Part shown: positions 1-64,000 of the stretch, piece after piece
Layout of the letters: each line of letters begins with the position of its first letter
Position numbering within the stretch: the first letter of the stretch is position 1
DNA from: Saprospiraceae bacterium
Lineage (GTDB): Bacteria; Bacteroidota; Bacteroidia; Chitinophagales; Saprospiraceae
NCBI GenBank assembly: GCA_022841745.1
Contig: JALHQW010000029.1
Coordinates: 20,789-84,788, forward strand
Length of the DNA stretch: 64,000 nucleotides
Direction of reading: 5' to 3'
Translations under genes and position numbers: made by a program
The notes under the pieces: model-generated
Database searches by the model: none
The model's input: the letters and a program-made list of their open reading frames with translations, nothing else
Told to the model about the DNA's origin: nothing

Positions 1-262
1 TGGAAGTTTAGTAAACGTGAGCTACGAATTTGACGTTTACTAAACTTTGGAAGTTTAGTAAACGTGAGCTACGAATTGACGTTTACTAAACTTTGGAAGT
101 TTAGTAAACGTGAGCTACGAATTTGACGTTTACTAAACTTTGGAAGTTTAGTAAACGTGAGCTACGAATTGACGTTTACTAAACTTTGGAAGTTTAGTAA
201 ACGTGAGCTACGTGAGCTACGAATTGACGTTTACTAAACTTTGGAAGTTTAGTAAACGTGAG
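1..262. repeat. Tandem array of palindromic 46-47-bp units
   Basis: Five full units (1-47, 48-93, 94-140, 141-186, 187-241) and a partial sixth (242-262). Each unit has two 15-bp arms, AAGTTTAGTAAACGT and its exact reverse complement, around a spacer GAGCTACGAATT(T)G. Each arm itself contains the odd palindrome GTTTA-S-TAAAC, so 11 such sites lie in 262 bp with alternating centre spacing of about 29 and 18 bp. Units alternate 47/46/47/46 bp because the spacer has one T more or less, so the true period may be a 93-bp dimer. Unit 5 carries a 9-bp internal duplication (GTGAGCTAC twice). The array begins at or before the window edge and ends 11 bp before the stop codon of the TPR gene. It could act as a terminator cluster or as an array of protein-binding sites; the sequence does not decide. 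Confidence 0.97.
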
Positions 263-272
263 TTAGCCAACA

Positions 273-602
273 TTATTCATCCTCATCTACCAACTCAAGT
301 TTGGCGGCAGCCAATTCGCTGTAGGCATGGCGGTCGCCGAGCTTATTGGCAACGGCCAAGCCTGTTTTATAGGTGGCTATTGCCTCATCGGACTGGCCGA
401 GGGCTTGCTGCAACTTCCCCAAATGGTAGTAGGTGCCCACGTAATCAGGCGAGGTTGCCACTAATTTTTCATAATGCTCCAATGCGGCGTCCTTGTTGCC
501 CAATTTCTCGTGCTCTTTTGCCAAGGCAAAAAGGATAAAGGCATCGCCGGGCTGCGCCGCCTGAAATTGTAGGAGTTGTTCGAGCCGTGGGGAGGTGTTC
601 AT
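273..602 (-). CDS. Small TPR-repeat protein
   Basis: A 109-residue protein without a signal peptide, made almost wholly of helical tetratricopeptide repeats. Two TPR-like units are visible, roughly residues 20-53 (PGDAFILFALAKEHEKLGN..AALEHYEKLV) and 54-88 (DYVGTYYHLGKLQQALGQ..EAIATYKTGL), followed by an acidic tail ending in DEDE. TPRs bind other proteins; no catalytic motif is present, so it is probably a cytoplasmic adaptor or chaperone-like protein. The ATG at 602 lies 19 bp beyond the stop of the upstream gene (622-2679, same strand), so the two are probably co-transcribed. Transcription would then run into the palindrome array at 1-262. The fold is clear; the partner is unknown. Confidence 0.85.
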   Translation of the reverse strand: MNTSPRLEQLLQFQAAQPGDAFILFALAKEHEKLGNKDAALEHYEKLVATSPDYVGTYYHLGKLQQALGQSDEAIATYKTGLAVANKLGDRHAYSELAAAKLELVDEDE

Positions 603-621
603 GTTTTTTTAAGTGGTAGGT

Positions 622-2679
622 TTAGTTGGTGTAAAAATGGGTGATTGGAATGTCAACGGATAGGATTACGCCCATGCGCCAAGCACTTGTTTTATCCACG
701 CTCAGGCCGGCACGAGGGTCTATCTTGCGAAGGTTTGGGCCAAGCTGTGCCCCTACCCCAAAGGAGACCGGGATATTGTTCCCGAAACCATATATTAGGT
801 AGCCGCCGGGGGCTACGATGTTTTGCAATTTCAATTCAGGAATCTGGGAGGTCTCGTCGCTGAAACGATAGGCGAAGATGGCGCCCACATCAATCAGCTG
901 GGCATAGAGGCTGAGGCTGCCAGCGTTGTTGAGTCCCTTGTTCAAGTCAATGCCAAGCGGGGCAGAGGGCGCAAAAACCGTTTTATTCTCAATGGCGTTA
1001 TCCACCTCGTCGTTGAAGTCGTTTTCCCGGCCATAGGCCAAGCCACCGTAGGAGTTCAGTGAAATGCTCCATTTCGACTGCTTTTTCATGCGGGAACTAC
1101 CCGGAGGCAAGGCAAACAACTGAATGGCTGCAGCAACTTCTTGGGAGTTTTGGGCCTCGGCCACTGTTGCCATGAAGTTGGCGTGCCGCATGAAGTCTTT
1201 TTTGAACCCGAAATCGTCTTTGTTCAGCAGTTCGGTGAGGATGCGGGTCAAATTGGCGACGGCCAACGTGTAATGCTCCTGCTTCACATTGAACTCCAAA
1301 TCGAACAATTGCTCCACGACCGTGAACAGTTTACGTTCCAAGGTATCGGTTTCGGCGGCTTGGGCATCCGGCTTGGGCTGGCTGGTCGGCTTTCCATTCT
1401 CGACTTTCCAGTCGGGCAATACGATTTGGGTTCGCAAGTTGCGGGCATGCTCCAATAGGTCGAAGAGGTGCCCTGCAAAGCTGCGGTATTCCTCGTTCAG
1501 CACGGCGTCCACGAGGTTGCCATTCGAAATCAATTCGCTCAGGGCCTGCTCCAATTGACGACCAGTTTGCGTCAATTGGACGATGGTATTGCGGAGCGAA
1601 ATGGGCGCTTGGTTCATTTTGGCCAGCTTGCCGAGTGCTGTCCTGAAATCGGTGCCATTGCTGAAACGGAGGCCTTCCCCTTGCTGCCAAAGCAGGCCAA
1701 GATATAGGTAAACATGGGAAATGTCCCTCATTTCCGTACTCACTGTTTCAGGTGCGACCCATGTTGTACCACCGCCCTCTTTAAAGGAAATGCTGTTGGT
1801 GAAAAGCCGCAGCAGTTTCATGCTCATGGCCACGTCCTGCACGGCTTTCCTTGTTTTTTCGTTGGAAATATCCTGCCAGCGCAGGCTATCCTGGATGGCG
1901 GCTGCCCCTGCCCAATAATCCATGAACCGATGCGATGCTTGCCCATCGAATATCATTTGGGCAGTCGCTAGGAGGTCTTCCATCACCAACTGGTATTCGT
2001 GTTTTTTCACGAATTGATTGTCTATGGCATATTGGCGCAGGTTGTGCGGCAGTACTTTGAGGTCTTTTTGGAAAACCTCCCGCAGTGATTCTATATAAGC
2101 ATTATAGTTGTAAATCTCCTCGCCAATAACATAGATAAGGTCAAAAGTGGCAGGAAAAAGCTCCCGGTAGGTAGGGTGCTCGTTCATTTTTTTGCGCAAG
2201 CCTTCAAAAAACGTGGCGTTCAGTTCTTCCTTTGTTCGCTTCGCCAAAAAAATGGCCAACCCATCTGCCAGGTTGGTGATAAGGCTGCCACCGCCAAGGC
2301 CGCCCCTGCCTCCTGTGCCAGAACCTCCACCGGGCGAAACAGGTTTAAACACTTTATCAATTGGTAAGATATTGGAGAAATCCGACTGGGCGTACTGATG
2401 CAAGGAGATAAATGGATTGCCCTCAAAACAGGTTTTAAGATTGACCTTCATGACAGGCAATCCATCCTCAACCGTCATTTGGGACGCTTCTGGACAGTAT
2501 TTGGATATGATTTGAAGGATGGCTGTTTCATTTACCTCGGTTGAGTTGTCCACCTCTACCCTGAATCGAACTGGGTCGAACTCGAAATACTTATTGAGCA
2601 CAACAGCGTCCTGCCAGGCGTTTTGACCTATAGCCATAGCCAAAAACAGGCTAAAAATGAAGGTGGTCAAGGATTTCAT
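622..2679 (-). CDS. Large secreted protein, helical with a beta-rich C-terminal domain
   Basis: A 685-residue protein with a Sec signal peptide (MKSLTTFIFSLFLAMAIGQ). Residues about 115-131 form a glycine/serine-rich linker. Residues about 140-530 are long amphipathic helices, and the last 150 residues are rich in alternating hydrophobic/polar strands (SKWSISLNSYGGLAYGRE..., ending ILSVDIPITHFYTN), resembling an outer-membrane beta-barrel or barrel-like domain. I recognise no named family. The gene lies between the 5'-nucleotidase gene (41-bp gap) and the TPR gene (19-bp gap), all on the minus strand, so it is probably in one transcription unit. An envelope or periplasmic scaffold role is an inference from topology only. 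Confidence 0.8.
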   Translation of the reverse strand: MKSLTTFIFSLFLAMAIGQNAWQDAVVLNKYFEFDPVRFRVEVDNSTEVNETAILQIISKYCPEASQMTVEDGLPVMKVNLKTCFEGNPFISLHQYAQSDFSNILPIDKVFKPVSPGGGSGTGGRGGLGGGSLITNLADGLAIFLAKRTKEELNATFFEGLRKKMNEHPTYRELFPATFDLIYVIGEEIYNYNAYIESLREVFQKDLKVLPHNLRQYAIDNQFVKKHEYQLVMEDLLATAQMIFDGQASHRFMDYWAGAAAIQDSLRWQDISNEKTRKAVQDVAMSMKLLRLFTNSISFKEGGGTTWVAPETVSTEMRDISHVYLYLGLLWQQGEGLRFSNGTDFRTALGKLAKMNQAPISLRNTIVQLTQTGRQLEQALSELISNGNLVDAVLNEEYRSFAGHLFDLLEHARNLRTQIVLPDWKVENGKPTSQPKPDAQAAETDTLERKLFTVVEQLFDLEFNVKQEHYTLAVANLTRILTELLNKDDFGFKKDFMRHANFMATVAEAQNSQEVAAAIQLFALPPGSSRMKKQSKWSISLNSYGGLAYGRENDFNDEVDNAIENKTVFAPSAPLGIDLNKGLNNAGSLSLYAQLIDVGAIFAYRFSDETSQIPELKLQNIVAPGGYLIYGFGNNIPVSFGVGAQLGPNLRKIDPRAGLSVDKTSAWRMGVILSVDIPITHFYTN

Positions 2680-2719
2680 TGGATTCGTTTTTTAATGAAA
2701 TTAACTGGAAATAGCCGAA

Positions 2720-4336
2720 TTAGCTCTTCTTGTTTTTCATATAGGCCACCACCGCTTTCCTTACATCGCTTCGCAAATCCACGGCGTCGCCTTCTTTGGA
2801 GGTTTCGTGGCTGATGAAATTGCTTTTGTTGAAAAATTCGAGGCGGGTTTCCTTCCCTTCAAATACGTATTGGTTGGTGGCAATCCGATAGGTCTTTGAC
2901 TCGCTAAGCGGTTTGCCTGCCACTTTCCAGGTCTTCGCTCCTTCGTTGTATTCTATGCCGTACCATTGCAGGTAGCCGCCCTTGCCCTTGTTTTCGATGC
3001 CAGCATCAAGGGCTTTTTTCAAGGTGCTGCCCTTTAGTTCCACTTCGTAAACACCTCCACCAAAAGGCATTGCCCTGAACACGTCCACGGCTGTAATGTC
3101 ACCCAACAACTGGTCGTCAATGCGAATGCTGCCACCATTGAAAAATGCAGCATCCACAGGCTTTTTAGCAGAAGCAGCCATGCCTGCGGCAATGATGCCA
3201 CCCAAGTTAGTCTGGAAATTCCTGACCGATTTCTCAAGGCCGTCCAAAGGCGTTTTGGCCGTGAAAATGACTTCATTGGGGTCTTCTACGACCTGCTTGA
3301 TTTGGTTGTGCATCACCCCTTGCCAAACCTGCACGATGGAGTCAACCATCATGTCTTCCTCGATTTCATCGGTGATGGGTATCAGTTCAGAGGTCAAGGC
3401 GGTCGTCTTGGTATCTGGGTAATAAGTGAAGCGGTGTGCTAAAACGGTTTTCGCATTGGCGTCTGCCTTGGCGATGACCACGTTCCCGATGGTATCCATG
3501 CTGTACTCATGCTCGTGGCCGCCCATGATGAGGGCCGTCTTGGGCAGCAAGGCTGCCATTTTCATGTCCATTTCAAGTTCCAAATGGGTAAGCCCAATGA
3601 CCACATCGCAGGACTGCACCAGTTCAAGGTAGGCTTTTGTTGCCTCAGAATAGGGGTCTTCGTAATAGACCCAGGGCTGTTGGTTATCGTTCACGCAGGC
3701 GCTGTAAAAACCCACCCTTAGCGGCTTGCCGCCGGTGTAATTGTCTATTTCCCAAACATAAGTCTCCGGCACAAAATACTTGTAGTCGTAGCTTAGCTTG
3801 TAAAATGGCTCAATCTTATTGCCTGTTTTGTGGAGCACATTGGTACCCAGCCATTCAAAATAGGACTCGTTCAGCCGCTCCTGCAATTCCGCTTCCTTGA
3901 TGTCGAACTCATGGTTGCCGAAGGCCACGAGATTGACGCCCATTGCGTTCATCACTTCTACCATTTGGCGGCCTTTGATGGACTTGCCTTCGTACTTCAT
4001 GGTACCGAGCAATGAAGGGCTTAAAAAATCGCCCGCCAGCACGGTCAGCAGGTTGTAGTTTTCGTTCATCAATTCATTGCGGAGCGTAGCTACCCTTGCC
4101 ATGCCTCCTACTTTCCCTTTTTCCAATGGGGCAATCTCGTACACATCGTTTAGTTGAAGGATGGTGAAATTGATGGGTGTAAAATCCGTTACCGGATAGG
4201 GTTCGACGGGCGTGGTTTGTCCGCCATTTGGGTCGGCAAGCCCCATCAGGCTCGCACAGGATTCCAAAAGGACCAAGGCTGCCAAGAAAGCTCCTCGGAA
4301 AATGAGTTTTTTAAATTGAGTCAGATTGTTTTTCAT
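2720..4336 (-). CDS. 5'-nucleotidase / cyclic phosphodiesterase family lipoprotein
   Basis: A UshA-like bifunctional metallophosphoesterase that would hydrolyse nucleotides or cyclic nucleotides outside the cytoplasm. The ATG at 4336 is chosen because it starts a lipoprotein signal (basic N-terminus, hydrophobic run, LESC with the lipid Cys at residue 27); the reading frame stays open further upstream but the extra residues are not signal-like. The N-terminal metallophosphatase domain shows LQLNDVYEI (D64), LAGDFLSPS, GNHEFD (residues 140-145), THLELEMD and GGHEHE. The C-terminal nucleotidase domain has FNGGSIRID and FGGGVYEVELKG. In UshA the first motif is TNDxH; here Tyr replaces the metal-ligand His. 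It diverges from the acetoacetyl-CoA synthetase gene across a promoter region holding an 8-bp repeat run. Confidence 0.88.
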   Translation of the reverse strand: MKNNLTQFKKLIFRGAFLAALVLLESCASLMGLADPNGGQTTPVEPYPVTDFTPINFTILQLNDVYEIAPLEKGKVGGMARVATLRNELMNENYNLLTVLAGDFLSPSLLGTMKYEGKSIKGRQMVEVMNAMGVNLVAFGNHEFDIKEAELQERLNESYFEWLGTNVLHKTGNKIEPFYKLSYDYKYFVPETYVWEIDNYTGGKPLRVGFYSACVNDNQQPWVYYEDPYSEATKAYLELVQSCDVVIGLTHLELEMDMKMAALLPKTALIMGGHEHEYSMDTIGNVVIAKADANAKTVLAHRFTYYPDTKTTALTSELIPITDEIEEDMMVDSIVQVWQGVMHNQIKQVVEDPNEVIFTAKTPLDGLEKSVRNFQTNLGGIIAAGMAASAKKPVDAAFFNGGSIRIDDQLLGDITAVDVFRAMPFGGGVYEVELKGSTLKKALDAGIENKGKGGYLQWYGIEYNEGAKTWKVAGKPLSESKTYRIATNQYVFEGKETRLEFFNKSNFISHETSKEGDAVDLRSDVRKAVVAYMKNKKS

Positions 4337-4392
4337 GATTATGGTATTTGATTCAAGTTTTACCTTCGCACCAGAATTGGAACGTAGCCCCC

Positions 4393-4440
4393 CAATTTCG
4401 CAATTTCGCAATTTCGCAATTTCGCAATTTCCAAATTTCC
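4393..4440. repeat. 8-bp tandem repeat in a divergent promoter region
   Basis: Four perfect CAATTTCG octamers (4393-4424), then CAATTTCC and the degenerate AAATTTCC. They fill most of the 117-bp gap between the divergent starts at 4336 and 4454, so a change in copy number would alter promoter spacing for one or both genes. Confidence 0.95.
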
Positions 4441-4453
4441 TAATCCTTTCTCA

Positions 4454-6460
4454 ATGCTCTGGCAACCTTCCAAGGATTTCATCCAGCAATCGCACCTTCA
4501 CCACTACCTTGGTTGGTTGGCACAAAACTACGATTTGAATTTCCAAAACTACCATGATGCTTGGCAATGGTCTGTTGAAAATATCGAGGACTTCTGGGAA
4601 AGCTGTTGGAAATACTTCAAGGTCATTTCGCACAGCCCTTACAAGCAGGTTTTGAAGGATCGGAAAATGCCCGGCGCCGTCTGGTTCGAAGGAGCCACCC
4701 TAAACTATGCAGAACATGTTTTCAATCGGCCAATGGCCAACGGCCAACGGCCAACCGATGACGACATTGCCATCGTTTTTTCCTCGGAAAGGCACGATTT
4801 GGTAGAAATAACATGGGGGGAGATGCGGAGCGAGGTTGCCAGCATGGCCGCCTATTTGCGCCGCATCGGCATCCAAAAAGGCGATTGCGTGGCCGCATAC
4901 CTGCCCAATATCCCCGAAGCTACTTATGCTTTTTTGGCTTGCGCCTCCATCGGTGCCATCTGGTCGTCCTGCTCCCCTGATTTCGGAACGAACAGCATCG
5001 TTGACCGCTTTTCCCAAATCGAACCAAAAGTCCTCTTCGCTGCCGACGGCTATACCTACAACGGCAAGCCCTTTGATAAAATGGAGGTTGTCAATGAATT
5101 ATGTGAAAAGCTGCCGACCGTCAAAAACGTCATTCTTGTAAATTACCTGAACCAAGGTGGCAGTTTGCAGTTTGCAGTTGGCAGTCAGGTCGCAGCTTCC
5201 AGCACAAGACTGCCAACTGGAAACTGTCGAACTGCCAACTGGAACGAAACCTACCGCCCTGCCCCGCTCCAGTTCACCCCCCTACCCTTCGACCATCCTA
5301 TCTACGTTCTCTATTCAAGCGGCACAACGGGCATGCCTAAAGCCATTACGCACTCACATGGCGGCAACCTGCTGGAACACCTGAAATACCTCCACTTCCA
5401 CAATGACGTACACCCCGGCGAGCGGTTCTTTTGGTTTAGCACCACAGGTTGGATGATGTGGAACTTCGTAAATGCCAGCCTATTGGCGGGAGCAACTATT
5501 GTGCTGTACGATGGAAGTCCAGGCTACCCTAGCCTCGACCGCCTTTGGGACTTGGCCGAAAAGGCCCGAATCGCCCATTTCGGAACGAGCGCACCCTACC
5601 TCAGCGCCTGCATGAAACAGGGGCTTAAACCCGGCAAGCAGCACGACCTCAGCGTATTGCGGAGCATCGGCAGCACTGGCTCTCCCCTACCCCCCGATGC
5701 CTTCGACTGGGTCTATGACCATGTGAAAAAAGACCTTTGGCTCAGCAGCATGGCGGGTGGCACAGACGTCTGCACGGCATGGGTGGGCGGCAATCCGATG
5801 GGACCAGTTTACAAGGGCGAGATACAAGCACGCTGCCTTGGCGCTGCCGTTGAATCTTGGGACGAAAACGGCCAGCCGCTCGCCTCCGGGGTTGGTGAAC
5901 TGGTGGTCACAAAGCCAATGCCTTCTATGCCTGTCTTCTTCTGGGGCGACCACGACCATGAGAAATACCTCGGCAGTTATTTCGATGTTTATCCCGGTAT
6001 CTGGCGGCACGGCGACTGGATCGAAATCACGGAAAACGACGGTATCATTATCTATGGCCGCTCCGACGCTACGCTCAACCGCCAAGGTGTCCGCATCGGC
6101 ACCGCAGAAATCTACCGGGCGCTGGACAAAATCCCCGAAGTGAAGGACGGCCTAATCGTCAATATCGAACTTCCGGGCGGCGGCGATTATATGCCCCTTT
6201 TTATACTTCTCAATGCGGGGGAAACATTGAATGAGGAGTTAAAAAAGCAAATAAACCAGACATTGCGAAGCGAATACTCTCCTCGCCATGTCCCTGACGA
6301 CATCATTGCCTGCCCGGATATACCTTATACCATTAGTGGGAAGAAGATGGAGACGCCCGTAAAAAAGATTTTGATGGGAAAACCATTGGACAAGGCTGCG
6401 AATTTGGATTCGATGCGGAATCCGGAGAGCCTTGCATTTTTCCTGAAATTTAAGCGTTGA
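4454..6460 (+). CDS. Acetoacetyl-CoA synthetase (acetoacetate-CoA ligase)
   Basis: A 668-residue acyl-adenylate-forming enzyme that would activate acetoacetate with ATP and CoA, feeding ketone-body carbon into lipid or central metabolism. The N-terminus (LWQPSKDF..., NIEDFWESCWKYF) and overall length are typical of acetoacetate-CoA ligases rather than acetyl-CoA synthetases. The AMP-binding motif YSSGTTGMPKA is at about residue 288, WFSTTGWMMWN follows, SGGTD-like MAGGTD and the late GRSDATLNRQGVRIG motif (about residue 534) are intact, and the C-terminal lysine region SGKKMETPVKK is present. Two insertions carry repeat DNA in frame: GGCCAAY x4 (residues about 92-101) and a GCAGTTT foldback (about 236-264), both in linker regions before the P-loop. 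The ATG at 4454 gives the expected N-terminus. Confidence 0.92.
   Translation: MLWQPSKDFIQQSHLHHYLGWLAQNYDLNFQNYHDAWQWSVENIEDFWESCWKYFKVISHSPYKQVLKDRKMPGAVWFEGATLNYAEHVFNRPMANGQRPTDDDIAIVFSSERHDLVEITWGEMRSEVASMAAYLRRIGIQKGDCVAAYLPNIPEATYAFLACASIGAIWSSCSPDFGTNSIVDRFSQIEPKVLFAADGYTYNGKPFDKMEVVNELCEKLPTVKNVILVNYLNQGGSLQFAVGSQVAASSTRLPTGNCRTANWNETYRPAPLQFTPLPFDHPIYVLYSSGTTGMPKAITHSHGGNLLEHLKYLHFHNDVHPGERFFWFSTTGWMMWNFVNASLLAGATIVLYDGSPGYPSLDRLWDLAEKARIAHFGTSAPYLSACMKQGLKPGKQHDLSVLRSIGSTGSPLPPDAFDWVYDHVKKDLWLSSMAGGTDVCTAWVGGNPMGPVYKGEIQARCLGAAVESWDENGQPLASGVGELVVTKPMPSMPVFFWGDHDHEKYLGSYFDVYPGIWRHGDWIEITENDGIIIYGRSDATLNRQGVRIGTAEIYRALDKIPEVKDGLIVNIELPGGGDYMPLFILLNAGETLNEELKKQINQTLRSEYSPRHVPDDIIACPDIPYTISGKKMETPVKKILMGKPLDKAANLDSMRNPESLAFFLKFKR
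4728..4755 (+). repeat. In-frame heptamer repeat GGCCAAY x4
   Basis: Four consecutive 7-bp units (one GGCCAAT, three GGCCAAC) inside the acetoacetyl-CoA synthetase gene, encoding part of NRPMANGQRPTDDD. The frame is kept and the flanking protein is normal for the family. Confidence 0.93.
5159..5243 (+). repeat. In-frame heptamer foldback in the acetoacetyl-CoA synthetase gene
   Basis: GCAGTTT-type heptamers at 5160-5187 face reverse-complement copies at 5208-5243. TTTGCAGTTGGCAGTC (5171-5186) pairs with 5208-5223 at 15 of 16 positions around a 21-nt loop. It adds roughly 28 extra residues (rich in Ser, Thr, Gln, Ala) just before the conserved LPFDHPIYVLYSSGTTG segment without breaking the frame. 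Confidence 0.92.
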
Positions 6461-6462
6461 GC

Positions 6463-6567
6463 TACTGTCCGCTTCGTACCGCCGAAGTTTCCTTCGGTGC
6501 TTCAACCTTTACGGAGTTGCGACGAACCTTCAAGGGCTGCGCTGTCGAAGCGGACTTCGACAGTACG
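6463..6567. repeat. Intergenic inverted-repeat element with three hairpins
   Basis: The outer arms TACTGT-CCGCTTCG (6463-6476) and CGAAGCGGACTTCGACAGTA (6547-6566) are reverse complements apart from a short insertion. Inside are CCGAAG/CTTCGG (6482-6497) and a perfect CTGTCGAAG/CTTCGACAG stem with a CGGA loop (6542-6563). It follows the synthetase stop codon and could terminate transcription, although no T-tract follows. The remaining sequence up to 6666 shows no other gene. Confidence 0.75.
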
Positions 6568-6666
6568 ATAATGAAGCACTGCTTTAGCATTTAAAGAAAA
6601 AATAGCAGCCAAATCCCCGCCATTTCGTTGCTTTGCTTCGCAATAAATCAATCACCAATTTCAAAC

Positions 6667-7425
6667 ATGAAAAAAGAACTCATCTTCATTTTATTCATTT
6701 GCTTTGGGATCCAGCGACTGCTGACTGCCCAAATCGCCGACCAGAAGGCATCAGAGAAATGGGATCCTAGGCTCACTGAAGCTTGGGAGACCGTGCCAAA
6801 AGTCATCACGCCCGGCACAGGCACCGCTGCTCCAAGCGATGCCATCGTGCTGTTCGACGGGACGAATCTCAACGAATTCACCCATGAAAACGGCACACCC
6901 GCCCAGTGGGAAGTGAAGGATGGTGCCATGACCGTCAAGCCCAATTCGGGGAATATTTTTTCCAAAAAAGTATTTGGCGACTGCCAGTTGCACATCGAAT
7001 GGCGGGCACCGTCCGTGGTAAAGGGAGAGGGCCAAGGCCGAGGCAACAGCGGCGTCTTCTTGCAAGGCCGCTACGAAGTGCAGGTGCTCGATTGTTTCAA
7101 CAATACAACCTATCCAAATGGGCAAGCTGCCTCTATTTACAAACAGACGATACCACTTGTGAATGCCTGCCGCCCGCCCGGCGAATGGCAGACCTACGAC
7201 ATCATCTACACCGCCCCTCGTTGGAGCGTTGACGGCGTTCGAACTGCGCCGGGCCGTGTCACCGTCATCCACAATGGCATCGTGGTGCAGAACAACACGG
7301 AAATAAAAGGAACCAGCGAGTACATCGGTCTTCCAAAAAACATCGCTCATGGCGATGGCCCTATCATACTCCAGGATCACGGAGATTTGGTAAGCTACCG
7401 TAATATTTGGTTGAGGAAGCTGTGA
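6667..7425 (+). CDS. Secreted DUF1080 protein (3-keto-disaccharide hydrolase family)
   Basis: A 252-residue protein with a signal peptide ([22 protein letters not shown]); the ATG at 6667 is preferred over an upstream in-frame ATG at 6628 because it starts the signal peptide. The mature part matches the DUF1080 fold, a concanavalin-like beta-sandwich: [65 protein letters not shown], then [14 protein letters not shown] and [20 protein letters not shown]. Family members are linked to hydrolysis of 3-keto-glycosides or to glycan binding; the precise substrate cannot be told here. It appears monocistronic, with an inverted-repeat element upstream and a heptamer foldback downstream. Confidence 0.9.
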
Positions 7426-7430
7426 TGTTT

Positions 7431-7705
7431 CTGGATGCTGGATACTGGATACTGGATACTGGATGGCGGAAGACCTGTGTTCCAGAATCAGAAATTCGGT
7501 ATCCAGCATTAGTGGTGTTAGGAAAATTGTTGGATGCGATGTTTTGAATATTTGTGCAACACCCAATTTCCACCGAAGGTGAAAAAAACATAAAAAATCA
7601 TAAAAAATCTGCGTCTTTCTGTGTCAAAAAAAACTGCGTCAATTATTTTCTTAACACCCCTAACCCAGTATCAACAGCATCCAGCATCCAGTATCCAATA
7701 TCCAG
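7431..7705. repeat. Heptamer foldback CTGGATR / YATCCAG
   Basis: Five consecutive CTGGATR heptamers (7431-7465) start 6 bp after the DUF1080 stop codon. Reverse-complement YATCCAG-type heptamers occur at 7678-7705, ending 2 bp before the stop codon of the minus-strand methyltransferase, with one more copy at about 7500-7506. The 212 bp between the arms is AT-rich with A-runs and no convincing gene. The unit differs from those at other loci in the window. Confidence 0.93.
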
Positions 7706-7707
7706 CA

Positions 7708-8562
7708 TCAAACTTTTCTCGCCACGAAATTGACCCCAAAAAAGAAGTATTCTCGCAACAACCCATATTTCTGCCATAGCGCCTGTTCCCGTTTTTGTAC
7801 CTCGACAGGTTGCTTTTTATGAAAAAAGCCTGGCGGAAAGAGGCGCACATAGTTCAGCTTGTCCTCCACCATTTCGAAGCCCGCCTTGATAAACTCCGAG
7901 CGCCAGACTTGGTAAGGTCGAATGTTTTCATTGCCCATCGTCACGTTGCGGCCAAGGCCTTCGTCGTAGTAGTCTATGATGCGGTTGTTGCCCCGCTGTT
8001 TGTAAAGCTTGATGCGCTGGATGAGGTTGTTGCCGTTCTCTTCAATGGCGATTAGCTTGCCGCCTGGCCGCAGGGTCTGACGGAAAATTCGAAGGCTGTC
8101 CTGCAAAGGTTCAAGGTGGTGCAGCGTGTCCTGCACGATGATAATGTCCTCCGAGTTGGGGTTGACCTGGGTGGAGAAGACGTCCTCATAGCTGGTGCGC
8201 ACGAGGCTCATGTCGCCGTATTTCGACCAGTATTCAAGCCGTGGTGGAATCTCCTTGAAATAAAATTCGAGGGTGGTGCCACGGGTTGCGAAGCCGTTTA
8301 GTGCCAAAAAAATTTGGGTAGTGGCGTAGCCACAGCCGCAGTCCCAGATTTTTAGCGGGTGAGCGGGTGAAAAGGTGAGAGGGGGAGAGGGTGAGAGGGG
8401 GTGAGCCTGCACTTGGTCGAGGACATATTGTAGGCGCTGGGTGAAATAAGCCTTGCGGAAGGCCAATTTTGAGGGATCATCGTGGAATTTGTAGTATTCT
8501 CTGAGCTTGTCTCGGTGCCTCAGTTCTTCCAGAAATAGCTCGAAAAATTGTTCGACGTTCAT
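7708..8562 (-). CDS. Class I SAM-dependent methyltransferase with repeat-derived insert
   Basis: A 284-residue Rossmann-fold methyltransferase. Motif I is IWDCGCGYATTQ (about residues 72-83), followed by a glutamate-bearing strand (TTLEFYFKEIPPRL), EDIIIVQDTLHHLEPLQDSLRIFRQTLRPGGKLIAIEENGN (motifs IV to VI) and a C-terminal substrate region. The His-His-Leu and RPGG signatures are typical of small-molecule methyltransferases; the substrate is not evident. Six octamers at 8355-8402 add a proline-rich stretch (about residues 54-69) directly before motif I, an unusual place but outside the core fold. A TAGCTTTG box lies 5 bp before the start codon. Confidence 0.88.
   Translation of the reverse strand: MNVEQFFELFLEELRHRDKLREYYKFHDDPSKLAFRKAYFTQRLQYVLDQVQAHPLSPSPPLTFSPAHPLKIWDCGCGYATTQIFLALNGFATRGTTLEFYFKEIPPRLEYWSKYGDMSLVRTSYEDVFSTQVNPNSEDIIIVQDTLHHLEPLQDSLRIFRQTLRPGGKLIAIEENGNNLIQRIKLYKQRGNNRIIDYYDEGLGRNVTMGNENIRPYQVWRSEFIKAGFEMVEDKLNYVRLFPPGFFHKKQPVEVQKREQALWQKYGLLREYFFFGVNFVARKV
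8355..8402 (-). repeat. In-frame octamer array (6 units) in a methyltransferase gene
   Basis: Six 8-bp units read on the plus strand: GCGGGTGA twice, AAAGGTGA, GAGGGGGA, GAGGGTGA, GAGGGGGT. The 48 bp equal 16 codons, so the frame is preserved; the peptide is rich in Pro, Ser and His (HPLSPSPPLTFSPAHPL). Confidence 0.93.
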
Positions 8563-8566
8563 GGGG

Positions 8567-8574
8567 CAAAGCTA
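8567..8574 (-). promoter_or_regulatory. Possible Bacteroidota -7 box for the methyltransferase gene
   Basis: The minus strand reads TAGCTTTG, matching TAnnTTTG, just 5 bp before the ATG at 8562. No clear TTG lies at the usual upstream distance, and so short a leader would be nearly absent, so the call is weak. Confidence 0.35.
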
Positions 8575-8765
8575 AGCATATCCATAACTATTCAGCAGGG
8601 GGCGTTTTTTTGAAAAATTGAAAATTAAGATGAAAAACTCCCCACAAGTAGGATGGATAAATAAAAAATGACATTCCGCTTCCGCATATCTGCCACTAAT
8701 TAAACTGATACGTCTATCCTTTTGATTACAGATTTTCAGAAGTTTGCGTTGCAAAGTAAAAACCA

Positions 8766-9821
8766 ATGTCCAATCCATTGTTGCCATATAGTTTAACCTA
8801 TTCGCCGGAGGTGCCTGCATTGCTGCAGCATATGAACTGCACAATTGCCATTAGTGTGTTCCAGAAGGGCAAGCTGATTTTTTTGGCCTCAAAGAATGGT
8901 AGAGAGCTTTCTCAACTGCCCCGCAATTTCCCAAGGCCGATGGGGCTTGCCTTGCAAGGCGATAAATTGGCCATTGCATGCCACCACGAGGTGTTGGTAC
9001 TGGTAAACGCCCCTGAGCTAGCGGCCACTTACCCCAAAAAAACAGTTCGGTACGATGCGCTTTACATGCCCCGAACCACCTATTACACAGGCAATCTGGA
9101 CTTGCACGACCTTGCCTTTGGAGCCAAAGGTCAGCTCTATGGGGTCAATACTTTTTATTCGTGCATTGCTAAATTGGACGGTGATTTCAATTTCAAGCCC
9201 GTATGGAAACCACCATTTATCACGAAATTGGCCAAGGAAGACCGATGCCACCTCAATGGGATGGCAATGGAAGGCGGCCTACCTAGATACGCCACAGCCA
9301 TGAGCGATACAGACACGCCGCAGGGTTGGCGAGAAAAGCTACCGAGGAACGGCATCTTGATGGACATTAAAACCAACGAGGTGCTGGCCAGCAACTTGGC
9401 CATGCCTCATTCGCCGAGGCTGCACGGAGGGGCAGTTTATTTTCTTTGCTCCGCAACGGGCGAGTTCGTGAAAATGAACCTTTCTAATGGCAAGCAGGAA
9501 AGCATCCTCCATTTGGAAGGGTTCGCCCGTGGCCTCGACTTCTATGGCGATTATGCCTTTATCGGGTTATCAAGGTTGCGGGCCAAGTCTGCTAGTGCCG
9601 CCAAATTGAAACTCATCAACCCAGATAGCAAGGTCGGGATAGCTGTGGTTCATTTGCCAACGGCAAAAATTATCGGTGAAGTCAATTACCTCAACACCTT
9701 GGATGAAATCTTCGACGTGAAAATTATCCCCGACTGCCATTTTCCTGGGATATTGAACACCGAAAAACCCGCCCACCAATCAGGCATCACCTGGCCTGGT
9801 GAAGCTATCTGGCAGCCCTAA
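8766..9821 (+). CDS. TIGR03032-like beta-propeller protein (DUF4915 type)
   Basis: A 351-residue protein without a signal peptide. Its motifs match the TIGR03032 family: FPRPMGLALQGDKLAIACHHEV, YMPRTTYYTGNLDLHDLAFG, LYGVNTFYSCIAKLD, RCHLNGMAMEGG.PRYATAMSDTDTPQGWR and GFARGLDFYGDYAFIGLSRLR. The repeated strand-turn pattern suggests a beta-propeller. Some family members occur with TPR proteins or in surface-carbohydrate loci, but no reaction is established to my knowledge. The ATG at 8766 is the first in frame and diverges from the methyltransferase. No partner gene is obvious here. Confidence 0.8.
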   Translation: MSNPLLPYSLTYSPEVPALLQHMNCTIAISVFQKGKLIFLASKNGRELSQLPRNFPRPMGLALQGDKLAIACHHEVLVLVNAPELAATYPKKTVRYDALYMPRTTYYTGNLDLHDLAFGAKGQLYGVNTFYSCIAKLDGDFNFKPVWKPPFITKLAKEDRCHLNGMAMEGGLPRYATAMSDTDTPQGWREKLPRNGILMDIKTNEVLASNLAMPHSPRLHGGAVYFLCSATGEFVKMNLSNGKQESILHLEGFARGLDFYGDYAFIGLSRLRAKSASAAKLKLINPDSKVGIAVVHLPTAKIIGEVNYLNTLDEIFDVKIIPDCHFPGILNTEKPAHQSGITWPGEAIWQP

Positions 9822-9866
9822 TCCGCAATCCATTGTCATTCCCGAAGGGTCCTAAGTCCGCAATCG

Positions 9867-10625
9867 CTAATACCTCCGCTTGACCAATTTGATAAATTCC
9901 TTGGCCTTGTCTTTTTTGGCCTTGCTGGCCCAGTTAAAACGATTTGCCACGTTTTTCACCAAATAGTCTTTTGCTTCGTCAAAGCTGCGAAGTTGGTTGA
10001 GCGTGCTCAACGCCGTTTCAAAGACGTTTGCATCATTCCCGAAAAGCTCAGCTTGGGTTGAGATGCGCTCGTTAAGGCCCATCGCTTTTTTGATGTCGCC
10101 AATGGGCAATTGGCTGAGTTTCTCAGAAAGCTCGGTCGCCGTTTTGAACGCAAACAATTCTTCCAAATCTGGGTCGTCAATCGGAGCAGCTTGATAGACT
10201 GGTGGTGGTGGAGGTGGAGGTACAGGAGTCTCTTTTACCACAGGAGGTGGAGGTGGTGGAGGTATTTCAACGACCACTGGTTTTTCAACGATTGGCGGCG
10301 GAGGCGGTGGTGCTGGCGCAGGTTCTGGTTGCCGTTCAACCTTTGGAGGTTCTGGTTTTGGCGGTGGGGGTGGCGGCGGAGCAGTTTCCGGTCGGCGCAA
10401 GGTGATTTTAGGCTCCACTTGCTTTGATTCTGCCAGAGGGGGCGGGGGCGGTGCTGCAATAGGGGTTGCCTGACTGTCCAATTGCAAGAAACACTCGTAA
10501 AACTGTAGCACATAGCTGCGCATCAAGTCTTTTTCGATATTGGAAATATTACGGGGGTCGCCGCTGATGTTGCGGTACAGGGCATTGATTTTGTCAAGCA
10601 GTGCTTTGCTTTTTTGAAAATCCAT
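9867..10625 (-). CDS. Proline-rich protein with conserved Bacteroidota C-terminal domain
   Basis: A 252-residue protein. The start at 10625 (MDFQKSKALLDKINALY) begins the conserved N-terminal helix; a longer in-frame ATG at 10736 would add cysteine- and aromatic-rich residues with no conserved look. Residues about 60-155 are a low-complexity linker of proline runs separated by charged segments, encoded by GGT/GGC-rich DNA. The C-terminal 85 residues (DLEELFAFKTATELSEKLSQ, PIGDIKKAMGLNER, ELFGND, FIKLVKRRY) form a helical domain I associate with Bacteroidota hypothetical proteins. It could tether two domains or bind SH3-like or envelope partners. Function unknown. Confidence 0.82.
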   Translation of the reverse strand: MDFQKSKALLDKINALYRNISGDPRNISNIEKDLMRSYVLQFYECFLQLDSQATPIAAPPPPPLAESKQVEPKITLRRPETAPPPPPPPKPEPPKVERQPEPAPAPPPPPPIVEKPVVVEIPPPPPPPVVKETPVPPPPPPPVYQAAPIDDPDLEELFAFKTATELSEKLSQLPIGDIKKAMGLNERISTQAELFGNDANVFETALSTLNQLRSFDEAKDYLVKNVANRFNWASKAKKDKAKEFIKLVKRRY

Positions 10626-10864
10626 TGAATATGGGTTGGAATGTTTTGAAAAAAACGGGAAACGCTTACCTTCGCACTCCCATTGTAAAATAAAGGCCGA
10701 AAGGTAGGCAATTCGGGCAATTTGCCCAATCGCCACCGATTTTAATGCCTTTTTAGTCTCACCGAACAGTTTCCAAAATCAAACATCACCAGTCAATCCT
10801 GGCTAAAAACATTCTTTTAGCACGGTTTTGCGAACTTTGCCCCTTTAGCTTACTTAGTGCCATC

Positions 10865-11458
10865 ATGTTTTTAGAGCCACATTTCAAAGGTCAGCGCAAC
10901 GGTTGGATTGAGGTCATCTGTGGGAGCATGTTCTCCGGCAAAACGGAGGAGCTTATCCGGAGGCTCAAACGGGCTAAAATCGCCAACCAGAAAGTGGAGA
11001 TTTTCAAGCCTAAGATTGATACCCGCTATGATGAGGTCAAAGTGGTTTCGCACGATGAAAACTTCATACTTGCTGTACCAATTGACCATTCGAAAAGGAT
11101 GCTAGAGCTGACAGAGGGCATTAGCGTGGTCGGCATTGACGAGGCACAGTTCTTTGATAGCGAACTGACAGACGTTTGCCAACAATTGGCGGTGGCAGGC
11201 AAGCGAGTCATCGTGGCAGGCTTGGACATGGATTTCAAGGGTCGGCCCTTCGGGCCAATGCCGAACTTGCTTGCCGTAGCCGAGTACATCACCAAGGTAC
11301 ACGCCATCTGTCAGCATTGCGGCAACCTTGCTACGCATTCTTTTAGGTTGGCCAACGACCCCGGACAGGTCTTGCTCGGCGAAAAAGATAGTTACGAAGC
11401 ACGGTGCCGCTCTTGCTATAACATGGGCAACATCCTTAAATTGCGAACGGAACCGTAG
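10865..11458 (+). CDS. tdk: Thymidine kinase
   Basis: A 197-residue type II thymidine kinase that phosphorylates thymidine to dTMP in the salvage pathway. The P-loop [12 protein letters not shown] is at about residues 20-31, the Walker B/DEAQ motif is GIDEAQFF (about 92-99), and the catalytic region continues [18 protein letters not shown]. The zinc-binding lasso has CQHCG and CRSC pairs. Length is normal. The start at 10865 is upstream of the P-loop by the expected distance. It begins a plus-strand pair with nadC, separated by a heptamer foldback. Confidence 0.96.
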
Positions 11459-11459
11459 C

Positions 11460-11561
11460 TTGGTGATTCGTGATTGGTGATTCGTGACTCGGAGCACCTG
11501 CGAACTTCCCAATCACGAGTCACCAATCACGAGTCACCAATCACGAGTCACGAATCACCAA
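11460..11561. repeat. Heptamer foldback KGTGATT / AATCACG-AGTCACC
   Basis: Four heptamers (GGTGATT, CGTGATT, GGTGATT, CGTGACT; 11462-11489) are faced by seven reverse-complement heptamers (11511-11559) around a short 21-bp centre. It starts directly after the tdk stop codon and could form a long imperfect hairpin acting as a terminator or mRNA 3' end. Confidence 0.95.
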
Positions 11562-11598
11562 CCACCCCCATAAAATTTAGAACTAAAAACAAACACTA

Positions 11599-12456
11599 AT
11601 GACATTTGAACCCAATTTTGAGCGCCAGCTCGAAAGTTTCATTAAAAATGCACTATTCGAAGACGCCCCACAAGGCGACCGCACTTCCTTGGCTTGTATT
11701 CCGGCCAATGACCGTTGTAAAGCAAAACTGTTGGTAAAAGATGCAGGCATCTTAGCAGGTGTAGATGTTGCAGCGAGGATTTTCCAAAAAGTTGACCCTA
11801 GCACCACATTTACCAAGTTTATTGAAGATGGCACCCACGTCAGCTTTGGCGACGTAGCCTTTGCCGTTGAATGCAATACGCAGGCATTATTGAAGGCCGA
11901 ACGGGTGGCATTGAACATCATGCAGCGAATGAGCGGAATAGCCACCTTATCTCATGAGTTCATGTTTGAGGTAGAAGACCTGCCGGTGAAAATCCTCGAT
12001 ACCCGCAAGACAACGCCACTGCTCCGTTTCCTCGAAAAATATGCCGTGCGCATTGGCGGCTGCCACAACTATCGTGAAAATCTCTCCGATTGGTTCATGA
12101 TAAAAGACAACCACATCAAGGCATGCAGTGGGGTGAGAAAAGCAATTGAAAAAGTGCTGGAGTACCAAAAAGCAGAAGGTTTGAACCTTGGCATCACGGT
12201 AGAGGTGAAAAATTTGGTGGAATTGTACGAAGTGCTGGAAATTGGAAACATCACCCGTATCATGTTTGATAATTTCGAGTTGCCACTATTGGAAGAGGCC
12301 GTGGAAATAGTCGGAAAGCGCTTTGAAACGGAGGCTTCGGGCGGGGTCAACATCCATTCGGTGCGCCGAATTGCCCAAACTGGGGTTGACTATATCTCAG
12401 TCGGAGCCTTGACGCATTCGGCTACCAGCCTTGACCTGAGCTTGAAAATTCAATAA
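11599..12456 (+). CDS. nadC: Nicotinate-nucleotide pyrophosphorylase (carboxylating)
   Basis: A 285-residue quinolinate phosphoribosyltransferase that converts quinolinate and PRPP to nicotinate mononucleotide in de novo NAD synthesis. Recognisable segments are EDAPQGDRTS near the N-terminus, AERVALNIMQRMSGIAT, ILDTRKTTPLLRFLEKYAV, RIGGCHNYR and the substrate-binding MIKDNHIKAC; the C-terminal half ends EASGGVNIHSVRRIAQTGVDYISVGALTHS, a typical phosphate-binding barrel end. The length fits the family. A strong terminator hairpin follows at 12493. Confidence 0.96.
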   Translation: MTFEPNFERQLESFIKNALFEDAPQGDRTSLACIPANDRCKAKLLVKDAGILAGVDVAARIFQKVDPSTTFTKFIEDGTHVSFGDVAFAVECNTQALLKAERVALNIMQRMSGIATLSHEFMFEVEDLPVKILDTRKTTPLLRFLEKYAVRIGGCHNYRENLSDWFMIKDNHIKACSGVRKAIEKVLEYQKAEGLNLGITVEVKNLVELYEVLEIGNITRIMFDNFELPLLEEAVEIVGKRFETEASGGVNIHSVRRIAQTGVDYISVGALTHSATSLDLSLKIQ

Positions 12457-12492
12457 AAAAGGGTTTTCAGGCAATTGGTTACTGATATTATA

Positions 12493-12536
12493 AAGAATGC
12501 CTTCTGGCCTTGATTGCCAGGAGGCATTCTTTTTTG
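12493..12536 (+). terminator. Rho-independent terminator of nadC
   Basis: A stem of about 16 bp (AAGAATGCCTTCTGGC with GCCAGGAGGCATTCTT) with one mismatch and a short loop is followed by a T6 tract, 36 bp after the nadC stop codon. Confidence 0.9.
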
Positions 12537-12566
12537 GGTACCCACTACTGATTTTTGTAAATATGT

Positions 12567-12668
12567 TCAGCCGATTGGGTAGCTCTTAAAAATCAGCACA
12601 AAGAAGGTAATCATTGATATGATGACCAACCAAATCCTGATGTCTTTGAAAGAATCGAGTTTGTACAT
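12567..12668 (-). CDS. Candidate 33-residue single-pass membrane protein
   Basis: A short minus-strand frame, ATG at 12668 to TGA at 12567, encodes 33 residues. It has a charged N-terminus (MYKLDSFKDIR), one strongly hydrophobic segment (IWLVIISMITFFVLIF) and a short basic tail (KSYPIG). The organisation is what one expects of a real small membrane protein: charges on both sides and no internal stop. It lies 161 bp downstream of pyrD on the same strand and ends near the nadC terminator. The start lacks a Shine-Dalgarno site, as is normal here. No homologue is known to me; an overlapping plus-strand frame at 12619-12816 looks spurious. Confidence 0.5.
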   Translation of the reverse strand: MYKLDSFKDIRIWLVIISMITFFVLIFKSYPIG

Positions 12669-12829
12669 GATTAAGTGTTGTTTTTTAATAAAATGGTTGA
12701 GTATCATGTCTTACATGAATGGTTTGGTTTTACGAATTGTGGCAAAATGTATGAAAGGGAAAATAAATGGACCTAACCTATCTTTTCAAATAGGATGCCA
12801 ACAGGATTTTCTTTAATTTGTTTTAAGGA

Positions 12830-13867
12830 CTATTTGTGCTTTAAAATCGCCTGGTTGATATGCTTTATCAAGGTAGGCCCTGCATAAACAAGCCCGCTAT
12901 AAACTTGCACTAAAGTCGCACCAGCATTGAGTTTTTCGAGGGCATCAGCAGGTGAGGTAATGCCACCAACACCTATAATTGTTAAAGTTCCGTTTGATTT
13001 TTGGTGGAGGTATTTGATGACTGCTGTCGAGCGGTTTTTTACAGGCATACCACTCAACCCGCCTGCCCCAATTTCTTCCAAAATTTTTGGTTCAGTCACC
13101 AACCCATCCCGTGAAATGGTCGTATTTGTTGCTATGACCCCATCGAGTTGGGTAGCTTTTGCAATGTCGAGTATATCATCCAATTGTCCATCTGTGAGGT
13201 CTGGAGCAATTTTTAAAAGAAGTGGCTTGGGCTTGCTTTTTTGCCTGTTCAAATGTTGGAGGGCAGCGAGCAACTCGGTCAATGGGCCTTTTTCTTGCAG
13301 GTCACGCAGGTTGGGCGTGTTTGGCGAACTTACGTTGACCACGAAATAATCAACATACGGAAAAAGCGCCTCGAAGCAGATGGCATAGTCCCGACCCGCT
13401 TGTTCGTTGGGCGTTGCCTTGTTTTTGCCAATATTGCCACCAATGATGAGATTGCCCGGCTTTCGGTTTTTCAGTCGCTCGGCCAGGGCGTCCACTCCTT
13501 CGTTGTTGAAGCCCATGCGGTTGATCAGTGCCTCATCGGCTGGCAAGCGAAACAAGCGTGGCCAAGGGTTGCCAGGCTGACCCAATGGCGTCACCGTACC
13601 GATTTCGATGAACCCAAAACCCAGGGCTGACATGGCCTCATAGTGCTTTCCATCTTTGTCAAACCCCGCTGCCAAACCAACAGGGTTCGGGAAGGTCAAC
13701 CCGAATACTATGCGCTCCAGTCGCTTGTCATTAACTTCATAGCCACGGCGCAGCAGCCAGCCCACAATTGGGATTGCCAAGGCAATTTTCAACAAAAACA
13801 AGGTGATATGGTGTGCTTTCTCTGGCGAGAAAAGGAAGAGTACAGGCTTGAGGATTAGTTTGTACAA
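12830..13867 (-). CDS. pyrD: Dihydroorotate dehydrogenase (quinone), class 2
   Basis: A 345-residue membrane-associated enzyme that oxidises dihydroorotate to orotate and passes electrons to quinone, the fourth step of pyrimidine synthesis. The N-terminal amphipathic membrane helix ([29 protein letters not shown]) marks class 2. FMN and substrate motifs include [42 protein letters not shown] and [14 protein letters not shown] with the catalytic Ser; [10 protein letters not shown] and IGVGGI bind the phosphate. The cdd gene lies 23 bp upstream on the same strand, so the two probably form a pyrimidine operon. Confidence 0.96.
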
Positions 13868-13890
13868 AATGCGGTGGACAGTTGAAGGAT

Positions 13891-14373
13891 TTACAAAAAC
13901 GTTTTGTCAAAAGCCAATGGGAGCAAGTCAAGGCCATTGTCGAAGACATAAATCGGCCCCGTTTCGCCCTGCAAAACTACCCGCATTTGTTGGTTATTTT
14001 TCATCTCCGTTTCACAAATTACCTGCCTGCATGCTCCGCAAGGCAGCCCCGGCCTATCAATGACCTGGTTGCTGTTCCTGATGGCCACCGCTATGATTAA
14101 TGGGGCAACCCCTGGATAAAGGTTCGCCGCCGTGGTCAACACGGTCTGTTCGGCACAGATGCAAAGTGGGTAACTGGCGTTCTCGTAGTTGCTTCCGCCC
14201 AGCAGTTCGCCATTGCGGAGCAAAACAGCGGCCCCTACCTTGAACTTAGAGTATGGCGAATAGGAGTTTTCAAGCGATTTTTTTGCCAAGAGCAGCACTG
14301 TACGCTCCTTTTCGGGTAGCGCTTCCAAGTTGTCGTAGCATTCGTATTGGGTGGTAATTGTGCGTTTTTCCAT
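13891..14373 (-). CDS. cdd: Cytidine deaminase
   Basis: A 160-residue enzyme that deaminates cytidine and deoxycytidine to uridine and deoxyuridine for salvage. The active-site motif CAEQT carries the zinc Cys and catalytic Glu, and PCGACRQ carries the other two zinc cysteines. [16 protein letters not shown] and [15 protein letters not shown] are characteristic. Length fits the tetrameric form with an N-terminal extension. The stop codon is 23 bp before the pyrD start, which suggests co-transcription. A plausible promoter lies immediately upstream. Confidence 0.95.
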
Positions 14374-14395
14374 GAAAAAATGATTAGCAAACGGC

Positions 14396-14423
14396 CAAAC
14401 TTACGTGTATTTGTTGAATTCAA
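14396..14423 (-). promoter_or_regulatory. Promoter for cdd-pyrD (Bacteroidota type)
   Basis: On the minus strand TTG (14421-14423) is followed after 17 bp by TAAGTTTG (14396-14403), close to the TTG-N19-TAnnTTTG consensus. The start codon is 22 bp further on. Confidence 0.55.
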
Positions 14424-14517
14424 CACCTTCTACAAAAACCGCTTCGCTTTTGCAACCAATCCCATATTTGGCCGAATGACTAACTTGCGCCCCATTTTTA
14501 AACTGTAAGCAATTCGA

Positions 14518-15870
14518 ATGAACCATATCTTGATTATCGGCGCTGGCCGTTCCGCCAATGCCTGCATCCAATACTTGCTCAAGGCTGCCAAGGAAAATGG
14601 CTGGTCAGTCACGGTGGCCGATGCCGACCTCGAAACGGCGACCCGAAAAGTTGGCAACCACTCCAATGGCCGGGGCGTTTACCTCGACGCCTCGAAGGTG
14701 CAGGAGCGCCAAGGTCTCATCTCAAGGGCCGATGTGGTTATTTCCCTTTTGCCGCCGCACATGCACGTGGAGGTGGCATACGATTGCATCCAACTGAAAA
14801 AACACCTCATCACAGCATCCTATGTTTCAAAGGACATCCATAAGCTGAGCGATGAGTTCCGAAACAAGGAGCTGACCTTTATGGGCGAAATGGGCCTCGA
14901 CCCCGGCATTGACCACATGTCCGCCATGCAAAAGATTGATGAAATCAAGTCAAAAGGTGGCAAAATCACTGCTTTTAGTTCCAATGCTGGTGGCCTTATC
15001 GCCCTTGAGAACGTGAAGCAAAATCCTTGGCGCTACAAATTCACCTGGAACCCCAGAAACGTAGTAAAGGCCGGACAAGGCACTGCCCAATACCTCGAAA
15101 ATGGGAAGTTCAAGTACATCCCTTACAACCGCCTTTTCAAGGAATACAAACTAATTGAAATCCCGGGCTACGACGAGCCATTCGAGGTTTATGCAAACCG
15201 GGATTCGCTGCTCTATCGGGAGGCTTACGGGCTTGATGACATCCCTACCCTATCCCGTGGCACCATTCGCTACCGGGGTTTTTGCGACGCTTGGAATGCC
15301 CTTGTGCAAATCGGCCTCACGGACGGCACCTACCCCATCATGGATTCCGACAAAATCACCTTCCATGAGTTGATGGAAGCTTTTCTGAGCAAACCTGGCC
15401 GGCCAGGGGCATCGGTCAAGGAACGTATTGCCGAGATTTTGGGGGAGTCGGAGTTCTCGCCAGTGATGAAAAAATTGGATTGGCTGGGGCTTTTCAGCAA
15501 AAAGAAAATTAGCACTCCCAATGCCTCACCAGCGCTTATACTCGAAGAATTGCTGCTCGAAAAATGGAAACTGGCCCCCAAGGACAAAGACCTAATTCTC
15601 ATGCAGCACGAGTTCTTTTATGAACTAAATGGTAAAAAATACCACCTCACCTCAACGATGGCTTTAAAAGGCATGGATGCCGAGGACACCGCCATGTCAA
15701 GGCTGGTGGGGCTGCCGCTGGGCATTTTCGCCAAGTTTTTGATGACCAAGCGAATCGTCGCAACGGGTGTAAACATTCCCGTCACAAAAGCGATTTACGA
15801 ACCTGTTTTGGAAGAACTGAAGGAGTACGGCGTTATTTTCCATGAAAAAGAAGTCGAGTTAACCGACTGA
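14518..15870 (+). CDS. Saccharopine dehydrogenase family oxidoreductase
   Basis: A 450-residue NAD(P)-binding enzyme of the saccharopine dehydrogenase/reductase family, which interconverts saccharopine with alpha-aminoadipate semialdehyde plus glutamate, or acts on related substrates. The Rossmann motif ILIIGAGRSANACIQYLL opens the protein, followed by VTVADADLETA and the family segment FMGEMGLDPGIDHMSAMQKID, then AFSSNAGGLIA and NPWRYKFTWNPRNVV. The length and order match LYS9-type reductases. The gene begins a plus-strand run in which the next gene starts 15 bp downstream. The substrate in this organism cannot be decided. Confidence 0.9.
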   Translation: MNHILIIGAGRSANACIQYLLKAAKENGWSVTVADADLETATRKVGNHSNGRGVYLDASKVQERQGLISRADVVISLLPPHMHVEVAYDCIQLKKHLITASYVSKDIHKLSDEFRNKELTFMGEMGLDPGIDHMSAMQKIDEIKSKGGKITAFSSNAGGLIALENVKQNPWRYKFTWNPRNVVKAGQGTAQYLENGKFKYIPYNRLFKEYKLIEIPGYDEPFEVYANRDSLLYREAYGLDDIPTLSRGTIRYRGFCDAWNALVQIGLTDGTYPIMDSDKITFHELMEAFLSKPGRPGASVKERIAEILGESEFSPVMKKLDWLGLFSKKKISTPNASPALILEELLLEKWKLAPKDKDLILMQHEFFYELNGKKYHLTSTMALKGMDAEDTAMSRLVGLPLGIFAKFLMTKRIVATGVNIPVTKAIYEPVLEELKEYGVIFHEKEVELTD

Positions 15871-15885
15871 TTAATAGCTATTTAG

Positions 15886-17181
15886 ATGCCAACCATCAAC
15901 AAAATAAACGCACTGCAAATCTTTCAGGTATTGCAGTTTGGCACGGCGATTTTGATTGGCATCTTATTGGTCAAGGCGGGGTTGCCCACCTCCTTGGTCT
16001 CGGTTTATGAATCCCTGATGTTCTTGGCGAGTTTGGCCTGTTTTTTTTGGGTGGTCGGCGGCCAAAATGCATTGCTGCAGCTCTACGGCAAATTGGATGA
16101 AGCCACCCAACGGCGGGCCATCTTCAATGTTTTCTTGCTCTTTTCTCTTACCGCCTTTCTCACTGGCTGCCTATTTTATGGGTTCCAAACCCCCATCAGC
16201 CAGCGGCTTACCAGCTTTGAGCAGTTGCCTTTGCTCGATTATCTCGCAGTGTTTTTGGTCCTCAACTCACCAAGTTTCCTCCTGCATATTTTTTACATGC
16301 TTTTGGGCAAATACCGCCAAATCGTCGTGTTCGGGGCGGTAAGCTTCGGGCTACAACTTGTACTGGTCGTGCTTCCGATTTTCTTCAACCTTTCCCTTCG
16401 GGAATCCATGTACGGCTTGCTGATTTGGGCTTTGGTGAAACTCATCTGGACGGCTATCGTGGTCATTCGCCATTCGGAGCTTCGGGTTGATTTCGGCTTT
16501 TTGAAAATATATTTCCCAGCCATGTTGCCGCTATTGCTTTTTGCTGCCATTGGCAAAGGCTCAGAGTATGTCAGCGGCTTGGCGGTATCGCATATTTTTG
16601 AGGATGAAACGGCCTTTGCCATTTTCAGGTACGGGGCAAGGGAATTGCCCTTGGCCGTACTGATGGTTGGTGCGCTTGGCGTGGCACTGACGCCAGAAAT
16701 AATTGAAAATCAACAGCTTGGGCTGGAGCGCATCAAGTCGCAGACTAAGCAGCTATCGAAATGGCTCTACCCTATCAGCATGGCTTCCATGCTGGTTTCG
16801 CCCATCGTTTTCCCACTTATTTTCAATGATGACTTCAAAGCCTCAGCCCAAATTTTCAATATCTTCAACCTGCTGCTCGCCAGCCGCATCTTATTGCCGC
16901 AAGTGGTGACGATGGCCGCTGGCAAGAATTATGTTTTGACATTAACAGCCCTGTTGGAATTGGTCGTACTTGCCCTCCTGAGTTTTTGGTGGGGAAAAAA
17001 ATGGGGGTTGGAAGGCATCGCGTGGGCCGCTGTTGTCGCTTTTATGGTTGATAGGTTGATGCTGCTTTGGTACAACTGGCGCACACTTGGAATTGCACCA
17101 AAACAGTACATAAATTGGAAAAACTGGGTACTATGGAATGCAGCACTTATTGCTATCTTTCTGGTCTCAAACCTTTATTAA
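15886..17181 (+). CDS. Wzx-like polysaccharide flippase (MOP superfamily)
   Basis: A 431-residue polytopic membrane protein with about 12 predicted hydrophobic segments, such as FGTAILIGILLVKAGL, MFLASLACFFWVVGG and LLFAAIGKGSEYVSG. Topology and weak motifs fit the multidrug/oligosaccharidyl-lipid/polysaccharide flippase superfamily, which moves lipid-linked oligosaccharides across the inner membrane. It starts 15 bp after the saccharopine-type gene and ends 10 bp before the next start, so it is likely operonic. The downstream GT-C-like and methyltransferase genes strengthen a glycan-related role, but no complete polysaccharide cluster is present. Confidence 0.82.
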   Translation: MPTINKINALQIFQVLQFGTAILIGILLVKAGLPTSLVSVYESLMFLASLACFFWVVGGQNALLQLYGKLDEATQRRAIFNVFLLFSLTAFLTGCLFYGFQTPISQRLTSFEQLPLLDYLAVFLVLNSPSFLLHIFYMLLGKYRQIVVFGAVSFGLQLVLVVLPIFFNLSLRESMYGLLIWALVKLIWTAIVVIRHSELRVDFGFLKIYFPAMLPLLLFAAIGKGSEYVSGLAVSHIFEDETAFAIFRYGARELPLAVLMVGALGVALTPEIIENQQLGLERIKSQTKQLSKWLYPISMASMLVSPIVFPLIFNDDFKASAQIFNIFNLLLASRILLPQVVTMAAGKNYVLTLTALLELVVLALLSFWWGKKWGLEGIAWAAVVAFMVDRLMLLWYNWRTLGIAPKQYINWKNWVLWNAALIAIFLVSNLY

Positions 17182-17191
17182 ATTGAAAATC

Positions 17192-17662
17192 ATGTCTGCA
17201 AAAATCATCTTCTCAATGACTGCCTGCTTCTTGGCTTCATTGGTTTCCTTCAGTCAGAATATTGACCATCAAACAATTACAAAAGATACGGCCTTGGCCA
17301 AACAACTTGGTGCCGATGAATACGGCATGAAGCAGTACGTGATGGCCTTCTTGAAATCAGGCCCATACCGTAGCCAATCGAAAGAAGAAGCTGCCCGTTT
17401 GCAAAAGGCGCACCTCGACAATATTGGCCGGATGGCCAAGGAAGGCAAACTGTTAGTGGCAGGCCCTTTTATGGACAATGGGGAGGTTCGGGGCATATAC
17501 ATTTTCAACGTAACGAGTCTGGAGGAGGCCAAGGCATTGACCGAAACCGACCCCGCCATACAGGCAGGCAGCCTGACAATGGAACTGCGCCCTTGGTATG
17601 GCTCAGCAGCACTCATGAAGGTGGTTGAAATTCATAATTCCCTTCCCCAAAAAGAGTTTTGA
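17192..17662 (+). CDS. Secreted YciI-like protein
   Basis: A 156-residue protein. The ATG at 17192 starts a signal peptide (MSAKIIFSMTACFLASLVSFSQ); earlier in-frame codons overlap the flippase gene. The mature part has YVMAFLKSGPYR, HLDNIGRMAKEGKLLVAGPFMD..GEVRGIYIFNV, EEAKALTETDPAI and MELRPWYG, which matches the YciI ferredoxin-like fold (DGPF-like motif AGPF). The family function is unclear; some members degrade chlorinated or small organic compounds. Export is unusual for this fold but seen in Bacteroidota. It is in the same apparent operon as the flippase. Confidence 0.85.
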   Translation: MSAKIIFSMTACFLASLVSFSQNIDHQTITKDTALAKQLGADEYGMKQYVMAFLKSGPYRSQSKEEAARLQKAHLDNIGRMAKEGKLLVAGPFMDNGEVRGIYIFNVTSLEEAKALTETDPAIQAGSLTMELRPWYGSAALMKVVEIHNSLPQKEF

Positions 17663-17697
17663 ACTATCTTGCGCCGCCAAATCTGCATCGTATCAAC

Positions 17698-19830
17698 ATG
17701 AGTAAGAAACCCGCCAAGCCCATTCGCCCGCAAGCGGCTACACCAAAGCCGAAAACCAGCACTTTCAACCCAGCCCGTTTCCTCGAACGGCCAACAACGG
17801 TCACGGATAAAGACCCACTTTATCGCAAAATCTTCTGGAGCACAAGCCTTGCTATTTTGCTCATTACCATTGTTTTAGCCTTGGGCAGCGGCATCAATGG
17901 CGACGATGAGTACCAGAACGACTATTCCACCAAGCTCGTCAACTATTACGCCACGATGGGCGCAGATACCTCAGCACTTTTCATCGAAAAAGGAAAAATG
18001 CACTACTACGGAGGCTTCTTTGACATCGTGACGGGCTTCACCAACAAGGCTTTGGGGCTGACCTGGCAGGATGCTGGCTACCACAACGTGCGCCATTTTT
18101 TCAATGCTATTTTTGGCTTCCTGGCTATGCTGTTCACAGCCCTTTTGGCCAAGGAAATAGCAGGTTGGCGGGCAGGCATTTTGGCACTGCTTTTCATGTT
18201 CCTTTCGCCCCGTTTTCTCGGCGATTCGTTGATGAACCCCAAGGACATACCCTTTGCCTTAGGCTTTGCAATAGGGCTTTACTACATGGCCGTTTTCTTC
18301 AGGAAATTGATGCCAGAAACCTCATTAATGGAATTATGGCGCCCAGCCCTGGGCATCGTTGCTGGCATCTGCATTGCCATATCCACAAGGGCAGGTGGCC
18401 TTTTGCTGGTGGGCATGTTTTTCATGTATGCGGGCTTGGATTTTTTGATGAAAAACGGTTTTGGTGGCCTCACGGCCAAAGGCTCGCCCATTGGCAAATA
18501 CGCTGCATGGGCACTTGGCATCGCCGTGGTGGGCTACTTGTTGGCCGTATTGTTCTGGCCGTTTGCCCTGCAAGCCCCCATCAGCAATCCGCTCGAAGCG
18601 CTGAGCGAGTTTTCAAAACTGAGCGTTGGCATAAGGGTGCTGTTCAGCGGCGAGAACATCATGTCAGACGAAGCTCCGTGGAACTACCCCATAACTTGGA
18701 TTTTAAAAACAATTCCACTTTTCACCCTGCTTGGCTTGCTTGGCAGTATCGTCTTGATGGGAAATTTGCTAAAAACATACCGTCCACTACCAGTCAGCAT
18801 GACCCTGTTTGCAGCGGTTTTCCCTGTTTTGTATGTGGTTTACAAGGACAGCACCTTACACGATGGCTGGCGTCACCTCAGCTTTGTTTATCCTCCGATG
18901 GTAGCCTTGTCAGCCATATTTTTTACAAGGTTGGAAAGCATGGTTACTGAAAACAAGGTTGGCAAATATGCAGTTTGGGCAGTAGTTGTGCTGCTCATGG
19001 CCGAACCAGCGGTGTTCATTGCACGTAACGCCAAGTTCCCCTATGTCTATTTCAACCCGATTGCGGGCGGGGTTTCTGGTGCTTTCGGCAATTATGAAAC
19101 CGATTACTGGGGCATCAGCATGAAACCTGCCATTGATTGGTTGGAAGCCAATGGAAAAATCAGCCAAGGAATGACAGATACCGTGACCATAGGCACTTCG
19201 TTTTCTTATGTGGCACATGCCTATATGGACAAGCAATTCAATGGCAAGGTGAAGGTCAAATACGTAAAGTTCTCGAATCGCTACGAAGCGGCCTGGGACT
19301 ATGGCATCTTCCCATCCCGTTACATCAAGGGGGGACATTTGCGTTCTGGTAACTGGCCCAATAAGCGTACCCTCTACACAGTCACTGCGAATGGTGTTCC
19401 TTTGACAGCCATCGAACAAGGTGGTGGATCGGTATTCTTGGGCGAGCAGGCATTGAAGGTACAAAATTTCCCAGCTGCCATTGATGCCTTTAAAAAAGAG
19501 GTGGCTCAATACCCTGACAACGAACAGGCATGGATGAAGCTCACCATGGCTTACCTGAACACTGGAAATTTTGCGGAAGCAAAGAACGCCGCCACTAAAT
19601 CCATTGAAGTTGCACCCGGCAACAGTTCCGGCTATTTCTACAAAGGCTTGGCCGGGCTATATGGCAACGACATCTCTGCCGCAGCCAACGATTTTAGAGA
19701 GGCCATAAGGCTGGAAGCCGATATTTTGCCGAGCATAAAGAACGCTTACGAGCAGTTGGCGAAAAACTACGAGGGGCAAGGGAATGCGGCGGCGGCGGCA
19801 CAATTGAGGGAAGCAGCAAAGAATATTTAA
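17698..19830 (+). CDS. GT-C-like polytopic glycosyltransferase with C-terminal TPRs
   Basis: A 710-residue membrane protein. A proline/lysine-rich cytoplasmic N-terminus precedes about 10-12 transmembrane segments; the first luminal loop carries an acidic pair (GINGDDEYQNDY), as in PMT/ArnT-like GT-C enzymes that use lipid-linked sugars. MLFTALLAKEIAGWRAG and FLSPRFLGDSLMNPKDIPFALG are typical GT-39-like loops. The last 130 residues are soluble TPRs (NFPAAIDAFKKEVAQYPDN, NFAEAKNAATKSIEVAPGN, ISAAANDFREAIRLE). The ATG at 17698 is chosen as the first good start after the preceding stop. It may glycosylate or modify envelope components; acceptor unknown. Confidence 0.8.
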   Translation: MSKKPAKPIRPQAATPKPKTSTFNPARFLERPTTVTDKDPLYRKIFWSTSLAILLITIVLALGSGINGDDEYQNDYSTKLVNYYATMGADTSALFIEKGKMHYYGGFFDIVTGFTNKALGLTWQDAGYHNVRHFFNAIFGFLAMLFTALLAKEIAGWRAGILALLFMFLSPRFLGDSLMNPKDIPFALGFAIGLYYMAVFFRKLMPETSLMELWRPALGIVAGICIAISTRAGGLLLVGMFFMYAGLDFLMKNGFGGLTAKGSPIGKYAAWALGIAVVGYLLAVLFWPFALQAPISNPLEALSEFSKLSVGIRVLFSGENIMSDEAPWNYPITWILKTIPLFTLLGLLGSIVLMGNLLKTYRPLPVSMTLFAAVFPVLYVVYKDSTLHDGWRHLSFVYPPMVALSAIFFTRLESMVTENKVGKYAVWAVVVLLMAEPAVFIARNAKFPYVYFNPIAGGVSGAFGNYETDYWGISMKPAIDWLEANGKISQGMTDTVTIGTSFSYVAHAYMDKQFNGKVKVKYVKFSNRYEAAWDYGIFPSRYIKGGHLRSGNWPNKRTLYTVTANGVPLTAIEQGGGSVFLGEQALKVQNFPAAIDAFKKEVAQYPDNEQAWMKLTMAYLNTGNFAEAKNAATKSIEVAPGNSSGYFYKGLAGLYGNDISAAANDFREAIRLEADILPSIKNAYEQLAKNYEGQGNAAAAAQLREAAKNI

Positions 19831-19862
19831 AATGCTTGGCACTTAGTTTGTCCATTTAACTG

Positions 19863-20657
19863 ATGAATTACAAACTCCTTTTCCCCACCTATCGCAACCG
19901 CTACCTTTTCATTCGGGAGAACCTGAAGAAGTACGGCGCTAAGGGCAAATTCAAAGAAGTACTGAACCTTGGCACCGGCGAGGGTGACTACGACCCAATG
20001 ATTGCCGACTTTAGCCAGCACCTCACTGCATGCGATATCAATGAGAACGATATTGCTTTCGCAAGTCGGATGAATGCGCATATCGGGAACCTCCAATACA
20101 AAAAAGAAGATGCACTTAACTTGACGTTCGCTGACAACAGTTTCCAATTGTTGACATGCGTGGATGTAATGGAACACGTCGGAAAGCCCAAACGAATGAC
20201 CGAAGAAATTGCAAGAGTGCTTGCTCCTAATGGGCTGGGGTTCATCACCTTCCCTCAAATCAATTTTCCTTGGACGTACGACCCGATCAACCGGCTTTTG
20301 GGTAGGCGGGCTATTGCCCAGGGTGCATACGCTTTTGGGCACGAGTATTTAGTGAATCCAAGGGAGTTCCATCATTGGGCTGAGGAATATGGCCTGGAGG
20401 TTTTGGAAGAAAAAAACCTGAGCGGCCACTTGGTTGCCCTACTCGAAATGTACTGGACTGGCCTAATTCAGCGCCTTTTCAAGGAGAATGCAGGCAATAT
20501 TTCTGGAGAAACGGAAAAAAAACTAAAACTTCGCCCATCGGCAAAAGAACCTGCCCTTACCATCTTGACCGATGCCATCATTAAACTTGATTATGCCGTT
20601 TTCGGCAAATCAAAATACTCGGTGGGCAAAGGTTTCGTGGTTCGCAAGAAGTCATAA
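19863..20657 (+). CDS. Class I SAM-dependent methyltransferase
   Basis: A 264-residue methyltransferase. Motif I is VLNLGTGEGDYDP (about residues 34-46), the acidic residue of motif II is in LTACDIN, and DALNLTFADNSFQLLTCVDVMEHVGKPKRMTEEIARVLAPNGLGFITFP gives motifs III to VI. The methylated substrate is unknown. It starts 32 bp after the GT-C-like gene and is followed by an aminotransferase gene 32 bp on, suggesting a common transcript; a lipid or sugar substrate would fit. Confidence 0.88.
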   Translation: MNYKLLFPTYRNRYLFIRENLKKYGAKGKFKEVLNLGTGEGDYDPMIADFSQHLTACDINENDIAFASRMNAHIGNLQYKKEDALNLTFADNSFQLLTCVDVMEHVGKPKRMTEEIARVLAPNGLGFITFPQINFPWTYDPINRLLGRRAIAQGAYAFGHEYLVNPREFHHWAEEYGLEVLEEKNLSGHLVALLEMYWTGLIQRLFKENAGNISGETEKKLKLRPSAKEPALTILTDAIIKLDYAVFGKSKYSVGKGFVVRKKS

Positions 20658-20689
20658 TCCGTCAACCCACTTCTGCCAATTGAAATTAT

Positions 20690-21865
20690 ATGGACATACC
20701 ATCACTCCGCAATGATACGCCTGGTTGCGCCTTGCACAACCACTTGAACAATGCAGGAGCAAGCTTGCCGCCGGCTCCTGTGATTAAAGAAGTACTGGGT
20801 TATTTGGAAGAGGAATCCCTGCATGGCGGTTACGAAATGGCTGCAGCCTATGCACAAGAAATTGCTGGGTTTTATGATGCTACCGCAAAGTTGTTGAATG
20901 CAAAACCTCACAATATCGCTTTTGCTGGAAGTGCGACCGATGCCTATTTCCGGGCGCTATCGTCCATCCCATTCGAGGCAGGGGATGTAGTGCTCACAAC
21001 TGACGATGATTATGTGAGCAACCAGATTGCCTTCATCAACCTACAGAAAAGGTTCAAAGTCAAACTGCTGAGGGCGGAGAAACTGCCAGAAGGTGGTGTT
21101 GACCCACAATCCATGAAGGAACTGATGGACGAGCATTGCCCCAAAGTCGTTGCGGTGGCGCATGTGCCCACCAATTCAGGCTTGGTGCAAGATGTGGAGG
21201 CCATCGGCGCACTCTGCACAGAAAGGGATATTTGGTACATGGTGGACGCCTGCCAGTCGGCTGGCCAAATGCCGTTGGATGTCGCCAAAATTGGTTGTGA
21301 TTTCCTTAGCGTCACCATGCGCAAATGGCTGCGTGGGCCAAGGGGCGCTGGGTTTCTCTATGTCTCCGATTTGGCACTGGGCGCAGAATATGAAACGATT
21401 TTCCCAGATTTGGCTGGTGGAGTCTGGAACACAGCTGATAATTACCGCTTGGTACCAACCGCCAAAAGGTACGAGCAATGGGAGAAAAACTATGCCTTGG
21501 TGTTGGGTTCAAAGGTTGCGATTGAATATGCCCTGAGGCTGGGCTTGGAAAATATTGAGCAGGCCGTTATTGAATTGGCCACTTACACCCGACAGCAACT
21601 TTCCGAGTTGGACAATGTTCGTCTATTGGACAAGGGAGGCAAGCTTTGTGGCATCGTTACTGCCTATTTTAATGGAATAACGCCATCGCAAATAAGCGGG
21701 GCTTTAAAAGCAGCCAATATCAATGCAGGAATTGCCACCACCATCAATGCCCATATTGACTTTACGGAAAAAGGGGTGGATTGGGCATTGCGCATTTCGC
21801 CCCATTATTTCAACACAAAGGAAGAGATTGACGCCGCCATCTGCGTACTGCGTCAAATTGCGTAA
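20690..21865 (+). CDS. Class V aminotransferase (PLP-dependent)
   Basis: A 391-residue PLP enzyme of the class V/isopenicillin-N-epimerase-like group. NHLNNAGASLPPAPV opens the fold, VVAVAHVPTNSGLVQDVEAIG and WYMVDACQSAGQMPLDV contain the cofactor Asp, and SVTMRKWLRGPRGAGFLYVSD bears the Schiff-base Lys in the KWLRGPRG motif. Some members are cysteine desulfurases or lyases, so the exact reaction is open; no SufE or isc genes lie nearby. The preceding methyltransferase gene ends 32 bp upstream and the next gene starts 23 bp downstream. Confidence 0.9.
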   Translation: MDIPSLRNDTPGCALHNHLNNAGASLPPAPVIKEVLGYLEEESLHGGYEMAAAYAQEIAGFYDATAKLLNAKPHNIAFAGSATDAYFRALSSIPFEAGDVVLTTDDDYVSNQIAFINLQKRFKVKLLRAEKLPEGGVDPQSMKELMDEHCPKVVAVAHVPTNSGLVQDVEAIGALCTERDIWYMVDACQSAGQMPLDVAKIGCDFLSVTMRKWLRGPRGAGFLYVSDLALGAEYETIFPDLAGGVWNTADNYRLVPTAKRYEQWEKNYALVLGSKVAIEYALRLGLENIEQAVIELATYTRQQLSELDNVRLLDKGGKLCGIVTAYFNGITPSQISGALKAANINAGIATTINAHIDFTEKGVDWALRISPHYFNTKEEIDAAICVLRQIA

Positions 21866-21888
21866 TTTTGAAGAAAAATAACCATAGC

Positions 21889-22368
21889 ATGGAATCGTTC
21901 CAGCATTTTCCAGCCGAAACAAGGGTTTGGATTTATCAATCAAACAAGCACATCCCTGAGGAGACAGCTTCGGCTTTAAAGCAAGCTGTCAACCAGTTTG
22001 CGCAGAACTGGGTCAGCCATAACCGCCAGCTACGGGCACACGGCGATGTGTTGCATAACCGCTTCATCTTGCTGGCCGTTGACGAAAGCCAAGCGGACGC
22101 CAGTGGTTGCTCCATTGACAAGAGCGTCCATTTCATCAAGCAGGTGGAAGGCCAGCTCGGTGTTGATCTTTTCGATAGGATGACTTTTGCCTGGCTCGAA
22201 GGCAACGAAGTGAAGACTGCTTCGAGCCAAGCATTTGCGGAGCTATACCAATCAGGACAAATCAGCAACGAAACCCTCGTTTTTGATAATTTGGTCAAGA
22301 CGAAAGGCGAATTGGAAGAAAACTGGCTCAAGCCGCTCAACAAAAGCTGGCACAGGAGGTTTGTCTGA
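21889..22368 (+). CDS. Conserved Bacteroidota protein of unknown function
   Basis: A 159-residue cytoplasmic protein. The ATG at 21889 is preferred over the TTG at 21868, which adds only MKKNNHS. Conserved-looking segments are RVWIYQSNKHIPEE, AQNWVSHNRQLRAHGDVLHNRFILLAVDES, SGCSIDKSVHFIKQVEGQLGVDLFDRM and WLKPLNKSWHRRFV. I associate this protein with Bacteroidota, where it is sometimes mislabelled as an ABC transporter ATPase; no Walker motifs are present. Function unknown. It ends at a foldback repeat. Confidence 0.82.
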   Translation: MESFQHFPAETRVWIYQSNKHIPEETASALKQAVNQFAQNWVSHNRQLRAHGDVLHNRFILLAVDESQADASGCSIDKSVHFIKQVEGQLGVDLFDRMTFAWLEGNEVKTASSQAFAELYQSGQISNETLVFDNLVKTKGELEENWLKPLNKSWHRRFV

Positions 22369-22372
22369 TGGC

Positions 22373-22480
22373 TTCATGGATTCACAGATGCATGGTTTCA
22401 CTGTTACAATTTTTCATGTGGCTTGGAAGGTAGTTTGATGGGCCATGAAGCAATTGAACCGTGAAACCATGAAGCAATAT
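22373..22480. repeat. Foldback repeat with CATGG-containing arms
   Basis: The left arm (about 22373-22409; GCTTCATGG, GCATGGTTTCACTGTT) is an imperfect reverse complement of the right arm (about 22443-22479; CCATGAAGCAATTG, GTGAAACCATGAAGCAAT). It fills the 117 bp between two plus-strand genes. The words resemble the element at 62853-62951 (ATGAAACAAT, CCATGA). Confidence 0.8.
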
Positions 22481-22485
22481 TTAAT

Positions 22486-22956
22486 ATGTTCGGAAAAGTA
22501 AAAAAATGGCTCGGCATTGAAGGCGTCAAAGTTGAATTGATGCTGCCTGAAATGGCATTTGAAGAAGTCGGCGCAGTCAGTGGCCAATTGGTTTTCCACT
22601 CAAAAAACCAGCAGGTGGTCAAGTCTGTCAACCTGAAAATGATTGAAAAATACAGTCGAGGTCGTGGGCAAGAGAAATTGGTGGACGAATACCTGCTTGG
22701 CGAAATAACCCTTCAGCAGCGCATAGAAGTACCAGCCGACGAACCGATTGCCGTTGATTTCACCTTGCCATTCCAATTGCAGAAGTCGAACGTGGATGAA
22801 TTTGGGGAGAAGAATTTCCTAACGGGAGGCATCGTATCCCTTGCCAAGAAGTTGCGAGCAGTAGATTCTGTTTTCAGGATAGAAGCGGAAGCGGATGTAG
22901 AGGGTACGGCACTCAATCCATTTGACAGACAAAACGTAAAACTGGTTAGAAAGTAA
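22486..22956 (+). CDS. Spo0M-like arrestin-fold protein
   Basis: A 156-residue protein matching the sporulation-control (Spo0M) family: MFGKVKKWLGIEGVKVEL at the start, GAVSGQLVFHSKNQQVVKSVNLKMIEKYSRG, and a C-terminal strand region FTLPFQLQKSN. The fold is arrestin-like, a beta-sandwich scaffold. Sporulation does not occur in this phylum, so the role is presumably general (cytoskeletal or stress-related); this is inference. A strong terminator follows. Confidence 0.85.
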   Translation: MFGKVKKWLGIEGVKVELMLPEMAFEEVGAVSGQLVFHSKNQQVVKSVNLKMIEKYSRGRGQEKLVDEYLLGEITLQQRIEVPADEPIAVDFTLPFQLQKSNVDEFGEKNFLTGGIVSLAKKLRAVDSVFRIEAEADVEGTALNPFDRQNVKLVRK

Positions 22957-22995
22957 ATAAGGTTGGAGAATCTCTGTTCAATCCATTTCCAATAG

Positions 22996-23034
22996 AAAAG
23001 CCGATGCTGAATGATACAGCATCGGCTTTTTTCT
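22996..23034 (+). terminator. Rho-independent terminator
   Basis: A perfect 14-bp stem AAAAGCCGATGCTG with a 7-nt loop is followed by a T-tract (TTTTTTC), 40 bp after the Spo0M-like gene. It can also serve the minus strand. Confidence 0.92.
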
Positions 23035-23116
23035 TCCCACCTACCAGGGTATTTTTCAGGAAAAACAGAAATATCCTTCAAAACCAACCCTTGATAATTA
23101 ACTGCAAAACTTACAA

Positions 23117-23317
23117 TCAGCCGTTTAGCGAACGCAGCAAACTGGCATGTGCAAAGCCTCTACGGTGGTCATAATTTACATGGACGTTAAGCCCAGTGAT
23201 CGAAAACTGGTTCCGTGGATCTTGTGCTTCGACTGTTTTTTTAGCAACAGCCTTGTTGGCGGCAATAGTCAGCTTGGATATCAGGGTCGTCAACTTCTTT
23301 GTTTTTACATTATCCAT
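23117..23317 (-). CDS. Small hypothetical protein
   Basis: A 66-residue frame from ATG at 23317, rich in Lys and small residues (MDNVKTKKLTTLISKLTIAANKAVAKKT) and ending GLNVHVNYDHRRGFAHASLL. The composition is protein-like, and the longer frame upstream (to 23443) begins with an implausible hydrophobic stretch. No family recognised. It lies downstream of the large HYR protein on the same strand. Coding is likely but not certain. Confidence 0.45.
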   Translation of the reverse strand: MDNVKTKKLTTLISKLTIAANKAVAKKTVEAQDPRNQFSITGLNVHVNYDHRRGFAHASLLRSLNG

Positions 23318-23483
23318 AGCGCACGGAGTTTGAGTGAGTAAAAGGTTTAAAGAAAAAATCAATTCGCTATCGGATATGTCTATGGGTATTCTTAGCGCTG
23401 CAAAGCTAAGAAGAAAACGCAATCCACCAACTGTAGATGGCAACTGTTTTTCATTTTCATTAAAAATAGATAGAATAAACCAA

Positions 23484-23500
23484 GGAGGCGTCAGTCCTCC
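23484..23500 (-). terminator. Candidate terminator of the HYR/dockerin-like gene
   Basis: GGAGG/CCTCC stem with a 7-nt loop, 84 bp past the stop codon at 23584. Read on the minus strand it is followed by TTGGTTTATT; on the plus strand it is followed by a T6 tract, so it may be bidirectional. Confidence 0.45.
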
Positions 23501-23583
23501 ATTTTTTATTCTGAAAAAATAAAAGAATCAATGTTGGAATGAAAAATAAATTGGGAGTAGGAACATGCTATCCTATGTAAAGC

Positions 23584-26500
23584 CTACTCTTGATTTTCAT
23601 CCGAAGGTGTAAAGTTCGTACTGGCGCTCCCGTTCACGTCACCGACTTTAATAGCAATGAAGTTGATGCTTAGTTGGTCTTGAGTGACATTGTTTACCAT
23701 AATAGACTCTGGGAAGGGCGCTGAAAATGGGTTCAATGGGTTAGGGAATACGTAATTGGCATCCACAAAACGCCAGGATGAGTTGTTGGGGAAGTCGTCA
23801 TTGATGGTGAGAATCAGTTTCCTTATTTCTACCATATCGAAGGTGGTGACGGAACCTGAATTGTTTGCATCGGCAGCAATGATTTTGTAAGGAGTGTCCA
23901 AAGTATCGGTGCCAAGGATGTGCCGCCTAATAACCACCATATCAAAAGTGGAAACGCCGTTGGAAGGGAGCGTGTCCAAGCTTGGTGTAATGATGTAATC
24001 GCCGCCAGTTACAATGTCAGAAAGATAATTGCCCGTACTGTTCGTGCGCACCTCTGCAAAGAAATCGGTGGTGCTGGTAATGGCTACCTTAACATTGGCA
24101 ACGTCCGGTCCGACATCCGTTTCGATTTTACCGCCCAAGACGGGGTTGCAATCGCAGTTAGCGCCTCCTTGTATTACCAAAGTTGCCTGACATTGATTTG
24201 AGTTACCGGATTGGTCGGTTGCCCATACGTTGACAACCTGCGAGCCAACCGCACAAGCTCCATAGATTATAGATTGAACAAGACTGTCAGGGTGGCCGCT
24301 TAGGGCAGGTGAGTTGCTGCAATTGTCATTCACTGATACAATCAAATCGGCCATTGAAACCTCAACGCTACAATTTGAACCAAGGGCAACCATATGGTTA
24401 CTCTTACAGGTAATGGTTGGCACTATCGTATCCAAAACCACAAAACTCGTACTGCAAGTCTGCATCTTGCCACATTCATCCGTTACCTTGTAATTCACAT
24501 TGTACTGGCCCGGTAACAAGCTAACCGGCGCTCCTAGCACTGTTCCGAGGTTGCCGGTCACTGTGACGAGCAATTGGCTGCCGCAGCCTTCGGCTACAGG
24601 GGTGGGGAGGATGAAATTGGCGGTACAACCGCTTGCACCAACATATTTATCCTCAATTTCACAGCCGTTCGGAAAGCTGACAGGCGCATTGTTGTTCACA
24701 TGGATGACTTGTGTGTAAGAAACTTGGCCATCTCCGTTGTCCCTCAATCGCCTTGTGGCAACCAAGCTGTCGGCACCGACTTGATTCCCCGTGAAGGCAC
24801 AATCATTGGTCGCATACCAGGTTCGGAATACGTTGTAACACCCACCCGAACCTGCCGACTCAATCATATCGGAGAAGGTGACATTGACCGTTTCACAATT
24901 GATGGAAAACAATTGAGGTTCTGGCAAATTAGCCTGAATGGGTGAGATGCACAAGGCAGTATCTGGTGGAAAAACAACTTCAAAATTGGACAAATGCTGA
25001 ACCGTAACCAATTGGAGGCAAGTCAACGTATCAACCTCATTGGTGGCAGTGATGGTCCGCCAAAAAAAGCCGTTGCCACAATTATCCACTTCCACAGAAT
25101 CGGATTCTGCTATGTCAAAACTACAGTTTAGGTGGAATTCGGGCAGGCCCAAAGTGCCTAGCACTTGCAGGTTGTTGGATTGAATGGCCGGAGAAATGAC
25201 CGAAAAATACTGATCGCAGCTGATAGTATCGTTTGCTGGACAAGCCACCAAAGACTCTTGCCTAATGCTGAGTAGCAAAGTCTGGGTGGAATCGTTCCCA
25301 CAAGCATCTGTGAACGTATAGGTGATGGGATAATCACCGGGCAAGGTGTCAGGATGAATCCAGACGGCCTCGTTCACATCAAAATCCCCCCAAGGCGTAA
25401 CCATCAAAAACTCGTAACTTGAGCATTCCGAAACCAAATCGGCAGCAGGTAGCAGCATCGAGTCAACACATCCTCCAGAAAGGCTGAAAAACAAGGATTC
25501 GGGGATTTCAAAAAGGGGTGCCTCTTCATCCAACACCACGATTGTTTGCGTGTCACGCCTTGTTTGTCCATTACATAGGTTCACGACCGACCATGCCCGC
25601 TTGATGCGATAGGAATCACCGCATAATTGGGTAATATTATCGTTGAAAACCACCGCAACCCTACAATGGGTACTGGCATTCGTCTGAAACCCAGCCACTT
25701 CGGGCCAACCCGTAATATCTGGATGGGCTGTCTGCGAAAGGGTCAGCGAATCGCTGCAAGCCAAGGCGGGATTGGCAATTCCATCAACATCTTCCGGGAA
25801 CTGAACCAAGCTCAACCCAAATCTTTTGGCTGTAATAAGCTGGTTGCAGGTCATTTGAGTGCCATTGGGCGATACTACCAGAATTGCCCGCTGAATCTGG
25901 AAGGCAATGGAGTCAGGGCATTGGGTAGAAGTAAAATTGTCGGTAAAACTGATGTCAACCGATTCAAAACAGCCCGTCAGCAATGGACTGCCAGTATGGC
26001 TCATGTCAGTAGGTTCAGTGCAAAATATAACCTTGTTGGGGGGACAGGTCACAGCAGGTGGTTCCCCGCCTCCCACGACCATTACTGTCTGGCAGGAATG
26101 CCCCGTTTCATTGTTGGTCACACGGACATTGAAGGCTTGGTTGGCCTGGTTTGCGTTAATGACGGCCGGCACCCATTGGTTGTTGTCGTCCAACAACTCT
26201 ACTGTGTAGTCCTGATTGCAAATGGTATAATTTGGGTTTAAAGCATCATCGGCGGTTACGGTATGCTCGCATTCGCCACCCAACGAAACCGTCACTTGTG
26301 GTGGACAGGCAAAATTGGTGGAGTTGAATGCTAAAATATTGATTTCAAAATCGCAGGTATGGAAGTTGCCGTTCCCATCAGTAGCTGCCAAGGTGACAGT
26401 GGTGACCCCTGTTGGAAGAAACGTACCTTGCAACGGGAAAAAAACTGGATCAAAAACCGGAATGGTGGAACTCCAATTCAGGTTTGTGTAGTTGATGGAA

Positions 26501-26664
26501 TGGGTGCAGACGTTGGTTGGCAGGTTGATCGTATAGTCAGCGGGGCAGGTCAAAACCTGCGCCTGAATAGATGGGACGGCCAAAACCGTGTACGCCAAAA
26601 AGAAGGTGACGACCTTTAATTGCAAAAAACGCAAAAGATCTATGGTGTAAACCGGTGTATTCAT
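23584..26664 (-). CDS. Large secreted HYR-type protein with dockerin-like C-terminal region
   Basis: A 1026-residue exported protein; the N-terminus is MNTPVYTIDLLRFLQLK followed by a hydrophobic core (VVTFFLAYTVLAVPSIQAQ). Cys-rich HYR-like beta-sandwich modules follow (LTCPADYTINLP, FACPPQVTVSLGGECEHTV, VTCPPNKVIFC..., TITCKSNHMVALGSNCSVEV). The C-terminal part has two dockerin-like segments (GVSTFDMVVIRRHILGTD and ADANNSGSVTTFDMVEIRKL) and GDVNGS near the end, but no T9SS sorting domain: it stops at SASTNFTPSDENQE. Homologous proteins I know usually continue into a cohesin-like or sorting module, so this may be truncated. It lies divergently from leuS. Probably a cell-surface adhesion or assembly protein. 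Confidence 0.82.
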   Translation of the reverse strand: MNTPVYTIDLLRFLQLKVVTFFLAYTVLAVPSIQAQVLTCPADYTINLPTNVCTHSINYTNLNWSSTIPVFDPVFFPLQGTFLPTGVTTVTLAATDGNGNFHTCDFEINILAFNSTNFACPPQVTVSLGGECEHTVTADDALNPNYTICNQDYTVELLDDNNQWVPAVINANQANQAFNVRVTNNETGHSCQTVMVVGGGEPPAVTCPPNKVIFCTEPTDMSHTGSPLLTGCFESVDISFTDNFTSTQCPDSIAFQIQRAILVVSPNGTQMTCNQLITAKRFGLSLVQFPEDVDGIANPALACSDSLTLSQTAHPDITGWPEVAGFQTNASTHCRVAVVFNDNITQLCGDSYRIKRAWSVVNLCNGQTRRDTQTIVVLDEEAPLFEIPESLFFSLSGGCVDSMLLPAADLVSECSSYEFLMVTPWGDFDVNEAVWIHPDTLPGDYPITYTFTDACGNDSTQTLLLSIRQESLVACPANDTISCDQYFSVISPAIQSNNLQVLGTLGLPEFHLNCSFDIAESDSVEVDNCGNGFFWRTITATNEVDTLTCLQLVTVQHLSNFEVVFPPDTALCISPIQANLPEPQLFSINCETVNVTFSDMIESAGSGGCYNVFRTWYATNDCAFTGNQVGADSLVATRRLRDNGDGQVSYTQVIHVNNNAPVSFPNGCEIEDKYVGASGCTANFILPTPVAEGCGSQLLVTVTGNLGTVLGAPVSLLPGQYNVNYKVTDECGKMQTCSTSFVVLDTIVPTITCKSNHMVALGSNCSVEVSMADLIVSVNDNCSNSPALSGHPDSLVQSIIYGACAVGSQVVNVWATDQSGNSNQCQATLVIQGGANCDCNPVLGGKIETDVGPDVANVKVAITSTTDFFAEVRTNSTGNYLSDIVTGGDYIITPSLDTLPSNGVSTFDMVVIRRHILGTDTLDTPYKIIAADANNSGSVTTFDMVEIRKLILTINDDFPNNSSWRFVDANYVFPNPLNPFSAPFPESIMVNNVTQDQLSINFIAIKVGDVNGSASTNFTPSDENQE

Positions 26665-26993
26665 GGGACAAATTTTTCTAAACAGTTTTCTCTAAAACCC
26701 AATCAGTTTGGATTCAAATATTGTTGACAGTCCTTGTTTTCTATGAAATGTCCTTTACAAAAATTGGTCGTTGAACAAGATGGTGAGAACCAAGAGCGTA
26801 GCCTAATTTCAAAAACGATGCAATTTATAACTATTCAAAACAAAATAGCATTTTTTGAGCCAAAAATCCTTGTTTTAGGGTATTGAAGCCAAGAACAAGG
26901 AATTGTCATTCAGGTTTTGATGAATTTTTCATTTCTTCGCAGCTTTTTAGTAAAACATGCTCTTACAAGCGTTTAAACATCAATCAAATCGTC
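26665..26993. other. Intergenic region, divergent
   Basis: 329 bp between the divergent starts of the HYR protein gene and leuS. It is AT-rich and must hold both promoters, but no clear TTG-N19-TAnnTTTG match, hairpin or small gene was found. No T-box or other leader motif is visible ahead of leuS. Confidence 0.6.
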
Positions 26994-29798
26994 ATGGAAT
27001 ACAATCCTCGTGAAATAGAGCAAAATTGGAAAAAATGGTGGGCCGACCACCAAGTTTACAAAGTCAGCAACGACTCCACCAAGCCTAAATACTACGTCCT
27101 CGACATGTTCCCCTACCCTTCCGGCGCTGGCCTGCACGTCGGCCACCCGCTTGGATATATAGGTTCTGACATCTTCGCACGCTACAAGCGGCAGCAAGGC
27201 TACAATGTGCTGCACCCGATGGGCTACGACGCCTTCGGCTTGCCCGCTGAGCAGTATGCCATCCAAACGGGCGTCCACCCCGCCAAGTCCACCGCCGCCA
27301 ACATTGCCCGCTACCGGGAGCAGTTGGACAAAATCGGTTTCAGCTTCGACTGGAGCCGGGAGGTGCAGACCAGCGACCCCAGCTACTATAAATGGACGCA
27401 GTGGATTTTCCTCCAGCTCTTTGGCCATTGGTACGACACCAAAGCTACGAAGGCCCGCCCAATTGAGGAACTCATCGCCATTTTTGAAAAAGAAGGAGCC
27501 TCCAATGCAAAGGCCGCATGTTCTGAGCCACAAGATTTTTCTGCTGCGCAATGGGCCGCCATGACCCCCAAGGAAAAGGACGATGTGCTGATGAACTACC
27601 GCCTCGCCTACCGCAAAACCACCTACGTATGGTGGTGCGAGGACCTGGGAACTGTGCTCGCCAACGATGAAGTAAAAGACGGCGTGAGCGAACGGGGCGG
27701 CTACCCCGTGGAACGCAAGCCGATGCTCCAATGGAGCCTCCGAATTACTGCCTATGCCGATCGCCTGTTGAGCGACCTCGATACCGTGGACTTCAGCGAC
27801 GCCATGAAAAAAATGCAGGGCAACTGGATTGGCAAATCGCAGGGCGCACAGATGAGATTTCGGATTGCGGATTGCGGATTGCGGATTGGGGAGGCTGCCC
27901 AAGAACCTGAAATTGAAATCTTTACAACAAGGCCCGATACGATTTTCGGGGCGACGTTCATGGTGATTGCGCCAGAGCACGATTTGGTGAAGCAAATTAC
28001 GACACCAGCGCAGTCCAATGAAATCGCTGACTACCTCGCCTACGTGAACACCCGCAGCGAGCGAGACCGCATGTCCGAGACGAAGGAAGTGTCTGGCGCA
28101 TTCACGGGTGCTTTTGCTTTGAATCCCTTCAATGGCGAGAAAATCCCCATCTGGATTGCCGAATACGTGCTGAAGGACTACGGCACGGGCGCCATCATGG
28201 CCGTGCCCGCCGACGACGAGCGGGACATGCGCTTTGCCAAAAAATTCAACCTGCCCATCGTCGAAATCATTGACAAAAGCATGTACCCCGGCGCTACCAT
28301 CGAGGACAAGCTGGGCAAGATGATTAACTCCGACTTCCTCGACGGCATGGAGGTGATGGACGCCATTGAGGAGATATTGCAGCGCATCGAAACAATGGGC
28401 ATCGGGGTCCGCAAAATCAATTTCCGCTTGCGGGATGCCATCTACAGCCGCCAACGCTATTGGGGCGAGCCGTTCCCTATCGCCTACGATGCCGACGGCG
28501 TGGCGCACCCACTGCCCATCGAAGAACTGCCATTAGAACTTCCTGAATTGGACGACTTCAAGCCCGCCTCTGGTGCAAAATCGCCGCTGGCCCGTGCCGA
28601 AAACTGGGTCAATTTTCAAGAAGGCTGGCGTCGGGAAACGGACACCATGCCAGGCTTCGCTGGCTCCTCTTGGTACTTCCTGCGCTACATGGATGCAAAC
28701 AACGATACTGATTTTGCTTCGCAAAAAGCCTTGAATTACTGGCAAGACGTTGACCTCTACGTGGGCGGCACTGAACATGCTGTGGGCCATTTGATGTACA
28801 GCCGTTTTTGGCATAAATTCTTGTATGACAAAGGCTTGGTGCCGACGAAGGAGCCGTACAAGAAGCTGTTGAACCAGGGGATGATTCAGGGTAAGTCGGC
28901 CATCATGGAAGTGAAGACCGAAGGCGGTAATGTACTTGAGCTTTATGTCCCGGTTAGCTTCGTGGATGAGAATTGGAGGCTTCCAATAGCTGATTTACCA
29001 AAGCTACAAGTCGAGGACAACCGCTTTGAGCAGGTCAATCCATCCACGAATGTTACAGTTGAAAAGGACAAAGAAGGTAGGGAGTTCATCCCATTGTTGA
29101 TGCGGGTTGAAAAAATGTCAAAACGGTTGTTCAACGTCGTGAACCCCGACGAAATGGTAGAACGCTACGGTGCCGACTGCTTCCGCATGTACGAAATGTT
29201 CCTCGGCCCCATCGAACAGGCCAAGCCTTGGGACACAAAGGGCATCAACGGCGTTTCGGGCTTCCTGCGCAAGCTGTGGATGCTGTTTTTCGATGAAAAC
29301 AACGGCAAGCCGCTCGTCAACGACGCCGAACCGACGAAGGAGGAATGGAAAATCCTGCACACCTGCATCAAGAAGGTGACGGACGACATCGAGCGCTTTT
29401 CGTTCAATACCTGCGTGAGTTCATTCATGATTTGCGTCAACGAATTGCGCAGCGCCAACTGCTCCAAGCGAGCCATCTTAGACGAATTGGTGCGGCTGCT
29501 GTCGCCTTTCGCACCCTTCACCGCCGAGGAGCTTTGGCACCAACTGGGCCATGAAACAACCGTTTGCGAAGCGCCCTATCCAAAGCTCAACGAGGCTTAC
29601 CTTGTGCAGGACAGCATCCCCTATCCCGTCAGCATCAATGGCAAGAAAAGGGACTTGGTGGAACTGCCCGCTGGATTGAGCGTACCCGAACTGGAGAAGG
29701 CCGCCTTGGAATTGGACAAGGTGCAGAAATGGCTGGAAGGACAAACCGTGAAAAAGATCATTGTGGTGCCCGGTAGGATGATCAATATTGTGGTGTGA
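26994..29798 (+). CDS. leuS: Leucyl-tRNA synthetase
   Basis: A 934-residue class I aminoacyl-tRNA synthetase that charges tRNA-Leu. The ATG at 26994 starts the canonical MEYNPREIEQNWKKWW; the upstream frame is not conserved. HIGH region: PYPSGAGLHVGHPLGY (HVGH, about residue 48). KMSKS region: EKMSKRLFNVVNPDE (about residue 708). The editing domain shows NWIGKSQGAQ and FTTRPDTIFG. Between them CGGATTG x4 adds about 13 residues (residues about 289-302) in a loop of the CP1 editing domain. The catalytic segment GSSWYFLRYMD and the C-terminal anticodon region are normal. A terminator follows. Confidence 0.97.
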   Translation: MEYNPREIEQNWKKWWADHQVYKVSNDSTKPKYYVLDMFPYPSGAGLHVGHPLGYIGSDIFARYKRQQGYNVLHPMGYDAFGLPAEQYAIQTGVHPAKSTAANIARYREQLDKIGFSFDWSREVQTSDPSYYKWTQWIFLQLFGHWYDTKATKARPIEELIAIFEKEGASNAKAACSEPQDFSAAQWAAMTPKEKDDVLMNYRLAYRKTTYVWWCEDLGTVLANDEVKDGVSERGGYPVERKPMLQWSLRITAYADRLLSDLDTVDFSDAMKKMQGNWIGKSQGAQMRFRIADCGLRIGEAAQEPEIEIFTTRPDTIFGATFMVIAPEHDLVKQITTPAQSNEIADYLAYVNTRSERDRMSETKEVSGAFTGAFALNPFNGEKIPIWIAEYVLKDYGTGAIMAVPADDERDMRFAKKFNLPIVEIIDKSMYPGATIEDKLGKMINSDFLDGMEVMDAIEEILQRIETMGIGVRKINFRLRDAIYSRQRYWGEPFPIAYDADGVAHPLPIEELPLELPELDDFKPASGAKSPLARAENWVNFQEGWRRETDTMPGFAGSSWYFLRYMDANNDTDFASQKALNYWQDVDLYVGGTEHAVGHLMYSRFWHKFLYDKGLVPTKEPYKKLLNQGMIQGKSAIMEVKTEGGNVLELYVPVSFVDENWRLPIADLPKLQVEDNRFEQVNPSTNVTVEKDKEGREFIPLLMRVEKMSKRLFNVVNPDEMVERYGADCFRMYEMFLGPIEQAKPWDTKGINGVSGFLRKLWMLFFDENNGKPLVNDAEPTKEEWKILHTCIKKVTDDIERFSFNTCVSSFMICVNELRSANCSKRAILDELVRLLSPFAPFTAEELWHQLGHETTVCEAPYPKLNEAYLVQDSIPYPVSINGKKRDLVELPAGLSVPELEKAALELDKVQKWLEGQTVKKIIVVPGRMINIVV
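27861..27888 (+). repeat. In-frame heptamer repeat CGGATTG x4 in leuS
   Basis: Four exact CGGATTG heptamers (28 bp) inside the LeuRS editing-domain coding sequence; they encode FRIADCGLRIGE in a loop between NWIGKSQGAQ and EIFTTRPDT. The flanks are normal LeuRS sequence. Confidence 0.96.
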
Positions 29799-29850
29799 CA
29801 CGGACTGGCTTTTGCTTATCTAGTGAAATCGTATCTTTTTAAACAATATA

Positions 29851-29890
29851 AGGGGTTTCAGCATCAACACCGCTGAAACCCCTTTTTTTT
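29851..29890 (+). terminator. Terminator of leuS
   Basis: Stem AGGGGTTTCAGC/GCTGAAACCCCT with a T8 tract, 52 bp after the leuS stop codon. Confidence 0.93.
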
Positions 29891-29917
29891 GCTATAAAGG
29901 TAAAACGTAAAACCCCT

Positions 29918-30550
29918 TCAAAGCACAAACACTGGCAGCGGCTTGCTGGGGTTGCTAGTGCGTTGGAAGGTGCCGTGGTAAACCACCCGCACGAGGTAGT
30001 CCTTGCGGGGGACAAGCCCGGCCAGCGTGAACTTCTTGCCCGTGCTGTAAGTCCCGTTTTTCCAGGTTAGCCCGTTGTCATCCGAATATTCGACGGCGAT
30101 GGACTTCACGCCCTTGGGCAGGTCTGCCACCTTGCCGACGACCGTGCCCGTCAGCACACCAGCTATCACATAGGCCTGCGTGGGGTCGGGCAGCGGCTCG
30201 TTGCTCTTGACGGGCTGGTTGCGGTACTGGTAATGGGCATTGGTGATATAGGACAAGTCCTCTTTCACCGTCAGCTGGAGGGCAGTGCCCAGGGCATCCA
30301 GTGCTTCGAGCAGGGCCGTCCGTTTGGCCTGCTTGACCTCGGTCAATGACTTGCCGCCGTTGGCCGCCGCCGCACAGGCTGCATCGAATTCGTTGTAGCG
30401 CACTTGCACGCTGTCTGCTTCATTGGCCACCCCTTCATAATCGGGTTTCTTGTAGGTTGCGTCCACCACGTTCTTGCCATGGGCACGCAGTTCGTCGAGC
30501 GTCATTTCGTTGTGCTTGCGAAGCACGATGAGTTTTTTGTTGATCATCAT
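29918..30550 (-). CDS. Cytoplasmic protein with C-terminal fibronectin-III-like domain
   Basis: A 210-residue protein. Start at 30550 or 30547 (MMINKKLIVLRKHNEM); a longer frame reaching 30670 contains an unlikely Cys-rich sequence. No signal peptide. Residues 1-110 are mostly helical (EMTLDELRAHGKNVVDATYKK, ...TALLEALDALGTALQLTVKED). Residues about 120-210 form a beta-sandwich resembling a fibronectin type III domain (VADLPKGVKSIAVEYSDDNGLTWKNG, FTLAGLVPRKDYLVRVVYHG). No family known to me. It converges with leuS, and the leuS terminator lies between them. Confidence 0.7.
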   Translation of the reverse strand: MMINKKLIVLRKHNEMTLDELRAHGKNVVDATYKKPDYEGVANEADSVQVRYNEFDAACAAAANGGKSLTEVKQAKRTALLEALDALGTALQLTVKEDLSYITNAHYQYRNQPVKSNEPLPDPTQAYVIAGVLTGTVVGKVADLPKGVKSIAVEYSDDNGLTWKNGTYSTGKKFTLAGLVPRKDYLVRVVYHGTFQRTSNPSKPLPVFVL

Positions 30551-31592
30551 CTTTAAAATATTTTGGTGAGTAAAACTGCCGGGTTGGGGGCATGCCCGAT
30601 TAACGCCTACAAAATTCTGCGAACTACAGGAACCACGATTTGGATCTTCTGCAATTTTTGTGACAAGCAAAAACGCTTACGAATCTTGATTTTAACAATT
30701 CATCAGGGCTTCTTGGCTATTTTTCTTGCCCAAGAAAACTTTGGGCTTGTATCAAAACAGAAAAAAGGAATATCAACCTGAGTTTCTTTAAGCTCAATTC
30801 AAGGTTTTCTGATAACCAAATAGGCTATTCTATACTTGGAAATAAGCTTGGGAATATCAGTCGGAACTTTTCTGAACCCAATCCATGATTTTTGGAGATA
30901 AAAAGACTTTGAGCTTATTTCAGAAAAACAATTTCTGATAATTGAACGCTTTCCCCTAATACCAGAAATGTCTATTCTAATATCAGAAATAACTTTTCTG
31001 ATATCAAAAAAACGCAAACCAAGTCATGAAAAACTGCCAGTCATTGCCAAAATACCAGCAATTACAAGGGATTTTGCGGGTCGGATTGAAGAGTTGCGCT
31101 TAGCCCGTCAAACTTATTTCCAGTTCGACATTCTCATTACCTGATGAAACCTGTGACATTCAGACCGTGCCCAATTGGGACATTTTCTATGTCTATTTCG
31201 ATAAAAAATGTTGCGTAGCCGACATTTTCCTACATCTGTTCCTTTGCTATTTCAAAATCCCACACTATATTCGCCCCTGTAGTCCAAACACAGGTTTGGG
31301 CCATTACCTAAAAAACGGACTCCAAAAGAGAATACACGAAGCAAGCACAATTTACTTTTACCACACATCCAACACTTAGGCCGTCCGGCCACCCTGTTTG
31401 AATAGTTCCTTTTCGGGAATTCGTCGTCGTCCTGTATGTATTTTCTTTGGTCAAAACCGAATTGCTGCAAGTGCTGACCGCACCTTGAGGCATTGGCGCA
31501 TGGCCGACTTTGTATTGATTTTATACAGTATTTCCATAACCAGGTGCTATCTTTGCTTGACCAGCAAAGGTGGGCCAATAATTATTTTTATC
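30551..31592. other. Long AT-rich intergenic region with degenerate repeats
   Basis: About 1040 bp without a convincing gene. Between 30800 and 31015 words related to TTTCTGATA and ATATCAGAA recur; ATATCAGAA-ATAACTT-TTCTGATAT forms a near-perfect palindrome around 30978-31003, and two imperfect direct copies of an AATATCAG-N4-AACTTTTCTGA block occur. The short frame on the minus strand there is repeat-derived (DIRKVISDIRIDISGIRG). A promoter-like pair lies at 31243-31273 and a second -7-like box (TATCTTTG) at 31548-31555, 37 bp before the protease start. Confidence 0.65.
31243..31273 (+). promoter_or_regulatory. Promoter candidate upstream of the metalloprotease gene
   Basis: TTTG (31243-31246), a 19-bp spacer, then TATATTCG (31266-31273), near the TTTG-N19-TAnnTTTG consensus. 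The next clear gene starts at 31593, which would leave a leader of about 310 nt. Confidence 0.5.
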
Positions 31593-34500
31593 ATGAAACG
31601 AGTAATTAGAATTTTTTTCACAAAGTCTCGATTGGCTTGCTCACTAGTCAAATTTTTGATTGGAATTTTGGTGCTCTTCTCAATAAATCTAAATGGGCAA
31701 AGCTGTTTTCCACCTCCACCTCCAGAAACTGATGACGGAGATTTTGATTGTGCTTCCGATGGCGTCATGCCGGCTTGTAGTTTTGGAATTGCCAATCCAC
31801 CCGTACCTGGTGGTTTGTATTGCGATCCTGCTGATGAAGAACTATACAATGTGAGGCTCTACCTTCATATACTCAGGAAAGAAAGTGACCTAAGCGGGGC
31901 AAGGGACATTGGCGAAATAAAAAATGCCATTGAAAGGCTACAACGGAATTTCTCGACTTTAGGCATCATCTTTTCAATTGAAGGTATTCAATATCTTGAT
32001 GTAAGCGACGCAGTATATGATTATTCCAATGCAGATTTCGAAACAGTTACTAGCCTTCAAACCCACTCTGATGGTATAGATGTTTATTTTATCGGTCTCG
32101 GAATCTATAATAATGGCAAGGCCACTTCGATAGCAAAGAGTACCGTAGGAAATGCTTGTGTTATAGGGGGTGGGGTTTCTAATGAAGGCTTTAACCTATT
32201 GAACGAGACCACCATCCTTGAACATGAAATAGGGCATTGCCTCGGGTTGCTTCATACTTCTGAGATACTTTGCGATGGTTCTGATTGTGATTCGCAACCT
32301 TCACTTCCATGTGATTGTGGTGATCATGTCTTCGACACACCATTAGATTTTTATGAAAACGCCCTTTTGTCATACTGCATAGACAATGAGACCTGTGAAA
32401 GAATTGCTGATATTTCTGGTCTTCCCCAATGTAGCGACGCAAACAGTTGGCCCATTTCAAATATAATGTCCCTGTACCCTGCCCATTGCAGGACCAAATT
32501 TACTGAAGGCCAGAAGCGAAGGATGAAAAGGTACCTTTCCACTTGCCCCAAGCTCAATCCCGTTGTGTCGGCTGGCCCCATAAGGGTCGGCAGTGGGATG
32601 GAATGGTCAATCGGGCCTGGTGGGATAGACTTAATTGGATTTTGCCTCCCCGGCTTCATCATAGAACCCGGTGCCACCCTCAACCTCGCCAGCGACCTCG
32701 AATTCAGCACCAACGCCAAAATAATCGTCAAAGCCACCGGACGGCTCAACGTTAATGGCGTCAAGCTCACAAGCTGTGACAGCTACTGGCAGGGTATAGA
32801 GGTTTATAGCAACTTCTTCCTGCCCCAATCCATCACCAACCAAGGCATGGTGCGGCTCTACAGTGGAAGCACCATACAGCTTGCTGAGAAGCCGCTTAAT
32901 GTTTGGGCGCCTGCCATCGTGCTGGCCACTGGCACGGTCTTCGACCACTGCGGCACCAGCACCTTCACCAATACCTACAACACCACCTTTGCCAGCTACA
33001 ACCACTTCACCGACTGCGAGTTCCTGAACACCACGGCCACGCCCTTCCAGTTCTGGGGCAATGTCAAGCTGACGAACATCCGGGGCTTGGTCTTCAACAA
33101 CTGCACCTTCACCACCGCACCGGGAATGGGTGCCTCCTTGGCAGCCCCCTTCGCCATTGACGCCTACAATGCCCGTTTTGGAGTATCCAGTGGCAGCGAG
33201 TTCACCAACTACCGCCGGGCCATCATTGCCGGTGCCGACAACGGGGTGGACCGCAGCTTCACGGTGAAGAACAGCACCTTCACCAACAACTACAACTCCA
33301 TCGAGAACTGGAACGTGGACGGCTGCACCATTCGGGGGAACTCCATCACGGGCATCGGTTCCAGTATCTGGCCGCCCAACCGCCCCTCGACAGGCATCGT
33401 CCTGCGCAACTGCACCCGCTACGAGGTGACCGACAACAACCTGACGGGGGCAAGCAATACCGGTAATAATATTGGGATTTGGGCGTATGATACGGGGTCG
33501 GATGGGAACATACTTAGAAGGAACACCTTCACAAACATGAAGACGTCCAACGCTGCACAGTTGAACAATAGGGGGCAAGATGCTGACGAAGGGCTTCAAT
33601 ACTGGTGCAATACTAATATTAACTGTACGAACGATTTTGTGGTCAGTGGCAGCATATGCCAAGAGCAGGGGCTTGAAAATGGGGCTAAGAACAAGTTCTC
33701 TCAAGTCAATACTACAAATGGTGACTATTTAAATTCTGGTGGAAGCCTCATCAACTATTACTATATAGATGCCCTTTTGGAAGTTCCACAATATACTTCC
33801 AATATTACATCAATTGAAAAAAGCCTTTCTGTTGATTGCACTGGTAGCACAGGTGAAGAAGACGAGGAAGGGGACGGAAAGTTGACGAATCAAGGTGAAC
33901 AGACTTTTATCACCAAGTTCAATGACGCTAAGACGGAGTACCAAACCAAAAGGGCACAGTATGATGCTCTTCTAAGCGGCAGCCCAGCAGCTTTGGCGCT
34001 TATACCGGACTTGGCCAAGCAGCGCAGCATCATGCACCGTTCGGCAGACCGCATACTTCGCAGTGAGTTCTCCGACCCGGAGAACTTGGACTGGACGAAA
34101 ATCAGGACTTGGCTGCACAACAAGGACAGCAAGGAATCTGAATATGCCATCGTGGAATCTTGGATACTTGAAGGAAATACGGGCAATGCGGAACAGGTAT
34201 TCGATGCCATACCATCAACCTTCAACTTGACAGGCGATGCCTTGGCACAACATGACAGCTATGAAGATTGGATGGATTTGCGAATCAGCTTTAAAACGCA
34301 GCAGAAAGATGTTTACAACCTTGGGGCCTCCGATGTTCTGCTGATTCAGAACATTGCGGACAATGGCACTGGCTTCGCTGCGGCTCAAACACAGAGCTTA
34401 CTCAACCACCAGTATGGCTACAACTATATGATTAGCTTTGGAGGGTTTGGGGGTCAGCCAATCTTCGGGCCAAGTGGAAATAATAGTGTAGCTCATCCTG

Positions 34501-34751
34501 AAAACCTCTTTGCTTTCCCAAACCCAGCCAAGGAAGATGTCAATTTCAGGTACAGGCTTAGAGAGGGCGTAGAGGAATCATTGCTGACCATCCATGACTT
34601 AGAAGGTCGCTTGGTTGCAAGCATTGCACTGCAAGGTTCTTCAGGAATAGTTCTATGGGAAACCAAAGGACTGTCTTCAGGCGTATTTTATTACAAAGCT
34701 GAAGACATTGAAGGCTTTGCTGTTCCGCAAAAATTGGTCTTGATTAAGTAG
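31593..34751 (+). CDS. Metzincin metalloprotease with beta-helix region and T9SS type A sorting domain
   Basis: A 1052-residue secreted protein. The ATG at 31593 begins the signal peptide; the longer upstream frame is not signal-like. Residues 60-300: a metzincin with HEIGHCLGLLHT (zinc site HExxHxxGxxH, His at about 211) and the Met-turn SNIMSLYP (about 291). Residues about 350-690: right-handed beta-helix-like repeats (short N-rich strands such as FNNCTFTTAP, NYNSIENWNVDGCT). Residues about 968-1052: type A sorting domain (FAFPNPAKEDVNFRYRL, IHDLEGRLVA, LSSGVFYYKAE). The DNA composition shifts: 32600-33480 is distinctly richer in GC and C-ending codons than the flanks. Likely exported by T9SS, possibly cleaving protein or glycan-associated substrates outside the cell. 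Confidence 0.9.
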   Translation: MKRVIRIFFTKSRLACSLVKFLIGILVLFSINLNGQSCFPPPPPETDDGDFDCASDGVMPACSFGIANPPVPGGLYCDPADEELYNVRLYLHILRKESDLSGARDIGEIKNAIERLQRNFSTLGIIFSIEGIQYLDVSDAVYDYSNADFETVTSLQTHSDGIDVYFIGLGIYNNGKATSIAKSTVGNACVIGGGVSNEGFNLLNETTILEHEIGHCLGLLHTSEILCDGSDCDSQPSLPCDCGDHVFDTPLDFYENALLSYCIDNETCERIADISGLPQCSDANSWPISNIMSLYPAHCRTKFTEGQKRRMKRYLSTCPKLNPVVSAGPIRVGSGMEWSIGPGGIDLIGFCLPGFIIEPGATLNLASDLEFSTNAKIIVKATGRLNVNGVKLTSCDSYWQGIEVYSNFFLPQSITNQGMVRLYSGSTIQLAEKPLNVWAPAIVLATGTVFDHCGTSTFTNTYNTTFASYNHFTDCEFLNTTATPFQFWGNVKLTNIRGLVFNNCTFTTAPGMGASLAAPFAIDAYNARFGVSSGSEFTNYRRAIIAGADNGVDRSFTVKNSTFTNNYNSIENWNVDGCTIRGNSITGIGSSIWPPNRPSTGIVLRNCTRYEVTDNNLTGASNTGNNIGIWAYDTGSDGNILRRNTFTNMKTSNAAQLNNRGQDADEGLQYWCNTNINCTNDFVVSGSICQEQGLENGAKNKFSQVNTTNGDYLNSGGSLINYYYIDALLEVPQYTSNITSIEKSLSVDCTGSTGEEDEEGDGKLTNQGEQTFITKFNDAKTEYQTKRAQYDALLSGSPAALALIPDLAKQRSIMHRSADRILRSEFSDPENLDWTKIRTWLHNKDSKESEYAIVESWILEGNTGNAEQVFDAIPSTFNLTGDALAQHDSYEDWMDLRISFKTQQKDVYNLGASDVLLIQNIADNGTGFAAAQTQSLLNHQYGYNYMISFGGFGGQPIFGPSGNNSVAHPENLFAFPNPAKEDVNFRYRLREGVEESLLTIHDLEGRLVASIALQGSSGIVLWETKGLSSGVFYYKAEDIEGFAVPQKLVLIK

Positions 34752-34762
34752 TCTTTAACTTT

Positions 34763-34800
34763 AGGGAAAGGGGAAATACACCTCTTTCCCTCTTTTTTTT
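34763..34800 (+). terminator. Terminator after the metalloprotease gene
   Basis: Stem AGGGAAAGGG/CCTCTTTCCCT with a short loop and a T8 tract at 34793-34800, 12 bp after the stop codon. The next gene starts 7 bp later, so it would uncouple the two genes. Confidence 0.85.
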
Positions 34801-34806
34801 ACGACC

Positions 34807-36339
34807 ATGAAAAAACTAATACTGATTTTTTGTCTTTCTGCTCATGGGCTGTTGGCCCAAGTAACTTTCAATGTGCAGTCCAACTATGGATATCTTAATC
34901 TAAAATTGACAAATGTCCTTCCCACTGATAGCTGTTATTATGTGAACGGTGTGATTACCGATAGCACTGGCCAACAAAACCGCTTTGGCAGCCTCTTTTT
35001 AAAGGTAGGTTTAGATGGCGACACAATAATTTCAAAGAAGCTGGTGGTATCCAATGAACAATACCTGACTTGGAACGCTGGTCTACACGCCGATACAGAG
35101 GGAAATCTAGCTACTGCTGGTGAGACGCCTAATGGTATATTTTTTTTGAAGTACACCCAATCGGGCGACACCTTGTTTATTAAAGAATATGACAACCCAT
35201 ACTATCCAAAGGAATCTTTTATTACTTCGGACAACTTATCCCAATTTGAAGCAGGGTATTATCTCTCTGGTATTTTCTTAAAACCCCCTGAATTGTACAG
35301 GTCAGATATTGTGCTTTATAAATTAGATCACATCGGGAGCGTCTTGTATCAAAAAGCTTATGGCAGCAATTTGTCCGATTTTATTGGTTCCACAATTGTT
35401 GAAAATGATGGAGGATTGATAATTGGCGCTGGCAGGAACAACAAGAACACCAACCTGCAAAACTTCATCAGCCGTACACATATTTTCAAAGTTGACAGCA
35501 TTGGAAACATAATTTGGGAATACCTCTCGCCACAAGGGCAGTTAAGAGACATCGCCTATTCAATGGTGAAAACGCCAGATGCTGGTGTTGTAATAGCGAG
35601 CGGCAAGGGGATTGAACACCCCATCAATGCAAGTGTCGGCCAATTGCGTTGGCATGCCTATATTTTCAAATTGAACGCCAACCATCAGCAAATCTGGGGG
35701 CGAGAACTGAGAGGGGTAAGGCATACAGGCGGAACGGGAGTGGCGAAGCTGGTAACCGCAACAGACGACGCTGGCTTTGTGGCCTGCGGCAATTTGTTGG
35801 AAGACAAATCGTTTGGAGAGCCAAAATATGGCAGTTGGGTGTTCAAGGTTTCCAACCAAGGCGATAGCTTATGGGCAAGGTACTTCACTTTTGTTGAGGG
35901 GTTGGATAAGTATTACGAACCTGTGGACATGAAAGCCACACCCGATGGTGGCTATATTTTGGCTGGGCAACAAATAGATGGCTTGGAAACCTTCGGCTGG
36001 CTAATGAAGCTAGATTCCTTCGGCTGCCTCATCCCTGGCTGCAATGCCAACGATGGGCCGAATGCCACCGAGGAGGCCAAAGCTGAAATGAAGCTGGCCA
36101 TCTATCCGAACCCTACTTCCGATTTCCTCAATTTTGAGCTACGGTCACCAAGGCTGCCGCAAAGGGTCAGCTTCCGAATCGTGGACAGCAATGGGAAAGT
36201 GGTGAAGGAAATGAAAAGCGACTCGCCACGGGATACGTTTATTTTGCCAGTGCGGGAGTGGGCAGAGGGAGCATACATTCTCCAAGCATTCGAGGGAAAC
36301 ATGCTTTTGACAACCGATAAATTTATTGTTTCACATTGA
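34807..36339 (+). CDS. Secreted beta-propeller-like protein with T9SS type A sorting domain
   Basis: A 510-residue protein with a signal peptide (MKKLILIFCLSAHGLLAQ). The body is repeats of short beta strands with aromatic and Gly-Asp turns (for example YLSGIFLKPPEL.RSDIVLYKLDHIG, DAGVVIASGKG, GGYILAGQQIDGLETFGWLMKLD), suggesting a propeller or repeat beta protein. The last 80 residues form a T9SS type A sorting domain (LAIYPNPTSDFLNFEL, IVDSNGKVVKEM, WAEGAYILQAFEGN). Function otherwise unknown. The next gene starts 14 bp downstream, so the two are probably co-transcribed. Confidence 0.88.
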   Translation: MKKLILIFCLSAHGLLAQVTFNVQSNYGYLNLKLTNVLPTDSCYYVNGVITDSTGQQNRFGSLFLKVGLDGDTIISKKLVVSNEQYLTWNAGLHADTEGNLATAGETPNGIFFLKYTQSGDTLFIKEYDNPYYPKESFITSDNLSQFEAGYYLSGIFLKPPELYRSDIVLYKLDHIGSVLYQKAYGSNLSDFIGSTIVENDGGLIIGAGRNNKNTNLQNFISRTHIFKVDSIGNIIWEYLSPQGQLRDIAYSMVKTPDAGVVIASGKGIEHPINASVGQLRWHAYIFKLNANHQQIWGRELRGVRHTGGTGVAKLVTATDDAGFVACGNLLEDKSFGEPKYGSWVFKVSNQGDSLWARYFTFVEGLDKYYEPVDMKATPDGGYILAGQQIDGLETFGWLMKLDSFGCLIPGCNANDGPNATEEAKAEMKLAIYPNPTSDFLNFELRSPRLPQRVSFRIVDSNGKVVKEMKSDSPRDTFILPVREWAEGAYILQAFEGNMLLTTDKFIVSH

Positions 36340-36353
36340 AAAAATGCAGCCTT

Positions 36354-37928
36354 ATGAAATCGAAAATCTTTACATGTCTATTGGCAGCTAATATGTTAAC
36401 CAATTTTGTAACTGCTCAAGCGGGCACACTTGACCCCAGTTTTACCAGTTCTGGGGTGGACGTAATCGTTGGTAATTCGATTTGGACGAGTATAGGTCGA
36501 GCCATCTTGGCGGCCCCAGATAGCAAAATACTCACTGTTGGTAAAGCCATGGTAGGAGGAAAAGGCCTACTTGCCCGGCATATTAGTGATGGGACGCTTG
36601 ATTCCTTGAGCGATGTAAACTATTGGGGGTTTAATTATGAGGATGGGGCATTGATTTATGGTGGATTTATTAGTCTCAATATATCTAAGCCAATTGAATT
36701 CAATTCAATTGCCCTGCAGCCTGACGGGAAGATGGTCATCGGTGGCAAGTGCGTTTATGGCCCCTCTTTAAACAATCGCTATATCCTCATGAGGCAAAAT
36801 GCAGACGGCTCTTATGATACAACCTTTGGCATGGACGGCATAGATATTGACAGAATCGGTTATGCGATTGGGCCTACGGCAGGGCTATATGATGAAGTTG
36901 CCCATACTGTGGCCATACAGAGCGACGGGAAGATTCTCGTGGGGAATGAATTCTATATATCCCGACACCTTACTGACGGTCAGATTGATACCACCTTTGG
37001 GTCATATGGAAGGATGGGTTTTAGTACCGGTGTTTATTACTCAACAACTATGTTGGTACAGCCGGATGGAAAGATGTTGGTGGCGGGCGGCCCAGATTTC
37101 GCCATCCAACGCTACAACCCTGATGAAACCATTGATTCCGGATTCGGGACCGATGGGACAGCAGTGATAAACCCAACAACCGAAAGTGACGCAGTGTACT
37201 CAATGGAGCTGTTGCCAAACGGTGATATTTTGGCAGTTGGAATTGGTGGCAAAAAACTTGTTGTTGCAAGGCTCAAAAATGGGAATTTGGACACAAGTTA
37301 TGGCGTTGGTGGAGTTGCTATTTTGGAATTGCCCAATGAATATATTTGGGCAAGAGCATCATCGGTTCAGCCCGATGGGAAACTGGTGGTGGCGGGCCAC
37401 GCTGGCATCCAAATCAATGGGCAGGACGACCATTTTTTCTTGGCAAGGCTCACGGAAGATGGTCAATTAGACAACTCATTTGGTGATAACGGAATGGTAC
37501 TGACCGACCCATCCAGTGGCTCGGACAGGCTATATGGTGTTGACATTCAACAAGATGGCAAAATCGTCGTCACTGGCCATACAGGAAGGGAAAATAATAA
37601 GTTGAGACTGGATTATTTTGTGGCCCGCTACCTGTCTGGGCTAGAGGTTGCTGCACATGAATCGTTACTGCCAAATGGGCACCTAGTAATAAGCCCAAAT
37701 CCGGCCAGCACTTACCTGAACTGTCGCCTTCAAAACCAAGCATTTGGACAGCATTCTATGCTACGTATTTTGAACGCCCAAGGGGTTGTACTGAGCACAA
37801 TTAAGCCTAATAATTTGCAAACGCATCTTGGCATTCCGTTGGTTGACTATCCACAAGGTATGTATTTTTTACAGTACCTTGAATATGGAGAGGTGAGGGC
37901 GGTGGAGCGGTTTGTTGTTGTCCACTGA
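36354..37928 (+). CDS. Secreted delta-60 repeat protein with T9SS type A sorting domain
   Basis: A 524-residue protein. The ATG at 36354 is preferred over the TTG at 36336 (which overlaps the preceding stop) because it starts the signal peptide (MKSKIFTCLLAANMLTNFVTAQ). The body repeats the delta-60 motif: LDPSFTSSGV, IALQPDGKMVIGGKC, VAIQSDGKILVGNEF, LVQPDGKMLVAGG, SVQPDGKLVVAGHAG, DIQQDGKIVVTGHTG; each unit folds as a short beta-blade. The C-terminal 70 residues form a T9SS type A sorting domain (LVISPNPASTYLNCRLQNQ, LNAQGVVLSTIKP, DYPQGMYFLQYLEYGE). Likely cell-surface or released; role unknown. Confidence 0.92.
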   Translation: MKSKIFTCLLAANMLTNFVTAQAGTLDPSFTSSGVDVIVGNSIWTSIGRAILAAPDSKILTVGKAMVGGKGLLARHISDGTLDSLSDVNYWGFNYEDGALIYGGFISLNISKPIEFNSIALQPDGKMVIGGKCVYGPSLNNRYILMRQNADGSYDTTFGMDGIDIDRIGYAIGPTAGLYDEVAHTVAIQSDGKILVGNEFYISRHLTDGQIDTTFGSYGRMGFSTGVYYSTTMLVQPDGKMLVAGGPDFAIQRYNPDETIDSGFGTDGTAVINPTTESDAVYSMELLPNGDILAVGIGGKKLVVARLKNGNLDTSYGVGGVAILELPNEYIWARASSVQPDGKLVVAGHAGIQINGQDDHFFLARLTEDGQLDNSFGDNGMVLTDPSSGSDRLYGVDIQQDGKIVVTGHTGRENNKLRLDYFVARYLSGLEVAAHESLLPNGHLVISPNPASTYLNCRLQNQAFGQHSMLRILNAQGVVLSTIKPNNLQTHLGIPLVDYPQGMYFLQYLEYGEVRAVERFVVVH

Positions 37929-37975
37929 GAGAGGGGCCGGGTATCTACACCAAGGGGTAATTAGTCTGTTCTTCA

Positions 37976-40900
37976 TCAAATCTTCATCAACCTCCTCCAA
38001 ACCACCGCATCGCCCAACTGGATTTTCACCCAATAGACCCCGCTGCCAAACGACTGCAAATCAATCGTTTTGGATGGTGAATCAACCTGGTTGCGCAGCA
38101 AAAGCCTGCCTGCCCCGTCAAATATTTCAAGCCCAATCGGCTCGCTGGCGGGAAGGTCTGTTTGGAAATAAAACAAGCCCGTGCTGGGGTTGGGAGATAG
38201 GGAAATCATGCGCTCCAATTCCACTTCGTTGCTGCTGCTAACCGAACCTACCGTTATCAAGTTGGACAACAGGATACAGCCATTGGCATCCTCGACCCTG
38301 GCTTGGTACATGCCGGCGGGCGCTGCAGCTGGGTTGAAATTGGGCAATAACATCCCCCCCTGCAGCCAAGCAAAGGAAAAAGGTGACATCCCCCCTTCCA
38401 CCTCAAATTCGATGCTGCCATTGGATTGGCCAATCGTAGCTGGTGTTATATTGGTGATATTGAAAGAGAGTGCATCCGGTTGTGAGATTGTAACCATACC
38501 AGAAAGACTGCAACCTGCATCATCGGCGACTACGATTTCATAACTGCCAGCAGGCAGTTGGTCTGTATCGCTGGGAGCAATGCTGTATGGGGGTTGGCCG
38601 CCAGAGATACCAATTTCAATACTGCCATCATTGTATCCAAAGCAGCTAACGTCATTGCTACTGACCACAACGCTGAAATCAGAAACATTCGAAATCGTAA
38701 AATCGCAGGTACTCCTGTTGCCGCTCTCGTCTGTTGCACTCCAAATAACACTGGTTTGGCCAAGCGGGAAGGTTTCGCCACTTGCTGGCCCCGACTCAAG
38801 GGCGAGCAAGATGTTCGACGAGCAATTGTCGGTTGCTGTTGGCATGCCGTAATTCAAGGGTTCGCAGTTGGTTATGACAATATTATTGGGGCAAACAATT
38901 AGAGGTGGGAGCAGGTCTTGAACTTGCACGGTGGTAGTCTTGAAGGTGGCATTCCCGCTATTGTCGGTGGCCGTGACCGTGACCAGCAGGGGGCCAATAT
39001 CGTCGCAACCCACTTCCGTAGGGCTTATTTCATAGAATACCATGCTGCAATTGTCATTGGCTGCCTCAACCAAATCGGCGGGTGAAAGCGTGACGACTCC
39101 GTCTGCGTCCAAGGAAATGAATGCCGAATTGTACAGCGCCAAGCTCGGTGGAGTCGTATCTGCCGAGCTTAGTGTTATTTGGCCTTCTTCACTGCATCCC
39201 AACCCATCCGAAACCGTCACGGAATAGGCACCGCTTGTTAGCTGCGTGATGGTGCTGGTTGTTTCCCCATTCGACCAGTTAAAACTGTAGGGGCCGTTGC
39301 CACCAGAAGCTACCGTGGCGGTAGCCGTGCCATCTGCCAAATCAGGACAACTGGTTGGCGTTGCGCCCATTTCAAGCACGATAAAGCAAGAGGATGTGGT
39401 GACAGCGACCTGACCAATCCTTGTGCAAGCATTGGCGTCGGTGATGGTGAAGCCATAATTGCCGGGCACCAAGCCGTTGATGCTGTTTGTGGTAGCCCCT
39501 GTGCTCCACTGGATTTGATAGGGCGATACACCTCCAGTTGGGTTGACCGAAGCAGTCCCATCTGCGGCTCCAGCAAAAGATTCTTGGCTACTGGATTCAT
39601 TGGCCAAAAGCTGGTCGGGTTGGCTGACCATACCGGCCAAATTGAGCACACAACCTATCGCATCCGTCACAGTGGCAGCGATGGGGCCAGCAGGCAGCCC
39701 CGTTAACTGCGGAGCAACTGCGCCATTGCTCCATTGGAAAGTATAAGGTGCGTTCGGGCCATTCACTGTAATAGTGGCAGTGCCGTCATTTTCACCAAAA
39801 CAGTCCAAATTTCCAATGTTCAAACTCCCTGTAAAAGCGGCACAGCTGACCGAATTAACGGTAACATTTGCAGTAGCAGTGCAGCCATTGGCATCGGTGA
39901 CCGTCACGGGGTAGGTGGCTGGCGCCAAATTATTGATGGTGGCCATTGTGCCGCCATTGCCCCAGGCATAGGTGTAGCCTACTGTTCCACCAGTTACCAC
40001 AACTGAAGCGGAGCCATTGTTCACCCCATTTAAGGTTTGTGGCGATGCACTCATGCTTAGAACAAGCGGGGCAGGTTGCTGCAAACTGGCTTGACTCGTG
40101 GCAGGGCAGCCGTTGGCATCAGTCACTGTGACCGAGTAAATGCCCGAATTCAGGTTTGAGGCAGTAGCCGAAGTTTGGCCATTGTTCCAATTATAGTTGT
40201 ACGGTTGTGTTCCAGCATTTGGATTTACGAAAATACTGCCGTTTGTTCCCCCATAACAGCTTGGCATGGTTGGAGTAAGTGCTATGCCAAACCCGTTGCA
40301 AACCGAACCTACTGTTACGGTGGCCGTCGAACTGCATCCGTTGCCGTTGGTGACGGTAACGACATAATTGCCTGGTGCAAGGTTGGTTGCCGTAGAACTG
40401 GTGCCAGCTACATTGCTCTGCTGGAAGCCATTGTTCCATGAATAGGAATACGGGGCACTACCATTGGTCGCAGTTACCGTGGCCGTGCCGTTGTTGATTC
40501 CGAATGTAGTGACAATGGTGGAGGAAGTGGACAAATCGGCGGGTTGCTGCCCAGTTATTTGAACCTCCACTTCTTTGGAACAACCAATTGCATCGGTAAC
40601 GGTAACGGTGGTGGTGCCGCTGCAAAGTTGGTTGTTCGTCGGCCCTGTCACGTTCGGGAAGCCTTCCCAATGATATAGCAAATTGCCGTTTGCATTGGAA
40701 ACCTGAACCGTGGCGCTGCCAGTACATGCTGCCGAGCAATCATCAGGTTGTATGCCTGTGGTGCTGGCTGTTATGTTCGCACAATTGCTTCCAACGCCGA
40801 TATTGTCAAGGAAAAGGCGGTTGCTAAAATTGGATTTGTTCAAAAAGGTCAAGGTCACACTTGGCAGGCCGTCGAAGGCGCTTAGGTCAATTGTTTCTGT

Positions 40901-42826
40901 TCCCCATTGGCTCGCAGTTGGGGTAAACTCAGCAAATAGCACTGGTGCAGTTGCCAACTGTTCCCCACCTCTTTTGTATAAAAGGTTTTGGAAATTCAAA
41001 GCGCATTCCGTGGACGCTAAAACGTACAAGGTGTCGCCAAGGTCGGCCAGGATGGGAGCATATGCCAGATCGAATTTGAGCATTGCATTTTGGATATTGG
41101 TAAAATCAAAATGCTTGGTTATCAACAAGTCCAGGGCACCTTCCTGGATAGGTGTGCCATTGATGCTATTAAAATTATCAAACACTGCCGCCGAGTTTCC
41201 TTGTCCAAACCCGGAGGCGTCACTGGATATCTGCCAAACAAAACCATCTTGGGAGAAATCAATTTGAAACATGCTCTCCGACGTTGGAAAGCCGGATTCC
41301 GATTCAAAATCCTCAAATGAAGGTGGAGCTTCGACCAAATAATTGAACTTGTTTACCACTACCGTATCATTGCTAGTTCTTTGGTCTGACTGGCCATTGG
41401 GTTGGGTCGTCCAGACTGAAATGGAATAAGAACCATTAGGGGCCATGAAAGGTGCCAAGCTTAGGTTTTCATTTTCACCGGAGAACAGATTGCCTTGCCA
41501 GCTGTAGCTGACGGTTGGGCCATTGTTGATGCGGTAATGAATGGTAGCTGCGGTCAGGTCGCTAGTTCCAAAATTGCGGAGCGAAATCTGGGGCGTGATT
41601 TGGTTGCCATTCGTGCAGGTCAGGTTGTTGGGCTCGACCACTCTGACAATGCCAGCATCCACGCTCGGTATGGCGCATTGTTGCGGAGCAAACACAATCA
41701 AATTATTCCTGCTGCCATAGCCAAAGCCAGAGGAAGTCCCATTCAACACGGCCCGCATCACGTTCACTTGCCCAGCCGTGAAGGAAGTATAGCAGTTCTC
41801 GTTCACATAGTCCATGTAATTGACGTACAAGTGCTCGTTGCCACATGAGATTGGGCCATCTGGATAGCTTTCTTGACAATTCAGTGTTGCCTTGTCACGG
41901 GTTGGGCCGTCAATATTGGGCGTATCGGCGATGCCATCGTCCAAGGAACAGGAGTTTCCATTGAACGGGTGCGGCAAGCCAAGGTAATGCCCCGTTTCAT
42001 GGGTCAGTGGGCGATAGCCGGATGCTGGAAACCCCGGCCCGCCAAACCATCGGTAATCAATTACCACCCCGTCAGAGTTGCCACCGATTTGACCGGGAAT
42101 CGGATAGTTGGAGAACCCCACTACCCCACCCTGCGCTGTTGTGCCGGGGATCGGCAACACATATATATTAAAGTATTTATTGGGGGCCCAATTGGTCATT
42201 GGTTTGATGGTGGAATTGATATTATTGTTGTTCCAACTGGTGCCCGTCACGGTCATTTGACGGCGGTCAATGCCATTGGTCGGGCTACCATCCGGTTTTT
42301 TGTTGGCAAGGCAGAACTGGATATTGGGAAACCCGGCCACGCCCATCCATTGGCTTGGCGTCTCGTAGAATTGGCTGTTGAGCGAGGCATAGTCATCGTT
42401 TAGGATGGCTATCTGTTCCAGCACCTGGGCATCTGAAATGTTTTGGCCCTGCCCCACTGGTTCGCCATTGTGGATGACGTGGACTACCACAGATATGGTC
42501 AGCAGTGGCTCGGCCATGCTTCTATCTACGGTGTTAGCAGAAAGCTGGGGCACGGCCTCCTTTAAATGCCTTTCGAGTTCTTTGGCAAAAACGGGGTCAA
42601 CATGGCTATGCGCCTCGTTCATTTCATCGAAAACGCATATTGGATGCTTTTCATGGTCGGCCTTTTGCGTTGAATGCAAGGCATTTTTGGCCTGTGCAGT
42701 TAGCTTAGGATTCGCAAAAGGCAATTCTTTAGAAGAGTAGATATTGGAAGGAACAGTTTGTGCGGCGGCAACGAATGGTAGCAATACTGCTAAGAACAAA
42801 GTTAGTCGGTTGATGGACGCTTTCAT
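37976..42826 (-). CDS. Giant secreted M43 (pappalysin-type) metalloprotease with SprB and HYR repeats
   Basis: A 1616-residue protein with a signal peptide (MKASINRLTLFLAVLLPFVAAAQ). Catalytic domain about residues 90-360: zinc site HETGHYLGLPH (276-286) and Met-turn NYMDY (about 336), typical of the M43/pappalysin group. Residues about 380-640: beta-rich modules with an MAM-like look (FEDFESESGFPTSESMFQ, FDFTNIQNAMLKFDLAYAP). Residues about 690-1180: six to seven SprB repeats (GG.G.YSYSWNNG...APGNYVVTVTNGNGC type). A HYR-like module follows (LPPLIVCPNNIVITNCEP), then more SprB units and a type A sorting domain (MISLSPNPSTGLFYFQT, IFDGAGRLLLRNQV, FGSGVYWVKIQLGD). A TATCTTTC box lies at 42855-42862 (minus strand) upstream. 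Probably a surface-anchored or released protease. Confidence 0.93.
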   Translation of the reverse strand: MKASINRLTLFLAVLLPFVAAAQTVPSNIYSSKELPFANPKLTAQAKNALHSTQKADHEKHPICVFDEMNEAHSHVDPVFAKELERHLKEAVPQLSANTVDRSMAEPLLTISVVVHVIHNGEPVGQGQNISDAQVLEQIAILNDDYASLNSQFYETPSQWMGVAGFPNIQFCLANKKPDGSPTNGIDRRQMTVTGTSWNNNNINSTIKPMTNWAPNKYFNIYVLPIPGTTAQGGVVGFSNYPIPGQIGGNSDGVVIDYRWFGGPGFPASGYRPLTHETGHYLGLPHPFNGNSCSLDDGIADTPNIDGPTRDKATLNCQESYPDGPISCGNEHLYVNYMDYVNENCYTSFTAGQVNVMRAVLNGTSSGFGYGSRNNLIVFAPQQCAIPSVDAGIVRVVEPNNLTCTNGNQITPQISLRNFGTSDLTAATIHYRINNGPTVSYSWQGNLFSGENENLSLAPFMAPNGSYSISVWTTQPNGQSDQRTSNDTVVVNKFNYLVEAPPSFEDFESESGFPTSESMFQIDFSQDGFVWQISSDASGFGQGNSAAVFDNFNSINGTPIQEGALDLLITKHFDFTNIQNAMLKFDLAYAPILADLGDTLYVLASTECALNFQNLLYKRGGEQLATAPVLFAEFTPTASQWGTETIDLSAFDGLPSVTLTFLNKSNFSNRLFLDNIGVGSNCANITASTTGIQPDDCSAACTGSATVQVSNANGNLLYHWEGFPNVTGPTNNQLCSGTTTVTVTDAIGCSKEVEVQITGQQPADLSTSSTIVTTFGINNGTATVTATNGSAPYSYSWNNGFQQSNVAGTSSTATNLAPGNYVVTVTNGNGCSSTATVTVGSVCNGFGIALTPTMPSCYGGTNGSIFVNPNAGTQPYNYNWNNGQTSATASNLNSGIYSVTVTDANGCPATSQASLQQPAPLVLSMSASPQTLNGVNNGSASVVVTGGTVGYTYAWGNGGTMATINNLAPATYPVTVTDANGCTATANVTVNSVSCAAFTGSLNIGNLDCFGENDGTATITVNGPNAPYTFQWSNGAVAPQLTGLPAGPIAATVTDAIGCVLNLAGMVSQPDQLLANESSSQESFAGAADGTASVNPTGGVSPYQIQWSTGATTNSINGLVPGNYGFTITDANACTRIGQVAVTTSSCFIVLEMGATPTSCPDLADGTATATVASGGNGPYSFNWSNGETTSTITQLTSGAYSVTVSDGLGCSEEGQITLSSADTTPPSLALYNSAFISLDADGVVTLSPADLVEAANDNCSMVFYEISPTEVGCDDIGPLLVTVTATDNSGNATFKTTTVQVQDLLPPLIVCPNNIVITNCEPLNYGMPTATDNCSSNILLALESGPASGETFPLGQTSVIWSATDESGNRSTCDFTISNVSDFSVVVSSNDVSCFGYNDGSIEIGISGGQPPYSIAPSDTDQLPAGSYEIVVADDAGCSLSGMVTISQPDALSFNITNITPATIGQSNGSIEFEVEGGMSPFSFAWLQGGMLLPNFNPAAAPAGMYQARVEDANGCILLSNLITVGSVSSSNEVELERMISLSPNPSTGLFYFQTDLPASEPIGLEIFDGAGRLLLRNQVDSPSKTIDLQSFGSGVYWVKIQLGDAVVWRRLMKI

Positions 42827-43187
42827 TCATGGGATGTTTTGATGAATAATCGGCGAAAGATACGGCGCAATTTCTTCCTGATATACATTTCTCAGGGCAG
42901 AAAACATATTCGCAAAAAGCAAATTTTTAGCCAAGTTTTGACACCATAGCAGAATTTGTGGAAAACTGCTGACCAAATCCTCTTTGTCGCAGTGCCTTGA
43001 AAAAGAGGCCATCCCAACCGATCCCCCACGACCGAGTGTGCAATCTACATTTTTCCTCCCTTTCAAGTTTCGATTGTCGGCTTATGTCGCCTTTTTGCTA
43101 ATGTAATATACATTTGGTGACAAGATTTCATTCCAAAGAGATACATTTGCGTCCACACCACCTGAGCGCCCTGCAAACACTAACGTC
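42827..43187. other. Divergent intergenic region
   Basis: 361 bp between the divergent starts of the M43 protease and a small secreted protein. It contains TACATTTG boxes at 43109-43116 and 43142-43149 (plus strand) and a TATCTTTC box (minus strand, 42855-42862). No gene was recognised. Confidence 0.55.
43142..43149 (+). promoter_or_regulatory. Possible -7 box (TACATTTG) for the 43188 gene
   Basis: TACATTTG matches TAnnTTTG and sits 38 bp before the ATG at 43188. A TTG occurs 25 bp upstream, longer than the ideal spacing, so the assignment is tentative. Confidence 0.4.
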
Positions 43188-43619
43188 ATGAAGAAAAAAA
43201 TTCTTTGCGTGGCATTCGTTTTTTCTGCCTGCTTTATTACCTTTGTCTCCGCACAATCAACACTGTCCCACACGGCAACACCCATCGACAGCCGCCTTTA
43301 TGCAATCCATAGCGGCGAGTACCTTGAATCATTGCAGTCCGCCAACCCTTTTTTACTGAAGCGATGGGCCTTTTACCTCGACCACTCCTGGTATTTGACC
43401 GATCTTCCTGCTGAAAAAGCTAAAGAGGCGGCCACTACTGTCCGTGTGGAAGATTTGGAAGCCATCAATATCCTCTTGCTCGAAAAGCAATTCGCCCTAC
43501 ATCGGGATTGGGAAAAACAAACGGTCATCAAAATCGAAAACACGGACAAGGCCATCGTTTTGATTTCTGGAAAACGGTTCAACGAACTATTGAACGAACA
43601 CTTGAATGCCAGCAAATGA
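43188..43619 (+). CDS. Small secreted protein upstream of the SprB-like cargo
   Basis: A 143-residue protein with a signal peptide (MKKKILCVAFVFSACFITFVSA). The mature part is helical with charged segments (AIHSGEYLESLQSANPFLLKRWAFYLDHSWYLTDLP, EDLEAINILLLEKQFALHRDWEKQTVIKIENTDKAIVLISGKRF). No sorting domain, no known family. It starts a plus-strand run with the giant type B cargo (74-bp gap) and PorP/SprF, so an accessory role in secretion or surface display is plausible but unproven. Confidence 0.78.
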   Translation: MKKKILCVAFVFSACFITFVSAQSTLSHTATPIDSRLYAIHSGEYLESLQSANPFLLKRWAFYLDHSWYLTDLPAEKAKEAATTVRVEDLEAINILLLEKQFALHRDWEKQTVIKIENTDKAIVLISGKRFNELLNEHLNASK

Positions 43620-43693
43620 GCATGGCATCTGAGGCAGCAAAAATGAACTAAGCGAAACCATCCCCCTACACTTTTCCCAATTCTGATAAGACT

Positions 43694-46600
43694 ATGAACT
43701 TGAAATTTACCCTTTTCATTTCAAGCTTTTTTTTAGTGGTGGCCCAGGTTGTGTCTCAAAATTACTTGATGACCTCTTCCCTTTCTTCCGTAACCAATTG
43801 CAATGGGTTCTTCCTTGACAGTGGTGGAGGCAACAACAATTACGGCAATAACCAGCACTTCACCACCACGATTTGCCCGACTGGGCAAGGCAATTTCATC
43901 CAATTGGTATTTGGGCCTGTCAATCTTTTCTTTGGCGATGAGCTATGCTTTTTCGATGGCAACACAACAAACGCCCCGGCCATAGCCTGTGCCAGCGATT
44001 TCAACAATGGTGCATCGTTCATCATCCAAGCATCAGCTACCAATACGAGCGGTTGCGTCACGGTCAAATTCGACTCCGACTTCCTGTTTACAGCAGCTGG
44101 TTGGAGTGCCGAGATCAACTGCATCGCCTCTTGCCAAACATTCTTTGCCGTGTTGGACAGTGCCAACCCAGTGGTTGAGCCAGTTGATACTGGCTGGATT
44201 GACGTTTGTCCCGGCGAGCGGGTATTTTTCAACGGCAAGGGAGACTATCCTCAAAACGGCACCGCCTACACCCAATCCGACCAAACCAGCAGCTTTGAAT
44301 GGGATTTTGGCGACGGCACATTTACCTATGGGCCAAATGTTTCCCACGTTTTTGAGGAGCCAGGTGGGTATGTCGTCCAATTGGAAATCACTGATATAAA
44401 CGGTTGCCAGAATACCAATTTCATCAGCCAAAGAGTTCGTGTCGCCCCTAAGCCGCATTTTGAACTTGGGGCCTATCCAACCCAAATTTGCGCTGGCGAT
44501 AGCGTTGCTTTCGATGCGTTGGTCAATCTAATGGATCCCACACATGCCGTTTCCGTTGAACCAACTGAAGCCAGTTTCCAAACCACCGGCATACGTTCCG
44601 ACTCATTGGCCTTGCCAGATGGTGATGGCTCATGCTATGAAACAGCCATTTCATTCAGGAACTTTTCCCCTGGCCAGACCCTGACTAGTATCAGCGATTT
44701 GTTGGCCATATTCGTCAACATGGAGCATACCTGGATGAGGGATTTGGAAATCAAATTGACCTGCCCCAACGGCCAAAATGCGATTTTGCACGACCATGCC
44801 GGGCAAACTGGTGGAGAGGTATTCTTAGGCATACCCTATGAAAATGACGAAGCGACACCCTTGCCAATACCCGGGACAGGCTATGATTATGGGTGGTCAC
44901 CCAATCCGCAATACAACCAGACTTGGATTCAGTATGCCAACGCCAATCCAAATGTTGGCACGCTCCCATCCGGCACCTATAGATCCTTCCAAACCTTGAA
45001 CAATTTCATTGGCTGCCCTTTGAATGGTGATTGGGTCATAGAAGTATGCGACCTATGGGGTCAGGACAATGGCTTTATTTTCTCATGGTCCATAGAGTTT
45101 GACCCTTCGCTTTATCCTGACGTGGAAACATTTACGCCACCATTGGTGGACTGGAGCTGGAAGGCTCATCCTACCATTTATTCCTCCACGCCAGATATGA
45201 TTGACGTTTCACCAGCCAATGCTGGTGACATGGCCTATATATTTACAGTAGAGGATGAATTTGGCTGTACCTGGGATACCACCATTAACTTGAACGTTCT
45301 GCCGCCGATGCACCCTGACTGCTTGAATTGTGATGAATTATTGACTCCTGCAGCCGATACCGTTATCTGTGTTGGCGAACCCGTCAACATCAATGTAAGT
45401 GGTCCAGTGCCTGCTTCCCCGAACGTCACATTCCATTCCGACGACAATTACCCCTTGGGAGCAAGCAACCACCCAGTGGCAAATCCATATTCCTCTCCGC
45501 TTTTAATAAATTCGCTGAACCCGGCAACTATTACGAATGCGGTGAACGATGTTGTATCAATTTGCTTGGACATCAAAACTGACTACGTTGGAGACCTGGA
45601 TATTTTCCTTCGTGCGCCCAACAACCAGCAATTGATGCTCTCAACCGGGAACGGCGGCAGTGGCGACAATTACACCAATACCTGTTTTACCACCTCATCT
45701 ATTTCGCCTATCACAGCTGGCACAGCCCCATTCACTGGGAATTACCGACCAGAAGGCAACTGGTCTGCCTTGAATGGCGCTCCCATTAATGGCAATTGGA
45801 ACTTACGGGTATCCGATGCCCAGGGTATCAACGCAATGGGACAAGTAAATTGGTGGTCAATTACCTTTAAATCACAAAACAACCTTACCTATACTTGGAC
45901 ACCCAGCGCAGGGCTTTCCTGCGCCAATTGTCCTAACCCAACTGCCACCCCCAGCAACAACACCAATTATATTGTAACAGCCTCCAACAGCTACGGTTGC
46001 ACCCAGAAAGATACTATCGGCGTACAGATTCTGAGCAGTTTCGCAGCTCCAATAGTTAGCCTTCAAATTCAAGGCAGTGGTGTTATTTTAGCTACGTGGA
46101 ATGATGTGAACCCCGGTTTGCCTTACGAAGTCAATGTCAACAATACAGGATGGATTGCCCCTAATAATGGCAATATATCACATATCATTTCTGGCTTGGT
46201 AAATGGCCAAACAGTAAACGTCCAAGTCAGGAGCAAGGTGAATGGCGCTGCTTGCAATGTTGGGGTTGGGAACAATGACTTGCTGTACCAATTCTGCCCG
46301 ATTAATGCATTTCCCACCAATCCTGGGCCTTACTCGGTGGGCTGCAATGGAGTTTGCAACGAGGCTGTACAGATTTCGGTCACAGGCGGCTCTTCGCCAT
46401 ATTCCTATACCGTTACCAATGTGACAACTGGTTCAACTTTCACCCAGGACAATGGCAATATAACCGGACTTTGTCCCGGTGTCTATCAGATTGTGGTCAC
46501 TGATGCCACCCAATGCACTGATGCAGTTGACCTAACGGTCAATGATGTCCCTGCTATCATTGTATCAGCTATCCAGACAGTACCTGTGAGTTGTGTTGGA

Positions 46601-48760
46601 GGAAGCGACGGTTGTGCATCCGTCAATGCATCCGGTGGTGTAGGTGGGTTCACCTATCAATGGAACAACCCCAATATGTCCACCACTCAATCCATTTGCG
46701 GCTTGCCTGTTGGCCCTATAACCGTAACTGCTACGGACTTGAATGGGTGCTCGGCCACTGGGGCTGTCAGCATCAACGGGTTCCCTGCGATTAACCTGAA
46801 CATTACGAAAAATGATGTAAAGTGCAATGGAGGCAGCGATGGAACGGCAAGTGTCACGGTTGCTGGCGGTGAAGGCCCTTACACTTATCAATGGAGTGCG
46901 GGCAGCACACCTACCCAAAGTACAACAAGTGGATTGATCGCTGGCTTGGTCTCCGTTACCATAACCGATAGCAATAACTGCCAGGAATTTGGAAGTATCA
47001 CCATTGGCCAGCCTGCCATGCCATTGGAAGTCAGTGCTGCACAAACTGTCGTCAGTTGCTACAGCGAAAACGCGAGCATTGCGACTGCGACCGCAACAGG
47101 TGGCTCAAGTCCCTATAATTTCACTTGGTCACCCGGCAACCTGACCACAGCCACGGTCAGCAACCTTTCCATTGGGCAGTACACGGTAACGGTCACGGAT
47201 GCACAAAGCTGCACCGCCACCGATATGGTGGTTGTGGATCAATGGGGAGCCTACGATATCAATATCTCCACCACGCCGCCTACTTGCAATGGCAATGCTG
47301 ACGGCCAGATGAACGTGGTTGTATTGGCAGGTGGCGATGGTAACTACACCTATGAATGGAGCAACGGTTCGAATGCTGACTTACTCATGAACCTCGCTGG
47401 TGGGATTACCTACACGGTCACTGTTACCGACAGCCAAGGCTGCACGGGCACGGAGTCAAGACTGTTGGAAGACCCAATGCCACTTGGCATAAACACATTG
47501 ATTGAGGATGCAAGATGCGCTGGTGCCGCAGATGGCACTGCAACTGTGACGAACGTGGCGGGTGGCCAATCACCCTTCGAATATGCTTGGGATGCTGCCG
47601 CAAATAATCAGACAACGGCCAATGCCACCAACCTCGCAGCAGGCCAGTATTCGGTGGTGGTCACTGATGCCACGGGTTGCAGCAATACGGCCTTGGTTCA
47701 AGTCGGTGAACCCGCTTCCATGGAAATTGATTTTCAGAAAACAAACAACGATTGCTTTGGCTACGAAGATGGTATTGCCCAAGCTGATGTGACGGGTGGC
47801 GTTTCGCCTTATACCTACCTCTGGTCAAATGGCGGAACAAGCCAAAAACAAGTGGAACTCGCCGCAGACTCCTATTACCTGACTGTCACAGATGCGAATG
47901 GTTGTAGCAAGATAGACTCCGTTTTCATCAGTGCGCCACAGGAAGTAGATGCCGACCTCACCATCAAAAATGTCTCCTGCTACGAAGGACGGGACGGGGC
48001 CATTACTATTACGCCAATTGGTGGCACACCACCATTTACCTATAGCATCAATGGCACCCAGTTCTTTGGAAGCAGTACCCTTATAGCCTTGGAAGCCAGC
48101 GACTATACCGTTAGCATCAAGGACGTCAACGGTTGCATCTTCTCCGTGCCAGGTACCGTTGAGGAACCGCCGCCATTTACCGTACAAATCGAGGTTTGGG
48201 GAGAGGCCGTTGATGAATACATGGTGGACTATGGGGCAAGGTTCCCGCTCATCGCTGTCCCTGACAATGCCCAAGGCGACATTATGTACACTTGGGATGC
48301 ATCCTACTGTGGCACCTTGGAGCAGGACACCATGTCTGATTGCACAGGCACTTTGACTTCAAGCGCACTCTGGGCTACGCCCGATTATTCAAACGATTAC
48401 TATTTGGTGGCCATTGACGAAATGGGTTGCGAAGCAGAAGATTTCCTCAAGGTGCATGTAAAAAAGACAAGGCGGGTACTTGTTCCTACCGGCTTTACGC
48501 CCAACGATAGTGGTTCGAACGATCGTCTTGTCGTGCATGGCAAATCAGGTACGATGGTAAAACTGTTCCAGGTTTTTGACCGATGGGGCGAACTATTATA
48601 CCAAGATATTGATATTCCCATTAATGATACGGACCGAGGGTGGGATGGCAATTTCAAGAATCAGGAAATGCCACCGGGGGTCTATGTCTGGTATCTGGAA
48701 GCGGAATATGAAGATGGCTTGACTGAGAGTTTCAAGGGAGAAACCACACTTATTAGATAA
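43694..48760 (+). CDS. Giant SprB-like adhesin with CUB, PKD and P-domains; T9SS type B sorting
   Basis: A 1688-residue exported protein (signal MNLKFTLFISSFFLVVAQVVSQ). Order of modules: a CUB-like domain (about residues 25-135, NFIQLVFGPVNLFFGDELCFFDG); a PKD domain (about 180-255, WDFGDGTFTYGPNVSHVFEEPGGYVVQLEI); two proprotein-convertase P-type domains (about 300-470 and 600-735, MRDLEIKLTCPNG and VGDLDIFLRAPNNQQ); a Cys-containing strand region (about 740-880); about eight SprB repeats (about 890-1460); and a type B sorting domain in the last 90 residues (LVPTGFTPNDSGSNDRL, VFDRWGELLYQ, PGVYVWYLEAEYEDG). SprB is the mobile gliding adhesin of Flavobacterium; here a similar adhesin role on the surface is inferred. 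The PorP/SprF gene follows, as in SprB-SprF pairs. Confidence 0.94.
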   Translation: MNLKFTLFISSFFLVVAQVVSQNYLMTSSLSSVTNCNGFFLDSGGGNNNYGNNQHFTTTICPTGQGNFIQLVFGPVNLFFGDELCFFDGNTTNAPAIACASDFNNGASFIIQASATNTSGCVTVKFDSDFLFTAAGWSAEINCIASCQTFFAVLDSANPVVEPVDTGWIDVCPGERVFFNGKGDYPQNGTAYTQSDQTSSFEWDFGDGTFTYGPNVSHVFEEPGGYVVQLEITDINGCQNTNFISQRVRVAPKPHFELGAYPTQICAGDSVAFDALVNLMDPTHAVSVEPTEASFQTTGIRSDSLALPDGDGSCYETAISFRNFSPGQTLTSISDLLAIFVNMEHTWMRDLEIKLTCPNGQNAILHDHAGQTGGEVFLGIPYENDEATPLPIPGTGYDYGWSPNPQYNQTWIQYANANPNVGTLPSGTYRSFQTLNNFIGCPLNGDWVIEVCDLWGQDNGFIFSWSIEFDPSLYPDVETFTPPLVDWSWKAHPTIYSSTPDMIDVSPANAGDMAYIFTVEDEFGCTWDTTINLNVLPPMHPDCLNCDELLTPAADTVICVGEPVNINVSGPVPASPNVTFHSDDNYPLGASNHPVANPYSSPLLINSLNPATITNAVNDVVSICLDIKTDYVGDLDIFLRAPNNQQLMLSTGNGGSGDNYTNTCFTTSSISPITAGTAPFTGNYRPEGNWSALNGAPINGNWNLRVSDAQGINAMGQVNWWSITFKSQNNLTYTWTPSAGLSCANCPNPTATPSNNTNYIVTASNSYGCTQKDTIGVQILSSFAAPIVSLQIQGSGVILATWNDVNPGLPYEVNVNNTGWIAPNNGNISHIISGLVNGQTVNVQVRSKVNGAACNVGVGNNDLLYQFCPINAFPTNPGPYSVGCNGVCNEAVQISVTGGSSPYSYTVTNVTTGSTFTQDNGNITGLCPGVYQIVVTDATQCTDAVDLTVNDVPAIIVSAIQTVPVSCVGGSDGCASVNASGGVGGFTYQWNNPNMSTTQSICGLPVGPITVTATDLNGCSATGAVSINGFPAINLNITKNDVKCNGGSDGTASVTVAGGEGPYTYQWSAGSTPTQSTTSGLIAGLVSVTITDSNNCQEFGSITIGQPAMPLEVSAAQTVVSCYSENASIATATATGGSSPYNFTWSPGNLTTATVSNLSIGQYTVTVTDAQSCTATDMVVVDQWGAYDINISTTPPTCNGNADGQMNVVVLAGGDGNYTYEWSNGSNADLLMNLAGGITYTVTVTDSQGCTGTESRLLEDPMPLGINTLIEDARCAGAADGTATVTNVAGGQSPFEYAWDAAANNQTTANATNLAAGQYSVVVTDATGCSNTALVQVGEPASMEIDFQKTNNDCFGYEDGIAQADVTGGVSPYTYLWSNGGTSQKQVELAADSYYLTVTDANGCSKIDSVFISAPQEVDADLTIKNVSCYEGRDGAITITPIGGTPPFTYSINGTQFFGSSTLIALEASDYTVSIKDVNGCIFSVPGTVEEPPPFTVQIEVWGEAVDEYMVDYGARFPLIAVPDNAQGDIMYTWDASYCGTLEQDTMSDCTGTLTSSALWATPDYSNDYYLVAIDEMGCEAEDFLKVHVKKTRRVLVPTGFTPNDSGSNDRLVVHGKSGTMVKLFQVFDRWGELLYQDIDIPINDTDRGWDGNFKNQEMPPGVYVWYLEAEYEDGLTESFKGETTLIR

Positions 48761-48767
48761 CAATCAA

Positions 48768-48787
48768 GGCGGGCCGATATGCCCGCC
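48768..48787 (+). terminator. Intercistronic hairpin between cargo and PorP/SprF genes
   Basis: A 7-bp GGCGGGC/GCCCGCC stem with a CGATAT loop between the SprB-like gene and the PorP/SprF gene. No T-tract follows (an A7 run does), so it may moderate rather than stop transcription or may stabilise the cargo mRNA. Confidence 0.55.
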
Positions 48788-48804
48788 CAAAAAAATACAC
48801 CACC

Positions 48805-49854
48805 GTGAAAATTAACATCTTTACTATCGCTATTTTCTCGCTTTTCTGCCTGCAACTGTTGGCGCAAGACCCCCAATTTGTACAGTTCTACGCCTCTCCC
48901 ATGCAATTGAACCCTGCCATGACGGGTGTTCACCCTGGCAAATGGCGGGCCGTGGTCAATTATCGGGAACAGTGGAGCAGCATCCTCGACTCAAAGCCCT
49001 TCAAAACGATCAGCGCTAGTTTCGATGCAAAGAGCAGGATTGGCAAAGGCGACTACCTTGCCTATGGGGTGACTGCGCTCAGCGACAAGGCCGGCAGTTC
49101 AAACTACGTTCGCCAGTCGGGCGGTTTTAGTCTTTCTTATATGAAACAATTGGATGGAAGCCGGCACCGGCAATACGACCAGTATTTGATCGGTGGCGCT
49201 CATATCGGTTTTGGCCAGCATTCCATTGATGAAGGCAAACTATGGTTCAGCTCCCAATTTGACAACGCTTTGGAACAAATTGACTACGGCCGTGATAATG
49301 GAGAGTCCATCAACCAATCAACTGGCACCTATATGGACATCAACGCTGGCTTGGCTTGGTACACTGTTTTTGATGACAACCAGAGTTTCTACATTGGTGG
49401 TTCAGTGAACCATGTCAATGCTCCCAAAGTATCCTTTGTGGACACTGATGGCTCAGAATCCATGGACATGAAATGGGTGGCACATGCAGGTGGCGAACTG
49501 CCATTCAGCCACCAGCTTAGCCTCCTACCCGCTGTCGCCGTGATTGGTCAAGGTGAAAACATGCTGGCCTTATATGGAGCCAATATTCGCTACACCAACC
49601 GTGACTGGAACGAAGTCGCCATCCGTGCTGGGCTTTGGGGACATTTGGCGAAGGATGCGAATGGCGGGATGGCTACACCAGCCGTCACCTTCACCGCCAT
49701 CCTCGAACTGGAGCGCTGGAACCTAGGCGTCAGCTATGATATTGCCTCCAACCAATTGACACCACCGACCAACCACCGTGGCGCTTTTGAACTTTCCTTG
49801 ATTTATTATCATCCTGCTACGAGGAAGGAGAAGGTGAATTGTCCGAAGCTTTGA
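48805..49854 (+). CDS. PorP/SprF family T9SS outer-membrane protein
   Basis: A 349-residue outer-membrane beta-barrel of the PorP/SprF family, which assists export or surface anchoring of a partner T9SS type B cargo. The start codon is GTG at 48805; no ATG lies in frame nearby and the GTG gives a proper signal peptide (MKINIFTIAIFSLFCLQLLAQ). Family motifs: DPQFVQFYASPMQLNPAMTGV, RAVVNYREQWSSI, ISASFDAKS, GGFSLSYMKQLD. The adjacent upstream gene encodes a type B cargo, the usual arrangement, so this barrel probably serves that protein. A strong terminator ends the unit. Confidence 0.95.
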   Translation: MKINIFTIAIFSLFCLQLLAQDPQFVQFYASPMQLNPAMTGVHPGKWRAVVNYREQWSSILDSKPFKTISASFDAKSRIGKGDYLAYGVTALSDKAGSSNYVRQSGGFSLSYMKQLDGSRHRQYDQYLIGGAHIGFGQHSIDEGKLWFSSQFDNALEQIDYGRDNGESINQSTGTYMDINAGLAWYTVFDDNQSFYIGGSVNHVNAPKVSFVDTDGSESMDMKWVAHAGGELPFSHQLSLLPAVAVIGQGENMLALYGANIRYTNRDWNEVAIRAGLWGHLAKDANGGMATPAVTFTAILELERWNLGVSYDIASNQLTPPTNHRGAFELSLIYYHPATRKEKVNCPKL

Positions 49855-49880
49855 GTTTCTAACATAGAATTAAAAAATTA

Positions 49881-49917
49881 AGAAGGCCGCTCGGAATTTG
49901 ATTCCGAGCGGCCTTCT
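49881..49917 (+). terminator. Strong terminator after PorP/SprF gene
   Basis: A perfect 17-bp stem AGAAGGCCGCTCGGAAT with a 3-nt loop, 26 bp after the stop codon. The T-tract is weak, but stem length and position make a stop for both directions likely. Confidence 0.85.
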
Positions 49918-49965
49918 GTGTTACTTCCGTTATAAAGCAAAAGAATATTATAGGACAATTTTATC

Positions 49966-50298
49966 TTAAAAAATCCAATGCGCTACCATGTTCACTGCGC
50001 TGACTACAGCGGCCAATGCCAATGCCCACCAAAAATTCTTGATGGTTAGCCCTTTCAGGAAATAATCAGCCAACATCAGCACCAAGGCATCCATCAGCAA
50101 ATTGAATAGTCCGAAACGGGCAATGGTGCCCGGGCTTGGAACAAAATCAAGTACGGTACCCAACAAGGAATTCAAGACTGCAACCACCAAACCGATAATG
50201 ATAGCACGAGTGAAGTCCTCCACTTTTACCCCTTCCAAGTATTTGGCACCAAGCCAAACGGCAACCCCATTCATCAAAGCGGTGAATATGAAACCCAT
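49966..50298 (-). CDS. Phage-holin-family small membrane protein (PF04020-like)
   Basis: A 110-residue protein with four hydrophobic segments: GFIFTALMNGVAVWLGAKYL, AIIIGLVVAVLNSLLGTVL, LFNLLMDALVLMLADYFL, WWALALAAVVSAVNMVAH. This matches the small four-TM family first linked to holins but widespread on bacterial chromosomes. No lysis genes are nearby, so a phage origin is unlikely. It lies 32 bp downstream of the next gene on the same strand, so it may be co-transcribed. Function unknown. Confidence 0.85.
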   Translation of the reverse strand: MGFIFTALMNGVAVWLGAKYLEGVKVEDFTRAIIIGLVVAVLNSLLGTVLDFVPSPGTIARFGLFNLLMDALVLMLADYFLKGLTIKNFWWALALAAVVSAVNMVAHWIF

Positions 50299-50330
50299 GA
50301 TTTAAGATTGTTGTTTGAAAAAATGGATGG

Positions 50331-50708
50331 CTATTTTTTAGTCTCCTCCAAGGCTTTTTCGGAGCTTTCCAATTTGCGCTTCAACTCCTCATTTTCCCGA
50401 AATAGCTCTTCGACTCGCTTGTTCTTGAACTCCAATTCTTCTTTGAGGCGCCTATTTTCCTCTATCGTAGCCTTGTCTTGTGTTGCACTAACTTCATTGG
50501 CTGGTGCATTGTCGGCATTTTCTACTGTTTGAGTCGAGGTTGTTGTTGTTGTTGTTGTTGTTTTGTCAAGCCGCAACAGTTGCTTGACTTTCTGGATTCC
50601 GTCCTCACCATTGTAATAGGAAGCAGCGATATAGGCAATTGGCGCTACCAATAGCATGACCAAAAAGAACCTGGTAAAGCCTGTAAAACGGACTGGATGC
50701 TTAGACAT
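50331..50708 (-). CDS. Membrane-anchored coiled-coil protein with polythreonine run
   Basis: A 125-residue protein: cytoplasmic N-terminus, one transmembrane segment (FFLVMLLVAPIAYIAASYY), a linker with an eight-residue threonine run encoded by about seven GTT triplets on the plus strand (50541-50567), and a C-terminal coiled coil (ENRRLKEELEFKNKRVEELFRENEELKRKLESSEKALEE). The triplet run can change length without shifting the frame. A good promoter (TTG-N19-TATATTTG) lies directly upstream. Perhaps an envelope scaffold; no family known. Confidence 0.78.
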   Translation of the reverse strand: MSKHPVRFTGFTRFFLVMLLVAPIAYIAASYYNGEDGIQKVKQLLRLDKTTTTTTTTSTQTVENADNAPANEVSATQDKATIEENRRLKEELEFKNKRVEELFRENEELKRKLESSEKALEETKK

Positions 50709-50729
50709 GTTGTTTCATTTATTTGAACA

Positions 50730-50760
50730 CAAATATAATGGAGCTCGCAGGCTGTCCAAG
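50730..50760 (-). promoter_or_regulatory. Consensus Bacteroidota promoter
   Basis: On the minus strand TTG (50757-50759), a 19-bp spacer, then TATATTTG (50730-50737), a full match to the TTG-N19-TAnnTTTG consensus, 22 bp before the ATG at 50708. Confidence 0.78.
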
Positions 50761-50811
50761 TCAAGTTCTACCTACCCACGATTTTCATGGATGAATTGAG
50801 GGCTGGCTTTG

Positions 50812-51501
50812 TCAAACTACCACATCTTCTTCATCGAAGACCTTGCCGTTGTGGCACCTGACGATCCTTGCTGGGAAGTTTTCGAGGATTCGGTAGTCGT
50901 GCGTGGCGAACAGGACGGCAGTATCGTTTTCCTGTGCTAATTTCCGGAGCAATAGCAGCACCTCATCAGAGGTCTCAGGGTCGAGGTTGCCCGTTGGCTC
51001 ATCGGCAATAATGAGTTGGGGGTGATTGAGCAAGGCCCGTGCAATGACCACCCGCTGTTGCTCCCCACCCGAAATGGCGTGGGGCATTTTATCGTTTTTG
51101 CCTTTGAGGTCAACCCGCTCCAAAAGTTCGTTGATACGGGCCTTCATCTTGGCCATGTCCGTCCAGCCCATTGCCCGTAGGGCAAATACCAAGTTCGCCT
51201 CCACCGAGCGGTCATCCAATAAATTGAAATCTTGAAAAACGATGCCCAATTTTCGCCTCAGCAATGGGATTGTCCGCCTGTTGAGCGATTTCAGGTCATG
51301 ACCAGCAACCGTTCCTTTGCCTTGGCGCAGTGGCAAGGCAGCGTAGAGCGTTTTCAGCAAACTGGACTTTCCACTCCCTGTTTTACCGATGAGATAGACA
51401 AATTCCCCCTTGGTGATATTTAAATTCACATGTTGCAATACGAGGTTGTCCTGCTGATAGATATTGCAATCGGAAAGATGGACGATGGTATGCTCGGTCA
51501 T
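50812..51501 (-). CDS. ftsE: Cell-division ABC transporter ATPase FtsE
   Basis: A 229-residue ABC ATPase. Walker A GKTGSGKSSLLKTLY (about residues 33-47), Q-loop FQDFNLLDDRSV, signature SGGEQQRVVIARALLNHP, Walker B LIIADEPTGNLDPET, and H-loop ATHDYRI are all intact. In FtsEX the ATPase drives the transmembrane partner FtsX to control cell-wall hydrolases at division; the gene for FtsX is not in this window. The start at 51501 (MTEHTIVHLSD) is preferred; a longer frame to 51597 adds a Cys-rich extension that is not conserved. LolD-like proteins are similar, but the FVYLIGKTGSGKSSLL and NLVFALRAMGW segments favour FtsE. Confidence 0.85.
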   Translation of the reverse strand: MTEHTIVHLSDCNIYQQDNLVLQHVNLNITKGEFVYLIGKTGSGKSSLLKTLYAALPLRQGKGTVAGHDLKSLNRRTIPLLRRKLGIVFQDFNLLDDRSVEANLVFALRAMGWTDMAKMKARINELLERVDLKGKNDKMPHAISGGEQQRVVIARALLNHPQLIIADEPTGNLDPETSDEVLLLLRKLAQENDTAVLFATHDYRILENFPARIVRCHNGKVFDEEDVVV

Positions 51502-51607
51502 TTCTGAGAATGGGTCTGGTGCTTGTTCTGGGTTGGAATTGCCAACTTGCTTGCAAATCTCGCAAAGTTTTTTGTCACACCTTACAAAACCATTCAAAAC
51601 ATTGTTC

Positions 51608-52288
51608 TCAACGGTAGCGGGCCTTGGCCATTTCCTTGAAATGAAAGCGAAAACGAAGACCAGCGAAGATTTGCTTCACCTCCGTTTCTTCAATTCCTTC
51701 GGGCTGTAAATTGTCCAAACTATTTGTAGATGGATAGAAATAAAAACGGGCCAATGGGGTCACCGTGAACAAATCCGAAAAGCCAATATCAAGCCCTGCA
51801 CCTATGCTGCCGCCAAATGCCATTGACTTTTCTGGATAATAAGGGCCCACAGTTGTTTCCCCGGCAAATTCATTGGAAAGGTAGGTGATGCCAGGTGAGA
51901 CTTCTAAGAAAAAACCCTTACCAAGCACATTGCCGTCCTTGGAAAAAGTTGGGCAGTTGCAATCACTGGCAAGGTCGAACAAATAAACTGCGGTATTGAA
52001 ATGAAAGCCAAACTGTCGCATTGCCATTTCTCCGCCCGAAAAAGATTGCTTAAAATTGGCAAAACTGACTTCTGGCGTAAACTCAATCCTCCGCTTTTTC
52101 AACCTGAACCAATAATCCATTCCCACTTGCCATCCTGCACTTGGGTAAGGTGATTCATTTAGCAATGTGCCAAAAGATTCTTCCCATTTGGGAGCACTGA
52201 AGGTTTTGTAACCAGCCATTAGGCCAATTTGACCTAAGCAGTGGCCGGCAAGAAAAAGGCCGATAAAGAACGAGAGTATTGATTTCAT
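51608..52288 (-). CDS. Outer-membrane beta-barrel protein
   Basis: A 226-residue protein with a signal peptide (MKSILSFFIGLFLAGHCLG) and alternating hydrophobic strands throughout (IGLMAGYKTFSA, YPSAGWQVGMDYWFRLKKRRIEFTPEVSFANF, FGGSIGAGLDIGFSDLFTVTPLARFYFYPS), ending in FAGLRFRFHFKE, an aromatic-rich C-terminus. It resembles the 8-stranded OmpW/PorT-like barrels of Bacteroidota. It follows the giant type B protein gene on the minus strand, with a hairpin between them. A role in envelope export or maintenance is plausible. Confidence 0.82.
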   Translation of the reverse strand: MKSILSFFIGLFLAGHCLGQIGLMAGYKTFSAPKWEESFGTLLNESPYPSAGWQVGMDYWFRLKKRRIEFTPEVSFANFKQSFSGGEMAMRQFGFHFNTAVYLFDLASDCNCPTFSKDGNVLGKGFFLEVSPGITYLSNEFAGETTVGPYYPEKSMAFGGSIGAGLDIGFSDLFTVTPLARFYFYPSTNSLDNLQPEGIEETEVKQIFAGLRFRFHFKEMAKARYR

Positions 52289-52305
52289 AATCCTTTATTA
52301 AACAA

Positions 52306-52332
52306 GAAAGGCGTTGTGGTTCAACGCCTTTC
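52306..52332 (-). terminator. Hairpin downstream of the giant type B gene
   Basis: A perfect 11-bp stem GAAAGGCGTTG with a 5-nt loop. The minus strand continues TTGTTT; on the plus strand a T7 tract follows after CCTG, so it may work in both directions. Confidence 0.7.
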
Positions 52333-52362
52333 CTGTTTTTTTCATTGCCTTAGGTGATTTGT

Positions 52363-55300
52363 TTATCGTACAAGCGTAACATCACCTTTAAAAAGCTTGA
52401 CCAAGCCATCAATGAATTCAACTTCTGCGTACCAAGTGAAAACAGCGGAATTCATCAATTCGTCACGGTGCTTGCCGTCCCAGCCAAATAAAGGATTGTT
52501 CGGTTCGAAATTATAATACTCGAAAACCGTTTCGCCCCAGCGATTGAAAATGAGGAAGGACTTTATGTTCTTGACCTCTTTCCCTCCGTAAATCATCAAT
52601 ATATCGTTCGTGTTATCGCCATTCGGGCTGAAAGCATTCGGTATATAAATAGGATGATCTTTACGAACGAAAACCGTAATTACATCCTCATCGCTGCACC
52701 CACCTTCTTCTACATACACCGTAAAAGTGGTCTGTTGGGTCAAGAATAGGGTGTTCTGGTCACAGGTATCGCAATCAACGAGGTCGGCAGGGAACCAGGC
52801 GATGCTATCTAATTCACCTACCGGAGGTGTGGTTTCAATGGAAAGGGTCAAGGGGTCGCCGAGGTTAACGATGGGGTCGTTGCCTTCGAAACTGCCGTCA
52901 ACCTCAACCGTCACTTCGATGGGTTCCTTAATAGGGAACGTGAGGGTCGTTTCACATCCAAAAGCGTCTTTAATCTTAATGACTTGCTCACCAGGGCCAA
53001 GGTTTGTGAACTGCTTCTGCTCTGTGAACGGGCCATCATTGAAGGAACACAAGTAAGGTGGCGTTCCACCAGTTATGTTGTTGATGGTGATATAACCGTC
53101 ATTTTCTCCGAAACAGGACACATCCGACACGAAAATATCTGCTGAAGGAGGTACTACATCCTCCCCAATCACAACTTCATCTGTAGCGGTACAGCCTTGA
53201 GGAGAAGTAACGGTCAGGGCATAAGTTCCGGGCTGTGAGGCAATTGGATTTGCAATATTTGGATCGCTAACGTTGCCTGTCCATGCGTATTCCATGCCTT
53301 GCGAAGTAGCTGGGCCACCAAGGGTAATTTCCCTAATTGCACAAGTCAGGTTTGTTGGCTCACCTGCATCTGCAATTGGATTAGGATGAATCACCACCTG
53401 AACTATCGCCTCGTCATTGGGGCAAGGAGGGAGCCCTGGTACAGAATAGACAAAATCATAGGTGCCCTCTGCAAAGCCGGCTACATTGAAACTGCCGTTT
53501 GGAATAATTTCGCCACCAGGCGTTCTCCAAGTACCACCTGGCGTGGGGTTTTCCAATTTAGAGTTAAGGTCAATTGTTACAGAAACTCCCTTACAGAATT
53601 CAAAATTGCCATTGACTGTACCTGCATCCACATTTGGATTCACGGTCAGTTCGACAGTGCCTGTTGCGGAATTGTCACAATTGGCGTCTTGAACAGAAAC
53701 CAGGGCAAAATCCTGGTCATCATCTGGCGAAACATTCAAACTGAATGTGCCACTGACAGGCACCTGTACTGTTTGGGGTGCACCTCCATTTACGGTGTAC
53801 GTAATGGTGAAAGGCCCAGCACCAGTCGCCGTGAAAACGACAGGGGTTGACATGCCTTGGCAAATGGAAGCCGTGCCGCTAATTGCTGCCGTCGGCAGTT
53901 GGTTGAACGTGACTGGAGTACCTGAAGCAACATCAAGGCATTCATCCGTCAAGTCAACACCACCACTGCCGTTGTTGTTGCCAGCAACAGCGCTAACATA
54001 ATAGGTAACGCCATAGTCCATTGATGCATTATCAAAACCAAAGACCGGTGGACTGACGGTTGTAGTTCCAATTACATTGCCCAAAGAAGGCCCATTGCCG
54101 GTGTGTAGGTAGTAAACCAAAACATCATCAGGGTCAAGGAATGAGCCTAATGTAGCCGGTGCGGTAACTACCTCATCTTCGCAGGCCCTAAGCGCCGTGG
54201 TGTTCATCATGCCAGCATTCGTAAGGCAATTGCAGTTTTCTGCTCCAGAAATAGGCACTGGACCACAACCATTTATGTCATCAATGGCAAATTGCCATGG
54301 GGACGGGCTGGGAAATGCCTGACTTGTAAATATTCCATTGTTGAAAAGGCCTGTTGCAGGAGTCACAGTAATCGTGCCTGCCTCACCGCCCGTTACTTCA
54401 AAACTAACCGTGAAACTGGTGGAATTCGGAGAACATGTTTCGATAATGTTCTGAACCTGTGGGGGCTCGTTGACATCAATACTGGTTGCACCAGCCACAG
54501 TTCCGGTACAGAAGGCATCGGTTATGCCAGTCAAGGTATAAACTGTATTCACAGTAGGTGATACATCCGCATTGACCGGGCTGGTGTTCAAATTCATATC
54601 GAATGGATTGCCTTGGTCATCTTGGTACTGGACTACCCAGGGGCCAGCACCGGTCACGTTGAAGGTAAGCGTGGCCGCATCGCCGAGGCAAATGCTTTCG
54701 TCAGGGCCGAACAAGGCCGTGGGTATTTCATGGAAACGCACCTCGGCACAACCGCCAATGCTGATACAGGGGTCAGAAAGGTCAACACAGCCATTTCCAT
54801 CATCATTGGCCACAACTGGGCAGATGAAATAGGCTTGGCCGTAGTTCATCCCTGTTTGAAAACTGAATTCCGGCGTTGAATTGGTGGCCAATGGCTGAAG
54901 CGGATTACCTGCATGTAGGATGAAACAACGAGCATCATCTGCATCGAGGAACTCGCCAGTCTGGTCGTAAATTGGGTTGCTGCTCTCCGTGCCACAAAGG
55001 CTGAGGGGTGCAGCGGCCAAGTTGCCTGCAGTGGAAAGGCAAGAGCAATCCACTAATGGCTTTTCCACCAAAACTGGGGTACAACCATTGCAATCAGTTA
55101 TAGTAAAGCTATAGCCGTTGCCATCAGGTATTGGGTTACTGGTGAATATGTTCCCAGTCAAAGTCCCGTTGAGCGGTGTCACAGCGTAGCAAGATGGGTC
55201 ACCACCGTTGATCTGGAAACTAACGGTAAAGGTTGTGCCAGTTGGGTCGCATTGGGTTATTGGCGTCCCCACAGTTGGCGGAGTATTGACCGTTACTGTT

Positions 55301-58300
55301 TCACTGTCGTTGATGGATGCGTTGCAATGCAGATCCATAACGTTGGTCAAGTCGTAGGTGGTAGTTGTATTGGGTGTCACGTTATAGGTAAACGGAGAGG
55401 AGAAAATTGAAACCGTCTGCCCATTAATAGTGGTTTCCCAAGGCGCTTCCCCTGTTAGGGTCAAGGTTAAATCAAGGCTGTTGCCTTCGCAAATTTCATT
55501 ACCTCCACTGATACTTGCCGTTGGTATTTCATAAAAAATAATGGGTGTTCCTTGGGCAATCTGTGCGCATGGGTCGGATGCCAAAACATTGCCACTGCCA
55601 TCGTCGTCACCAACCATTGCCGATAGATAGTAGGTCGTACCATAGGACATCGTGGCCTGGTCGTAACTAATTGAGGTTGAGTTGAAAACACCTATCACGG
55701 GTGGTTCAATACTGACGGAATTACCGGAGTGCAGGACGAAAACCTGAATATCATTACCATCCAAAAACTGGTTGGTGGGATCATAGGTTGCATTGATTGT
55801 ACCTGGGCCACAATTTGTCAACATGTCCAAGCTCATCGTTCCAACTTTGGTATCGCAGTCACATACGACAATGGGGTCAGCAATATTGATTGTGTTGCAA
55901 AAATTGGCATCGGCAACAACGAAAGAGTAACCGCTTCCCGTTGGGATGGGGTTGCTGGTAAACATGCCATTTACCAGGCTGCCATTGTTTGGAAGTACAG
56001 AATAGGTACTTGGCTCGCCGCCTGAAACATTGAAACTGACCGTAAAAGTCGTATTGATATCATTGCACGCAACAACGACATCGGAAACTGCGGGCGAACC
56101 ATTCACCTCTACCAAGGAAGTACCTGTGCCTGTACCAGTGCAGCTGTTGTTGTCAGTAACAGTTCCAAGGCTGATATTCCCTGCAAGCGCTTCACTGATT
56201 GGCAGTGTGAAAGGACTGCTATTGATGGACAACGGAGATTGTGGAACCCCATCAATTGACCATTGTAAAGTCCAGGGCGACTCGCCAGTTAAGCTGATTC
56301 CAAGCGGAATATCATCCCCGCTTCCCTCACAAATAGTGCCTCCGCCAGATAAAGCGGCAGTGGGGGAAAGGTTTTCTGTTAAGTTGGCTGACCCTGAAAC
56401 CGTTCCGGTGCATTGGTTCCCACCTGTCACACTCACCAGCGTATAGGTTCCAGCAATAGATGCAGGGAAAGTGAATGGCGAACTTGGAGCATTCAAGGTT
56501 ATTGGCGAACCACCATTTATAGAATAGGTCAAGGTCCAAGGTTGTTGACCGGTCAGTTCAATAGAGAAATTGGTCGTTGGAGTGGTTCCTTGGCAGAATT
56601 CTCCCATACCACTTAATATAGCCGTGGGCGGGGCCGCAACGCTGATAGGTTGGCAAGTGGATGGGTTTCCACAGGAGTTGGTTGCAGTAACACAGATCTG
56701 ACCGTTTGGGCTTGAATTAGTAAAATCAATCGAAACACTCGAACCAGTACCTGTGATAACTGCACCTGGTGGCGCCGTCCATGAATAAGTAACACCAGTT
56801 TGAACATTCGTCACCGAGAAATTGGCACTACCACCATTTGCACATACACTTGATGGCCCTGACATGGTGGGCGCTGTAGGTGGCCCGGTCACCGTGACGT
56901 TGGTGCAGCCGGGTGTGCTTGTCCCGCAGTTGTTCATGCCAGTGGCACAAACGGTCACATTGCCATTTGCAACGTTGCTGAAATTGACATTGATAGTGTT
57001 GCCGGAGCCTGTGAAAGTTGCCCCAGGAGGTACCGTCCATGCGTAGTTTACTCCAGCAACTGAATTTGTGATGGTATAGGTCTGTATCGTACTGTTGGCA
57101 CAAACGGTGGCAGGCCCAGTTATCACAGGCACAGCTGGCCCTGCGTTAACAGTTACATTGATGCAAGCAGGGGGTGAGGCGCCACACTCGTTGTTAGCCG
57201 TAACGCATACAAGGCCGCCACTGGAATTTCCCCAATTCACTACAGCCGTATAGGTAAGTGGATTTTGCGTCACCGTCGCTCCGTTGGGTACTGTCCAGGT
57301 CAGGTTATCGGGTATGACCGAACCTTGAAGGTTGGCAGTATAAGTGGAACTGGAATTAGCACAGACGGTGGTAGGACCAGTCACTTGGGGTGCTGACGGG
57401 AACTGAATTTCTTCAGTGACATAAACACACATCGAATTTTCACAGGAGAACTGCCCGTTTGAAGTTTTATGGGTGACCGTCAAGCAATACTCGCCGGGAA
57501 GGTTTACCCAACACAGGATTTGGTTGGTTGGGCCTACTATACCAGGGCCAGTCCATTGCATGGTCCAAGTGTTTGGGGGAACGGCCAAGCCTGAACCTGA
57601 ACCATCGAGAAAAAGGATAGAATCAGGACCACATCCCAAAACACCTGGGTCGCTAATGCTTGCGACTGGCTCCAAGATATTCAAGTTCACAGAAGCCGTA
57701 CTGTCACACCCTTGCCAATTGTCGCAGATGGAAGTATAAATGCCGGAAAAAGTATAAATGTCATTGCAGAGATGAAATTCTGCTGGACCACAAAGGTTGA
57801 CCGTTTGCATAGGTGAACTAATGGGCGGAATGGCACTTACGACGCAAGTAATCAAACTATCGCAACCACCGGGGCCTGGCACAGTACTGATGAAAGAACC
57901 AGCTGAAGTATAAGAGTTTCCGCCACAAAAGACTGATTCACCTTGGCAAAGGTTGACATTGTAGGTTGCTTGGGCATTTTCCCCAACAGTTACTTCCAAG
58001 CAAAAAGGTGGTATGCCAGGACAAACAGTGTTTTGGGCGCAAATTTGATGACTGCCAGGTATCAGCCATTCAACGAAAATATTGGTTCCAGTGGCAGGAC
58101 CAACAAATTGACCTGCACCAGCTGGCACGAAATACCAATCTGCATTAGCTGTAGAGGTATAATTTGATGGTGCAACGTCTGGGATGCAAAGGTTGGTCGG
58201 GCCGGAGGTGATTGCCGAAGAACCGTTGATAGCGTAGTTGCAGTTGGCACCTGCTGAGCCATCAATCATTAGTAAGTACACCTCACCTGGAATCAGCGGT

Positions 58301-58707
58301 ACGTTGCTGCTCAAGGTGACTGTAGAGTTTTCTGCAATATTGCCAAGGCAATCCGATACAAAGGTTAAGGAGCAATCCATCAAGGCTGCCTGAATTGCTC
58401 CTCCTGATGCACAGTTCAATGCCTCGATTTGAAAGGAAGCAGATGGACCATTGGCTGTGAAGGCGAACCATTGGTTATTCTCAACTGTGGTACACCATGA
58501 TGGCGGTTGATCAATAACACCACTGTTGATGGTGGCTCCTTGGTAACAGCTCAAAGCTTGTGGACTGGGAAGGACGCAAGCACTTGCTATGTCAAATGCC
58601 GCCTGTGGTACTGTGCAGGGACTTCCACCACATTGGGCATACAAGGAAGTAAAGCTGTTCAGAATGAATGTTAGGGCAAAAAATGTAAAAAATAATCTTT
58701 TCATCAC
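52363..58707 (-). CDS. Giant secreted protein with PKD-like and repeated modules; T9SS type B sorting
   Basis: A 2114-residue surface protein (start at 58707 or 58704; signal MMKRLFFTFFALTFILNSFTSLYA). Residues about 25-420: Cys-rich beta modules. Residues about 430-720: three to four PKD-like units (the ITGPATVCANST..YAWTVPPGATFTG type). Residues about 720-1820: SprB-like units and three long modules each starting CDC/CLT and including a SGGNEICEGNS..LTLTGEAPW-type segment. The last 90 residues form a type B sorting domain (IYIPNAFSPNGDNTNDILM, IFNRWGETVFE, TWYAEVEFIDG). The protein is likely exported by T9SS and anchored to the surface; an adhesin role is inferred. No PorP/SprF gene lies next to it. 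Confidence 0.93.
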   Translation of the reverse strand: MMKRLFFTFFALTFILNSFTSLYAQCGGSPCTVPQAAFDIASACVLPSPQALSCYQGATINSGVIDQPPSWCTTVENNQWFAFTANGPSASFQIEALNCASGGAIQAALMDCSLTFVSDCLGNIAENSTVTLSSNVPLIPGEVYLLMIDGSAGANCNYAINGSSAITSGPTNLCIPDVAPSNYTSTANADWYFVPAGAGQFVGPATGTNIFVEWLIPGSHQICAQNTVCPGIPPFCLEVTVGENAQATYNVNLCQGESVFCGGNSYTSAGSFISTVPGPGGCDSLITCVVSAIPPISSPMQTVNLCGPAEFHLCNDIYTFSGIYTSICDNWQGCDSTASVNLNILEPVASISDPGVLGCGPDSILFLDGSGSGLAVPPNTWTMQWTGPGIVGPTNQILCWVNLPGEYCLTVTHKTSNGQFSCENSMCVYVTEEIQFPSAPQVTGPTTVCANSSSTYTANLQGSVIPDNLTWTVPNGATVTQNPLTYTAVVNWGNSSGGLVCVTANNECGASPPACINVTVNAGPAVPVITGPATVCANSTIQTYTITNSVAGVNYAWTVPPGATFTGSGNTINVNFSNVANGNVTVCATGMNNCGTSTPGCTNVTVTGPPTAPTMSGPSSVCANGGSANFSVTNVQTGVTYSWTAPPGAVITGTGSSVSIDFTNSSPNGQICVTATNSCGNPSTCQPISVAAPPTAILSGMGEFCQGTTPTTNFSIELTGQQPWTLTYSINGGSPITLNAPSSPFTFPASIAGTYTLVSVTGGNQCTGTVSGSANLTENLSPTAALSGGGTICEGSGDDIPLGISLTGESPWTLQWSIDGVPQSPLSINSSPFTLPISEALAGNISLGTVTDNNSCTGTGTGTSLVEVNGSPAVSDVVVACNDINTTFTVSFNVSGGEPSTYSVLPNNGSLVNGMFTSNPIPTGSGYSFVVADANFCNTINIADPIVVCDCDTKVGTMSLDMLTNCGPGTINATYDPTNQFLDGNDIQVFVLHSGNSVSIEPPVIGVFNSTSISYDQATMSYGTTYYLSAMVGDDDGSGNVLASDPCAQIAQGTPIIFYEIPTASISGGNEICEGNSLDLTLTLTGEAPWETTINGQTVSIFSSPFTYNVTPNTTTTYDLTNVMDLHCNASINDSETVTVNTPPTVGTPITQCDPTGTTFTVSFQINGGDPSCYAVTPLNGTLTGNIFTSNPIPDGNGYSFTITDCNGCTPVLVEKPLVDCSCLSTAGNLAAAPLSLCGTESSNPIYDQTGEFLDADDARCFILHAGNPLQPLATNSTPEFSFQTGMNYGQAYFICPVVANDDGNGCVDLSDPCISIGGCAEVRFHEIPTALFGPDESICLGDAATLTFNVTGAGPWVVQYQDDQGNPFDMNLNTSPVNADVSPTVNTVYTLTGITDAFCTGTVAGATSIDVNEPPQVQNIIETCSPNSTSFTVSFEVTGGEAGTITVTPATGLFNNGIFTSQAFPSPSPWQFAIDDINGCGPVPISGAENCNCLTNAGMMNTTALRACEDEVVTAPATLGSFLDPDDVLVYYLHTGNGPSLGNVIGTTTVSPPVFGFDNASMDYGVTYYVSAVAGNNNGSGGVDLTDECLDVASGTPVTFNQLPTAAISGTASICQGMSTPVVFTATGAGPFTITYTVNGGAPQTVQVPVSGTFSLNVSPDDDQDFALVSVQDANCDNSATGTVELTVNPNVDAGTVNGNFEFCKGVSVTIDLNSKLENPTPGGTWRTPGGEIIPNGSFNVAGFAEGTYDFVYSVPGLPPCPNDEAIVQVVIHPNPIADAGEPTNLTCAIREITLGGPATSQGMEYAWTGNVSDPNIANPIASQPGTYALTVTSPQGCTATDEVVIGEDVVPPSADIFVSDVSCFGENDGYITINNITGGTPPYLCSFNDGPFTEQKQFTNLGPGEQVIKIKDAFGCETTLTFPIKEPIEVTVEVDGSFEGNDPIVNLGDPLTLSIETTPPVGELDSIAWFPADLVDCDTCDQNTLFLTQQTTFTVYVEEGGCSDEDVITVFVRKDHPIYIPNAFSPNGDNTNDILMIYGGKEVKNIKSFLIFNRWGETVFEYYNFEPNNPLFGWDGKHRDELMNSAVFTWYAEVEFIDGLVKLFKGDVTLVR

Positions 58708-58802
58708 CTCGATTTATAGTGTTAAAAGGCTTGTCGCTGCCAAACCGGTGTTAAGAACAATTTTTTCAAAAAAACAGGCTAATACTTTCTTCAGGCTGCT
58801 GG

Positions 58803-58973
58803 GGGTATCCCGCTTGGTATGTCTTTCATGGTAATGGAGAGAAAAGTGCTATTGTGGAGTTAGCTTTAGAAAACGAATTGGAATCGGAAATGGGCTTACC
58901 AGATATCGCTTTTGACCAGTGGAGTTGGAATTCTGGCGTAAAAAAAACAAGAAAAATTAGATTGACCAAATAA
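58803..58973 (+). pseudogene. Possible gene remnant (about 56 codons, no start)
   Basis: In the 647-bp gap upstream of the giant type B gene one plus-strand frame stays open to a TAA at 58971 and reads like real protein: GYPAWYVFHGNGEKSAIVEL, then LENELESEMGLPDIAFDQWS and a basic tail KKTRKIRLTK. It has no ATG in frame before a stop codon at 58752. It may be the C-terminal remnant of a decayed gene. The family is not recognised, so it may also be chance. Confidence 0.35.
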
Positions 58974-59354
58974 TCAAGACATTACAATCAAATTCCGCTG
59001 AAATAAGCCAAAAACCAATTCACTTTTATTTTATTTGGGAAGAATCGAAAAAACGTTTAAAGGCAAGATTGCTTTTAGTTCGTGGCTCATAAATATCTTT
59101 CGGGACGAGCCTTCAATCCTATATCGAGCACGACCACTTAATTTTGACCGTAAGGACATCCTTCAACTCATTTTTTAGCTCCCACTCGAGTGCCCAACTT
59201 AACCCTAATTCAATTATGGGCTTAGGCCTTCCCTTTAAAAGGAAAAAGGGGAGAAAATATAAAATCAAGAAACAAGATTTCAATGAAACTTGGATACAAA
59301 GGCCAAAAATTTTGCTGCCGCATTAACAGTATAAAAAACAATGCCATATTTCAT
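58974..59354. other. Intergenic region without a recognised feature
   Basis: 380 bp between the remnant and the gnd stop codon. A plus-strand frame ending near 59326 has basic, Lys-rich residues (KRKKGRKYKIKKQDFNETW) but no family features. No hairpin or promoter stood out. Confidence 0.5.
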
Positions 59355-60254
59355 TTACCCTGCACGCTCAACAGCATGGCCTCCAAACTCATTGCGAAGC
59401 GCCGCAACGACCTTACCCCCAAACGTATCTTCTTCTTGTGACCGAAAGCGCATCAGCAAAGAAAGCGCAATGACGGGGGTAGGCACCCCAAGGTCCAGGG
59501 CGGTCTCTATGGCCCATTTGCCTTCTCCACTTGAATGCACGATGCCCTTGATGGATGAAAGTTTTGGGTCCTTTGAAAATGCGTTTTGCGTTAGCTCCAT
59601 GAGCCAACTACGCACCACCGAGCCATGGTTCCATACCTTGGCAATGGCCTCGAAATCAATGTCAAACTGGCTTTTGTTGAGCACCTCAAAGCCCTCGGCA
59701 ATGGACTGCATCATGCCATACTCGATGCCATTGTGAACCATTTTGGTGAAATGACCGCTACCTGCCGCCCCGACGTAAAGACTGCCATTTTCAATTGAAA
59801 TGGCATCAAATAGCGGCTTGCATACTTCGTAAGCATCACGGTCGCCGCCTATCATGGTGCAAGCCCCGTTCAGGGCACCACTTGTGCCACCGCTGGTGCC
59901 ACAATCAAGAAACTTGATACCACGCTCCTGGAACATGGTATAATGCCGCAAAGTATCTTTGTAATTGGAGTTGCCCCCGTCAATCACGATATCGCCAGGG
60001 GAAAGCAGGTCAGGCAATTGCGCCAGCACCGACTCCGTTGCTGGCCCAGCTGGAACCATGCTCCAAATTACCCTTGGAGATGGCAAGTGCATGGCCACCG
60101 CTTGCATACTACTGGTGGTCACGATGCCAGCGTCCGCCGATTTTTTACGGTTGGCATCGTCTATGTCGAAAGCCACCACGGTGAACTTGTTGCGTAGCAT
60201 GTTGAGGGCAAGGGGGAATCCCATTTTGCCTAAGCCAATAAGCCCAATTGTCAT
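59355..60254 (-). CDS. gnd: 6-phosphogluconate dehydrogenase (decarboxylating), short form
   Basis: A 299-residue enzyme that oxidatively decarboxylates 6-phosphogluconate to ribulose 5-phosphate. GLIGLGKMGFPLALNML is the Rossmann motif, VIDGGNSNYKDT and SGGTSGALNGACTMIGG are family signatures, and GHFTKMVHNGIEYGMMQS carries the catalytic Lys and Asn. At 299 residues it is the short GndA/YqeC-type form, often NAD-dependent, rather than the 470-residue dimeric form. It is read from the same strand as gntP 151 bp upstream, and the two would form a gluconate pathway once a kinase, not in the window, is added. Confidence 0.92.
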   Translation of the reverse strand: MTIGLIGLGKMGFPLALNMLRNKFTVVAFDIDDANRKKSADAGIVTTSSMQAVAMHLPSPRVIWSMVPAGPATESVLAQLPDLLSPGDIVIDGGNSNYKDTLRHYTMFQERGIKFLDCGTSGGTSGALNGACTMIGGDRDAYEVCKPLFDAISIENGSLYVGAAGSGHFTKMVHNGIEYGMMQSIAEGFEVLNKSQFDIDFEAIAKVWNHGSVVRSWLMELTQNAFSKDPKLSSIKGIVHSSGEGKWAIETALDLGVPTPVIALSLLMRFRSQEEDTFGGKVVAALRNEFGGHAVERAG

Positions 60255-60278
60255 TTGTCAAGTGATTTGTTTTCAAGC

Positions 60279-60399
60279 AACTATTTAGCATCGGTGTTTT
60301 GTGGGAAAAATTTTCAATTTTTCCCACAAAACACCGAAACCCGTGGGAGGAGAGAAAAAATGAAATTTTTTCTCTCCTCCCACACCTTCCTAAATAGTT
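60279..60399. repeat. Three-stem foldback element between gntP and gnd
   Basis: The 151-bp gap between two minus-strand genes is almost all paired. Outer stem: AACTATTTAG (60279-60288) and CTAAATAGTT (60390-60399). Inside: hairpin A, a perfect 21-bp stem (60292-60312 with 60316-60336) and a 3-nt loop; hairpin B, a perfect 19-bp stem (60343-60361 with 60365-60383) and a 3-nt loop; 6-nt spacers. Together they draw a three-way junction in RNA or a double cruciform in DNA. The two hairpins share related words (GTGGGA, GAAAAAAT). It could stop or limit gntP-to-gnd readthrough, or be processed by RNase III. No protein-coding potential. Confidence 0.96.
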
Positions 60400-60405
60400 A
60401 ACTTT

Positions 60406-61722
60406 TCAAATAAAAATATCCATCAAAAGGCAGCCCCCAAGGCCAACCAGGGAAACGATGGTTTCCATGACCGTCCATGAGCGCAGCGTCTGCCAGATTG
60501 TCAAGTTGAAATATTCTTTGAAGAGCCAAAAACCCGTGTCATTTACCTGAGAACAGGTAAGCGAACCTGCTCCCGTTGCCAACACCATTAGTTCGGGATT
60601 CACATTTCCCGTCCCAATCAGTGGCTGCATGATACCCGCCGCCGTTAGGGCCGCCACGGTTGCAGAGCCAAGTGCAATCCGTAACACCGCTGCCACTGAC
60701 CATGCCATTATGAGTGGTGAAAGTGTCAGTCCTTTCATCAGCCCGACAATATAGTCACTGGTTCCACTACTGACCAACACCTCCTTGAAAGCGCCACCAG
60801 CTCCGAGTATCAATAGAATCATGGCGATGGGCTTAACGTGCTCGCCCAAGCCATCCATCAGCACGGCAAATCGCTTCCCTGATTTTTTTCCCAACAAGAA
60901 AACAGCTGCAAAAACTGAGGCTAGCAACGAAATGACAGGGTCTCCCAAGAATTGGAGCACTTGATTTAGGAGGTTTTCCTTTGGTAAAAACAGCATACCT
61001 ACAGCCCCAAGCCCCATCAGCAGCACTGGTATAAGTGAAACAAGCACCGAAATGCCAAACGAAGGCAATTGCGAAGCGGAATGTGTATTGATTTTGAACA
61101 GCTTTTCGTTGACCACAGTAGGTATCCTGTGCATCGTTTTCCCGAATAATACCCCTGCCACGATGACGGTCGGAATAGCGATGACTAAGCCATAAATCAA
61201 GGTCAATTGCATGTTGGCATTGTAAAAATCAACAATGGCCGTAGGAGCGGGGTGCGGCGGCAGGAAGCCGTGCATGACGGAAAGCGAGGCGATAATTGGA
61301 AGTGCTACTACCAGAATTGGTTGCTGGGTCTCCTTCGCCATGGCAAAAATGATGGGCAGCACCATCAAGAATGCCACATTGTAAAACATGGGAATGCCGA
61401 TGATAAAGCCAGTGAGCACCATCGCCCATGTGATGTTCTTTATCCCAAACACATCGGTCAGGCGCCTGGAAATCACTTGCGCTGCCCCGCTTTCTGCAAT
61501 CAAGCCACCCAAGATTGCGCCCAATCCCATGATGAGCGCCAGCGTACCAAGCGTCCCCCCTACCCCTTTCTGAATGGCGGCCAAGGTGTCGGCAGTGGAC
61601 ATTCCCATGCTCAGGCCCACGCCAAGCGCCACGAGCAACAGCGCCAAGAAGGCGTTCATTCGCAGCCCAATGATGAGCAACAGAAGCACTACAATCCCTA
61701 TGAGTATAATGATTAGCGGCAT
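60406..61722 (-). CDS. gntP: Gluconate:H+ symporter (GntP family)
   Basis: A 438-residue inner-membrane transporter with about 12-14 hydrophobic segments. The ATG at 61722 (MPLIIILIGIVVLLLLIIGL) gives the normal family length; the longer frame to 61995 overlaps the terminator region upstream. GntP-type signatures: GGTLGTLALIMGLGAILGGLIAESG, FIIGIPMFYNVAFLMVLP, SLSVMHGFLPPHPAP, LGSATVAALTAAGIMQPL. It imports gluconate or a related sugar acid. Its stop codon is 6 bp before the three-stem element, and gnd follows, so the two form a metabolic module. Confidence 0.92.
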   Translation of the reverse strand: MPLIIILIGIVVLLLLIIGLRMNAFLALLLVALGVGLSMGMSTADTLAAIQKGVGGTLGTLALIMGLGAILGGLIAESGAAQVISRRLTDVFGIKNITWAMVLTGFIIGIPMFYNVAFLMVLPIIFAMAKETQQPILVVALPIIASLSVMHGFLPPHPAPTAIVDFYNANMQLTLIYGLVIAIPTVIVAGVLFGKTMHRIPTVVNEKLFKINTHSASQLPSFGISVLVSLIPVLLMGLGAVGMLFLPKENLLNQVLQFLGDPVISLLASVFAAVFLLGKKSGKRFAVLMDGLGEHVKPIAMILLILGAGGAFKEVLVSSGTSDYIVGLMKGLTLSPLIMAWSVAAVLRIALGSATVAALTAAGIMQPLIGTGNVNPELMVLATGAGSLTCSQVNDTGFWLFKEYFNLTIWQTLRSWTVMETIVSLVGLGGCLLMDIFI

Positions 61723-61933
61723 AAGCAGATGCGAAAATCCAATTTGGATTACAACGCTGACCCATTTCAAAAGCAAATCAGGCTGTTTGCGAAGCAAGAA
61801 AGCTTTTGAAACATTTTGCGGGGCGAAAAGTAGGGAAAAGATTGAAAGTTGGAAGCCTGTAAAAACGAAAACGGCCCATTTGAAGGTAAATCCTCCAAAT
61901 GGGCCGATGGAAGTGGCCAAGCTTACGTGTTTT
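61723..61933. terminator. Intergenic region with a terminator for the 61934 gene
   Basis: Contains a 14-bp stem with one mismatch at 61873-61905 (GGCCCATTTGAAGG / CCTCCAAATGGGCC); read on the minus strand it is followed by GTTTTCGTTTTT, so it terminates the upstream adhesin-like gene. The rest should hold the gntP promoter; none is obvious. Confidence 0.75.
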
Positions 61934-62836
61934 CTATGGATTCCTAATGATGATGTCCCCAAAACTAATCTTGACAGAGATGTTAGACTTGCCAATTTTG
62001 GAGGAGAAAATAGCTTTCTTGAGGTCGGTTGTATTTTGCAAATAATTGAGTTTCAGGTTATTGGGCGCCGTGATGGTGCCGTAATGGGCAGTTAGTGTAT
62101 AGCCGTAGTAATTGGGCTTGGGGTCAAAGAAATAGACATCAGATTTCTCTCCTGTGATGTTCATGGTCAGTAAATCGGGGCTTGGGTTCGTGAAAAACTT
62201 CATCACGCCGTATTGGGAATTGATATTCCAAGTGCCTTTGATGTCATGCAAAGTAATGTCTGAGCGGCGAGCGTTAATGGTCACATTTCCATCAATATCC
62301 CGGCCTTCTATATCACCGAAACGGGTTTCAAGTCCAATTTGGCCACTTATGTTGTCAAGGTTGATTTTTGAAAATTGGCTGTTCACCCGCAGCGACCTCG
62401 TTAGGTTGCTGATTTCCGATAGGCCATAGTTGTTCTTCATGTAAACCGGGCAATCTGCCGGCAGGGTGATGGTATAAATGGCCTTAATGTCAGAACTGGA
62501 CTTTTTTGTGCCTTTCTTGGAAGATAGGTAGTTGCGGAAATAGAGCTTGCTACCGACCTGCTCGGTACTGTAAACCATCTGGTCGAGGTCGGCTTGGGCA
62601 GTTTTCCGGTCAATGTTTTTGGAGACGAGTTCCACCAACACTTTGACCTCGTTGCGCTGCCAGGTTTCTACCTTTATTTCTGCTTTCTCGCCCTCGATGT
62701 TCACCTCCGTTCCGTTCTTGTAGGGGAAGGTGTTCTCCATCACTTTCGTCACCACCTGAAGCGTCGTCTGTGCTGCCAAGCCGTAGGAAAAAAGAGCTAA
62801 GGCGTTGACAATCAGCAACTTTGAACTATTTTTCAT
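61934..62836 (-). CDS. Secreted DUF4097-like beta-helix protein
   Basis: A 300-residue protein with a signal peptide (MKNSSKLLIVNALALFSYGLAAQ). The mature part is built of short beta strands repeating every 20-25 residues (VNIEGEKAEIKVETWQRNEVKVLVELV, LRVNSQFSKINLDNISGQIGLETRFGDIEGRDIDGNVTI), the pattern of DUF4097 adhesin-like proteins. It sits downstream of an anti-sigma-like gene and an ECF sigma factor on the same strand, which is a common arrangement in Bacteroidota. Probably in the periplasm or at the surface; ligand unknown. Transcription ends at the hairpin near 61873. Confidence 0.85.
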   Translation of the reverse strand: MKNSSKLLIVNALALFSYGLAAQTTLQVVTKVMENTFPYKNGTEVNIEGEKAEIKVETWQRNEVKVLVELVSKNIDRKTAQADLDQMVYSTEQVGSKLYFRNYLSSKKGTKKSSSDIKAIYTITLPADCPVYMKNNYGLSEISNLTRSLRVNSQFSKINLDNISGQIGLETRFGDIEGRDIDGNVTINARRSDITLHDIKGTWNINSQYGVMKFFTNPSPDLLTMNITGEKSDVYFFDPKPNYYGYTLTAHYGTITAPNNLKLNYLQNTTDLKKAIFSSKIGKSNISVKISFGDIIIRNP

Positions 62837-62852
62837 GGATTCATTGATTCAT

Positions 62853-62951
62853 GGCTGCATGGTTACATGGTTGGATTGTTTCATTTACACCTCATTTTGC
62901 CTGACCGAAATAGCTAAGGCTATGAAACAATGCAACCATGAAACAATGCAG
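62853..62951. repeat. Foldback element in the sigma/anti-sigma operon
   Basis: The 31-bp arms at 62853-62883 and 62921-62951 are reverse complements at 28 of 31 positions around a 37-bp centre. The words GCATGG, ACATGGTTGG and ATTGTTTCAT recur as heptamer-like units. It lies between the anti-sigma-like and DUF4097-like genes and could form a strong mRNA stem between them. Confidence 0.95.
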
Positions 62952-62955
62952 CAAT

Positions 62956-63582
62956 TTAAATAAGCATCGCTATCATTTTCTTGAGTACGCCATTGCGCTC
63001 AAGCTCTATTTCTTTGATTTGAATTACCAGGTCTGCGTCAGTGCTGAACTCGCCAATTGCTTCTTTGAGTTCTTCCTTGGCTGCGGTTAGTTCTTCCAAC
63101 TCACCTTGCAGCATCTTGAATTCAGGCTGTTCGCATACTATTTTTTTTGCTTCGCAAAGGCTGAGGAATTCCCCAAAAGCATCCTCGTCCGCATCCCAAT
63201 CGTGTTGCAACAGCAAGGGGTCAACCGTTTCTTCGCTGAAATTGACGGCCACCACATTGGCTTCCAGTTGCTTGCTTCCATTCAACTGCCAGTATGCGAC
63301 CAGCAAAAGCGCCAACGAGGCAGCTACTGCCAATGCCTTTCGCCAACCGAGCTTCACGATTTTGGCTTGGGGTTTTTGACCGTCCAATTGCTTCGCAATG
63401 CCATCCCATGCGCTATCAGGTGGCTCGTATTGCGGCAACGACAATAGCAACTGCTTTGGCATGACCGACTCAAGCCCACCTTCCATTTGCTCCTCAATCT
63501 GCTCCCAGAGCATCTCTTTTGGTTCGTGCTCCGGCAACGAGGACAGCGCTTCTATTAATGTTTTTTTATTCTGTTCTTCCAT
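62956..63582 (-). CDS. Anti-sigma-factor-like transmembrane protein
   Basis: A 208-residue protein with a cytoplasmic N-terminal half, one transmembrane segment (ALAVAASLALLLVAYWQL, about residues 83-100) and an extracytoplasmic coiled-coil-like tail (QGELEELTAAKEELKEAIG). The N-terminal half has two related short repeats (LSSLPEHEPKEMLWEQIEEQM and LLSLPQYEPPDSAWDGIAKQL), which may bind the sigma factor. Location directly downstream of the ECF sigma gene supports an anti-sigma role, which would release the sigma factor on an envelope signal. No canonical zinc motif is visible. Confidence 0.78.
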   Translation of the reverse strand: MEEQNKKTLIEALSSLPEHEPKEMLWEQIEEQMEGGLESVMPKQLLLSLPQYEPPDSAWDGIAKQLDGQKPQAKIVKLGWRKALAVAASLALLLVAYWQLNGSKQLEANVVAVNFSEETVDPLLLQHDWDADEDAFGEFLSLCEAKKIVCEQPEFKMLQGELEELTAAKEELKEAIGEFSTDADLVIQIKEIELERNGVLKKMIAMLI

Positions 63583-63587
63583 TTGAA

Positions 63588-63611
63588 AGGATTGAAGGAT
63601 TGAGGGATTGA
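63588..63611. repeat. Octamer repeat AGGATTGA x3
   Basis: AGGATTGA, AGGATTGA, GGGATTGA at 63588-63611, just upstream of the anti-sigma-like start codon and 39 bp past the sigma factor stop. Same class of local microrepeat as elsewhere in the window, here without a facing arm. Confidence 0.9.
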
Positions 63612-63649
63612 AGGCAATGGCAGCAAACCTTTTTCCTAATTTCGATAGT

Positions 63650-64000
63650 TCAAACTTGGTCTTTGAGGATTTCCCGCAGGCGTTTTTTTGAATAAAACAA
63701 CTGTGATTTTGAAGTACCTTCGGAAATGCCTAACAGCTCAGCCACTTCCTTGTGGCCGTAACCTTCAATTTCTACCAAAGTAAATACCGTTCGGTAGCCT
63801 TCGGGTAGCGATAGGATGGCCTTTTCGAGGTATTCCGCATCGAGGTAGTGCCCCCAATCCACTTGGGAAGAGGGGGGGATGTTCTCTACTGGCTCAAAAA
63901 ATTCCTTGCCTTTACGAAGGTGACTGTACGCTGTGCGCACGATGATGGTTTTTATCCACGCTCCTAAAGTGGAGTCGCCACGGAAATTGGCCAAGCCCCG
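63650..64000 (-). CDS. ECF-type RNA polymerase sigma factor, 5' part beyond the window
   Basis: The C-terminal 116 codons of a sigma-70 family factor; the gene runs off the right edge and has no start in the window. Region 2 end: ANFRGDSTLGAWIKTIIVRTAYSHLR. Region 4: SLPEGYRTVFTLVEIEGYGHKEVAELLGISEGTSKSQLFYSKKRLREIL, including the helix-turn-helix. It would direct transcription of an envelope or stress regulon under the anti-sigma-like protein encoded next. Confidence 0.9.
   Translation of the reverse strand, partial: RGLANFRGDSTLGAWIKTIIVRTAYSHLRKGKEFFEPVENIPPSSQVDWGHYLDAEYLEKAILSLPEGYRTVFTLVEIEGYGHKEVAELLGISEGTSKSQLFYSKKRLREILKDQV

Follow-up and report, generated by a model that had tools for sequence, protein, structure and literature searches.

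Dispersed heptamer and octamer micro-arrays with convergent foldback pairs in a Saprospiraceae-like genome

The short tandem repeats in the window, that is, the whole 64,000-nucleotide stretch of DNA that was analysed, are dispersed heptamer and octamer micro-arrays, many of them arranged as convergent foldback pairs, and can be assigned to the heptameric repeats of bacteria, a known though neglected class. A vocabulary of many units, the turnover of units at fixed sites and a general strand polarity were not found described for this class. For the mechanism behind the arrays, we infer as the best explanation slippage combined with hairpin and ectopic template switching, with arrays kept where they are tolerated, and we give it about an even chance.

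Arrays in the window and their excess over chance

The first arrays lie at the acetoacetyl-CoA synthetase gene. A period-8 array of CAATTTCG (4393..4439, minus; strands of arrays are those of the G-rich unit) lies directly upstream, and within the gene follow a period-7 array of GGCCAAC (4727..4755, minus) and a foldback (5155-5241, fold z −8.2), in which a period-7 left arm of GCAGTTT/GGCAGTT (5158..5185, plus) pairs with a right arm of ACTGCCA (5209..5241, minus). The next facing pair (7431-7709) consists of period-7 arrays of CTGGATA (7431..7464, plus) and, approximately 210 bp away, CAGCATC/CCAGTAT (7675..7709, minus); the ORF around the left arm came from a simple ORF caller and is probably no gene. 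A methyltransferase-like gene on the minus strand (7708-8562) contains a period-8 array of GGGTGAGA (8357..8399, plus). Just past a predicted ORF end and before the QPRTase gene, a period-7 array of GTGATTC/GTGATTG (11463..11491, plus) faces an array of CCAATCACGAGTCA type (11511..11565, minus), and this foldback (11460-11565) reached a fold z of −6.8. Further downstream, a period-7 array of GGATTGC (27856..27892, plus) adds 27 bp to the editing domain of leucyl-tRNA synthetase (LeuRS) relative to most orthologues. Near the end of the window, a period-8 array of TTCATGGA/TGGTTACA (62832..62870, plus) faces an array of CATGAAACAATG type (62922..62952, minus; fold z −6.1 for 62832-62952), and a period-8 array of AAGGATTG/AGGATTGA (63587..63614, plus) stands upstream of a minus-strand ORF (62956-63582).

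A sequence-only reading of this DNA had counted five or six facing loci. The four pairs above are confirmed, while a further one (22368-22478) is weaker: a degenerate period-8 array of ATGGATTC (22368..22400, plus) is its possible left arm, the degenerate facing copies of CATGAAGC type (22444..22478, minus) were read from the sequence, and the fold z was only −2.6, with 3 of 200 shuffles equally good. The same reading was right that arrays occur inside genes, as they lie in the open frames of acetoacetyl-CoA synthetase (two), LeuRS and the methyltransferase-like gene.

With positions 1-270 masked, the window (271-64000) holds eight period-7 and five period-8 tracts, where 30 dinucleotide shuffles averaged 0.27 and 0.13; the short runs reported from the sequence are thus present, and far more often than by chance. 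One of the eight, at 21780-21800, is weak and spans 21 bp only. The scan was extended to an 845-kb sample of the 8.43-Mb Saprospiraceae-like genome (G000), leaving out tracts with more than 75% of one base here and in the cross-species unit and polarity counts. It returned 68 period-7 tracts, against 6-11 for periods 5, 10, 11 and 13, and period 8 was likewise raised (33 tracts). A Markov control gave 0-2 tracts per 382 kb, compared to 31 observed. Seven-base tandem units are therefore well over chance in G000, and the class spans the genome far above shuffled sequence, a comparison which the sequence-only reading had proposed. In 150 kb of cyanobacterial plasmids, tried as a comparison, there were 7 tracts and a single pair. 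An assembly artefact is unlikely because the same gene sites carry arrays in separate species assemblies.

Unit vocabulary and turnover in relatives

The 68 period-7 arrays are built from 35 distinct units, whereas random 7-mers would give 65.6 (minimum 61 in 200 draws). An exact unit was common to another sampled stretch in 42 of the 68, and in 16 of the 33 period-8 arrays. Small samples had hinted at mostly private vocabularies; this idea was withdrawn since larger samples show strong sharing. That each locus has its own unit, as first proposed, thus holds roughly within the window and fails over 845 kb. Related species of the genus overlap in part in their unit sets, with unit sharing between species in 28 of 68 cases.

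This sharing bears on a purely local origin, in which on-site sequence slips and is copied by local fold-back with no exchange among loci. The flanks compared within five unit families speak for it, as they contain no common element or shared element body; the exceptions are one neighbouring 80-97-bp repeat, one local duplication and short matches of about 22-46 bp, largely of repeat material. The tandem repeats of Borgs are likewise held to come from local sequence in the relevant passages of PMC9879509, and on our own reading of the orthologue comparison, the LeuRS loop of the array-rich relative G061 still contains AATTGCCGAC, from which the GGATTGC array of G000 could have been seeded. However, the same unit families come back at several places in the genome and in other members of the genus, so that purely local slippage is insufficient. 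The independent local origin that had been suggested from the window, to which this explanation is close, is already weakened by the unit sharing, and we consider it unlikely.

Between related species, a given site may carry an array, lack it or carry one of another unit, as the sequence-only reading had envisaged. In the linkers where acetoacetyl-CoA synthetase, PriA and LeuRS have arrays, relatives show arrays of other units with frame-neutral lengths, and the unit also changes at fixed sites in MurF-Alr. For PriA, acetoacetyl-CoA synthetase and MurF-Alr, only orthologues with both anchors were counted, and MurF-Alr regions A1 and A2 are unanchored in most relatives; for LeuRS, 36 of 39 loci were extracted and array absence in other genera was judged by eye and length. 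Upstream of acetoacetyl-CoA synthetase, a site anchored in G067 only, this relative has an AGTTTTG-type foldback in place of the CAATTTCG array of G000. The GGCCAAC site holds a different unit in G067, and 7 other orthologues with anchors lack an array there. Array lengths vary among the PriA and acetoacetyl-CoA synthetase orthologues, i.e., copy numbers change.

Families might also be spread as mobile micro-elements by a transposase or similar enzyme acting in trans, as RAYTs do with REPs. The GGTGATT pattern is expanded in one species (61 matches in G000, 0-18 in 13 other genus members), and a 19-mer of one unit family occurs patchily, in equal numbers in one other genus and in none of 118 further genomes. 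Y1-type transposase genes exist in 12 of 14 genus genomes, with 9 matches in G000. However, in the few genomes for which both values are known, their counts do not track array density (3 in the rich G061; 3 and 4 in G065 and G073, which are poor in small samples), and on such counts neither reverse transcriptase nor Y1 transposase is a likely driver. Common ends or an element body were found neither in the flanks of the five families nor by a terminal motif scan, where GGGGGC and GGGGCT each occurred in the 30 nt after the array in just 4 cases; one conserved element with constant ends, as in REP/REPIN or MITE families, is thus missing from these data. REP/REPIN elements and Rickettsia palindromic elements are likewise small palindromes scattered over genomes, and those of Rickettsia interrupt genes in frame, but each family has one conserved sequence; to our knowledge, they have no 7-8-bp tandem arms. 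The many units, together with the unshared flanks in the five families compared, speak against one mobile sequence family, a point on which the earlier reading stands. A mobile system of many families appears improbable, and we place it behind the purely local origin.

Strand polarity, placement and proposed mechanism

A reverse-complement partner lies within 250 bp of 60 of 146 tested tracts, above the 99.5% level of shuffled flanks, and folding was strong in seven of eight folded loci (z −6.1 to −9.1; −2.6 in the other). The strongest regularity found, absent from the sequence-only reading, is strand polarity. In three genomes, 66 of 69 untied facing pairs carry the G-rich arm at the 5′ side (2 ties left out). 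Other inverted repeats are G-first in 100 of 149 cases (100 to 49, 18 ties left out). One collection of pairs kept duplicates and passed a rough filter against the search unit, so that a few related pairs remain in it. How unit variants succeed one another in the two arms lends weak support to fold-back copying: in 27 of 41 cases the best register, which had been chosen by alignment, did better than either shifted register. This order was set aside as proof.

Such polarity would also be expected if both 3′ ends at a break were extended with G-rich repeats, similar to telomere addition, and then joined. The G-rich strand would, under this reading, stand at the 3′ end on both sides, and extension of both ends would yield G-rich-first facing arrays even with different units per side. 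Unlike arms do exist in PriA, where CGGTGGA faces CCAATCA in G000 and a CGGTGGA-like unit faces CCAATTT in G066, and a short G-run continues past the 3′ end of the G-rich strand in G000 (G 0.41-0.47 over the first four bases, 93 arrays). However, this run is absent in 45 arrays of relatives, and of eight unlike-unit neighbours in G000 only four face G-first, with one reversed and three running the same way. Among TAACTGA pairs, neither orientation prevails (4 to 3, from 80 listed of 104 stretches), and RVT_1, matched in 7 of 14 genus genomes, has no match in the array-rich G061. End extension is ranked just below a mobile system, as a doubtful candidate. Equally doubtful is the wider conjecture that many bacteria have a directional process which acts on G-rich 3′ ends and adds repeats of 7-8 nt where DNA is broken or a fork has stalled, with a partly genome-specific vocabulary, foldbacks being two-ended and single arrays one-ended scars.

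Functional RNA hairpins under selection (terminators, attenuators or protein-binding sites) would agree with the strong folding, the G-first lean of non-array inverted repeats and the intergenic position of 60 of 93 arrays and 35 of 44 paired arrays, found by a simple ORF caller whose ORFs cover 88.8% of bases, but 30 of the 93 lie wholly within predicted ORFs, and presence and unit vary between relatives at the same place, which makes this the least probable account and a very unlikely one.

Under slippage with hairpin and ectopic template switching, arrays would grow as DNA polymerase slips by 7-8 nt. A nascent strand with a G-rich unit would fold back or switch template, so that the C-rich arm is copied 3′ of it and G-rich-first hairpins arise. 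Stalls at these hairpins may sometimes be resolved with an array at a different locus as template; unit families would thereby spread, and a site would exchange its unit for a different one. Selection would mainly purge gene-breaking arrays and for this reason leave those in intergenic DNA and in flexible linkers of proteins; a dedicated function would not be needed. Template switching between inverted-repeat arms is treated as an established reaction in the pertinent parts of PMC7202029, PMC8604942 and PMC8794818. The explanation is supported by the period spectrum, the partner excess (60/146), unit sharing (42/68), the lack of shared flanks, same-site unit change and intergenic placement (60/93). 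However, plain slippage and template switching do not predict the 66-to-3 polarity without an added strand bias, and the sharing of units between species (28/68) and the patchy 19-mer could also mean transfer or unit constraint. Near-identical strains showed no event of array gain or change.

Known heptameric repeats and what the arrays mean

The earlier remark that no description of this form was known is too strong, since Xanthomonas has been reported to carry heptamer pairs in convergent orientation (PMC4692102) and the Nostoc tRNA-Leu intron fold-back heptanucleotides (PMC3488679), in the sections of these papers considered here. According to the former, GGGAATC in Xanthomonas and GGGGA(C/T)T in Nostoc PCC 7120 form dispersed, G-rich, mostly intergenic 7-bp tandem arrays that vary in length and sequence between relatives, with 70 and 75 cases of two close sites in convergent orientation. 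On our own reading of that text, the polarity is the same G-rich-first arrangement as in the 66 of 69 pairs here. However, those genomes have one unit family each, as far as described there, whereas ours has many families with periods 7 and 8, arrays also in conserved-gene linkers, and units replaced at a fixed site. The 35 distinct period-7 units of the G000 sample include neither GGGAATC or GGGANTN nor TAACTGA.

TAACTGA heptamers, reported from Beggiatoaceae, Cyanobacteria and five Bacteroidetes, resemble the present arrays in that their distribution is patchy, some genomes mix in other heptamers, strains differ in length by steps of 7 nt and some copies lie in ORFs; the Beggiatoaceae genome differs by one dominant unit, which mostly forms direct repeats immediately before start codons and is inverted in one case only (PMC4679880, in the portion covering these repeats). 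In the Nostoc intron, degenerate heptamers pair as a hairpin, copy number changes and different repeat classes occupy one site, but this is a single intronic locus, and the part of PMC3488679 considered describes no genome-wide vocabulary. Borg tandem repeats likewise have own units at many loci, in and between genes, keep the frame and show a strand composition bias; they differ in being perfect, in having in-gene unit lengths divisible by three and in being held unique to each locus, according to the relevant passages of PMC9879509. Mrazek 2007, as cited in PMC4679880 and PMC4692102, found heptamers to be the commonest long unit and suggested a link to the polymerase footprint; foldbacks and polarity are absent from the citing text.

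As far as that text goes, this footprint suggestion is so far the only explanation for the heptamer dominance of long bacterial microsatellites. The question becomes testable through three regularities, all of which any mechanism has to yield: the periods of 7 and 8, the polarity with the G-rich arm first, and the turnover, at fixed sites, of a unit vocabulary that spans the genome. The arrays also show linker segments being gained and swapped in the conserved proteins LeuRS, PriA, acetoacetyl-CoA synthetase and MurF-Alr.

Period excess, facing copies and placement

The micro-repeat class in the source genome G000 (8.43 Mb in 178 contigs) is genuine, widespread and polar. The window covers positions 20789-84788 of contig C29. 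Periodicity was scored in 14-base windows with up to two mismatches, and window positions 271-64000 yielded 8 period-7 and 5 period-8 tracts, against means of 0.27 and 0.13 in 30 dinucleotide shuffles; the control periods 5, 10, 11 and 13 gave 1, 1, 0 and 0 tracts. The runs noticed in the sequence-only reading thus far exceed shuffled sequence. A further 382 kb from other G000 contigs held 31 period-7 and 16 period-8 tracts (0-2 and 0-3 in three third-order Markov sequences), and 845 kb including the window held 68 and 33, compared with 6, 11, 6 and 7 at the control periods. Periods that are multiples of 3 were raised too, as expected of coding DNA. A different kind of repeat occupies window 1-262, where a largely palindromic 46-bp unit (GTTTACTAAACTT / AAGTTTAGTAAAC) is repeated in tandem about 5.5 times.

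The genus set comprised 14 genomes including G000, with no sister strain among them. By PriA, G067 and G070 are nearest (92% identical); by acetoacetyl-CoA synthetase (acs), the nearest named relatives are genomes from metagenomes that carry the label Saprospiraceae or Bacteroidetes. Arrays were abundant in G061 (39 period-7 and 33 period-8 tracts in 432 kb) and G067 (34 and 14 in 216 kb). Density differed among other genera, from 4 and 6 tracts in 40 kb of G018 to none in the 40 kb searched in each of G043 and G055. In a collection of putatively viral contigs (L334-L400), 254 period-7 tracts were found in 628 kb with words other than those of G000, and the class is therefore not confined to the Saprospiraceae-like family.

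Some runs had been said to face reverse-complement copies, and indeed 60 of 146 tracts (window plus 80 stretches) had a partner within 250 bp at the 99.5% level of shuffled flanks, where both arms of one pair may each count. Folded as single-stranded DNA, seven of eight loci reached z values of -6.1 to -9.1, and window 22362-22480 only -2.6. At window 60291-60337 and in the stretches L145, L136, L156 and L163 there are perfect hairpins, probably terminators, whose arms measure about 20 bp; the loops are 3 nt long with A/T-rich ends, and the 5' arm again tends to be G-rich. A dispersed 80-97-bp repeat (about 87% identity) adjoins arrays at window ~7580-7680, near L158:2779 and near L169:19643, lying within the foldback in the window and beyond the arm in L158.

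With a simple ORF caller (ORFs covering 88.8%), 60 of 93 arrays were intergenic, 30 lay within ORFs and 3 crossed ORF ends; the intergenic share was 35/44 for paired and 25/49 for single arrays. The G-rich strand was antisense in 22 of the 33 arrays within or overlapping ORFs. A short G-run lies 3' of the end of the G-rich strand in G000 arrays and was not seen in 45 arrays of relatives.

Unit vocabulary and turnover at gene sites

The idea that each locus has its own unit did not hold across the 845 kb: 35 distinct units account for all 68 period-7 arrays of G000 (65.6 for random 7-mers), 42 arrays share their exact unit with another stretch, and ATTGCGG alone serves 11. Flanks of five unit families revealed no common element; what they shared was limited to the adjacent 80-97-bp repeat, a duplication local to L158 and short hits. 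At L158:16090-16490, a tandem repeat of about 125 bp is present four times, every copy bearing its own AGTGGGC-type array. Of the 68 G000 period-7 units, 28 recur in G061 and 28 in G067, against 2.3 and 1.9 for letter-shuffled units. Expansion is uneven: a GGTGATT pattern matched 61 times in G000, 18 times in G068 and between 0 and 6 times in each of the remaining 12 genomes of the genus. Its backward control, which is also a heptamer pattern, matched 9 times in G064, 6 times in G018 and not at all elsewhere. A 19-mer of the ATTGCGG family had 66 matches in G000, overlapping ones counted, and 59 in G105, from another genus of the same family. Of the 120 genomes searched, the remaining 118, including the same-genus G071, lacked it, and none of the 120 contained its backward control; in the viral collection the 19-mer occurred in 67 stretches and the control in 9. 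The similar number in G105 may reflect inheritance of the word from a common ancestor, transfer or convergence.

Comparison of the same loci in relatives showed arrays present, absent or built from other units. The leucyl-tRNA synthetase (LeuRS) stretch is array-free in 26 orthologues from other genera (211-226 bp), and 6 of 10 genus orthologues have a bare 214-bp form. The same loop gains 27 bp in G000 (a GGATTGC array), 18 bp in G066 (AAATCCG, opposite orientation), 15 bp in G061 (no clear array), and 51 bp in G072 (L118) and 126 bp in G064 (L122), the last two as in-frame G+C-rich palindromes; all five gains are divisible by 3. In PriA, an AGTTGGC-type foldback is found in G067, G061, G068 and G069 and, worn, in G070, G065 and G072. 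Its place is taken by CGGTGGA facing CCAATCA in G000; G066 has a CGGTGGA-like stretch facing CCAATTT, and G071, G062 and G073 have no array there. At acs site 3, named by the G-rich strand, the units are AGTTGGC (G000, G068), AATTGGT (G061), ATTGTTG plus AATTGGG (G066) and ATTGGTG (G073), with AAATCCG-like repeats under the tract threshold in G067 and no array in G065, G071, G064 or G062. Units also differ between G000 and G067 at acs site 2, and at MurF-Alr site B between G000 (ATTGCGG) and G070 (ATTTCGG). Lengths of anchored sequences were equal modulo 3 at acs site 2 (9/9), acs site 3 (10/10), PriA (12/12) and MurF-Alr B (9/10, the odd one seemingly a one-base anchor shift). Since the frame is kept with a unit of 7, selection must preserve it.

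Polarity, mechanism and relation to known repeats

Because an inverted repeat reads identically on both strands, arm order is a property of the element itself. In G000, 30 of 31 non-redundant pairs had more G than C in the 5' arm, with one tie and none reversed; with G061 and G067 included, the count was 66 vs 3 (2 ties). Other inverted repeats of these three genomes, not in arrays, also lean G-first (100 vs 49, mostly from G000 with 62 vs 22), perhaps owing to terminator-like hairpins, so polarity is most fairly judged by the excess over this baseline (P about 1e-8). Sixty-seven stretches of the viral collection hold one repeat word in common; their pairs formed by words other than this one were G-first in 40 vs 9 cases (2 ties; baseline 22 vs 12), and scoring the same pairs by G+T content gave no clear lean (28 vs 23). 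In 80 stretches with TAACTGA, pairs not made of that word gave 15 vs 2 (3 ties; baseline 26 vs 34), and the TAACTGA pairs themselves lacked polarity (4 vs 3). Both samples were selected for containing a heptamer array, and their origin may be cellular.

For array formation, we infer that slippage would account for the 7-8-nt period; the 7-nt length may reflect a polymerase footprint, Mrazek's idea as cited in PMC4679880 and PMC4692102. Local slippage leaves the recurrence of units among loci unexplained, and inter-locus copying or a common unit constraint is therefore needed. Ectopic template switching is the favoured route for copying, given that genomes have their unit sets only partly in common and that expansion is per genome. 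Fold-back template switching could give two arms of the same unit. Polarity, the least explained feature, requires that the extended strand carry the G-rich unit. Alternatively, if both 3' ends were extended at a break, G-first pairs would result directly and pairs of unlike units would be possible. However, among eight cases of adjacent unlike-unit arrays in G000 only four face G-first, no enzyme was identified for such extension, and RVT_1 had no match in the array-rich G061. No function needs to be assumed for the arrays.

The form had been thought undescribed, which is only partly correct. In the open-licence papers searched, no account was found that combines a vocabulary of many units with foldback pairing and unit turnover at fixed positions. 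Published work does report convergent heptamer pairs in Xanthomonas (PMC4692102), heptamers able to form hairpins in a Nostoc intron (PMC3488679) and heptamer arrays in some Bacteroidetes (PMC4679880). The G000 micro-repeats belong with these known heptameric repeats, as a variant of them.
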